Below, in pieces: positions 1 to 36,829 of a DNA stretch of 36,829 nucleotides. Numbering within the stretch: position 1 is the stretch's first letter; each line of letters starts with the position of its first letter. The stretch is from NCBI GenBank assembly GCA_903824965.1, contig CAIJYR010000094.1, positions 1 through 36,829 on the forward strand, given 5' to 3'. The translations under genes and the position numbers were made by a program. Below the pieces are notes generated by a model. The model made no database searches. It saw only the letters and a list, made by a program, of their open reading frames with translations, and was not told where the DNA came from. Source of the DNA: an uncultured Thiotrichales bacterium (lineage in GTDB: Bacteria > Pseudomonadota > Gammaproteobacteria > CAIRSR01).

Positions 1-15
1 ACAAATGGCTTTACG

Positions 16-138
16 CCGTGCTCGGTTGCCTTACGTTTTGTCTCAGCCCGCGATACGGCTGCGGACATCGACAAAACGTACGGCCCTCACGGCTACGCGG
101 GGCTCGTCGCACTACGCTTCGCTCCATGTGCTCCTCGT
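16..138. repeat. 123-bp repeat, left arm (inverted copy at right edge)
   Basis: These 123 bases match the reverse complement of 36707-36829 as far as I can read them by eye. The arm contains a long internal hairpin: ACGTTTTGTC near its left end is complementary to GACAAAACGT about 40 bases on, with a smaller CAGCC/GGCTG-type stem between them. It carries no convincing gene. On the left it interrupts the decayed IS3 orfB. Most likely it is a dispersed palindromic repeat or the end of an insertion element. Its presence at both edges may mark the limits of a repeat-bounded assembly segment. Confidence 0.85.
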
Positions 139-406
139 GGGTGGGTACAGGCAGCAGCTCTACGCAAGAACACCACCATGCGCCGACTGCCATAGAACGG
201 GTGACGTGTGTACTCCTCGTCCACCAAGCGCAACAGCACCAATTCCTCTTCCCTTTCCCCTTCTAGCACCCTTGGTTTTCCTTTCCCCTGCGGTGTCTGC
301 CTCGCGTATACCGTAGAGCAGCACACTCCAGCAATGCGCATTGCGTGGCCAACGACAAAGGTTCCATACAGTCTATCCAACCCAGTCTCACGTCGGCAGG
401 CTCATC
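139..406 (-). pseudogene. IS3-family transposase orfB remnant (frameshifted, truncated)
   Basis: This is the start of an IS3-family OrfB, the DDE integrase subunit, but broken. The N-terminal part (VRDEPADVRLGW..., ending SLATQCALLE) reads in one frame from the A7 run at the end of orfA. It then shifts near positions 320-335 into another frame, which continues STVYARQ and includes the HTH_21-like DEEYTRHPFYGSRRM block. The reading stops where the 123-bp repeat begins, so the whole DDE catalytic core is missing and this cannot be an active transposase. The A-rich run between orfA and orfB is the usual site of programmed frameshifting in IS3 elements. The family call is by motif recognition, and the exact shift point is approximate. 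Confidence 0.7.
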
Positions 407-710
407 CCTGACTTTTTTTCAGCCAGTCCAGTTCCATTTTCAGCCGACCAATCTCACCAGACAGGCGCTCTCGGTCGCTGTGCTCTGTTGCCTGCTTCGG
501 GCCACGCTTGCCCTCAAATAACCGTGTGGCCTGTTCCTGAATCTCCCTCTTCCAGTGATTCACCTGCGTCGGGTGTACCCCATAAGCCTGAGCTATCTGG
601 TTGACCGTCTGCCCCTCCCTTAGTGCCTCCAGCCCAACCTTGGCCTTGAAACTTGCGCTGTGAATCTTGCGTGTCTTCGCTTCACCCATGACCTCTAACC
701 GTTCTATCAT
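402..710 (-). CDS. IS3-family transposase OrfA
   Basis: A 102-aa protein typical of IS3-family OrfA, the DNA-binding subunit. It has an HTH_Tnp_1/IS911-type helix-turn-helix (FKAKVGLEALREGQTVNQIA, then YGVHPTQVNHWKREI) followed by a leucine-zipper-like tail (GRLKMELDWLKKS). Its length is normal for the family. It ends in an A7 run and a TGA, where OrfB would normally be reached by frameshifting. The partner orfB is decayed, so this is a relic gene that may still make a DNA-binding protein. The ATG at 710 was chosen because it gives the family-like N-terminus; a second in-frame ATG lies seven codons downstream (MGEAKTRK). Confidence 0.85.
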   Translation of the reverse strand: MIERLEVMGEAKTRKIHSASFKAKVGLEALREGQTVNQIAQAYGVHPTQVNHWKREIQEQATRLFEGKRGPKQATEHSDRERLSGEIGRLKMELDWLKKSQG

Positions 711-719
711 ACCTACTCA

Positions 720-737
720 AACCTGCTTAAACAGGTT
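720..737. repeat. 18-bp palindrome upstream of IS3 orfA
   Basis: AACCTG and CAGGTT are exact inverted halves around a CTTAAA centre. The palindrome lies about 10 bases upstream of the orfA start. It could be part of the element's terminal inverted repeat, or an operator for the OrfA HTH protein. No second copy was found in the window. Confidence 0.4.
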
Positions 738-821
738 CAAAGCTAATTTCCTGCTTCGTGGAGGCTGGTTTCGCCGTTGTCTTGCGACAAAGGCCAGCGC
801 CATCTCTCCACAGGCTGACAC

Positions 822-1730
822 TTACGTATCTCGTATGTGCCCTTCTTCGTGCTTGATACTAAACGTGTTTATGCGAGAAAACACATGCCGTTTGGCGCTT
901 ACAAAGGATCGTCCGTTCATGGCCGCAACAGCTTTATCTGTGAGGCGCACAACCAGAGGTAGCGGGTCTTCAAAGGTTCCATACAATCCTACGTCAGGGC
1001 TCAGTGGGACAAAGATTTCTGTTTGATGTCGTCCAAAACCGACAGGAGTGGATCGTCTATCTTTCCAAAATAATGTTACCGGATGATCGGAGCAAATAAA
1101 TTCAATTCCTGGTTGCGGCGTCAGAAGCAGCGACCACGTTCGCAGACCAAAAATTGGCAACAGCTTATCAAACGTCTTAAACTCGTTCTTTGAATTGTCT
1201 TGTGGACAGAACTCAACCGTGTATTTCCGTTTTTCAATGAAATCCCTTAATTCTTCATAGGAAACATTTTTATCTGAGATGTAGCCAGCTTCTGTAGCTC
1301 TACGCATCTGAGATTCAAAGATGCGCCGATCTGAAACAAGGATATCATTAAGTATGTGAAGTGTTTGTTCGCGAGCATTGTTGAATGACTCTCGGAGGCG
1401 AGGATTGCGCACTGCCATCAAACAAATGAAATTGAGCACAACATTAAGAGCGACATCATCTGGGAACGTTTGGATCTGTGAAATATTCCTAATTACACCG
1501 ATCGCTTCGTCCTCGAAAGAGGCCAGCGCGGATTCCAAGCCATCTATGGGTTGATCATCCATGTCGACTCGATTGAAGTCGCGCTCTACGCAAACATTCT
1601 TCGGAGAAGTACAAAAATATTTTTCGGATCCCACATCCATCACCCAAAACCGTCCTTTCTTGGTGCCATTGTTGGTAAAGGCAGCTAAGTATCCCTGTGG
1701 GACGTAGTGATGTAAGCGTGCTGTACTCAT
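822..1730 (-). CDS. DUF4238 domain-containing protein
   Basis: A 302-aa soluble protein with no signal peptide. Residues 6-18 hold the diagnostic DUF4238 opening (LHHYVPQGYLAAF), followed by a KGRFWVMD strand and the usual region with FICSDHPV (about 210-217) and FVPLSPD (about 240-246) in the C-terminal half. The length is normal for the family. The biochemical function of DUF4238 is unknown. Members are scattered in accessory regions, often beside mobile elements or defence genes, and this one sits beside a dead IS3 copy. An AGAAG-like ribosome site lies about seven bases before the ATG at 1730. It is transcribed toward the IS3 remnant with no partner gene. Family membership is fairly firm; the function is open. 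Confidence 0.8.
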   Translation of the reverse strand: MSTARLHHYVPQGYLAAFTNNGTKKGRFWVMDVGSEKYFCTSPKNVCVERDFNRVDMDDQPIDGLESALASFEDEAIGVIRNISQIQTFPDDVALNVVLNFICLMAVRNPRLRESFNNAREQTLHILNDILVSDRRIFESQMRRATEAGYISDKNVSYEELRDFIEKRKYTVEFCPQDNSKNEFKTFDKLLPIFGLRTWSLLLTPQPGIEFICSDHPVTLFWKDRRSTPVGFGRHQTEIFVPLSPDVGLYGTFEDPLPLVVRLTDKAVAAMNGRSFVSAKRHVFSRINTFSIKHEEGHIRDT

Positions 1731-2112
1731 AAATCTTCTGCGGTATCACAGGATCCGTCTCGACCGACATCTTTTACAGCAAAGAAATGTACCTGGAGTT
1801 CAGACTCCTGAAACATTCTTAGATTTCCGATTGCTTCAACAAACATTTTATAGCTCCCCTAGCAGTTTCGTGGTTTCTGATAATGGCACCCTCAGAGTTA
1901 CAGTGGATTGTACACAAACATCTGGCGGTGCAGCAGATCACGCGAGAACTACATGACCCTATCCTACAATCGCTGGAGCCTGCGCCAATAATGCAATCGT
2001 CCGGAACCCGACAAATAGGTAGTCTGTCCTGTTTCATGGCACGTGACCTGTCTGGTTTACACGACCCTCTGGCGTTAGCCATGGGGCGGTTGGGTCTTCG
2101 AGAGGCTTGCCG
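1731..2112. other. 382-bp interval with no firm gene
   Basis: This interval lies between the DUF1566 gene (ending at 2113, minus) and DUF4238. No RNA gene, clear terminator or mobile-element end was recognised. The only item of note is the small cysteine-rich minus-strand reading frame listed separately. An overlapping plus-strand frame (1883-2170) shows no recognisable domain and is not called. Confidence 0.5.
1819..2037 (-). CDS. possible small cysteine-rich peptide (very uncertain)
   Basis: From the ATG at 2037 this frame encodes 72 aa with 9 cysteines, concentrated between PICRVPDDC and TIHCNSEG. A weak AGG lies about 10 bases before the ATG. An upstream ATG at 2082 would add 15 residues but has no ribosome site. 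The stretch IIGAG followed by a Cys-rich tail loosely recalls a C39-processed leader and core, and the frame is the last on the minus strand of a locus with a C39 exporter. However, a plus-strand frame of similar length overlaps it, there is no homology I recognise, and chance could explain it. It is listed so that it can be tested, not as an established gene. Confidence 0.2.
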   Translation of the reverse strand: MKQDRLPICRVPDDCIIGAGSSDCRIGSCSSRVICCTARCLCTIHCNSEGAIIRNHETARGAIKCLLKQSEI

Positions 2113-3936
2113 TCAGTTCGCATTGCGTACAGGGCGAACGAAGTTTGTGATGCGCACAACGTCTCCTTGAGGCCCACGACCATAGACTGGTTTTCCACTC
2201 GCATTATAGCCAAGGAGGTAGCTTGTGGGCGATCCGCTTTTTGGATCACTGCGCTGTGCGCCCGCCCCATGTACATCCAGCAGGGTATAAAAATTGTACA
2301 CAGGGTCTTTCATCCAACCCAAGGCACGCCCGAAAGCAATGTATACGCCAGAGAGCGCAGGAGAGTTATCATTCAGCGTAGTACCTGTCCAATAGAAGGG
2401 ATAGTCGGTTTGACCGCCCTCATTGGTGATCTTTGTGCAATTGAACAGCGCATTGATTGCTGCGGAGGCAGTGGTATCAGGAGCACGGGTGTAATCGACA
2501 ATGCTCTGTAATTCTTTGGCGTTCGGCAGTCTCCAGTCGTTGTGTCCTAGATAATTCTTGGTGTTCTGTGCTTGTACCCAAGCCAACGCGCTTTGCCAAT
2601 CCATTCCAACGCCACTGTCATTCTGACACCACATCAAGCCTGTGGCATTGTCAGTAATGCTACCATCCCCATTGTTGTGAAAATCATTGATACTATAATT
2701 GGCATTGCCGCGCACATAGCGGACGTAGAACGTGGTAGGGGAGGTATTGGTGGGGGGCTGGTAGATTGGGTAGCCTTTGATATGACCATCGGCAAAATTG
2801 ACGCCGAATTGCGTGGCAGCAGTATGCATGGTGGTGCTGACATATTTGGTTACCGTCCAATCTTGGCTGTCGATGAGGCGTGTGCCGGTCGCAGTGCTGC
2901 TTCCCGCCCCATAGGCAAAATCAAAAAAGTGGCTGTCGAGAAACGGTGTGTAGCCAGTCATGCTTGTCATACTCACCCCATCGGCACCGCTGAACTCAAT
3001 GATCGAATAGAGTTCCTTGACATTCGGCATACGCCAATCCGTATATCCGCCGACGTTGCAAGAAATCGCTCCGGCAATGGCATCCGCCAGGGTGACTTTC
3101 GATCCGCGAGCCTTGACCCACATCAGGTGCGTGTTTTTATCGGTGATGGTGCCGTCGCCATTGTCCTGGTACGAGGGCTGTCGGCCCGAAAACTGAGCGT
3201 CTTGCCCATAGAAAGGATCGCTTTTGGTGACTGGCGCGGTTTTCATGACAGTCACGGCATTGTAAAAGCTGGTCTGGTTGGTATCGACGATGCTGTAGCT
3301 GTTGGCACCCGGAGCAGCATGAACAGTAATGGTTTGCGCTACCGATGGGGCGGCATTGTAGTTTGCATTACCCGATTGACTTGCGACTACCGTACAGCTA
3401 CCCGCTGATACACCGCTCACGACATTATCATTCACACTGCAGATCGAGGGCGTGCTTGAAGTAAAATCCACAGGCAGTGCAGAACTCACGGTAGCACTGA
3501 GCGTAACCGTGCCGCCAATGACCAGGGTTGGAACAGCGCCAAAGGTAATGGTTTCGCGCCCTTTGAGCACCGGCAGGGTTTTCGTGATCTGTGGGGCCGC
3601 ATTGTAATTGGCATTGCCGACTTGGTTTGCCGCAATAGTACAAGCACCCACCGTGACCGCTGTCACCGTATTGCCGAGCACAGCACATGTGCTTGGCGTC
3701 ATGGAACCAAAAGCCACCGGCAATTTCGAGGTAGCAGTGGTACTCACCTGTGTAGTCCCACCCACCATCAAGAGGGGAGGCGTGAAGCTAATCGCCCCGA
3801 TGGTTTGCGTGCCTTTGGCGGCATTCGCTGCTGCTACTGAACCGATCTGGCTTAGGAATAAGGCTGCTCCAAAAGCAAAGAAAAGATACAAGTCTTTGTC
3901 TCGGATGGCATCTCGACGGAACACATTGGTATCCAT
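2113..3936 (-). CDS. secreted protein: two Ig-like repeats + two DUF1566 (Lcl_C) domains
   Basis: A 607-aa protein from the ATG at 3936, chosen for the GGGG ribosome site about seven bases upstream and the hydrophobic signal-like segment (LYLFFAFGAALFLSQIGSVAAA, residues 17-38). Residues about 41-215 are two tandem beta-rich repeats, each ending GNANYNAAP and containing a TPS(T/I)C motif, of the kind found in bacterial Ig-like/MBG surface domains. About residues 255-425 and 415-605 are two DUF1566 domains, each with NGDG(T/S)ITD, a LMW motif, DWR(M/L)PN and KEL(Y/Q)SI. DUF1566 is the C-terminal domain of the Legionella collagen-like adhesin and is thought to have a C-type-lectin-like fold. 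It is the distal gene of the export locus, next to a TpsB translocator, so it may be an exported surface or adhesin protein. It lacks a recognisable TPS targeting domain, so secretion by that translocator is inference. Confidence 0.85.
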   Translation of the reverse strand: MDTNVFRRDAIRDKDLYLFFAFGAALFLSQIGSVAAANAAKGTQTIGAISFTPPLLMVGGTTQVSTTATSKLPVAFGSMTPSTCAVLGNTVTAVTVGACTIAANQVGNANYNAAPQITKTLPVLKGRETITFGAVPTLVIGGTVTLSATVSSALPVDFTSSTPSICSVNDNVVSGVSAGSCTVVASQSGNANYNAAPSVAQTITVHAAPGANSYSIVDTNQTSFYNAVTVMKTAPVTKSDPFYGQDAQFSGRQPSYQDNGDGTITDKNTHLMWVKARGSKVTLADAIAGAISCNVGGYTDWRMPNVKELYSIIEFSGADGVSMTSMTGYTPFLDSHFFDFAYGAGSSTATGTRLIDSQDWTVTKYVSTTMHTAATQFGVNFADGHIKGYPIYQPPTNTSPTTFYVRYVRGNANYSINDFHNNGDGSITDNATGLMWCQNDSGVGMDWQSALAWVQAQNTKNYLGHNDWRLPNAKELQSIVDYTRAPDTTASAAINALFNCTKITNEGGQTDYPFYWTGTTLNDNSPALSGVYIAFGRALGWMKDPVYNFYTLLDVHGAGAQRSDPKSGSPTSYLLGYNASGKPVYGRGPQGDVVRITNFVRPVRNAN

Positions 3937-4182
3937 GATAAAATCCCCGTAATTTCGGATCATTGTTCGCCACCCAATCCTCTTTTGACATTCAAAAGAC
4001 GTCGGATAGCGAGTGTTCTCAATCAGGAGTAACGCCAAGGATAATCAGGTGGGTTTTCTCAGCATAGATTCTCATTGATTTGATCGATACGGTACGTTGC
4101 CACGCGCTCCCGTGCAAGACGGTTTGCTGGCAATAATGCTTGTTCTTCGTGTGAAAAAATGCAGGAAAGGTTTTCTCAGGAT

Positions 4183-5892
4183 CTAGAAAGAGAGGATTGC
4201 TTGCAGCCAACCTCTCATTTTCTTGTGCTTACCGTCGCTATCGTCACCAGTGAGGGCATGGCCAGGGTTGCCATGGACAGTATGCGCAAGTGTGGCTTTG
4301 ATTTGCAGATTGGAGAAGGGAGACCAATTTACACCAATCCCTGCACCCTGTAGCCCATATTCATTGGGCTGATCGGGGGGGGCGAATCCTCGCCAGTTTT
4401 CCCACAGATGGTTGTTCTGCCGGATCCAACCGACGTCGTAGAACGTAAAAAATTGCGCTTTCTCAGTTGCTTGCCACTGCAACGCCAGATTGCTCATCCA
4501 CCCGTCATCTCCACTTGCCTCACTCGCAGGATAGGCACGAATGCCGTCCGGCCCTCCTAGGGAGAACTTTTCGGAACTGTCCAGGTTGGGACGCGCTGCT
4601 TGCACCTGGAGGTTGAGCGAGAGGGTTATTTTCTCTACGATGGGTTGATCTCGTCCTGCTGTGAGCACTGCTTTCTCGAAGACACCGAGGGTACGCGGGT
4701 TACTCGTGCCCTGGGAAAGGTTGAATTGTCCAAAACTCAGGGTGACGCCAAAATGGTTCGTTCCCCCATGATCTTTGCTCGTGGCTGAGAGACCGAGTGT
4801 GCCCACATCAATCCGTTTGTCGTCAGAAACAGTATGTGCTGCCCAGTCCACCATTCGTTTGTGATCCAAGGTCGCGCTGGCCGTGAGCGAAAAGACAGCA
4901 CTGCGTAGGATCGGGTACGCCGCAGTCATGCCAAGACTCCAGACATACCCATTGGGATCTGCGGCAGCAGAGGCACCACCGACCTTGTAGTCCAATGCAG
5001 TGCCATTGACGCCAAGCGTCAAACCGGAAACCCCCACAGGCATCGTGGTGGCGAGTCGTGTGTAGGTACTGCCCGAGGTTTTGAGTGCAGAGAGTGAAAA
5101 TTGCTCACCATGGCCGAGAGGGTCGTCCACAGAGGCCGAGAGCAGTGCACGATCCGCACCTGTAGCTTTGGATCCTGCCCGGTCAAGGGTGAGGCTACCG
5201 CTGACCAAGGGGCCGTCCTCGATTTTTAAAACGGAGATACTTTCGCTTTCGTTGGCTCCCGGGGACAGGGTACTGGTCGCACGCACGCCGGGCACTTCGT
5301 TCAGGATCATCACAGCCCCATCCAAAGTCAAAGGATGTAGCAAGGGATCCGACGGCGTAAGGCCCGCACGAGCGCGAACCAAATCAATCGCAAACTGTTG
5401 ATCCAATCGGGTTGTGCTCGATGGATCGACCTTGATCTGTCCCAAGCGGCCCTCGACCACCGTGATTTCGACTACGCCATTGTGTACCGTTTGTGGTGGC
5501 AGGTAGGCGTGTGCCAAATAATCGTGTTGGTGGTAATAATCGCCGATGGTACGGGCAGCTTCTTGCAGTTCGGCCAAGGTCAAGGCACGACCGACATACC
5601 CCTTGAGGAGTCCAAGCAATTCTTCTGCGGGGAAACGGGTTGCTTTGATTTGAAACGAAGTGACAAACACCGTCTGGCCCGTTTTTTCCGGAAGCGGTGC
5701 TTCGGGAGGAGGGGACTTCTCAGGTACCAAGGGTGCTGGGGCGGGCGCTTGCTGTCCCGTGGATCGTTCTATTTCGCGCAACAGCGCACCACCACCGCCT
5801 GGAAGGGAGGGGGGGGCTGCTAGGCTTGCGGTTGCCAACAGCAAACTCACCAAAACACCAGAGAAGCGGAACCAATGGATCATAGCTGTCAC
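4183..5892 (-). CDS. ShlB/FhaC/HecB-type two-partner secretion translocator (TpsB)
   Basis: A 569-aa outer-membrane protein. A signal peptide (FSGVLVSLLLATASLAA) is followed by a Pro-rich linker, a POTRA_2 domain (FQIKATRFPAEELLGLL to VVEGRLGQIKVD), a second POTRA/ShlB region and a beta-barrel. The barrel has the characteristic LGGPDGIRAYPASEASGDDG block, corresponding to the VRGY lid-lock region of Omp85/TpsB proteins, and ends in aromatic F. Such proteins thread a beta-helical TpsA partner through the outer membrane, powered by folding outside. The GTG at 5892 overlaps the TGA of the upstream FGE-like gene (GTGA), implying translational coupling; an in-frame ATG at 5883 is the alternative start. 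No TpsA with a haemagglutinin/TPS domain is present; the next gene encodes the DUF1566 protein, so the cargo is unknown. Confidence 0.92.
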   Translation of the reverse strand: MTAMIHWFRFSGVLVSLLLATASLAAPPSLPGGGGALLREIERSTGQQAPAPAPLVPEKSPPPEAPLPEKTGQTVFVTSFQIKATRFPAEELLGLLKGYVGRALTLAELQEAARTIGDYYHQHDYLAHAYLPPQTVHNGVVEITVVEGRLGQIKVDPSSTTRLDQQFAIDLVRARAGLTPSDPLLHPLTLDGAVMILNEVPGVRATSTLSPGANESESISVLKIEDGPLVSGSLTLDRAGSKATGADRALLSASVDDPLGHGEQFSLSALKTSGSTYTRLATTMPVGVSGLTLGVNGTALDYKVGGASAAADPNGYVWSLGMTAAYPILRSAVFSLTASATLDHKRMVDWAAHTVSDDKRIDVGTLGLSATSKDHGGTNHFGVTLSFGQFNLSQGTSNPRTLGVFEKAVLTAGRDQPIVEKITLSLNLQVQAARPNLDSSEKFSLGGPDGIRAYPASEASGDDGWMSNLALQWQATEKAQFFTFYDVGWIRQNNHLWENWRGFAPPDQPNEYGLQGAGIGVNWSPFSNLQIKATLAHTVHGNPGHALTGDDSDGKHKKMRGWLQAILSF

Positions 5893-6782
5893 AACATCAT
5901 CGTGAGACGGAAACCAAGGTTATCATAATGGTAGCTTGGACTCCGATGGGAACGCGCCGCAGAACGAACCCAGGGAGATTTATTAAACCAAGATCCGCCC
6001 CGATACACCCGCAGACCAAAATCTCGTTTGCTATGAGAGCACTCCTGTGCGGCTCGATTGTACTCTTTTTCGTATTCTGAGCATGTCCATTCCCATACAT
6101 TGCCGTGCATTTCGTACAAGCCCAAGGCATTGGCGGGAAAACTGCCCACCTCCTTTGTTTTGTGTATGGCAGGATCTCCGTGGTGCTCTGGAAGATGGCT
6201 GCTTTTTTTCATTCTGTCATCATCATGCTGTACTTGGTCAAGGGAGATGCTCATCCCAAAAGCAAAAGGGGTAATTGTCCCAGCACGACAAGCGTATTCC
6301 CATTCTGCTTCTGTTGGCAACCAATAAGAATGTCCTGTTTGTTCGTATAGCCACTCACAATAATCGAGCGCATCATTCCAGGTGACATTGATGACAGGGC
6401 GTCTGGCACGTCCCCAGCCCATATCTTGCGGGATTTTTTGTCCGGTAGCGCCACAAAATGCTTCGTATTCTGCAAAGGTAACGGCATACCGTCCCATCGC
6501 AAAAGGTTTCTGAATCGTTACAAGGTGTTGGGTCTCGTCTTGAAGGCGATCTTTTTCATGGGGTGGAGAACCCATCAAAAAGGTTCCTGGCGGAATCACC
6601 AACATCTCCGGCCCTGAAGTGCCGTCCTTGAGTACATCGCGAAAAACAACCTCACGCCTTAGGGATTCGGCAATGGTACGTTGTGCAGCTTGGATTTGTT
6701 CTGACGTCCAACCACTTTCAGGTGTTGGTACGGCATGTGCTGCATGGGACGTGGCCGATGTGTGGAGTTTTTTTATGCGCAT
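5889..6782 (-). CDS. FGE-sulfatase-fold (SUMF1/PvdO-like) protein lacking the catalytic cysteines
   Basis: A 297-aa protein with a standard FGE-sulfatase domain: MLVIPPGTFLMGS (about 60-72), KPFAMGRYAVTFAEYEAFC, RPVINVTWNDALDYCEWL, YWLPTEAEWEYACRAG, GLYEMHGNVWEWTCSEY, RVYRGGSWFN and the terminal LGFRL. True formylglycine-generating enzymes need two cysteines shortly before the AARS motif; here that stretch reads SPWVRSAARS with no cysteine, so sulfatase activation is unlikely. Roles known for cysteine-less relatives include PvdO-like and EgtB-like modification and binding domains. There is no signal peptide, so it is probably cytoplasmic. The ATG at 6782 has GAGG seven bases upstream. Its stop overlaps the tpsB start, so the two are co-translated. 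The RGGSW...GFRL tail also resembles variable proteins of diversity-generating retroelements, but no reverse transcriptase or template repeat is in the window. Confidence 0.88.
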   Translation of the reverse strand: MRIKKLHTSATSHAAHAVPTPESGWTSEQIQAAQRTIAESLRREVVFRDVLKDGTSGPEMLVIPPGTFLMGSPPHEKDRLQDETQHLVTIQKPFAMGRYAVTFAEYEAFCGATGQKIPQDMGWGRARRPVINVTWNDALDYCEWLYEQTGHSYWLPTEAEWEYACRAGTITPFAFGMSISLDQVQHDDDRMKKSSHLPEHHGDPAIHKTKEVGSFPANALGLYEMHGNVWEWTCSEYEKEYNRAAQECSHSKRDFGLRVYRGGSWFNKSPWVRSAARSHRSPSYHYDNLGFRLTMML

Positions 6783-7281
6783 GTAGAGACCTCAGAGGTA
6801 ACTGCTCAGGTACACGATAGACCATGGTCGAATCGCACATCTCAACAGTCTGTAGGCATAGCCACCGTGATGGGAGGGGTTGGCAGTGAGGGGGGCAAGA
6901 GCTGGTTTTGACTCGTTTCTTGCTTCCGTTTGAAAGGGCCTTTTATGGTTTGACAACGCTTTTTACCTGATCAGTTACAAAAAAGCCTATTCAGTCAAGA
7001 AAGCATCAAAAAAACCTCAAAGTTACAAGAAAGTCTATTCGGCCTAGAAAACGCAGTTAAGGCGCTCAAACAAGCTGGAAGCCTTGCTGCATAAGGGTTT
7101 CCGCAATTTCAGGTTGTTTGCAGAGCAGTTGGGGGCGTGCCACGCAATCATCTGTTTATGCACAGGAAAGATCACATTTCGGCATCCAACTGCGCTTTTT
7201 AGGTTCAGTCAAAAACAGCATCAAAAACAGAGTTCGCCTCTCCCAAACCCCCCTCTCCTCCGGAGAAGGGGCGATCCAAAA
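6783..7281. other. 499-bp intergenic region carrying repeats, no gene found
   Basis: It separates the ATP-grasp gene from the FGE-like gene. Short reading frames from every ATG I checked on both strands terminate within about 40 codons or shadow the FGE start. It holds a pair of imperfect 31-base direct repeats (about 6971-7001 and 7020-7050), A-rich on the plus strand, and a dispersed hairpin repeat at about 7205-7290. It is the natural place for a promoter for the FGE-like/TpsB pair, but no convincing -35/-10 or sigma-54 site was identified. Confidence 0.6.
6971..7050. repeat. two imperfect 31-bp direct repeats
   Basis: The copies share AGTTACAA, then AAAG(C/T)CTATTC, G(T/C)C(A/T)AGAAA. 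They begin at about 6972 and 7020, a spacing of about 48 bases, with AAAACCTCA between them. Paired degenerate direct repeats upstream of a minus-strand operon could bind a dimeric regulator or could be remnants of a duplicated segment. No matching pair was found elsewhere in the window. Confidence 0.5.
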
Positions 7282-7290
7282 TTACTCTGG
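7205..7290. repeat. dispersed hairpin repeat, copy 1 (terminator-like)
   Basis: TCAAAAACAG is followed by a C-rich arm and the hairpin CCCCTCTCC / GGAGAAGGGG (about 7250-7271, one bulge), then GATCCAAAAT. A close relative lies at 29345-29415. This copy overlaps the 3' end of the ATP-grasp gene. Both copies sit directly downstream of genes, which suggests a mobile repeat reused as a terminator. Confidence 0.6.
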
Positions 7291-8298
7291 CCTGAGTTTA
7301 CTTTCTTCCATATCAAACAGAATTTGCAACATTCGTCGTTGGAACAACGTAGCACGATCCTCCCAGCCAACCGGTGGTACCAACTCCCCTGTCGGTCGCC
7401 CCAGCAACCACGCAGACAGTGCTTGGTGCAGATAGTTCGCATAAGAAACAGGCAAGTCCCCATAGAATGGATCGGGATCCAAGTCGTATATCCACGGTTT
7501 CCCCTCTTTTTCGACGAACAACACCATCCCCCATTCGATGCCCAAAGTTCCTTGCATCGTTCGTCCCACCTCGTCCAAATAGGCAGGTAATTCCGTCGAA
7601 CAGAATCCCTCTAGAGCCTCCACTTCTCGACGTGGCAGTTGTTGTCGAAGCACGAGAATGGGCTTGCCACCCACAAAGTAAGCACGCATCAGGGGGCCGG
7701 GCACCACCTCCGCCAGCAAAACAGGGGGCCTGTCAAGGGCGATCAGGTGGCGGCGCTGTTTGGCACCGAACCATTGCCAAGCCGCTCGGCCCGTGGTGGG
7801 ACGCCAGACCACCGCTCGGTTGTTCGCCGTAAAATCCTCAACAGACGCACCCTCGTTGCTGCACAACAACGCCGGAACACGTATCCCCGATCGACGGATC
7901 TCCTGCAACCAGGTGGGTAACAGGAAGGCATGCAAGAGCGCCTCTCGCGTGGGAATGACGCGATTCCCCCACCGCTGCAGGTGAAGCAGTGCGCTGAACA
8001 AAAAACTGAACCGTTGCTGCTCCTCCACATGCCTGGCTTGCCACAAACCCCAATCCTGCACACCCACCGAGGCTGGCAAAGGTGGATCGGCATAGGCAAG
8101 CCCATGGATATACACCGTTTGCACCGTTCGAAGATCAATGCCGTTCCAAAGCAGTGTATTGTCTTGCAACGTTACGCGATCCTCGTCAGGGGATGCAAAG
8201 GTCAGGTGACAAACGCTGCCGGGTGCCAACTGCTCAGCCACTTCAAACAGTCGGCGTGCCTGTTGTGAAAGGGGAGGGGACAGGATTGCAAGATCCAT
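7282..8298 (-). CDS. divergent ATP-grasp-like protein
   Basis: A 338-aa cytoplasmic protein whose layout fits an ATP-grasp ligase of the RimK/graspetide-ligase type. It has an N-terminal Rossmann-like region (DLAILSPPLS), a lid helix (NRVIPTREALLHAFLLP, about 112-128), GIRVPALL (138-145), a VVWRPTTGRAAW nucleotide-loop region (163-174), LLAEVVPGPLMRAYFVGGKPILV (194-216) and a C-terminal acidic motif YDLDPDPFY (271-279) in place of the usual ExN metal-binding pair. The usual lysine is Arg (R166). The family assignment is by pattern only. ATP-grasp enzymes join carboxylates to amines and are maturases of several peptide natural products; beside a C39-peptidase exporter this suggests peptide modification, but no precursor was found. 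It starts 89 bases after the third tolC gene. The altered metal ligands could mean a changed or lost activity. Confidence 0.55.
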   Translation of the reverse strand: MDLAILSPPLSQQARRLFEVAEQLAPGSVCHLTFASPDEDRVTLQDNTLLWNGIDLRTVQTVYIHGLAYADPPLPASVGVQDWGLWQARHVEEQQRFSFLFSALLHLQRWGNRVIPTREALLHAFLLPTWLQEIRRSGIRVPALLCSNEGASVEDFTANNRAVVWRPTTGRAAWQWFGAKQRRHLIALDRPPVLLAEVVPGPLMRAYFVGGKPILVLRQQLPRREVEALEGFCSTELPAYLDEVGRTMQGTLGIEWGMVLFVEKEGKPWIYDLDPDPFYGDLPVSYANYLHQALSAWLLGRPTGELVPPVGWEDRATLFQRRMLQILFDMEESKLRPE

Positions 8299-8387
8299 GG
8301 TCGGTTGCTACCTTTGGTGTTGCTGAAGACGCAAAGATCAACGGGACGGCCCACGTTCCTGGAACCGCCCCGCAGTGAAGCACAGGC

Positions 8388-10310
8388 TTATTTGCCTTTA
8401 CTTTCCTTGTTGGTACTAAAATAATTCAGCAGTCCTTGCCGATCCAACAAGGTGAGGCGCTGTTCATCAAACGTGGTCAGTGAGGTTCGATCGGGATAAC
8501 GTGCAGCCAGCACCCCTTCTTGCGCCAGGAGATTGGTCTCTGCCTGTTTTGCAGCGACACGGGCCAAAGCCCACTGTTGCCGTGCGTGGTTCAGGGCACG
8601 AGCGGCGTCGATCACCTCAAAATAGGTCGCATTACCGATTTCATCCAAGCGTCTTTTGACCCGTTGATACGCTTCCTCCGATTGTTCTACTGCATGTTGG
8701 GTAGAGACCACCTGTTCACGCGTAGCAATGACTCCCACCACAGCCTGATCCACTGCGACTTGCACCTGATTCACCATATCCTGTTGGGAGGCTTGGCTGC
8801 CTTCAAGATTCGCTTCATCCAAGGCCAACTGGGCTTTCTTGGCGCGGTTTTTCCACGGATAGGCATAGTTCACGGCAAACGAATTGGAGAGTGAATCGGG
8901 CCTGAAAAGATTCGAGAGTGAATTGAAAGGGGACTTGTAGCCATACGGATTGCCCTGCTGACCCAGCTGTATCCCCATAGTCATGTTCAAATCTGGCCGC
9001 GTTTGATGACGACTGTATTCAGTCTGGATCTCACTGGATTCCAAGGCCACTTGTGCAAGGTGCAAGGCTGCGCGTTTTTCTTGCGCGGTACTCTGGGCTT
9101 TGGCTAGATCGAAACTTTCTGGTTTTTTGCCCAGTGCTTCCCAGAATCCAGCGGGTACGTAGATTGTATTGACCGCCAAGGGATCCTCAGAGATCAAGAC
9201 CGCCAACGTGTTGGATGCACTGAGAAAAGCACTCCGTACCTGTTCTTCGGCGAGTGCTGCCTGATCCACTTCATGTTCGACTTGGGCTTTGTCGTACCGC
9301 GTAGCCGCACCCTTTGCGAACAGTTCCTCGGTACGTTGATCCAGTGTCTTCATCAAATCAAGATTTTGGCGAGCGACCGCCAGGTTTTCCAACGCACCCA
9401 CCAGGCTCCAGTAAGCCGTGTCCACACTCAAGAGGGTACTGTCGATGGCTGCTTTCAACGTCCAAGAAGCCATTTCTTTTTGTTTTTTTCTGAGCAATAT
9501 CGCGGTTTCATTGGCCGCCTTAGGACCAAAATCCTTGGAGCCTGGGATCGGCACCGACAAGTTCATCATGAACGAACTCGACCAATCAGCGCCAAGACTC
9601 AGTCCGTTTTTGTAGTAGACCGCTTGATCCTTGGTCGTGACCCCAAGGCTCACACTGCTCCCCCACGGCAACTGCTGATCGACAGACACGGAATATTGCA
9701 AACTCTTCGGATCAGCCGTATTCATCCCTCGGGAAACACCCGTGCTGGCGTAGTTAATGCCAGTCAATGGCCCTTGACTTGAATAAAGGTTCTGAAAGAC
9801 GATTTGCGTTTCATAGTACGTTGCATTGGGTGGTGCTGGTAATACAATAGGCTGTGATACGGAGGTTTTCAATGTCACCGTTCCCACAAAGGTACGATCG
9901 TAGGTTCTGTTGTCATTAAAGGTCACGCCCACCGTAAAGACCGGATCGAAAACCGCTTCTGCTTCGCGGAGGACTTGTGTGGTTGCCGCTTCATTGCCGC
10001 TGATGACGAGCAACGACAGGTTGTGTCGTAACGCTTCTAGGGCAGCCTCACGCGCATCGATGGTGCGCACGGTACGCCCTCGCAATGCCTCCCACGCACC
10101 GCTGTCTTTCCCTGGTGCTTGGATGAGGGCTTGGCGTTGACGCTCAGGGTCGGGTGCGTTGGGATTCAACAGCTCTCCGAGGGTGACGGTCTTCGCGGCG
10201 GGAGGTTCTTCTTTCTTGCCCACGGGTTGGGCTACGGGTTGGGCTGCGGCGGCCATGGCGACAGCCAGGCCGATCAAAACACCCATTGGTTGACCAAAAC
10301 GGTATTTCAC
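8388..10310 (-). CDS. TolC-family outer-membrane channel, third paralogue
   Basis: A 640-aa protein with a signal peptide (MGVLIGLAVAMAAAAQPVA) and TolC/OEP organisation: two long coiled-coil repeats with barrel strands, for example LDLMKTLDQRTEELFAKGAATRYDKAQVEHEVDQAAL and the matching C-terminal helix VKRRLDEIGNATYFEVIDAARAL. It is longer than classical TolC (about 430-490 aa) because of an N-terminal domain shared with its two upstream paralogues: LRGRTVRTIDAREAALEAL, then NLSLL and EAEAVFDPVF. It starts at GTG 10310 in a GTGA overlap with the preceding tolC stop, so translation is coupled. It would be the outer-membrane exit duct for the HlyD/ABC exporter. Why three different versions exist is unknown. 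Confidence 0.93.
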   Translation of the reverse strand: MKYRFGQPMGVLIGLAVAMAAAAQPVAQPVGKKEEPPAAKTVTLGELLNPNAPDPERQRQALIQAPGKDSGAWEALRGRTVRTIDAREAALEALRHNLSLLVISGNEAATTQVLREAEAVFDPVFTVGVTFNDNRTYDRTFVGTVTLKTSVSQPIVLPAPPNATYYETQIVFQNLYSSQGPLTGINYASTGVSRGMNTADPKSLQYSVSVDQQLPWGSSVSLGVTTKDQAVYYKNGLSLGADWSSSFMMNLSVPIPGSKDFGPKAANETAILLRKKQKEMASWTLKAAIDSTLLSVDTAYWSLVGALENLAVARQNLDLMKTLDQRTEELFAKGAATRYDKAQVEHEVDQAALAEEQVRSAFLSASNTLAVLISEDPLAVNTIYVPAGFWEALGKKPESFDLAKAQSTAQEKRAALHLAQVALESSEIQTEYSRHQTRPDLNMTMGIQLGQQGNPYGYKSPFNSLSNLFRPDSLSNSFAVNYAYPWKNRAKKAQLALDEANLEGSQASQQDMVNQVQVAVDQAVVGVIATREQVVSTQHAVEQSEEAYQRVKRRLDEIGNATYFEVIDAARALNHARQQWALARVAAKQAETNLLAQEGVLAARYPDRTSLTTFDEQRLTLLDRQGLLNYFSTNKESKGK

Positions 10311-12268
10311 CGCTGCGTTCCTCCATTGTTAGCGAACATACCCAACACACCGGCCGCTGCCAACCGTTGTACTCGTTGTCGATCCAAGGGGGTTTCTGCG
10401 GTCACTTCGCCGTAACGACGGGGTAATAGACCCGCAGCAGCAAGCAATTGTGCCCACGATTCGCGGTACGAAATCTCTGCATCCACTTGTGCCAACTCGG
10501 CCTGTAGCACCGCTTGACTCTTGCTGACGATCTCATACTCCGTGACGGTACGTGCCTGTTGACGGTCTTTTGCTTTGCCATAAGCCACACGGGACAGTTC
10601 AGCCGCTTTTTTGGTCACTGCCAGTCGTTCACGGTTTGCGAGCAGCCCCGCAATGCTGTCATTGATGTTTTGTGCCACACTCAACTGGGCTTGTTCCCGC
10701 TGCGCAGTGCTTCCGGCCAACGCATGGTTGGCAGCGTCGAGATTTGCTTTAGCGGCTCGATTACCCACAGGGTAGGTGTAGTAAAGGCCATAGCTCTGTG
10801 TAATCGCATCGGGGGAGGCCAAGTTTCGGAGAGAGTCTGGATAGCCACCGTAGCCGAAGATTTGGTTACTCTGCGCGAGCGTAACACTTGCACTCACGCG
10901 CAGATCAGGACGCAGACCATTGTGGCGTTGACGCTGGACAAGCTCCGCCATTTCCACTGCCACTTCTTGGGCTTGCACGCTCGGACTGCTGAGGCGTGCC
11001 TCCTCGACAATCGTCATCCAGGAGGGGTCTTCTTTGAGCTTCAGTTGACCACTGTACCCTGTGGGCAGCAACAAATCGGCCCCATCCATGCCAATCAGTG
11101 CCTTTAGGGAGGCACCGGCACTGACAAAAGAAGCCCACGCCTGTTCTAGGGACGCCTGAACCTGTGCTTGCTGGGCATCCACCCGTGACTGCTCATAGAC
11201 GGTCACGGTTTTGAGATCCAGCAAGCGATGGGTGATGGCGCTGAGTTTGTCGATCTGCTCGGCATTGTCTAGATAGGAGACCAAGTACCGCAGGCTTCTG
11301 ACCAGCTCCCAATAGGCGAGATCCACTTGGGAGAGTGTGCTGTTCAGGGTGGTTTGCACCTGCCAGTAGGTATAGCGATCGGACAAAGCGGCCAGGTGGC
11401 GATTCACGTTGTCGCTGTTTAGATCCCCAAAACCCTTGGTAAACGGCACTGGTGTCGAAAAGGAGGCCGAGAGGTTGGAGACCCAGGGGAGCTTATAGGG
11501 CAACTGAACCCCTTGAAACTCGAAGAAGGTTTGTTGCACGGTGGTCTGTTGTGCAATCTCGAAAGAACCTCCCCAAGAAAGTTCCTGATCCAACCGGAGT
11601 TGATAGCCACCACCGCCTGCATAGGCAGAAGCGGTACTCGCCTGGATTTTTTTGGTGTAATACCCTGCGGGGCGTGCTTGGTTGAGCGTAAGAGAAGCAA
11701 TGGGGTACGCAAGACCGAGCTGGGTGCCTATTAGAGAGTGGGAACTTACGGGTTGTGGATCAACGCAATTCGTACCCTGGGCATCACACGCCGACGCTGG
11801 AACCTCTTTCGAATACTCCTGGTCATGTGTCGAGCGGTCATAGGCCTCTTGTCCACTTCCGCTGACAGTGAGTCGGATCACGGGATCAAAAACGGCCTGT
11901 GCTTCTTCTAGGACGGCATCCGCCACCCGCTCAGAGATTTTACCCTGCAGGATGGATAGATTTTTTTCGATCGCACGCAATGCTGCTTGATGGGCATCGA
12001 TGGTCTTCCAAGTGCGTCCTTTGAGAGACGCGGGAAGGCCCTTGGTGGCCGTGTCGATGAGAGCGTGCAATCTCCGTGCGATCGTTTCTTCCTGTGCGCG
12101 TCCGGCACCGTCTTCCATGGCCATACTAGCGTCCAACACGCTGCTTTGAACCGTATTCTGTATGGTTTTTGGTTTTTCTTCTGAGCCAACGACGGCCCCT
12201 GCACTCAAGGCGATCGCGATCCCAATCGCTATGTTTTTCCCAAAACGGCCCTTCGATGCTGGCTTCAT
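10307..12268 (-). CDS. TolC-family outer-membrane channel, second paralogue
   Basis: A 653-aa protein with a signal-like N-terminus (IAIGIAIALSAGAVVGS) and the same N-terminal module as its neighbours (LKGRTWKTIDAHQAALRAIEKNLSIL, EAQAVFDPVIRL). Two OEP repeats follow: LSQVDLAYWELVRSLRYLV with a long coiled-coil to about residue 360, and a second from about 480 to the end (TVTEYEIVSKSQAVLQAELAQVDAEISY). The extracellular or barrel part carries a CDAQGTNC pair that could form a disulfide loop. The ATG at 12268 overlaps the TGA of the first tolC gene (ATGA) with GAAGG about 10 bases upstream, and its own stop overlaps the start of the third. Tight coupling of all three argues for balanced synthesis. 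Confidence 0.93.
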   Translation of the reverse strand: MKPASKGRFGKNIAIGIAIALSAGAVVGSEEKPKTIQNTVQSSVLDASMAMEDGAGRAQEETIARRLHALIDTATKGLPASLKGRTWKTIDAHQAALRAIEKNLSILQGKISERVADAVLEEAQAVFDPVIRLTVSGSGQEAYDRSTHDQEYSKEVPASACDAQGTNCVDPQPVSSHSLIGTQLGLAYPIASLTLNQARPAGYYTKKIQASTASAYAGGGGYQLRLDQELSWGGSFEIAQQTTVQQTFFEFQGVQLPYKLPWVSNLSASFSTPVPFTKGFGDLNSDNVNRHLAALSDRYTYWQVQTTLNSTLSQVDLAYWELVRSLRYLVSYLDNAEQIDKLSAITHRLLDLKTVTVYEQSRVDAQQAQVQASLEQAWASFVSAGASLKALIGMDGADLLLPTGYSGQLKLKEDPSWMTIVEEARLSSPSVQAQEVAVEMAELVQRQRHNGLRPDLRVSASVTLAQSNQIFGYGGYPDSLRNLASPDAITQSYGLYYTYPVGNRAAKANLDAANHALAGSTAQREQAQLSVAQNINDSIAGLLANRERLAVTKKAAELSRVAYGKAKDRQQARTVTEYEIVSKSQAVLQAELAQVDAEISYRESWAQLLAAAGLLPRRYGEVTAETPLDRQRVQRLAAAGVLGMFANNGGTQR

Positions 12269-14382
12269 GGTTGGGTACCTTCTATGCCCTGTGCCATACG
12301 CAGGAGCGCATAGGCCTGACGCCGCTGCACGGCGGCTTGGACCATTGCGAGTTGCGCTTGGTTGAGATCACTCAGCTTTTGGAGCAGCTCAAACTGCGTC
12401 ACCTGTGCGTTGTTCATCACGGACGCATTGTTCATCACCGGAAGGGATCCTGGCGGATTGGCGTGCGGGCTTACCGATACAGTCGTCTGCGTCGACGGGG
12501 TGGATTCAGCCTCGTCCTGTGGGGTGGGCAATGGATTCATCGGCGGAGCGCCAGGGGGTATCGCCCCTTTGATGACCCCGGGTGGGCGCGGCTGCACGGT
12601 GCCCACGATCCCATCGGAACTGGTCGGGATCGCCGATGTGGAGGGGAGGTGGTGGGGTGGCGCATTGACTTGCTGGAGTTGCTGTTGTTGGCGGCCGGTG
12701 GCTTTGTCATACGAGGTACGCGCCAATTGTAGCGTAGCCTGCGCAAACCGCATTTGCGCATCGCCGCTACGCACGGCCGTAATGGCGTCTTGGACATCCC
12801 TGGTGACTTGTTGGCGTGCTGTCACCAGCGCGTCTTCTGCCTGTTGCTGTTGAATCCGTGCGCCAGCCAAGCGTGCTTTTGCATCGTGACGACCGAAAGG
12901 GTAACGATAGAAAACACCGATGGCCAGATTTCCGTAGTCTGGGGTCTTCAGATTGGAGACTGCTTCTCCCATAGACGGGAATCCAACCGTTGTGTTGACC
13001 TCTCCGATGCTGGTCGAAAGGGTCAGTGTAATATCTGGACGCAGTTGGTTGTGATAATAACGCACATTGGTAATGCCCGATTCGACCGCTGCCGCCTGAG
13101 AGCGCAACTCACTGCGTTTCTCGACCGCAGTGGCCAATGCCTGATCGACCCCCACGGTACCGATTTCTTCTTGGGTAGCATCGTAGGCAATGGGTAGGAT
13201 CAGGGTATTGGATTCCATGCCCAACAAATAGCTCAATCGATCGGAAGCTTGTACCAAATTTTTCCAATTGACTTCCCAATTCCCCTGTGCGGAGGCCAGA
13301 TTCGCATTGGCTTGGGTCATATCATACTCTGTACGCAATCGATTGCGGTAGAGTCTTTCTACTTCTCTTTGTATATCGCTCAGGGTTTGCACATATTCCT
13401 TGCCATAGACAACCCCCCAGACTTGCTGTACCAGGTTCCAATAGGCCTGCTCAACGCTCCCAAGGGTCTGGTTGAGTGCGGTTTGGTAATCGGCTTTTGC
13501 TTTTTGGTCGGCAACCTCAGCGAGTGATAACGCAACGGACGAAGCGGCACCTTCTGCGCCGAATCCTTTGGTGTAGGGCAGTGGAGTGGAGAGCTGCACA
13601 CTCAGGGTGGACGTCCACTTGAGTTTATCGCCCATGGGGACGAGTGTTTCCCCAGGGGGAAGGACATACCCTGGTGGACTGTTCAGCACTGTCAGACCCG
13701 TTGAGAACGAACTACCCCAACCAAATGCTTTGCTCACACCAAACGAAGTCTTCCAAGATTTCGTCCACGAGGGCGAATCGTAACTCGCGTTTTCGGACTT
13801 GGTGGCGTAATAAGGAGTTCCCAGGCATGTCATTTGTGCGAAATCGATGCTAATACAACCGGCCGAATCGGGTTGACCCGCCACCGACGAACCCGCTTGA
13901 CCAAACTCAACGCCAGTAGGGGCACTCATGCGCCACCGCGTGATGCTATCCACCCGATCAAAGGTTCGGGTACCGGAACCGGAAAGCGCAACCTGAAGGG
14001 TCGGATCGAAAGCAGCTTTGGCACCCACGACATTTGCGGCTGATGAACCCTGCGCTTCTACCAGGGCACGCAGGGCAGGATTTTCGCTTTTTGCCCGTTT
14101 GAGTGCTTCTGATAACGCAAGGGGGACGACCGTACGTTGATGCAACACCCCGCGCAGACCGGTCGTTGCGCCGTTCAGCGCACCCTCTACGACCTTTCGT
14201 GCTTCATCGGCATCGAACAATCCAATGTGTGCTGCTTCTTGGGTAGCGGGGGGGGTTGGCGGCTTTGGTTTTGCCTTGGGCTTTGCCGATCCCACGGCAT
14301 CCGTCTCCGTGTACAGCAGCCCCGCGAGGGACAACATGAAAAAAAACCGACCGCCCTTCGTGAATCTCTTGCGGGAACGCAT
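12265..14382 (-). CDS. TolC-family outer-membrane channel, first paralogue, with Pro-rich insert
   Basis: A 705-aa member of the trio, with a signal segment (FFMLSLAGLLYTETDAVG) and the shared N-terminal module (LHQRTVVPLALSEALKRAKSENPAL, GAKAAFDPTLQV). The OEP repeats are recognisable (LGSVEQAYWNLVQQVWGVVYGKEYVQTL and MRFAQATLQLARTSYDKATGRQQQQLQQV). Unlike its paralogues it has an insert of about 90 residues rich in Pro, Thr and Ser (about 560-650) before the last helix, including a short duplication (VMNNAS VMNNAQ). The insert would fall at the periplasmic end of the coiled coils, where the channel docks to HlyD. GAG lies seven bases before the ATG at 14382. The FHA gene ends 62 bases upstream, so it probably belongs to the same operon. 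Confidence 0.92.
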   Translation of the reverse strand: MRSRKRFTKGGRFFFMLSLAGLLYTETDAVGSAKPKAKPKPPTPPATQEAAHIGLFDADEARKVVEGALNGATTGLRGVLHQRTVVPLALSEALKRAKSENPALRALVEAQGSSAANVVGAKAAFDPTLQVALSGSGTRTFDRVDSITRWRMSAPTGVEFGQAGSSVAGQPDSAGCISIDFAQMTCLGTPYYATKSENASYDSPSWTKSWKTSFGVSKAFGWGSSFSTGLTVLNSPPGYVLPPGETLVPMGDKLKWTSTLSVQLSTPLPYTKGFGAEGAASSVALSLAEVADQKAKADYQTALNQTLGSVEQAYWNLVQQVWGVVYGKEYVQTLSDIQREVERLYRNRLRTEYDMTQANANLASAQGNWEVNWKNLVQASDRLSYLLGMESNTLILPIAYDATQEEIGTVGVDQALATAVEKRSELRSQAAAVESGITNVRYYHNQLRPDITLTLSTSIGEVNTTVGFPSMGEAVSNLKTPDYGNLAIGVFYRYPFGRHDAKARLAGARIQQQQAEDALVTARQQVTRDVQDAITAVRSGDAQMRFAQATLQLARTSYDKATGRQQQQLQQVNAPPHHLPSTSAIPTSSDGIVGTVQPRPPGVIKGAIPPGAPPMNPLPTPQDEAESTPSTQTTVSVSPHANPPGSLPVMNNASVMNNAQVTQFELLQKLSDLNQAQLAMVQAAVQRRQAYALLRMAQGIEGTQP

Positions 14383-14444
14383 AGGTGCTCAGTTCCATAG
14401 TGGATATTGGGAGTTTCCCGTTGGCTACTGCCAACCGCTGTCAT

Positions 14445-15884
14445 CTACCTACGTATCCAATAATCAACGATCTTGATGTCATTGCTGTCGATGTCTTTCG
14501 CCATCCGACCGAAGAAGGCATAGTGGCCTGAGAGCTGCTTATCATAGTTCTGCTGGCATTGTACGAGTTTATCTTTTGATCTCTGAATATCACCCAGTAC
14601 AATCGCGCTGGGACGATCAGCCACCGCAGTCGAACCAGTGTTTTTAAAACGCAGGGCAAAATCTTTGATTTGTATCAAGGCATCGGCCAATCTTAGCAAA
14701 TGCACCACCTCATTGCCGACAGCGTCGCCCGTAATCTCAGGACAAACCGATTGAGCCGCTCCGCCCTGGAGGTTTTCCATTTCTGGGAGGGCTAATGCGC
14801 CGATGGCACGCCCTGCATCCGTTCGCACACGCAACGCTTTTTGTATATCACCAAGGGCGAATGCCGCAGCCAGATCACGCTCGAACAACCAGAACAGAAC
14901 CTGAGCCTTCCTTTCACGGAAACCTTCGGTATTCTGCGGATAATCATGGATCAGGAGATCCGCTCTCGCCAACAGAGTACGCAACTGATCCCGTTGATCA
15001 TCGCTAGCCGTGCTGTCTGTATGACGCACTGACTCATGGGCATCAAGAAACTCATTGAGTTCATTCTGATATTTTTTCTCTTGGTCAACGATGACTTGTG
15101 CACTTTGGTATACGGAATACAGATACCCCAGTCCACCCAAGACGAGGATCATCAAGAGTGTACCCACGGCACTCTTGGTTTTTTGCGATACCCGTTCTCT
15201 GGTCGATGCCTGTTCAACCGCCTTCCGATGTGCCGACTGTGGTTCAGGTGGTTCTGGAACATCGGCGGTTTTCGGGTGGTGCATGACCAAATGGATGGCT
15301 TTCAAATCTTGCTGGTTGTTCTGATCCCGCGCAAACGGCATCATGGTGCGATCGCTCTGCAACTCTTCCTCTGTCACGGGGGGAGCGACCTTGCGTGCAG
15401 GAGGAGGCGCTTTCGGCTTCGGGGCCGCTTTGGGTTGCATCACAGTCCTGTCGACTGCATCGCTCCCCACTTCTTCGTAACGGAACTTCAAGGAGGCAAA
15501 ACAGACCTCATCGTGTGACTTGAGGATCTTGGGCGATTCAGGCGGTATATTTTCTGAACCATTGATGGTGGTTCCGTTGCTACTTCCGCGATCTTTGACG
15601 AGCCAATGACCTCCGCTCGAAAAGAGCTCCGCATGCACACGGGAGAGGCCCTCATAGGCAATGGGGACAACGTTTGGCAGCGGTGGGGTAGTGTCCTGCT
15701 TACGTCCAATCACAACGGGCTTGCCGGTCAACTCGATGGACAAACCAGTGCCGACGCATCCCGCTTTTTGGGGTTCCAAGCAGACAAGACGAGCCTGCGG
15801 TGGTGGGGCCGACCCCTGTGGAACCGCACGATGGGTACCCGATGCGGTCATCACAGTCTGATCAGAAGTATTGTCTGAAGTCAT
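14445..15884 (-). CDS. FHA-domain single-pass membrane protein
   Basis: A 479-aa protein. Residues about 45-137 form an FHA domain with the core phosphothreonine-binding residues (G60-R61, S81-x-x-H84, SSNGTTING 101-109). A Pro/Ala-rich linker leads to one transmembrane helix (239-258, AVGTLLMILVLGGLGYLYSV). The C-terminal 220 residues are predicted helical and coiled-coil and are not recognised. Three similar motifs, DQTVM (8-12), DRTVM (145-149) and DRTMM (178-182), flank the FHA domain and could be phospho-acceptor sites read by it or by a partner; no kinase gene is present in the window. The ATG at 15884 is preferred: GGAG of the structured leader ends seven bases before it. An in-frame TTG one codon earlier is less likely. 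Its position between transporter and channels suggests a regulatory or assembly scaffold. Confidence 0.88.
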   Translation of the reverse strand: MTSDNTSDQTVMTASGTHRAVPQGSAPPPQARLVCLEPQKAGCVGTGLSIELTGKPVVIGRKQDTTPPLPNVVPIAYEGLSRVHAELFSSGGHWLVKDRGSSNGTTINGSENIPPESPKILKSHDEVCFASLKFRYEEVGSDAVDRTVMQPKAAPKPKAPPPARKVAPPVTEEELQSDRTMMPFARDQNNQQDLKAIHLVMHHPKTADVPEPPEPQSAHRKAVEQASTRERVSQKTKSAVGTLLMILVLGGLGYLYSVYQSAQVIVDQEKKYQNELNEFLDAHESVRHTDSTASDDQRDQLRTLLARADLLIHDYPQNTEGFRERKAQVLFWLFERDLAAAFALGDIQKALRVRTDAGRAIGALALPEMENLQGGAAQSVCPEITGDAVGNEVVHLLRLADALIQIKDFALRFKNTGSTAVADRPSAIVLGDIQRSKDKLVQCQQNYDKQLSGHYAFFGRMAKDIDSNDIKIVDYWIRR

Positions 15885-15888
15885 CAAT

Positions 15889-15968
15889 GTCTCCGAGAAA
15901 CCCCGCAGGGCGGGGATGAAAGGAGACGGTTTTTAACCGTCGGTGTTCAGGTGCCGGTCTTTCCCGGC
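15889..15968 (-). promoter_or_regulatory. structured 5' leader element, copy 1 (upstream of FHA gene)
   Basis: On the minus strand this 80-base element starts GCCGGGAAAGACCGG, a small hairpin (15964-15968 with 15953-15957). ACGGTT-AAA-AACCGT follows (15935-15940 with 15926-15931). The last stem pairs GTCTCC (15927-15922) with GGAGAC (15894-15889) around an inner CCCCGC/GCGGGG hairpin (15915-15910 with 15906-15901). GGAG in the closing stem is the ribosome site of the FHA gene, so folding hides it. The hairpin-2 and closing-stem sequences share two bases, allowing a switch. Copy 2 lies at 24948-25035 with the same layout and the same distance to its start codon. The alternative is a remnant right end of an IS200/IS605 (TnpB) element, whose ends also carry such hairpins. 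Confidence 0.65.
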
Positions 15969-15981
15969 CATCAACCCACCC

Positions 15982-18900
15982 TCACAGGCTCAGCGGTTTC
16001 AGGCCAAATTGTTTCTCGGCCAACTGATAGTACATACCCTTGTACCCCATTTCACGCAAATAGTCTGGATCGGTGAGTTGGTCATGTGTACCTTTCTCCT
16101 GCACTTTCCCATCGTGAATAAAACAAATCATGTCGGAATTCCGAATGGTACTCAACCGATGCGCAATAGTAATGGAGGTACGTCCTTTGATGATGTTGTC
16201 GATGTTTTCCTGAATGCGCATTTCTGATTCGTTGTCGAGGGCACTGGTGGCCTCATCGAAGATCATGATTTTGGGACGGCGATAGAGTGCGCGTGCGATA
16301 CAAATGCGCTGCCGCTGCCCCCCTGAAACCCCCATGCCTTTTTCACCTACGGGGGTTTGGTACTGTAAGGCATATTGTCGAATAAAATCATCCGCACCGG
16401 CCAGGCGAGCGGCTTCACGAACGGCCTCCATGTCCGGTTCTGGATCGCCAAGTGCGATGTTTTCGGCAACGGTTCCGGAGAACAAGAAGCTGTCCTGCAA
16501 AACGACACCGATGTTGCGGCGCAGGGAGGAGAGATCAAGTGCACTGACGGATTTGCCACTGATCAGGCATTCTCCCCGTTGTGGCATATTAAAACCAAGC
16601 ACCATTTTGGCCACGGTGCTCTTTCCACATCCCGACGGGCCAACGAATCCAACCCGCATACCCGGCTCAATGTCGAGGTTAAAACCACGCATGATGTGGT
16701 TCTCTTTGCCGCCAAGCACGTAGGAAAAATAGACATCCTTAAATTTGATGGCACCATCGGTGGTGGTGAGGACAGCGGGCATTGCCTCTGGGGTGGTAAT
16801 CGGTTCTTGTTCTGGTTTGACGTTTAGTACCTCGCCGACCCGATCGACGGAAATACGTACTTCTTGGAGATTGTTCCAAAGACCAATCATCTGCTGTACT
16901 GGACTGATAACGAGACCCATGAGCATATTAAACCCCATGAGTTCGCCGACCGTCATCTGGCCCGCCATCACTTGGTTAGCGCCCACGCCTAAAACACAAA
17001 CCGTCATCGCCAACCCCAAGATCTGGAAGAGTGTCTGCGAGGTGAGGCCCAGTCGCTGTGAGGCAAACATTTTGTTGACATTGTCGACAAATACATTCTC
17101 CCACCGAGAACGTGCCATATATTCGTTAGAGGTCGCCTTCAGGGCCTCAATTCCATTCAGAGACTCGATCAGATAAGACTGCGCCTGAGATCCGGCCATA
17201 TAGATCTGTTGGTTGATCTGCTTCATTTTCGGCGTAAAATAAAGCGGAATGGCGACATAAAACGGAACGAAAAACAATACAATAGGTGCCAACGCTTTGC
17301 TATAAGCGAACATCATCCCGAAGTAAAGGATCACCATCAAGGTGTTCAGGATGACAGTAATACTCGATCCTGCGATAATCCCTCGAATTTTGGAGTTTTC
17401 ACCAAAACGAGCGAGAATATCCCCTTTATTTCTCGTAAGAAAAAAGCTGATCGGCAAACTCAGAATGTGCCGATAAAACTCAGACATGAGCCGCATGTCG
17501 ATGCGTGCAGTGGTATAGGCCAGCAAAATATTCTGCGTAATGGTGATACCTGAGGTCATGACCGCTACCAAGACCATGCCACCCAGCATCATATTGAGCA
17601 AATTGACATCGGCATGAACAACCACTGTATCGACGATGTTCTGGATGAACAACGGACTTGCTAACCCCAGCAGGTTGATGGCAAGCGCCGCAAGCAATGC
17701 CTCGCCAAAATAGGCTTTATGAGGCAGTAGATACTCTACGAAGTGCCAAATGGGCTTTTCGGGGACATACTGCTTCTCGAACCGTTTGGTGGGTTCTAAA
17801 GAAATGAAAACGCCACAATCGTTTTTGTTTTCGACACCTGGCACTTCTGCAGCGGTCCAGCCTTGTATAAACTCTTCACGCGACAATTTTTTGATTTTAC
17901 CACCATTGGGATCAGCAATACGAACAGAGTTCTTGCCAACCTCGAACAGCACCGCATAGTGGTAGGATTCCCATCCGATAATGCCTGGAAGTTCTAGTTT
18001 ACGCAATTCGTCATAGGGGATGGCATAGCCTTTTGCACTAAACCCTAGCAACTCGGCACCATTGATGATCGAATTGGGCGTAGTCACGCTGGTAGAGAGA
18101 TTGCTCAGCTCACGGATCTGCGCCATGCTGAAATGTTTGCCGTAGTGCTTGCTGATCATTGTGAGGCATGCAGCCCCACAATCCGATTCATCGCCCTGTG
18201 CAACGGTCGCAAAGCCAGAACTCTTCTTGGTGGGCTTCTCTTTGAGGGCCAGAAAATCCGCTTCGGTGACGGCATCGGTCAGCTTGATGCGTTGATCCAC
18301 CCCCTCAGCGCGAGAACGTGCCTGCGTTTCACTCTTTTCTTGATCTTTGAAGTAGGCCAGGCGCTCTACCAGTTGGCTGTGCAGGCGTGGGTTCAATTCC
18401 AGGATTTTCTGTACTTCTGGGGTGTAAATGACATAGACCACGATGTCCGTCACGGCCTTCGCGCTGTGGAGATGCTTGCCCGCCGATCCCGATTCATTCA
18501 GTGCTGCTGTTTCCCCGAGGAGGCCGAGTGTTCGCACCCGATCCAGCATCACTTCCTCACCCACTGCTGTCTGCCTGACCAAATCCACCACACCCGACTC
18601 GATCAGGTACAAGCGAGGGTCGTGCTCGCCTTGCTTAAACAACCAGGAACCCTTCGGTTTTGGCTTGACACCCAGCGCATGCACAATGTCAGAAAAAACG
18701 TGTGGGTCACACTGAATGCCCTCTAGCAAGCCGCGCACGAGCGTGCCAACCTTCAGCTTAGCCATTTGCGAGGTAAAGATACCCGTTAAATGATGGTTGG
18801 CGCGTTGCAGTGCTTGCGCTTTTTGGGCGGACAACCAAAACATCTGGGTAGGAACGCTGGCAACCACCTGTTCCTGCCATTCTGCCTCCTGGATGAGCGA

Positions 18901-19161
18901 TTCCTCTCCAACACTCCCCCCTGGCCCCAGTTCCCCTCGACTGACACGTTTCCCTTGCACCAACTGTTTGAGACGTACCGCACCCAGATGGACAACGTAC
19001 ATCCCATCCATGGGCTGCCCCTGCTCACAGATCACCGATCCTTCTGGGTAGGTCGCCACTTCAAACAGACCTTCTACGCCACGTTTGTCCTGTTCGGAGA
19101 GCAGACTGAAGACAATATGGGTCTCTACGAGTGTGCGAATGGCTTCTGCTTGTGCGTTCAT
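15982..19161 (-). CDS. C39 peptidase-containing ABC exporter with two cNMP-binding domains
   Basis: A 1059-aa inner-membrane transporter. Residues about 15-125 and 150-272 are two cyclic-nucleotide-binding-like domains (YPEGSVICEQGQPMDGMYVV; GSWLFKQGEHDPRLYLIESG). Residues about 316-440 are a C39 peptidase with a complete triad: Cys328 in ESDCGAAC, His401 in ESYHYAVL and Asp417 in IADPNGG. An ABC exporter membrane domain (about 475-770) and a nucleotide-binding domain follow, with Walker A GPSGCGKST (about 839-847), signature VSGGQRQR, Walker B IMIFDEATSALD and H-loop IAHRLST. This is the PCAT arrangement, which cleaves a double-glycine-type leader and exports the cargo. The added cNMP domains resemble HetC-type proteins. 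It lies six bases after hlyD, so the two form one unit. All catalytic motifs appear intact. The cargo is unknown. Confidence 0.95.
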   Translation of the reverse strand: MNAQAEAIRTLVETHIVFSLLSEQDKRGVEGLFEVATYPEGSVICEQGQPMDGMYVVHLGAVRLKQLVQGKRVSRGELGPGGSVGEESLIQEAEWQEQVVASVPTQMFWLSAQKAQALQRANHHLTGIFTSQMAKLKVGTLVRGLLEGIQCDPHVFSDIVHALGVKPKPKGSWLFKQGEHDPRLYLIESGVVDLVRQTAVGEEVMLDRVRTLGLLGETAALNESGSAGKHLHSAKAVTDIVVYVIYTPEVQKILELNPRLHSQLVERLAYFKDQEKSETQARSRAEGVDQRIKLTDAVTEADFLALKEKPTKKSSGFATVAQGDESDCGAACLTMISKHYGKHFSMAQIRELSNLSTSVTTPNSIINGAELLGFSAKGYAIPYDELRKLELPGIIGWESYHYAVLFEVGKNSVRIADPNGGKIKKLSREEFIQGWTAAEVPGVENKNDCGVFISLEPTKRFEKQYVPEKPIWHFVEYLLPHKAYFGEALLAALAINLLGLASPLFIQNIVDTVVVHADVNLLNMMLGGMVLVAVMTSGITITQNILLAYTTARIDMRLMSEFYRHILSLPISFFLTRNKGDILARFGENSKIRGIIAGSSITVILNTLMVILYFGMMFAYSKALAPIVLFFVPFYVAIPLYFTPKMKQINQQIYMAGSQAQSYLIESLNGIEALKATSNEYMARSRWENVFVDNVNKMFASQRLGLTSQTLFQILGLAMTVCVLGVGANQVMAGQMTVGELMGFNMLMGLVISPVQQMIGLWNNLQEVRISVDRVGEVLNVKPEQEPITTPEAMPAVLTTTDGAIKFKDVYFSYVLGGKENHIMRGFNLDIEPGMRVGFVGPSGCGKSTVAKMVLGFNMPQRGECLISGKSVSALDLSSLRRNIGVVLQDSFLFSGTVAENIALGDPEPDMEAVREAARLAGADDFIRQYALQYQTPVGEKGMGVSGGQRQRICIARALYRRPKIMIFDEATSALDNESEMRIQENIDNIIKGRTSITIAHRLSTIRNSDMICFIHDGKVQEKGTHDQLTDPDYLREMGYKGMYYQLAEKQFGLKPLSL

Positions 19162-19167
19162 GATAGT

Positions 19168-20523
19168 TTATTCTTCGTCTTGACCAAAGAACTTCGAAAC
19201 GGGTGAGAAAAGCAATTCTATGATTCGTTTTGACCCGACTTTTATCTCAGCGGTGCCTTCTAGACCAATCTGCAGAGGGGTCTTTCTGGAAGAGCCTTGA
19301 CGCACAACAAAATTACGATCCAGGGAAATCTTGATTACGTATTTAAGCGACTGCCCTTCCTGCGTTGGACGGTTGGCAATGTCGCAGATATGTCCACCCT
19401 GTGACCCATAATCCTGGAAAGGATATGCGAAATATTTGATTCTCACCTGCTCATCGCGCCTCAGGTGACCAATGTCCTTATTGTTCACCAATACTCGCCC
19501 TTGTAGTGCTGCACTGTTTTTGACGATGGTCACCAAGGGGGTGGCAGCGGAAACGATCTGCCCACGGGTGACGTTCTGCTTCACAATCACTCCATCGAAG
19601 GGACTGCTGTACTCCGCCATATTTTCTTTGTACCTAACCCCTTCCACCAGATGCTCGCCCCCCGCAATGCGACCTTTGAGTTCTTCTATGCTGTGGTCCA
19701 TACGCCCCAGATCACGCTCCTTGCGACCTTTCAGTTGTTTCAGCACATCTTGCAGTTTGTCGGCAGTTTGGGATTTTGTGCTGTCTCGTGCGGTTTGTGC
19801 ACTGCCAAGGGCGATCCTGATTTGATCCACTTGGGATTTTGCGTCATCAACCCCCTTGGCGGCATCATTGAGCTGCTCATGGGCGCGTTCGTACTGATCG
19901 ATCGTAATGTCACGCGAATTGTATAGGCTTTGTTGCCGATCGAATTGCGTTCTGGCAAGGGCCAACCGCTCGGTTTGCCGCTTTAATGCACCCTGCGCTG
20001 TCGCCAATTGATCGGTAATCTGCCGAACGGAAGCTTCTTGCTGTGCGAGCACTGTTTCATGGCTTTTGCCAAAATTATCCAGATCGTATTGGCTTTGCTG
20101 AATTTGGTGATCCAGTTCGTCTGCCAATTTGTCACGATCTTTGATCATGGTATCCAATTGCAATCGCATCGAATCATGTTCAGAGAGGGTGGAAGCCCTA
20201 ATTTGTTCCTGTACCCGAACCAAGGGATCGCCTGTATGGACGATATCATTCTCTTGGCGCATCACCTCGTACACCAAACCACCTCCCACGGCTTCAAAGG
20301 TGTAGGACTCGCGTTCGAGGGTGAGGGGGGCGGTTACGATGTCATCTTTCTTAGCCCAGAAGGAGTAGACCAGTGCCACGAACACGGTGATGGCAACCAT
20401 ATAGATGGGGCCGCGCAGGACAAATCCAGGGGGTGTGTACAGGAGCCGTGCGGCTTGGAGCGGATGTTTCTCAGCCGATGCAATGACTTGCCTGATCTGA
20501 ACGGGTGCCTTCTTGAGAGCCAT
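19168..20523 (-). CDS. HlyD-family membrane fusion protein
   Basis: A 451-aa periplasmic adaptor anchored by one N-terminal transmembrane helix (about 37-57, RGPIYMVAITVFVALVYSFW). A beta strand and lipoyl half-motif follow (GGGLVYEVMRQENDIVHTGDPLVRV, about 84-108), then a long coiled-coil hairpin (about 115-305), the second lipoyl half (YSSPFDGVIVKQNVTRGQIV) and a beta-barrel domain to the C-terminus. It would bridge the C39 ABC transporter to the TolC channels. Spacing to the ABC gene is six bases. The ATG at 20523 has only a weak GGA upstream; the 112-base gap before it (20524-20635) could hold a promoter, with TATGAT at about 20555 (minus) a weak -10 candidate. Confidence 0.93.
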   Translation of the reverse strand: MALKKAPVQIRQVIASAEKHPLQAARLLYTPPGFVLRGPIYMVAITVFVALVYSFWAKKDDIVTAPLTLERESYTFEAVGGGLVYEVMRQENDIVHTGDPLVRVQEQIRASTLSEHDSMRLQLDTMIKDRDKLADELDHQIQQSQYDLDNFGKSHETVLAQQEASVRQITDQLATAQGALKRQTERLALARTQFDRQQSLYNSRDITIDQYERAHEQLNDAAKGVDDAKSQVDQIRIALGSAQTARDSTKSQTADKLQDVLKQLKGRKERDLGRMDHSIEELKGRIAGGEHLVEGVRYKENMAEYSSPFDGVIVKQNVTRGQIVSAATPLVTIVKNSAALQGRVLVNNKDIGHLRRDEQVRIKYFAYPFQDYGSQGGHICDIANRPTQEGQSLKYVIKISLDRNFVVRQGSSRKTPLQIGLEGTAEIKVGSKRIIELLFSPVSKFFGQDEE

Positions 20524-20635
20524 GGGGTCACGTTCCGCATGAGGTAGAGTGCTGGATCATACACAAAACGCCGTAAAAGGTGTAGGGTTGCAAAAAGATG
20601 CAAGGATGCGCTGAGGTTGCTATGCTCTCTGGTCG

Positions 20636-21385
20636 CTATACCTTCGCAATGCTTACTTGGTGACGCAGCCAGTCTTTGAACAACCGATCACGGATATAAC
20701 GCCGTAGGGCATCGGTCAGATCGGTTTGCCCACAGGAGTCTATTCGACAGATACGCCAGTAGGTTCCTTGACGAAAAGGGCCGACAATGTCACCCACTTT
20801 GGCGGCAAAGATTTCTCGATCCATTTCTGCCGGCAGCATACCCTTGCGCACTGCGCCTAAGTACCCCCCGTAAGGCCGAGTTTTCTCATCAAGAATCGAT
20901 TCTCGCGCCAAATCTTCGAAGGTTTGCTGTTTGCTCGTGATTTTCGACAAGACCTCTTTCGCTTTTTGTTCACCCGATACTGCAATACAAGAAAGCGAAA
21001 CAGTTGCATAATTCTCTTTGTCTTGCTCGTAGGCAAGATGTATCGTAGCTTCGTCTACCACATGTTGGGACAACCACTCCCGATGCAATTCTTGGATGGT
21101 AGATGTTTTCCACTGCTCTTCGGTAATTCCATACCAACGGCAATAGCGAACAAAATTCGCATTGTCTTGCAATCCGCCCATGGTTCGTTTTCGCTCTAAC
21201 CAGGCATCCCGATCTTTCTCTGGAATGCGCACACCAAGCTCATCTAGCTTCGTATTAACGACCGCAAATTCGATGAGTTTATAGATCGTCTCACGAAAAG
21301 TACCAGTCGTTTTAAGATAAACCAAAACATCTTCTGCCGTAATCGGTTGACCATGAACACTTGTGATAATATCATTCAGTTTCAT
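20636..21385 (-). CDS. parvulin-like (PpiC/SurA-type) peptidyl-prolyl isomerase, cytoplasmic
   Basis: A 249-aa protein. The N-terminal 120 residues are helical and SurA-N-like (MKLNDIITSVHGQPITAEDVLVYL). Residues about 125-220 form a rotamase domain with the parvulin pattern: VSLSCIAVSGEQKAKEVLSKI, FEDLARESILDEKTRPYGGYLG, MDREIFAAKVGDIVGPF and YWRICRIDS. No signal peptide or lipobox is seen, so it should act in the cytoplasm, probably holding or folding the exporter's substrate or leader peptide. From memory, stand-alone PPIases of this kind recur beside HetC-like exporters and HlyD proteins. AGGA lies ten bases before the ATG at 21385. It is the first structural gene of the export locus, 57 bases after the regulator's stop. 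Confidence 0.88.
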   Translation of the reverse strand: MKLNDIITSVHGQPITAEDVLVYLKTTGTFRETIYKLIEFAVVNTKLDELGVRIPEKDRDAWLERKRTMGGLQDNANFVRYCRWYGITEEQWKTSTIQELHREWLSQHVVDEATIHLAYEQDKENYATVSLSCIAVSGEQKAKEVLSKITSKQQTFEDLARESILDEKTRPYGGYLGAVRKGMLPAEMDREIFAAKVGDIVGPFRQGTYWRICRIDSCGQTDLTDALRRYIRDRLFKDWLRHQVSIAKV

Positions 21386-21442
21386 ATAATATTATTCCTA
21401 TCTGCAAGAATAATGGTTGTGCGAAAAAGGCATGGGTGTTGA

Positions 21443-22729
21443 TTATTTTACTCGATAATCGCTTGCATCCAGCTCATGTTTCTGTAACAATTGGTATACA
21501 CGCGATCGCGACAGACCCAGTTCGTTGCATAACGTACGTATGTCTCCATGACAACGGGACAGGATCGCGATCAGGTGGTTCCGTTCACTGCCGTCCCGTA
21601 TCGCCCTAATGCCGCTAGCATTATTCACTTCTCCTATCTTCTGCTGGTAGCGGGCAGGCAGATCTTCCAAAGTCAGTAATGACCCATTGTAAAGATACAC
21701 AAGGTATTGACACAAACTCTTTAACTCTCTAATGTTTCCAGGAAAGTCGTAGTCATGGCAAAGAAAATTGTGCAAGTCTGTGTGAAATTCCGGGTGTATT
21801 AAATCATGTGCAGTACAGGTATGATGAATAAAATGCTCCATCAAAATAGGAATCTCATCGCGCCGATCTCGTAGTGGAGGAATCTCCAGGTTACAATCAC
21901 TCAAACGATAGAACAAATCTTCGCGGAATTTACCGCGACTGACCATTTTCTCTAGCTTCCGATTGGTGGCAGCGATCACGCGCGTATTGATGATCATTGC
22001 TTTATCAGAACCTACCCGCTGGATTTCACCCGATTCGAGAACGCGCAGTAATTTTACCTGGGCGCTCATTTCTAAATCACCGATTTCATCCAGAAAAATA
22101 GTACCCTCGTGAGCCTCTTCAAATTTTCCACGACGATCAGAGACTGCCCCAGTAAAGGCACCCTTAATGTGACCAAATAGTTCAGACTCAATAATCCCAC
22201 TCGGAAAAGCACCACAATTTACCGCGACAAACTTATTGCGACCACTGTTCATGTGAAGAATGCGTGCAAACAATTCTTTACCCACTCCTGTTTCACCCTG
22301 CAAGAGCACACTTAAGCGTGTCCTCGTCACCCTCGCAATGATTCGTAGCAGGGCACGGATCTGCTTGCCATGACCAAGGATCCCCTCAAATTTTAAATCT
22401 TTATAGTGGAAATCAGGGATACCCCCCTTGATCCCGTTGGCAAAGCGATGCACCGCAGCAGATTGCGTTTGCGAAGCAAGGTACATCAGCGCCCCACGCA
22501 ACAGATCCATCTCATGCAAAACGGCCAAGTGTCCATCAAAACCAGAGACTTCCAGGAGCTGTATTTTGAGTGATTCGATACGGGCCATGTTCTCCGCGAG
22601 CAACTCGGTCACCTCACCGTGGTTGCCAGGAAAGGGTTGTTTGTCGAGAAAAGACACGTATCCAAGATCGACAGGATCCGTCGTGTGGTGCTGGTGAGAA
22701 TCGGCAGACATTTTTCGATCAGACATCAT
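21443..22729 (-). CDS. sigma-54-type AAA+ transcriptional activator (no receiver domain)
   Basis: A 428-aa protein from the ATG at 22729, chosen for GGAGG six bases upstream; the open frame extends further without a ribosome site. Residues 1-110 are a variable sensory region with no recognisable receiver, GAF or PAS. Residues about 112-340 are a sigma-54 interaction AAA+ domain: Walker A GETGVGKE (145-152), GAFTGA loop (190-195), Walker B IFLDEIG (211-217) and the arginine-finger region FREDLFYRLSD. The C-terminus is a Fis-type HTH (DIRTLCNELGLSRSRVYQLLQ). With an intact GAFTGA it should drive sigma-54 promoters. It is the natural regulator of the downstream export genes, but no good GG-N10-GC promoter was seen in the 57-base gap. 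Its upstream neighbour is divergent. Confidence 0.92.
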   Translation of the reverse strand: MMSDRKMSADSHQHHTTDPVDLGYVSFLDKQPFPGNHGEVTELLAENMARIESLKIQLLEVSGFDGHLAVLHEMDLLRGALMYLASQTQSAAVHRFANGIKGGIPDFHYKDLKFEGILGHGKQIRALLRIIARVTRTRLSVLLQGETGVGKELFARILHMNSGRNKFVAVNCGAFPSGIIESELFGHIKGAFTGAVSDRRGKFEEAHEGTIFLDEIGDLEMSAQVKLLRVLESGEIQRVGSDKAMIINTRVIAATNRKLEKMVSRGKFREDLFYRLSDCNLEIPPLRDRRDEIPILMEHFIHHTCTAHDLIHPEFHTDLHNFLCHDYDFPGNIRELKSLCQYLVYLYNGSLLTLEDLPARYQQKIGEVNNASGIRAIRDGSERNHLIAILSRCHGDIRTLCNELGLSRSRVYQLLQKHELDASDYRVK

Positions 22730-22880
22730 GCAGCGCCTCCCCCCTTGGTACACAGGACACAACGATGCGCAACGCAGTTCAGCAGTATACATCCCTGACG
22801 CCGTCATTCGGAGGACATTTGTCACACTCGTTTCGTAAGAGTCCAGCCCATTCTGCAACACTTGGTGTATTCTAGTCCGT

Positions 22881-24890
22881 ATGCCAGCATCAACCTCCCC
22901 CCCACTGCTTTATCACAGCTCTCCGGATTATCCCACCCTGACCGGGCGCGAAGTGCCTCGCGTTGGGTTGCTAGAAAGGATCAAGGACGCCTGGCGTGCC
23001 GGACATCGCATTTTGGGTTTACACGGCTGCACTGGAATCGGCAAGACCCTCACAGCACTACAAGCAGCAACGTCCATCCACGGCGAGACCCATGGCTGTA
23101 CCGTGTGGGTAGAGCTCCGTGTGTGTCCAAACGCAGGGGGCTTCCTTTCACAACTCGCAGACTGTTTGCAAGACATGGGACTGTCGGCGTTGGCACAACC
23201 CCTGCGCCAACAAACACGCCCTGCCCCAGAGAGCCTGGCACACTCTTTGGCGCATGCTTTGGGACAGAACACCCTTCTCATCGTCGATCAATGTGAAACG
23301 GTACTTAATGACCAAGGTCGGATCAATGACCCCTATTTGTACGAATTGCTGAATGCCCTGCTTGATCAGGCAGGGTGGCGTAGCCTGTTGGTCGTTCGTA
23401 CAGAGCAGGGCACAACGCCCCCTCCTGACCTCTTGGCCCTTCCTGTGCGATGGTTTCTGGTAGGGCCGTTGTCCGCGCAGGAACAAAAAGCATTGTTACA
23501 GGCTGCGTTGCCCACCAGCCCTCTGCGTTGGCATACCTTGTCTGCGGATACACAGCACTTGATTCTGCACGAAATGGCCGGTCATCCCTATGCGTTTACC
23601 CTGTTTCTCGCTGATCCGGGCGACGATCCAGCGGCAACCCTTTGCGGTATCCAACAACACGCAACGGGTGGCCTGAAAGCCCTGCTGGAGGAGGCGGTCG
23701 GTCGGGTTCCCGCAACCGCACGGCCCATGCTTGACTTATTGGTTGCGTTAGAAGACCGAGAACCGTGGCCCTTTCTGGAAGGGGCATGGAAAGCACTGGG
23801 CGCTATTTTAGGGTGGCCTGCTCGACAGGCGAAGGCGGCATTGACCGAACTGACTCGGCGGGCGCTGGTCGAACAGGGGAGTGGGGGGTACCGCCTTTTG
23901 CCGATGGTGCGCGAACATGTGTTGTCTCAACCGCCCCCTCTCGGACTCTCTGAAACCCTGGGGCGGTTTCTCCACTACCATTTGGTGCGGCTCTACGAAG
24001 CCTTGGCCAAACAGGTCAAAGAGCAGGCACAGGGTTTGCTCACCTCAGGGGGTCTCTCGGAGAGCGACCCACAAGTGCTAGCCCTGATTCGCTACCATGC
24101 GGTTTTGCGGGATCGTGCACTGCGTCAGGCACTGCGCCGAAACACGCTCCGTTTGGTGCGAGGCACCCTAGAAGGATTGTTAGAACCGACTCCGTGGCAA
24201 TCGACCCTACCGCTGCCTGCCAGCCGATGCATTGCCTATGCGCATCGTTTGGCGGTTCTCCTCGAAGAGGTTGCCGCCCAGCCAGGCAGTGATCAAGAAC
24301 CCGCCGAGATCGGTGCCTGTTACCAGGCCATTGGGTGGGCCTATGACGCAATGAGAGAGGAAGATCAAGCAATTCAGGCGTATCAACATGCTTTGGAGTG
24401 GTGGGAACAGACACGGCAACCGCACCGGATAGGCAGTGCTTGGGTTGCGATGGGCGGGATCCACGCACGGCAGCAACGATGGTCGGAAGCGCTCCTTGCG
24501 TACCGCACAGCCCTAGACTGGTCGGAACGAACACGACAGTACCCTGAGATGGGAAACACATGGCACCAGATCGGAAACCTGTACGCTGCACAGTGCCAAT
24601 GGTCAGAGGCACTGACTGCCTACCATACCGCACTGGACTGGCAAGGACGCACCAAGCGGCAACGGGAATCAGGCCATACGTGGCAGCGGATCGGAGAGAT
24701 CCACGCCGCACAGCAAAACATCGAGCGTGCCGCCTATGCCTATACCCAAGCGTTAGAATCATTCCCTGCCCACGATGCGAACTCCCGCACACGCGAGACG
24801 GTTCTGGCCTCTGCTCAGCGACTGTTGGAAGCCTCCCCCACGCAAGAAGAAACACTAGAAAGGCTCCGTAGACTGGTTGATGCGCTATAA
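22881..24890 (+). CDS. STAND-type NTPase with C-terminal TPR repeats
   Basis: A 669-aa cytoplasmic protein. An N-terminal NB-ARC/AAA-like NTPase has a P-loop GCTGIGKT (49-56), a Walker B-like LLIVDQCE (131-138) and a sensor-like LLVVRTEQG, followed by a winged-helix-like region (about 285-350). From about 475 onward come at least four TPR-like repeats of about 40 residues, each with a W/Y-A-x-x-A-Y-x-x-ALxW pattern (QAIQAYQHALEWWEQT, EALLAYRTALDWSERT, EALTAYHTALDWQGRT). STAND proteins are ligand-triggered oligomeric switches in transcription control or anti-phage defence; no effector domain is fused here. It is divergent from the sigma-54 activator, so they may share a control region. There is no Shine-Dalgarno before the ATG; TATTCT lies 8 bases upstream, so the mRNA may be leaderless. 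Confidence 0.82.
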   Translation: MPASTSPPLLYHSSPDYPTLTGREVPRVGLLERIKDAWRAGHRILGLHGCTGIGKTLTALQAATSIHGETHGCTVWVELRVCPNAGGFLSQLADCLQDMGLSALAQPLRQQTRPAPESLAHSLAHALGQNTLLIVDQCETVLNDQGRINDPYLYELLNALLDQAGWRSLLVVRTEQGTTPPPDLLALPVRWFLVGPLSAQEQKALLQAALPTSPLRWHTLSADTQHLILHEMAGHPYAFTLFLADPGDDPAATLCGIQQHATGGLKALLEEAVGRVPATARPMLDLLVALEDREPWPFLEGAWKALGAILGWPARQAKAALTELTRRALVEQGSGGYRLLPMVREHVLSQPPPLGLSETLGRFLHYHLVRLYEALAKQVKEQAQGLLTSGGLSESDPQVLALIRYHAVLRDRALRQALRRNTLRLVRGTLEGLLEPTPWQSTLPLPASRCIAYAHRLAVLLEEVAAQPGSDQEPAEIGACYQAIGWAYDAMREEDQAIQAYQHALEWWEQTRQPHRIGSAWVAMGGIHARQQRWSEALLAYRTALDWSERTRQYPEMGNTWHQIGNLYAAQCQWSEALTAYHTALDWQGRTKRQRESGHTWQRIGEIHAAQQNIERAAYAYTQALESFPAHDANSRTRETVLASAQRLLEASPTQEETLERLRRLVDAL

Positions 24891-24947
24891 TGTGCAATCC
24901 CTCCGCCTACAGGCAGAGGTGTGTCACCAGACCCGTAAGGGCTGACA

Positions 24948-25035
24948 GCCGGGAAAGACCGGAACTTTTAACAGACGGTTACCAAAAACCGTCTCCTTTC
25001 ATCCCGCCCTCTAAAGGGAAGGGTTTCTCGGAGAC
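24948..25035 (+). promoter_or_regulatory. structured 5' leader element, copy 2 (upstream of His-rich peptide)
   Basis: An 88-base element matching copy 1 (15889-15968, minus). The GCCGGGAAAGACCGG hairpin is at 24948-24962, and ACGGTT/AACCGT at 24975-24980 and 24987-24992. The closing stem GTCTCC (24991-24996) pairs with GGAGAC (25030-25035) and contains the ribosome site of the next gene. The inner hairpin differs in sequence from copy 1 (CCC-G-CCCT / AGGG-AA-GGG) yet still pairs, which is evidence of structural constraint. The ATG follows GGAG by nine bases. Upstream (24899-24918) lies another hairpin, CCTC-GCCT/AGGC-GAGG, just after the STAND stop, which may terminate that gene or belong to the leader. 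The alternative, an IS200/IS605 end, is not excluded. Confidence 0.65.
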
Positions 25036-25040
25036 TACTG

Positions 25041-25208
25041 ATGAAGAAATTGTGGTTGATCGCATTTTTTATCTTTAGCATGAGCGCAGCCAGTGTTGCA
25101 CAAGCACGTTGGCACCACCACTCACACCATGGGCATCACTACGGACATCACTACGGACATCACTACGGGCATCACTACGGGCACGGGCACCACCACCGCC
25201 GTTGGTAA
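25041..25208 (+). CDS. secreted histidine-rich peptide, 55 aa
   Basis: From the ATG at 25041 a Sec-type signal peptide (MKKLWLIAFFIFSMSAASVA, likely cut after AQA) is followed by a mature part of about 33 residues of which 17 are His. It includes four HHYG units and ends HGHHHRRW. No cysteine or acidic residue is present. Such composition is typical of nickel-, zinc- or copper-binding peptides (compare the Hpn/HypB His-rich stretches), so a periplasmic or secreted metal buffer or sensor is the best guess. GGAG nine bases upstream lies inside the structured leader stem, so translation may be gated by RNA folding. The NRPS-like gene follows 55 bases downstream on the same strand. The tandem DNA repeat suggests that length varies between strains. 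No family is recognised. Confidence 0.75.
   Translation: MKKLWLIAFFIFSMSAASVAQARWHHHSHHGHHYGHHYGHHYGHHYGHGHHHRRW
25131..25178 (+). repeat. four tandem 12-bp repeats inside the His-rich peptide gene
   Basis: Four contiguous units of GG(G/A)CATCACTAC encode GHHY. The units differ only at the third base. Because 12 is a multiple of three, slippage would change the number of HHYG units without breaking the frame. Confidence 0.9.
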
Positions 25209-25263
25209 TCCCTCGCACGCCGTACGCTTTATCTGCCGAAATGAGCTTCTCTAACTTGCGGAG

Positions 25264-28200
25264 GTGTCGAGTCATCGATGCCTCCGAAAGCAACCCCTAT
25301 CCAGTTTTGCAACCCCCTTGCCTATCTCTGCCCTCGTATGGGGACCTAAGCGCCCCGATTTGCTCCGCGAAGAAACGTTACCTGATCTCCTAGAGGCCAC
25401 CGCACAGCGCGTGCCCGGACAGGCCGCCTTGGTCTTTGGGGATCGCACGCTGCGTTACGCCGAGCTTGACCGTGCTGCCGATCGCGCCGCACACCACCTG
25501 ATTGGGTTCGGGATTGGCCCCAACCAGTTTGTGGGTCTTTGGCTGCCGCGCGGCGTCGACCTGCTGGTGATGCAGCTCGCCATTACCAAAGCGGGCGCAG
25601 CTTGGCTGCCCTTTGATGCAGAAACTCCTATAGAACGGATTGCCGTGTGTCTTGCGGATGCAGGGGCAACGAGCCTGGTTGTCGCGGAGGAATGGATCGA
25701 TTGTGCAGCGACCTTGCGGACGATCCGCATCCTTGGGCAAGGGATGCTCAGCGCCGATCCAGAAAGTGATCCTCCCTCCTGGCGGCGACGTACAGGATTG
25801 TTGCCTACCCACCCGGCCTATGCCATTTATACTTCTGGTTCCACAGGGAAACCAAAGGGCATTGTGATCAGCCACCGGAGCATTTGCCATTTCTTACGGA
25901 GCGAGAACAGTGTCCTTGGGGTGCATGAACACGATCGGGTGTACCAAGGGTTCTCTGTTGCGTTCGACATGTCGTTTGAGGAAATCTGGATCGCTTGGCT
26001 GGTGGGCGCGACGTTGTGGATTGCTGAAAAAGCGTTGGCCATCGATCCAGAGGCTTTGCCTGCGGCCCTAGAAAATGCGGGGGTGACGGTACTACATGCG
26101 GTACCGACGCTTCTTGCGATGTTTCCGCGCGAGGTCGCGGGTCTGCGCCTCATCAACCTGGGAGGAGAAGCCTGTCCTGAGTCCTTGGCGGATCGTTGGG
26201 CAACCCCCGATCGTGCTCTTTTCAATACCTACGGGCCCACCGAGACGACGGTATCGGCAAGTGTCTCTCGGTTACAACGCGGCGAATCCGTCACCATCGG
26301 TAGACCCCTGCCCAACTATGGCATGGTAGTCCTCGACGAAGGCCATCAGTCGGTTGGTGTCGGTGAGCGTGGTGAATTATGCATCACAGGCCCAGGGCTT
26401 GCGCATGGTTACCTCGGACGCCCCGAACTGACCCGGGATCGATTTATCCCCAACCCTTGGGCGACTTCTGTACACGATGCGCGTTTATACCGCACAGGCG
26501 ATCTGGCCAGCATCGACGAACACGGGATTGTCCATTGCTTTGGCCGCACGGATGATCAGGTCAAAATTCGCGGGTTTCGGGTAGAACTTGGCGAGATTGA
26601 GGCGCTTCTGACCCAACAACCCTCGATCACAAGCGCCGCTGTGGTCATGCGCGACGATCAACTCGTGGCTTTTTGTACAACAGAAGGGGAGGGTGACACC
26701 AACAGTTTGCGCAAGGCACTCCAGAAAACGCTCCCCCCTTACATGGTACCTAGCCATGTGGAGCGGGTGCTCCAGTTGCCGCGTCTTGCTTCGGGAAAGG
26801 TCGATCGTAGCGCACTGCGCGTGATCCCCATCGCTTCTTCCATGACTGCTGTGAGCGATGAACCCCTCACATCCGCAGAGACGGTGCTCTTTGAAGGTCT
26901 AGCACGGATCTTCCCTGGACAAGCCATCACCCGATCGGCGGATTTTTTCGATGACTTAGGGGGGCATTCCCTGCTTGCGGCACGGTTGGTTTCGTATCTT
27001 CGACAAGACAGTCGGTTTGCCCATATTACCCTCGGTGAGATTTATCGGATCCGCCGCATTGGGTCTATTGCAGAGGCACTGACTGCGCTTCATGCGGAAA
27101 CGGCATCCTCCAGAGGTGCGCCAGAGGAGAGGTTGCCGCTTAGTTCCCCTCCAGCCTGGAAGCGGTTTGTCTGTGGGGTTGCCCAAGGGATCACCCTACC
27201 CCTGCTGATCTGTCTGCACATCAGCCACTGGCTTGCCCCCTTCTTCACCTACCATTATCTGACGGGCGATCCAGAGGACAGTATTGCACGGGCCGCAGGG
27301 TATTCCGTATTGGTATTCGTGATTGGCCAGTTGCTTGCCTTTCTGGTTGCGATTTTTGGTGCACGGGTGGTTCTTGGGAAGATTACCCCTGGCCATTATC
27401 CTCTGTGGGGAATCACGTTTTTCCGTTGGTGGTTATCAGAGCGACTCGTAGAGGTTGCACCAGCCTATCTGTTGTCGGGTTGTTCGCTTCAGAGCGGTTT
27501 TCTGCGTGCCCTGGGAGCCAACATTGGCAAAGAGGTGATGATTGGTTCGGTTGCGCTACGCGTGCCTTCGCTCCTGACGATCGAGGAAGGTGCAAGTCTC
27601 GGCAATGCCGTCAGTTTAGAAAACGCCCGCATTGAGTCCGGTCGCTTGATCATCGGTCGCATTCATATCGGTCGGGAAGTCTCGATAGGCTCCTATGCGG
27701 TACTGGAGGGAGAAGTCTCGATTGCCCCTTTTGGCAAACTAGAAGGTCTCTCGACCCTCTCCCAAGGGCAAACCATTCATGAATATGAACGCTGGATGGG
27801 TGCCCCAGCACGCAAAATAGGGGTCATAGATCCCGAACGTCGCCCCCACCGCTGGCCTGTTACGGCCTTGCGAAAACGCTTGGAGGTGGTTGGTTATTCT
27901 ATCGGTGCTTTATTAATCGCGATCCTGTTCTTTATACCGATTTTCCCCACCTTTATGGTGGTTGATGCCTTGGATGATCGCTGGTTGTCTTGGCTTGAAA
28001 AAGACAACAGTGCCTGGATCATCGCCTTGCGTTATTTTCTCTTGGCGATTCCCGCCAGTGCTTTGCTTATTTTTCTCACGGCATTGTTATCGGCTGCCAT
28101 TCGTTGGGTGGCACTTCCCCCTTTGTTGCCAGGCAGTTGGCTTGTGCACAGCGAGACCTATTACCGAAAATGGTTTGCCAATCAGATCCAAGAGGGCAGT

Positions 28201-29301
28201 ATGCATGTGTTGCATGGCGTTTACGCCACGGTCTATGCGCCCCTCTGGTATAGACTCCTCGGTGCCACTGTCGGCAAGAACGCTGAAATCTCGACCGCTA
28301 TGGGGGTAGTGCCCGACATGCTCACCCTCGGAGACGAGACTTTTATTGCCGATGCCGTCATGTTGGGGGATGATGAGGTAGATGGTGGCTGGATGACGGT
28401 ACAACGAACTGTGATTGGACATCGTAGTTTTGTTGGCAACGGTGCCTACGTTCCCGATGGTACAGTATTGCCGGACAATGTGCTTATCGGCGTCCAGAGT
28501 TATACACCAGAGGCAGGAAAAATGCAGGAGGGAGACACTTGGGTAGGATCACCGCCCATCCGCCTTCCGGCCAGAGAAACCTTGGGCGGTTTCCCAGAAC
28601 ACCTGACGTATTGTCCCTCTTGGCGTAGGCGTCTCGGTCGTGCCCTGGTAGAAGCGGTACGTATTGTGCTTCCTTTGGCGATTACCATTGGCGTTGGGTA
28701 TCTCATCGTCTTGGAAACCTTTGATGAGGCGGTCAATGAGTCCCTTGTTGTATTCGCACGGGATCTCGCAGTGGGTGGATTTGCTTATGGCATAGGTACT
28801 TTTGTTTTTGTGCTGATCTTAAAATGGACATTGATTGGCCGCTATGTTCCACGAGCAGTCCCGATGTGGACGCCGTTTGTGTGGATCTCTGAGGCAGTGA
28901 CCAATCTGTATGAGGCAATTGCGGTGCCCAATTTTTTGGATATGTTGCGAGGAACGCCCATGCTGGTACCCATGCTTCGCAGTTTGGGGGTGACGATAGG
29001 GCGGGGCGTCTATCTGGACAGTACCGATTTTACGGAGTTCGATTGCGTAGAAATCGGCGATTATGCCGAACTCAATGCTTGGGCAGGCCCGCAAACCCAC
29101 CTCTTTGAGGATCGAGTCATGAAAATCGGTCGGGTGCGAATCGGGGCACGCAGCACCCTTCGAACCCGTGGAATTGTCCTCTACGATGCAGAGGTCGGAG
29201 AAGGGGCCATTTTAGGGCCACTGACCCTCGTGCTCAAGGGAGAACATATCCCGCCAGGAACGGCATGGATTGGATCACCCGCACAACCAGGTCGGTGCTA
29301 A
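25264..29301 (+). CDS. Pls/PosA-like NRPS: adenylation-carrier-membrane LbH protein
   Basis: A 1345-aa protein. Residues about 35-525 are a complete adenylation domain: YTSGSTGKPKG, FDMSFEEIW (with the Asp that binds the alpha-amino group), NTYGPTETT, GELCITG, YRTGDLA, DDQVKIRGFRVELGEIEALL and LASGKVDRSAL. A peptidyl carrier domain follows with the phosphopantetheine serine in DDLGGHSLLA (about 569). From about 630 on come several pairs of transmembrane helices alternating with left-handed beta-helix hexapeptide repeats (about 750-840, 1010-1080, 1230-1340). This matches the terminal domain of Pls/PosA synthetases, which make homopolymers of amino acids such as epsilon-poly-lysine. The product here is unknown. 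The GTG at 25264 has GAG adjacent rather than spaced, so the start is uncertain. No condensation, thioesterase or phosphopantetheinyl-transferase gene is near. Confidence 0.9.
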   Translation: MSSHRCLRKQPLSSFATPLPISALVWGPKRPDLLREETLPDLLEATAQRVPGQAALVFGDRTLRYAELDRAADRAAHHLIGFGIGPNQFVGLWLPRGVDLLVMQLAITKAGAAWLPFDAETPIERIAVCLADAGATSLVVAEEWIDCAATLRTIRILGQGMLSADPESDPPSWRRRTGLLPTHPAYAIYTSGSTGKPKGIVISHRSICHFLRSENSVLGVHEHDRVYQGFSVAFDMSFEEIWIAWLVGATLWIAEKALAIDPEALPAALENAGVTVLHAVPTLLAMFPREVAGLRLINLGGEACPESLADRWATPDRALFNTYGPTETTVSASVSRLQRGESVTIGRPLPNYGMVVLDEGHQSVGVGERGELCITGPGLAHGYLGRPELTRDRFIPNPWATSVHDARLYRTGDLASIDEHGIVHCFGRTDDQVKIRGFRVELGEIEALLTQQPSITSAAVVMRDDQLVAFCTTEGEGDTNSLRKALQKTLPPYMVPSHVERVLQLPRLASGKVDRSALRVIPIASSMTAVSDEPLTSAETVLFEGLARIFPGQAITRSADFFDDLGGHSLLAARLVSYLRQDSRFAHITLGEIYRIRRIGSIAEALTALHAETASSRGAPEERLPLSSPPAWKRFVCGVAQGITLPLLICLHISHWLAPFFTYHYLTGDPEDSIARAAGYSVLVFVIGQLLAFLVAIFGARVVLGKITPGHYPLWGITFFRWWLSERLVEVAPAYLLSGCSLQSGFLRALGANIGKEVMIGSVALRVPSLLTIEEGASLGNAVSLENARIESGRLIIGRIHIGREVSIGSYAVLEGEVSIAPFGKLEGLSTLSQGQTIHEYERWMGAPARKIGVIDPERRPHRWPVTALRKRLEVVGYSIGALLIAILFFIPIFPTFMVVDALDDRWLSWLEKDNSAWIIALRYFLLAIPASALLIFLTALLSAAIRWVALPPLLPGSWLVHSETYYRKWFANQIQEGSMHVLHGVYATVYAPLWYRLLGATVGKNAEISTAMGVVPDMLTLGDETFIADAVMLGDDEVDGGWMTVQRTVIGHRSFVGNGAYVPDGTVLPDNVLIGVQSYTPEAGKMQEGDTWVGSPPIRLPARETLGGFPEHLTYCPSWRRRLGRALVEAVRIVLPLAITIGVGYLIVLETFDEAVNESLVVFARDLAVGGFAYGIGTFVFVLILKWTLIGRYVPRAVPMWTPFVWISEAVTNLYEAIAVPNFLDMLRGTPMLVPMLRSLGVTIGRGVYLDSTDFTEFDCVEIGDYAELNAWAGPQTHLFEDRVMKIGRVRIGARSTLRTRGIVLYDAEVGEGAILGPLTLVLKGEHIPPGTAWIGSPAQPGRC

Positions 29302-29344
29302 AATGCAATTTTTAGACTTTGTATTGATTTTAGAAAGATCAAGA

Positions 29345-29415
29345 TTCAGATCAAGATCAAAAACAGCCCCCTACCTCACCCCAACCCCTCTCCTTCCAGG
29401 AGAGGGGCAATCTAA
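29345..29415. terminator. dispersed hairpin repeat, copy 2, bidirectional terminator-like
   Basis: It lies between two convergent genes (the NRPS-like stop at 29301 and the ubiV stop at 29418). The core is a perfect 10-bp stem, CCCCTCTCCT (29385-29394) with AGGAGAGGGG (29398-29407), and a TCC loop, preceded by ATCAAAAACAG and followed by CAATCTAAAAT. The same flanks and core occur at about 7205-7290. The T-tract is poor, so termination is inferred from position and stem strength. Confidence 0.6.
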
Positions 29416-29417
29416 AA

Positions 29418-30275
29418 TCACGCAATCCCCGGTTTCTCAAACCAATAGCCGCTGCAGAAACCCTCCGCTGGGGCCTCGGGCATGGTGGGACGTTTTCCCT
29501 CCAGCGCCTCCCGAAAGGCGGTGACTACCGGCAGAGTCTGTACAGAAGGCGTGATACGCACCACATCGACCTGCAAAGCAGCCATCTCTGGCAATTCGCC
29601 GATCAAATTGTAAATCGGTGCTGACATGGTTTGGATGCCATTTAACAGCAGAAAGGGCTGATTCTCTTGAGAATACAGCACCATCCCCTCGGGATAGTCT
29701 AGACAACGGTACTGGCAATCGTCCTTTGGGAGATTGTGTGCACGGGCGGTAAAACAACGCGCAGACAAAGACAAAGGCAGGCGACCGTAGGCATAGATCT
29801 CTACCTCAAGCCCCTCCGGTCGATCTTTCTGAAGATCAGCGAGTGTCGTGCGCGATAACTCCACGGGCAACACCCAACGCTTCAACCCCCTCCCCACCAG
29901 AAAACGCAACGACCGTTGGTTATAAAGATTCACCAGGGGGCCTGTCACAAACGGCGTTTTTCCTGCCATTCGATGGACGGCCGCCATGTCGTTTGCCTCC
30001 ACCAAAAAACGCCCGTTTTCACAGATGCGGCGTAGCATTTTCAGTTCCGATTCTGCCTCGATCAAAGACAAGGTAGAAAGCACGACCTCTTTGCCCGTTG
30101 CCGCCAAGCGTTCTCCAACCTCCAACCACTCCTCTAGCGACAGGGATCGACGCTTCGAGCAGAGCGTTTCACCAAGGTACACAATGTCCACAGGCCAACC
30201 CGCCACCTGATCGTAGAACGAGAACAGGGCATCATGAGACCAGTAATAAGGGACGGGGCCAAGGGAAAGTTTCAT
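29418..30275 (-). CDS. ubiV: UbiV-type peptidase U32 family protein, O2-independent ubiquinone synthesis
   Basis: A 285-aa protein from the ATG at 30275, chosen because MKLSLGP is the family's canonical start; the open frame runs on upstream into the VKOR gene. It carries the UbiV hallmarks: YLGETLCSKR with Cys39, and a CX12CX3C-type set (Cys174, Cys187, Cys191) with the spacing of the four 4Fe-4S ligands of Escherichia coli UbiV. UbiU and UbiV together hydroxylate the ubiquinone ring without oxygen, with UbiT as accessory. Neither ubiU nor ubiT is in the window, which is unusual since ubiU is commonly adjacent. It follows the VKOR gene by 14 bases and is probably co-transcribed with it and trx. 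It points to an organism that respires under low oxygen. Confidence 0.9.
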   Translation of the reverse strand: MKLSLGPVPYYWSHDALFSFYDQVAGWPVDIVYLGETLCSKRRSLSLEEWLEVGERLAATGKEVVLSTLSLIEAESELKMLRRICENGRFLVEANDMAAVHRMAGKTPFVTGPLVNLYNQRSLRFLVGRGLKRWVLPVELSRTTLADLQKDRPEGLEVEIYAYGRLPLSLSARCFTARAHNLPKDDCQYRCLDYPEGMVLYSQENQPFLLLNGIQTMSAPIYNLIGELPEMAALQVDVVRITPSVQTLPVVTAFREALEGKRPTMPEAPAEGFCSGYWFEKPGIA

Positions 30276-30289
30276 AATCTGCGTCCTGA

Positions 30290-31303
30290 TCAACGCGCCA
30301 CAGCCCCCGTCAGCAACCACAGCGCCGCCGTCATAGAGAGTGCGGAACTGATGCACCAAAGGCAAGTAGCACCAATCACAAAGGGTTCCAGTGTGGTGAG
30401 TCGTAGCGAAAACAAAAACCCGGCCAAAGCGACAGCCCAAGGCAACCAATGCCATCCACCACCCTGTGGCGAGAATCGCCGGGCCAGTACCCAAGTGACC
30501 AGGATGGTAGCCCAGCCGATGATCCCGAAAATCCCCAAGGGAATGCCAAAGAGGTGAGCATACTCGCTAGACTGCACTTTGCTGCAATCCCCCACTGGGC
30601 CGCAGAGGGGCGCCACATGGGCAAGTGCAGCATAGGCGGTGTAGACAGAGACAAACGCGCCCACCAGCATCACCCAAGGTAGCAACTTTTGATGAAGGGG
30701 GTGGATGGGTTGTGGACTGTCGGTACGACGACGCAAACGCACCACAACGTGCGCAAACACCAACACCATGCAGCACAGCACAACAATCGCCAGTGCATTG
30801 CCGATGGGATCTTGCATAAAAAGATCGTATCGGCTTGTGGGAGGCGAAGGTCGCTGGACGGGTACCGATTGTGCCTTGAGTGCACGTATCCCCTCGGGCA
30901 GGAGCGAGGCAAGCCCTGGCAAATCGGGCCAACGGGTCGCTTCTGACAAAGCATCGAAACCATCGCCTAGTGCTGCAGCAATCGCATCCACGCCGACCAG
31001 CGCCTTTTTTCCCACTACGGCAACGGGGACACCCTGCCAAGCACCAAGACCATAGGACGACGCCGCCGCCTGATAGATCAACGCTCCCGCAGGTTGTGTC
31101 ACATCCACCTGTGCCAGGGTAAGGCGATCACCGTAGTGTTCTGCAAGGGATGGCAGAAGATAGCTATACAGATCCTGACAAGGCGCACACTGGGGGGAAA
31201 TAAAAAGAACCGCCCGCACGCTTGTTGTGGGATCTGCCTTTGCCATGGCGGTCGTCAGAGACACCGCCAGGAAGAACAGCGAAAAGAGGAACGATCGAGG
31301 CAT
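30290..31303 (-). CDS. thioredoxin-like / VKOR fusion membrane protein
   Basis: A 337-aa protein from the ATG at 31303, which gives a clean signal sequence (FLFSLFFLAVSLTTAMA). Residues about 25-125 form a thioredoxin-like domain with a Cys39-Ala-Pro-Cys42 active site in SPQCAPCQDLY. The rest is a VKOR domain with about five membrane helices, the loop cysteine pair Cys234/Cys240 (CGPVGDC) and the quinone-site CLWC (Cys314/Cys317). VKOR domains pass electrons from periplasmic disulfide formation to quinone, replacing DsbB. Here the order is thioredoxin first and VKOR second, the reverse of common cyanobacterial fusions. It sits between trx and ubiV, a plausible redox/quinone operon. Confidence 0.88.
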   Translation of the reverse strand: MPRSFLFSLFFLAVSLTTAMAKADPTTSVRAVLFISPQCAPCQDLYSYLLPSLAEHYGDRLTLAQVDVTQPAGALIYQAAASSYGLGAWQGVPVAVVGKKALVGVDAIAAALGDGFDALSEATRWPDLPGLASLLPEGIRALKAQSVPVQRPSPPTSRYDLFMQDPIGNALAIVVLCCMVLVFAHVVVRLRRRTDSPQPIHPLHQKLLPWVMLVGAFVSVYTAYAALAHVAPLCGPVGDCSKVQSSEYAHLFGIPLGIFGIIGWATILVTWVLARRFSPQGGGWHWLPWAVALAGFLFSLRLTTLEPFVIGATCLWCISSALSMTAALWLLTGAVAR

Positions 31304-31348
31304 AGTTCGCTTCTGAAGCTTCAGGGATACCACCGTCCATGCCACACA

Positions 31349-31723
31349 TTATTGTGTGGCATTGGCTTCTTGGTCAGCGATGTCTTTGTGTACTTGTACC
31401 ATGTCGATCTGCTTGGCCTGGTTGACCAAAGCCTCCAGATCAGCGGCAGAGAGTGCGCCTGGTTCAGAGTACACGATGACCTTTTCACGGAAAATCATCA
31501 GTGTGGGGATAGAACGGATTTGGAAATACTGGGCAAGCTCCCGCTCTACCTCGGTGTTGACTTTACAAAACAAAAAACCAGGGTGACTCTCGGATACTTT
31601 TTCGAAAGTCGGTTTGAAAGAACGACAGGGGCCGCACCAAGGCGCCCAAAAGTCTATGATGATGGAGTCATGATCCTGAATGGTTTGTTCAAAATTGTCT
31701 TTCGTAAGATCGAGGGTTGCCAT
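31349..31723 (-). CDS. thioredoxin
   Basis: A 124-aa cytoplasmic thioredoxin with the canonical FWAPWCGPC active site (Cys30, Cys33), the VNTE strand and the cis-proline loop RSIPTLMIF. It reduces protein disulfides. It is slightly longer than the usual 105-110 residues because of a C-terminal tail (KQIDMVQVHKDIADQEANATQ) of unknown role. Lacking a zinc-binding N-terminus, it is not TrxC-like. It lies 45 bases upstream of the VKOR fusion gene. An AGAG ribosome site precedes the ATG at 31723. Confidence 0.93.
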   Translation of the reverse strand: MATLDLTKDNFEQTIQDHDSIIIDFWAPWCGPCRSFKPTFEKVSESHPGFLFCKVNTEVERELAQYFQIRSIPTLMIFREKVIVYSEPGALSAADLEALVNQAKQIDMVQVHKDIADQEANATQ

Positions 31724-31796
31724 AGCGATCGCTCTTTGTTATGGAGTGCGTGCTATCCCCACTGCTCTTCGTGAGAACAGAGGGGATAAGCGAAGG

Positions 31797-32504
<708 letters not shown>

Positions 32505-32566
32505 CTAGCGCAAAGTAGCTTACAGAGGAAAGATGCCAGAACCAACCGACCAAGGTACAATAGGCT

Positions 32567-33343
32567 ATGATCGCTACTCGCCTGAACCCCCTTGCTACCG
32601 CACGTTGTGCCGTGCTCGTAGCTGTTTTGCTTGCCTTTGACGTCCCGAATGCGGCTGGGGTCTGTACTGACCCACCTGCCTCTGGCGTTATCTGGATCGG
32701 GTGTGACAAACACAACGCGGATCTCAGGGGTGCTGTGCTGGATCATGCGGTACTCACCCACAGTCATCTCGCAGGTGCCAACCTCGCGGGTGCCGACCTC
32801 ACCGGATCGGATCTCAACTTCAGTCAGCTAAACGCGGCTCATCTGGAAGGAGCACGCTTAAGCAGTGCAACACTGGTCGGTGCCGATTTGCGCCAAGCGT
32901 CGCTCATCGGGGCGCTTTTGGACGGTGTACGACTCGATCGAGCCCTCCTAGAGGAAGCAATCCTAGATCATGCCCATTTGAACGGTGCCTCTTTGTACGA
33001 TGCCAGAGCACACAAGGTGCGGTTGCCAGAAGCAGAATTGAATGGTGCTATCCTGGATCAAAGTGATTTGCGGGACGCAAACTTCGTGGGTGCCTCTCTA
33101 CGTAAGGCTAGTTTGATCCAAAGCCAGTTGGAAGGAGCACAGTTGTGCCATGCCAACCTTGAAAAGGCACGTTTCGATCGCGCACGACTCTCCGGCGCAG
33201 ACCTCACAGGTGCGAACCTATCGGGTGCCTCTTTAGCGGGCGCGGATCTCACCGGCACGCACCTAGAGGGTGCACAGCTCGACAACACCATCTGGAGCGA
33301 TCACCATCGGTGTAAACCGGGCGATGTTAGCACCTGCCAATAA
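32567..33343 (+). CDS. secreted pentapeptide-repeat protein
   Basis: A 258-aa protein. A signal peptide (ARCAVLVAVLLAFDVPNAAG) is followed by a cysteine-framed cap (VCTDPPASGVIWIGC), then about 36 pentapeptide units of A(N/D)LxG type forming a right-handed quadrilateral helix (for example ANLAGADLTGSDLNFSQL), and a C-terminal cap TIWSDHHRCKPGDVSTC. Two Cys pairs could make disulfides at the ends. The function of this exported family is unknown. It is the only plus-strand gene in the stretch. TACAAT stands six bases before the ATG with no good ribosome site, so either the mRNA is leaderless or translation starts elsewhere. Confidence 0.88.
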   Translation: MIATRLNPLATARCAVLVAVLLAFDVPNAAGVCTDPPASGVIWIGCDKHNADLRGAVLDHAVLTHSHLAGANLAGADLTGSDLNFSQLNAAHLEGARLSSATLVGADLRQASLIGALLDGVRLDRALLEEAILDHAHLNGASLYDARAHKVRLPEAELNGAILDQSDLRDANFVGASLRKASLIQSQLEGAQLCHANLEKARFDRARLSGADLTGANLSGASLAGADLTGTHLEGAQLDNTIWSDHHRCKPGDVSTCQ

Positions 33344-33394
33344 GAGCCGCCCCAAGCAGTGCGGAGACTTCGGGCTGACGCAGGAAACAGGCAA

Positions 33395-34669
33395 TCATTT
33401 GAACCAGAGCAAAATGGTGTCTATCAAGCGACGCCACCAGCTCCCTTGTGGGACTTCTGCGAGGGCGACCAAAGGATAATCCTGTACCTTGCCATCGGGT
33501 AGTGTGATGTGGGCGGTACCAATCGTTTGCCCTTCTGCCACGGGCGCGATGATGTGGTTTTGCAATTCAAAAGACGTGGCCACGTTTTTGTACATCCCTC
33601 GTGGAACCGTCACGTAGACGTCATCCGCCACACCTGCGGACAGGGCAGGTTGCGCACCCTTCCAAACCCGTGCAGTGGTCATGGATTGTTGTCCCACGTA
33701 GACTCTGTGGGTATCCCAAAAGCGAAATCCGTAGTCGAGCAGGGATTGGGCTTCCCGGGCACGGGCGGCGGGAGAGTCCGCGTGCAGCACCACGGAAATG
33801 AGCCGCATGTCTTCGTGTTTTGCAGAAGAGACCAGACAATAGCCAGCTCGATCGGTAAAACCTGTTTTGATACCATCGACTGCACTGTCGCGATTGAGCA
33901 ATACATCGCGGTTGTGCTGTACGATGCCATGAAAAGTAAACTCCTTGGTTGAAAACCATTTGTATTCCTCAGGAAAGCGTTGGATGAGCGCCTTGGAAAG
34001 AATGGCCAAATCCCGCGCAGTGGAATGGTGATTTTCAATCGGAAGACCTGTCGCATTCTCAAAGTGAGAATTGGTCATTCCGAGCTGGTCGGCATTGTGG
34101 TTCATGAGATCCGTAAATGCCTGCTCCGTACCTGCGACATACTCCGCCAAAGCAACACTCGCATCGTTGCCCGATTGGACGATCATCCCCAAGATCACCG
34201 TTTCCACCGGAATTTGGCTGCCAAGATCCAAGAAAGTACGTGAACCACCCGTCTTCCATGCACGTTCGCTGACCAGCACGTTGTCCGTGAGGCTTTTTTC
34301 CCCCGAATGGATGGCATCAAAGACGGTATAAGCCGTCATGATTTTGGTCAAACTGGCTGGTTCCAAGCGGACGTCGGCGTTGTTCTCGGCAAAGACCTGG
34401 CCCGTATAAGCATCCATTAAAATCCACGCACCGGCGGCGATAACGGGTGGCGCGGGAATGACCGGAACTTTTGGAATCGGTGTCGGCGCGGGTGTCCCTG
34501 CCTTTGTTTTGACAGGGTGATCCTTGGGCACTGTGCTTGTTGTTGAGGCCATCGTGGCCGTTGTTGCAGGGGGCTGTACGGGTGCTGGTGGATTGGCCGC
34601 AACAGCCGTTGCCATCCCTGCGATAAGCATGACATAAAGAGTATATTGGCTGAATCTGTGCACGGTCAC
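33395..34669 (-). CDS. D-alanyl-D-alanine carboxypeptidase (PBP5/6 family)
   Basis: A 424-aa serine peptidase trimming peptidoglycan stem peptides. Numbering from the GTG at 34669, the three active-site motifs are SLTK (106-109), SGN (166-168) and KTG (268-270). A signal peptide (YTLYVMLIAGMATAVA) and an unusual Pro/Thr/Lys-rich linker of about 55 residues precede the domain. The C-terminal PBP5-type beta domain and an amphipathic anchor (WWRRLIDTILLWFK) end the protein, as in DacA/DacC. The start is uncertain: GTG at 34669 or 34663 gives the best signal peptide, while an ATG at 34729 would overlap rlpA by 32 bases. It lies directly after rlpA, a common gammaproteobacterial order. Confidence 0.93.
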   Translation of the reverse strand: MTVHRFSQYTLYVMLIAGMATAVAANPPAPVQPPATTATMASTTSTVPKDHPVKTKAGTPAPTPIPKVPVIPAPPVIAAGAWILMDAYTGQVFAENNADVRLEPASLTKIMTAYTVFDAIHSGEKSLTDNVLVSERAWKTGGSRTFLDLGSQIPVETVILGMIVQSGNDASVALAEYVAGTEQAFTDLMNHNADQLGMTNSHFENATGLPIENHHSTARDLAILSKALIQRFPEEYKWFSTKEFTFHGIVQHNRDVLLNRDSAVDGIKTGFTDRAGYCLVSSAKHEDMRLISVVLHADSPAARAREAQSLLDYGFRFWDTHRVYVGQQSMTTARVWKGAQPALSAGVADDVYVTVPRGMYKNVATSFELQNHIIAPVAEGQTIGTAHITLPDGKVQDYPLVALAEVPQGSWWRRLIDTILLWFK

Positions 34670-34697
34670 GGTTCGATACTCGTTGGGATGTGAGGGA

Positions 34698-35651
34698 TTA
34701 GTCGACGACAATGCGTGGATCGCGTACACCCAGTTGGTTCAAAGGCTCTATGAGGCGATCGGCACTTTCTACACTGTCCAGCGGCCCAAAGCGAAGGCGA
34801 TAGAGAGTCTGTTGTGCAGTTTGTACAACGCTGATGGTGCAATGGACTGCAAGGGTACCCATCAATTGTTGGCGAAGCCTTTCGGCATTGTTGCGATCGG
34901 CAAAGGCTCCCACCTGTACATAGAGGACATGGGACAAAATACGTTTGGGGGTCGAGGGGATCTCGGCATCGCTCTGCACCCCATTGCCCGCCCTTCGTGC
35001 CTGCGTTACGGGTACCTCAACCTCGGTCTGCGCCACGTTGCCTCCCCTACGTGCTGCCTCGACGAGCAGCGTGGCACCGCTTGGCCAACTGGAGGGATTT
35101 GCAGGATCCAGTGCTTGCACTTCCACCAAGGCGGTACCAGGCCCCTCAAGTCCAAGCCTCTTGGCACCCGCATAGGATAGATCAATCAGCCTACTTTTCT
35201 CGAACGGTCCACGATCATTCACCCGCAGAACGGCCGCATGCCTGTTTTCGAGGTTCGTCACGTAGAGGTAGGTCGGCAAGGGAAGGGTGGTGTGCGCCGC
35301 CGTCATGCCGTACATGTCATACGGCTCCCTGTTGGAAGTGAGTTTGCCGTGAAAACCAGGCCCATACCAGGACGCTACGCCGCGTTCATGGTACCCTTGT
35401 GCACTCGTCATGACGTAGTAGCGGCGGCCCTTCACATCGTACAAAGGTGGATTGCCATATTTGCTGCGTGGCTCGACCGTAGGAATCGCATCGCGAAATC
35501 CTGAAGAGGGGGACGTAGGTGTCAGTACCGGGGAAGGCACGGAACTACAACCCGCCACGAAGACCACCGCCACGAAGACCAGCACTACACCGCACAACCG
35601 CCACCAACGCCTGACTGGTTGCTCTGTGCTAGCATTGTAATCCATGCGCAT
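34698..35651 (-). CDS. rlpA: septal-ring lytic transglycosylase-like lipoprotein RlpA
   Basis: A 317-aa outer-membrane lipoprotein from the ATG at 35651 (or MDYN at 35645). A membrane segment ends in the lipobox FVAGC with Cys35. The double-psi beta-barrel domain has ERGVASWYGPGFHGKLTSNREPYDM, AAHTTLPLPTYLYVTNLEN and VNDRGPFEKSRLIDLSYAGAKRLGL. The C-terminus is a SPOR domain (HVLYVQVGAFADRNNAERLRQQL) that binds septal glycan strands lacking stem peptides. RlpA cleaves or organises such naked glycan during division. The catalytic and binding motifs look complete. It stands 76 bases after the methyltransferase stop and just before the carboxypeptidase gene. Confidence 0.93.
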   Translation of the reverse strand: MRMDYNASTEQPVRRWWRLCGVVLVFVAVVFVAGCSSVPSPVLTPTSPSSGFRDAIPTVEPRSKYGNPPLYDVKGRRYYVMTSAQGYHERGVASWYGPGFHGKLTSNREPYDMYGMTAAHTTLPLPTYLYVTNLENRHAAVLRVNDRGPFEKSRLIDLSYAGAKRLGLEGPGTALVEVQALDPANPSSWPSGATLLVEAARRGGNVAQTEVEVPVTQARRAGNGVQSDAEIPSTPKRILSHVLYVQVGAFADRNNAERLRQQLMGTLAVHCTISVVQTAQQTLYRLRFGPLDSVESADRLIEPLNQLGVRDPRIVVD

Positions 35652-35719
35652 ACCGTTGATTGTCACTGCGATCTGGTGAATATACCAGAATCGTCCTGCA
35701 AGGGTGACAAAATCACAAG

Positions 35720-35739
35720 CCCCGCCTTTAGGCGTGGGG
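35720..35739 (-). terminator. hairpin overlapping the methyltransferase stop codon
   Basis: CCCC-GCC (35720-35726) pairs with GGC-GT-GGGG (35731-35739) with a 2-base bulge and a TTTA loop; the TAA stop (35728-35730) falls in the loop. On the minus strand it is followed by GCTTGTGATTTTGTC, a modest T-tract. It could be an intrinsic terminator for the methyltransferase gene. Its CCCCACGCCTAAAGGC sequence also resembles hairpins at IS200/IS605 right ends. Confidence 0.45.
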
Positions 35740-36522
35740 TTCTTGACCGCCAGCACTTTGAAACACAAGCTGCGGCCGAGGATCCAGCGGTACGCTACGG
35801 ACTTTGGTGCGTAGGACAAAACCGAACCTTTCCATCGTGCGACGGATAACCGCCTCTTTCAGGTGTGGCCCACTGTCGAGTGCAACAAAACCGTGTGGTT
35901 TCACAACCCGCCGCAACTCCGCAGCAAGAGAGGTAAAGCCCTCTGCACTCAGGTGATGACCCACAATGCCACTCGAATTGACATAGTCCACAGTATGATC
36001 CGCAAGAAGCGTACCTGAGGCATCGTGAAAGGGTTCCAGCACGCTGCCTACCACAAACTCCACGATCGGTTGTTTTCCTGAGGCTGTGCAAAAATCCCCT
36101 GCTTCCACCGAACGACGTGCCTGGCGGATGAGATCCTCTGAGAAATCCATCCCGAGGATGCGCCACGTGGGCATCCCATGCCAAGCCAGGATGCGCGTCG
36201 AACTGCCGGGGCCACAACCAAGATCGAGGACGAGTGCTGCCTCCTCCGGAACACGTTTTCGCAACGCCATTGGAATCTGACGCCAGTTGAGCCACTCCTG
36301 TGCACCGTTAATGACCTCAAACGTATCCTGCCCCATGCCATCATAGGCGCGACGCACAAAGTCTCTTTCCTGTCCACGGAAGCGGTAGCCACCCAGGGTC
36401 TCTACTTGGAACTGCCGCCACTTCAAGACCACAAGGCGGGTCAAAGGAGGAAATCGGTCATGGGGCGATTTTCTCTTCCAATGGTTCGCAAACGTGCGGG
36501 AAGAGATTTCTTTTAGTGTCAT
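35728..36522 (-). CDS. class I SAM-dependent methyltransferase
   Basis: A 264-aa protein with a Rossmann methyltransferase core: motif I LVLDLGCGPGSSTRIL, motif II region RILGMDFSEDLIRQARR, motif III VEFVVGSVLEPF, and the later VDYVNSSGIVGHHLSAEG and VVKPHGFVALDSG. The substrate is not evident; the N-terminal 95 residues are basic and helical, with no membrane segment. GGGGA lies about ten bases before the ATG at 36522. The last codons and stop are built into a hairpin. It stands upstream of rlpA in the same direction but is probably a separate unit. Confidence 0.88.
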   Translation of the reverse strand: MTLKEISSRTFANHWKRKSPHDRFPPLTRLVVLKWRQFQVETLGGYRFRGQERDFVRRAYDGMGQDTFEVINGAQEWLNWRQIPMALRKRVPEEAALVLDLGCGPGSSTRILAWHGMPTWRILGMDFSEDLIRQARRSVEAGDFCTASGKQPIVEFVVGSVLEPFHDASGTLLADHTVDYVNSSGIVGHHLSAEGFTSLAAELRRVVKPHGFVALDSGPHLKEAVIRRTMERFGFVLRTKVRSVPLDPRPQLVFQSAGGQEPHA

Positions 36523-36706
36523 GCGAAATAGATCCCCTAGGTTCTGTTAGATCTGCGCTTCTTTCAGACATCCGACCACCGATAGGTCGATGGGTGGTCA
36601 ACTGATCGTGCAAATATACCCTGAAGGAGCGCAGGGGGTGCGTAGCGTAAGCGGAGCAAAGTGCGCGAGGGCATTCCTAATAGCCGCTGCCGTTGGGGTT
36701 CAGCCT
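36523..36706. other. intergenic region with a hairpin and short repeated motifs
   Basis: GACCACC (36574-36580) and GGTGGTC (36593-36599) form a 7-bp stem with a 12-base loop about 50 bases upstream of the methyltransferase start. Further right, GGAGCGCAGG...GTGCG...GAGGGC (about 36625-36675) loosely repeats the pattern GGAGC...AGTGCG...GAGCC in the adjoining 123-bp repeat, suggesting one composite repeat. No gene is seen. Confidence 0.5.
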
Positions 36707-36829
36707 ACGAGGAGCACATGGAGCGAAGCGTAGTGCGACGAGCCCCGCGTAGCCGTGAGGGCCGTACGTTTTGTCGATGTCCGCAGCCGTATCGCGGGCT
36801 GAGACAAAACGTAAGGCAACCGAGCACGG
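36707..36829. repeat. 123-bp repeat, right arm (inverted copy of 16-138)
   Basis: The reverse complement of 16-138 over the full 123 bases as read by eye. It runs to the last base of the window, so its true right boundary is unseen. The same internal ACGTTTTGTC/GACAAAACGT hairpin is present. Confidence 0.85.

Follow-up and report, generated by a model that had tools for sequence, protein, structure and literature searches.

The operon at positions 22861–7282 of the window (the whole analysed stretch, 36,829 nucleotides long), together with the ATP-grasp ligase GRASP2 encoded on another contig of the same genome, probably forms a dedicated system for exporting modified Gly-rich peptides across two membranes. 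Judging from sequence, the exporter substrate appears to be a previously unrecognised family of small Gly-rich peptides. A graspetide-like system, undescribed in the open literature searched, is the best reading. The evidence comprises gene order and its conservation, the cargo family, co-occurrence, and the fold and motif state of GRASP2 and of a second ATP-grasp protein, GRASP1, encoded in the window; from these, we infer all biochemical steps.

All genes named in the first-pass annotation were found, all of them on the minus strand (ORFs, Pfam, NCBIfam), confirming that observation (Table 1). The gene junctions were tight: the TolC3/TolC2 and TolC2/TolC1 pairs overlap by 4 bp each, and 6 bp lie between the HlyD gene and the ABC exporter gene. 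The start codon of the activator is uncertain; the ATG at 22729 fits the length of its relatives, and the real start is likely near there.

Table 1. Genes of the operon and of the adjoining downstream region in the window.
Gene product	Position	Strand	Basis
Sigma-54-dependent activator	21443..22861	-	Pfam Sigma54_activat, E 4e-64; GAFTGA present
PpiC-type PPIase	20636..21385	-	Pfam Rotamase; conserved position
HlyD-type periplasmic adaptor	19168..20523	-	Pfam HlyD_3, TIGR01843; conserved beside exporter
Exporter, 1059 aa: two cNMP-binding-like domains, Peptidase_C39, ABC_membrane, ABC_tran	15982..19161	-	Pfam
FHA-domain membrane protein	14445..15887	-	Pfam FHA, E 1.7e-11; conserved position
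TolC paralogue 3	12265..14382	-	Pfam OEP; tree: orthologous by position across genomes
TolC paralogue 2	10307..12268	-	Pfam OEP; tree
TolC paralogue 1	8388..10310	-	Pfam OEP; tree
GRASP1, 338 aa, graspetide-ligase fold	7282..8298	-	AlphaFold/Foldseek, PsnB profile, alignments; conserved at operon end
FGE-sulfatase-domain protein	5889..6782	-	Pfam; judged outside the system
TpsB/FhaC-type outer-membrane protein	4183..5892	-	Pfam ShlB, POTRA_2

It was evident that the arrangement is not due to chance, since other families and another class show the same gene order. The nine genes from the activator to the ATP-grasp gene keep their order in beta- and gammaproteobacteria and occur as scattered blocks in others. 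The complete order activator–PPIase–HlyD–exporter–FHA–TolC3–TolC2–TolC1–GRASP1 was conserved in loci L025, L029, and L037, while L027, which ends at a contig end, showed the same order from HlyD onward, and L028 part of it. Activator orthologues head the operon in L024, L025, L029, and L037, and parts of the gene set were seen again in Skermanella, Magnetocorallium, and other genomes. Full-length exporter relatives were 53–62% identical. For the FHA protein, PP2C genes were noted beside relatives. TolC1, TolC2, and TolC3 were each orthologous by position across genomes and are, as judged from the tree, ancient paralogues retained together.

The first-pass annotation had suggested that the cargo could be modified by the ATP-grasp and FGE-fold proteins of the window. 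When gene neighbourhoods were compared across genomes, the two genes behaved differently. GRASP1 accompanied the exporter wherever the relevant stretch of the locus was readable and, because the nine-gene order recurs, belongs to the system. The FGE gene was not conserved with the exporter. No FGE gene stood beside the operon in close relatives, genomes without the exporter carried 4–12 FGE genes each, as many as exporter genomes, and one exporter-bearing genome had none at all. Neighbourhoods and genome counts thus led to the rejection of the FGE protein as a member of the system and as a cargo modifier.

Since the FGE gene lies 499 bp downstream of the GRASP1 gene and overlaps the TpsB/FhaC-type gene (5892–4183), it looks like part of a separate unit, which the originally drawn locus boundary splits in two. 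Only one other genus (L025, L029) has TpsB/FhaC homologues next to the operon. Joint modification of the cargo by the window ATP-grasp and FGE proteins would agree with the downstream, same-strand position of both genes, but is extremely unlikely given the distribution of FGE genes and the loss of ATP-binding and DxR residues from GRASP1 described below.

The candidate cargo peptides are 77–97 residues long and Gly-rich, with a K-x-GGDA motif and a C-terminus of the form DNT-x-[IL]-G-x-[IV]-N-x-x-x. In the organism's own genome, five intact cargo genes were found in tandem on contig C46, outside the window; the motif gave six matches in this genome and the reversed pattern none. The cargo, which the first-pass annotation had described as missing from the obvious places, is encoded elsewhere in the genome. 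Inside the window, no small ORF contained KxGGD or DNTSIG, and none passed the Gly-rich filter. Pfam and NCBIfam gave no match for the tested peptides, and the open literature searched did not contain their sequence motifs.

Up to seven copies of the cargo occur per genome, and the peptides are very rich in Gly, Ala, and Ser. They contain few acidic residues; in the alignment, only one or two Asp and one Thr/Ser are conserved, and the extreme C-terminus is the most conserved element. The GG of KxGGDA is nearly invariant, and the hydrophobic positions usual for GG leaders are absent. By inspection, no classical graspetide leader motif (PFFARFL or Phhx(1,2)h) was present in the cargo alignment. 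The AlphaFold model of the cargo was disordered (pLDDT 46.6) and uninformative.

In a scan for sigma-54-like sites that used one ad hoc score, with simple shuffling as control, good matches preceded the lead cargo gene of L037, G135/G247, and the own genome, but not that of G104, G319, or G234. Sigma-54 control of the cargo genes is thus only suggested. The single high score in G234 falls in sequence that looks like coding sequence lying upstream.

Among 369 gammaproteobacterial genomes, GRASP2 was present in 7/7 genomes with the exporter versus 0/362 without it (Fisher 6e-15; 6e-10 when counted by family). For the cargo, counted after filtering matches by C-terminal position, the corresponding values were 6/7 and 0/362 (Fisher 2e-12). 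A looser cargo pattern gave a single match in each of 12 genomes; these matches were rejected as chance, since the motif never stood three residues before the stop in a Gly-rich ORF. In the exporter genome G147, cargo was found neither beside GRASP2 nor with looser patterns. The genus and family neighbours G001–G003 lack exporter, GRASP2, and cargo alike.

These distributions bear on the possibility of an ordinary type I or bacteriocin exporter with another cargo, the co-occurring peptides being a coincidence of shared ancestry. Its ABC part does match HlyB, NHLP, and bacteriocin exporter models alike. Such a coincidence is nevertheless very unlikely, as cargo and ligase co-occur with the exporter in several families within the class as well as in other classes, and G001–G003 are without all three.

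Cargo genes adjoin or lie near GRASP2 in L025, L027, L037, L095, L096, L124, L125, L126, L127, and L128, and this proximity holds in most other exporter genomes. In the own genome, the operon, GRASP2, and the cargo genes all lie apart from one another. The separation of cargo from GRASP2, together with the Gly/Ala/Ser richness, the copy number, and the modelled disorder, would also be expected if the Gly-rich proteins formed a secreted silk- or amyloid-like structural or matrix material, with GRASP1 and GRASP2 acting on something else and co-occurring because the locus moves as a unit. That reading is considered unlikely, because in most other genomes the cargo genes directly adjoin GRASP2 or lie close to it, and both track the exporter across families. 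Of the first-pass interpretation, peptide export was supported, linked to a family of ATP-grasp peptide ligases and with a real cargo encoded elsewhere.

No Pfam match was obtained for GRASP1, and its assignment as an ATP-grasp protein rests on weak similarity to TIGR04187, a PsnB profile match, and an AlphaFold/Foldseek match. The profile match to the graspetide ligase PsnB had an E value of 3.4e-12, and the AlphaFold model (pLDDT 82.5) yielded PsnB 7drp as the top Foldseek match (E 1.6e-19). According to the alignments, the ATP-binding Lys and the DxR motif are missing, for which reason GRASP1 is probably a pseudo-synthetase partner. Of the cargo-modifying role first assigned to it, the association with the exporter stands, whereas activity as an enzyme is doubtful.

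GRASP2, the second and intact homologue (contig C216), gave a stronger profile match to PsnB (E 2.4e-27). Its best models were TIGR04187, TIGR04184, and TIGR04185 (MvdC/MvdD-type maturases), with scores well below the curated cut-offs. The motifs KP..G(V/I)GSTR and DSRT were kept in 8/8 aligned sequences, the own copy included, and the DSR triplet aligns with the DFR of PsnB; graspetide synthetases are reported to depend critically on this DFR (DxR) motif (PMC13097080). A search of plasmids for GRASP2 gave no match.

The RimK and MptN glutamate-ligase models also match GRASP2. The peptides could therefore be exported here with GRASP2 adding amino acids (like RimK) or another amide at the C-terminus, without cross-links, and both the conservation of the extreme C-terminus and the scarcity of acidic residues for several rings would suit such chemistry. 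This is rather unlikely, as graspetide ligases are the best profile matches and the DSR triplet corresponds to the PsnB motif.

The PPIase has, by reading, no evident signal peptide and hence is probably cytosolic. Its best NCBIfam model was TIGR04500 (E 2.4e-9; 36.9 bits, below the cut-off of 180), against which its relative in L022 scored 91.8 bits. In rosaritide biosynthesis, a TIGR04187 synthetase depends on MirC, a TIGR04500 PPIase (2026, PMC13097080). By analogy, the window PPIase is a candidate MirC-like partner of the graspetide-type ligase.

With C39, ABC membrane, and ATPase domains in one protein (Pfam), the exporter has the domain composition that marks a PCAT. Membership in NHLP/NHLM was rejected, TIGR03796 scoring 508.8 bits, below its cut-off of 853.3. 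The residues C328, H401, and D417, which we take to be the catalytic C39 triad, are intact in the alignment. In L025, L033–L036 (the Skermanella pair included), and L040, the catalytic Cys has given way to N, A, S, or T, and since it is lost in relatives with exporters 53–56% identical, leader cutting is not general.

At what we presume to be the cNMP phosphate-binding cassette, the phosphate-binding Arg is replaced in both domains: throughout the close family, domain 1 has Trp at this position, and domain 2 has a residue other than Arg. With this residue missing, the canonical cyclic-nucleotide gating previously envisaged appears doubtful. Skermanella does, however, encode a nucleotidyl-cyclase–FHA fusion beside the system, and HetC, a similar exporter, binds ppGpp (PMC10986499).

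In the preferred reading, precursors would be bound in the cytosol by GRASP2, with the PPIase, and probably the inactive GRASP1, serving as partner or chaperone subunits. GRASP2 would link side chains or make some other ATP-dependent acyl modification; the residues most likely involved are those of the almost invariant Asp-Asn-Thr close to the C-terminus, or the Asp in GGDA. The C39-ABC exporter would recognise the K-x-GGDA region and, in this organism, probably cut after GG, and the peptide would then pass HlyD and leave by an outer-membrane duct that the three TolC paralogues form together. The sigma-54 activator would control transcription, and export would probably be gated by FHA/phosphorylation and a nucleotide signal.

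A fuller version is put forward tentatively: an active/inactive ligase pair and a PPIase would modify long Gly-rich graspetides, leaving through a degenerate-cNMP exporter gated by FHA, kinase, and cyclase, and through a TolC hetero-trimer of three distinct subunits. The literature searched held nothing relevant on three-TolC or heteromeric TolC systems. With a cargo family and an enzyme now named for it, the orphan exporter becomes a testable system, and the neighbourhood rule leading from exporter to GRASP2 to peptide is usable for mining further systems.

Among known systems, class II microcins are exported by CvaA/CvaB/TolC, the cargo being unmodified or siderophore-modified, with canonical GG leaders. 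A Gly-rich secreted peptide, a C39-ABC exporter, an HlyD-type adaptor, and TolC are shared with the present system, whereas microcin export uses one host TolC and is without ATP-grasp, PPIase, and FHA proteins. In the Burkholderia/Caballeronia plasmid exporters (L021, L022), genes for FHA, HlyD, PPIase, exporter, sigma-54 activator, and a PP2C-type protein are likewise clustered (of the two loci, TIGR04500 was scored for the L022 PPIase only). In contrast, their exporter is about 35% identical, there is one OEP/TolC-like protein, and GRASP1 is absent from the stretch read. A neighbouring small ORF in L022 carries an ordinary-looking GG leader.

HetC of Nostoc PCC 7120 is similar by description, combining cyclic-nucleotide-binding-like, C39, and ABC parts in one protein. 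It differs in its link to heterocyst differentiation, its unknown cargo, and its ppGpp binding, and the abstract mentions neither a ligase nor a three-TolC operon (PMC10986499). The plesiocin (PsnB) and microviridin (MdnB/MdnC) ligases are the closest solved structures to GRASP1 and GRASP2, and GRASP2 keeps KP..G and DxR; however, the leader/core pattern of those groups is not recognisable in the precursor here, and GRASP2 falls short of the cut-offs.

The rosaritide system of Micromonospora comprises the precursor MirA, the TIGR04187 synthetase MirB, the TIGR04500 PPIase partner MirC, and the PCAT MirD (PMC13097080). Both systems unite a graspetide-type ligase, a PpiC-type partner, and a peptidase-containing ABC exporter. 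Rosaritide is Gram-positive with a single short precursor, whereas the present system has long, Gly-rich precursors in several copies and a second ligase that is inactive, along with HlyD, three TolCs, FHA, a sigma-54 activator, and cNMP-like exporter domains. If the modification is real, graspetide-type chemistry would reach long Gly-rich peptides in Proteobacteria with complete two-membrane export, and the system would be the second in which a synthetase has a PPIase as partner, besides providing a candidate for a hetero-trimeric TolC.

The gene content and single-strand arrangement claimed by the first-pass annotation were confirmed. A tight gene series encodes, in order, a sigma-54 activator, PPIase, HlyD, the exporter, an FHA protein, three TolCs and a 338-aa protein (GRASP1); the exporter, of 1059 aa, combines two cNMP-type domains with C39 and ABC domains. 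The FGE-fold gene lies beyond a 499-bp gap and shares 4 bp with a TpsB/FhaC-type gene, which is followed by a gene for an Lcl_C-domain protein. No TpsA counterpart of the TpsB/FhaC-type gene was found. In G135 and G247 (loci L025 and L029), an FhaC homologue (32–35% identical) adjoins the sigma-54 activator gene. The TPR/AAA and AMP-binding protein genes beside the operon could not be linked to the system.

Positions of the features discussed (unprefixed locations refer to the window)
Feature	Location	Strand
Operon, sigma-54 activator to GRASP1	22861 -> 7282	minus
GRASP1	7282..8298	minus
FGE-fold gene	5889..6782	
FGE-fold and TpsB/FhaC-type genes	4183-6782	
Flank, divergent TPR/AAA protein	22881-24890	
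Flank, 1345-aa AMP-binding/PP-binding/hexapeptide protein	25264-29301	
GRASP2, own copy	G000:C216:19265-20191	
Decayed cargo gene and preceding ORFs	L049 (C142):804-2788	
Nucleotidyl cyclase-FHA fusions, Skermanella	L124:10713-11633; L125:9896-10792	
235-243 aa proteins flanking peptide genes (G135, G247)	L096:2201-2932; L096:4206-4913; L025:1024-1731	
Small ORF, Caballeronia plasmid	L022:17172-17495	minus

Full-length exporter relatives, approximately 52–62% identical, were found in Skermanella, a Methylococcales MAG, a betaproteobacterial MAG, Candidatus Magnetocorallium, other alphaproteobacterial MAGs and one MAG labelled Planctomycetota. The complete order activator-PPIase-HlyD-exporter-FHA-TolC3-TolC2-TolC1-GRASP1 was observed at three loci (L025, L029, L037), and at L027, where the contig ends inside HlyD, the remaining genes follow the same order. 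At L028, TolC1-3 and GRASP1 are divergent from HlyD and the exporter; in other genomes, the operon genes are split into at least two blocks. Since the gene order is kept with the exporter across genomes, GRASP1 is judged to be part of the system. The FGE-fold gene was rejected as a member: the operons of close relatives have no adjoining FGE gene, exporter-bearing G147 has none at all, and G001–G003, the nearest genus and family members, carry 4–12 each and no close exporter. The annotation had tied both ATP-grasp and FGE-fold genes to the exporter and had named their non-conservation beside it as the refuting result; such non-conservation was found for FGE, while the ATP-grasp part stands.

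FGE genes also occur in the wider surroundings of related clusters on Burkholderia (L021) and Caballeronia (L022) plasmids and near the Magnetocorallium peptide, which is read as reflecting the commonness of this family. These plasmid clusters comprise FHA, HlyD, PPIase, cNMP-C39-ABC, sigma-54 activator and PP2C-type genes; near the last, L022 has a small ORF whose GG leader looks ordinary (MATLTITDLAFDRRLDRTAMSAIAGG); a similar ORF occupies the same place in L021.

The cargo had been described as missing from the obvious places. A candidate was found through its C-terminal motif, with genes indeed outside the window. In several relatives, small Gly-rich ORFs adjoin a second ATP-grasp gene (GRASP2). 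The alignment of these peptides (A4) displayed a common K-x-GGDA in the N-terminal region and a C-terminal DNT-x-[IL]-G-x-[IV]-N with exactly three residues after it. The corresponding DNA pattern matched six times in the own genome (reversed pattern: 0), yielding five intact tandem genes (contig C46) and a single decayed copy (contig C142). Pfam and NCBIfam gave no match to the peptides tested. The contig with the decayed copy is short, and the copy is preceded by two ORFs that, by reading, resemble pieces of a tyrosine-type integrase. The peptide genes of G135 and G247 have similar 235–243 aa proteins on their flanks, the L025 product matching an acetyltransferase model. Three more C39-domain proteins on own contigs C138, C118 and C182 (L002–L004) are unlinked to peptide genes. 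As the peptides resemble microcins and known RiPPs, a first guess, held with low confidence, is that they act outside the cell in competition or signalling.

Of the 369 genomes surveyed in the class, seven carry a close exporter (E < 1e-113). GRASP2 was found in all seven and in no other genome of the set. Cargo pattern matches occurred in 18 genomes, six of them, all exporter-bearing, having true cargo genes (motif three residues before the stop); the single matches in each of the other 12 were taken as chance. Fisher tests, which ignore the tree, gave 2e-12 (cargo) and 6e-15 (GRASP2); with families as the unit (assuming ~182 of them), the values were 1e-7 and 6e-10, respectively. Outside this set, GRASP2 was present in 7/9 exporter genomes, including that of L037, and ORF reading showed cargo in six of these. 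No cargo was seen in exporter-bearing G147, and GRASP2 was not found in the exporter-bearing draft MAGs G376 and G377. As G001–G003 lack close exporter, GRASP2 and cargo alike, the distribution is patchy.

GRASP1 has no Pfam match. Its AlphaFold model (pLDDT 82.5) gave the plesiocin graspetide ligase PsnB as top PDB match (E 1.6e-19, TM 0.73–0.78), and PsnB was likewise recovered by a profile built from its relatives (E 3.4e-12). For GRASP2, the best models were MvdC/MvdD/TIGR04187 (relatives scanned), and comparison with PsnB yielded E 2.4e-27. KP..G(V/I)GSTR and DSRT, the latter aligning with PsnB DFR, are kept in 8/8 aligned GRASP2 copies, own copy included; in GRASP1, Arg replaces the KP lysine in 8/8 members and the DxR triplet is missing. 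Judged from these motifs, GRASP2 would be the catalyst modifying the cargo and GRASP1 a pseudo-synthetase, perhaps acting as a partner subunit.

The C39 residues C328, H401 and D417 are intact in the window exporter. Elsewhere the Cys is replaced by Asn (L025, L036, L040), Ala (L033), Ser (L034) or Thr (L035), and the His by Arg (L025) or Tyr (L040). Four residues further along, another Cys (C332) is invariant in 16/16 aligned exporters, including these six. Since peptides keep GG where the exporter Cys is replaced, this motif may serve for recognition no less than for cleavage; the window exporter would cut the leader and provide the export route. In cNMP domain 1 a conserved Trp takes the place of the phosphate-binding Arg, and domain 2 lacks this Arg as well; binding of cAMP/cGMP in the usual way is therefore unlikely; HetC, a similar exporter, was reported to bind ppGpp (PMC10986499). 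In Skermanella, a class III nucleotidyl cyclase-FHA fusion lies between the peptide and FHA genes, adjoined by PP2C in L125. Several genomes have PP2C in the vicinity of GRASP2 or cargo (L024, L027, L125, L126 tested), and in one genome a Ser/Thr kinase adjoins GRASP1/TolC. Export would presumably be gated.

The sigma-54 activator carries GAFTGA. A sigma-54-like site was observed 51 bp upstream of the start chosen for the first cargo gene of the own genome (shuffle p ~0.01) and upstream of the lead cargo gene in G135, G247 and L037; none was seen there in G104, G319 and G234. Sigma-54 control of the cargo genes is suggestive only.

In the TolC tree, a branch with SH-aLRT 99 has all TolC1s on one side; all TolC3s are on another, with the TolC2s in the middle. 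This places the triplication before the split of beta- and gammaproteobacterial versions, with all three copies retained. As TolC is a trimer, a TolC1/2/3 hetero-trimer is the simplest guess for the stoichiometry; three separate ducts, or one duct with accessory proteins, are possible alternatives.

The best NCBIfam model for the window PPIase was TIGR04500, with a score under the cut-off. In the rosaritide system, which also has a peptidase-containing ABC transporter (PCAT) alongside, a TIGR04500 protein copurifies with the TIGR04187 synthetase and is required for its activity (PMC13097080). Rosaritide is the closest experimental precedent, and by analogy the PPIase, like GRASP1, would serve as a partner in modification. 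Neither the peptide family nor the machine turned up in the literature searched, although two graspetide surveys might list the family unnamed in their supplementary tables. Pairing of a ligase with a PCAT is already known from graspetide systems, and the novelty is thus rated to lie in the peptide family and its machine.
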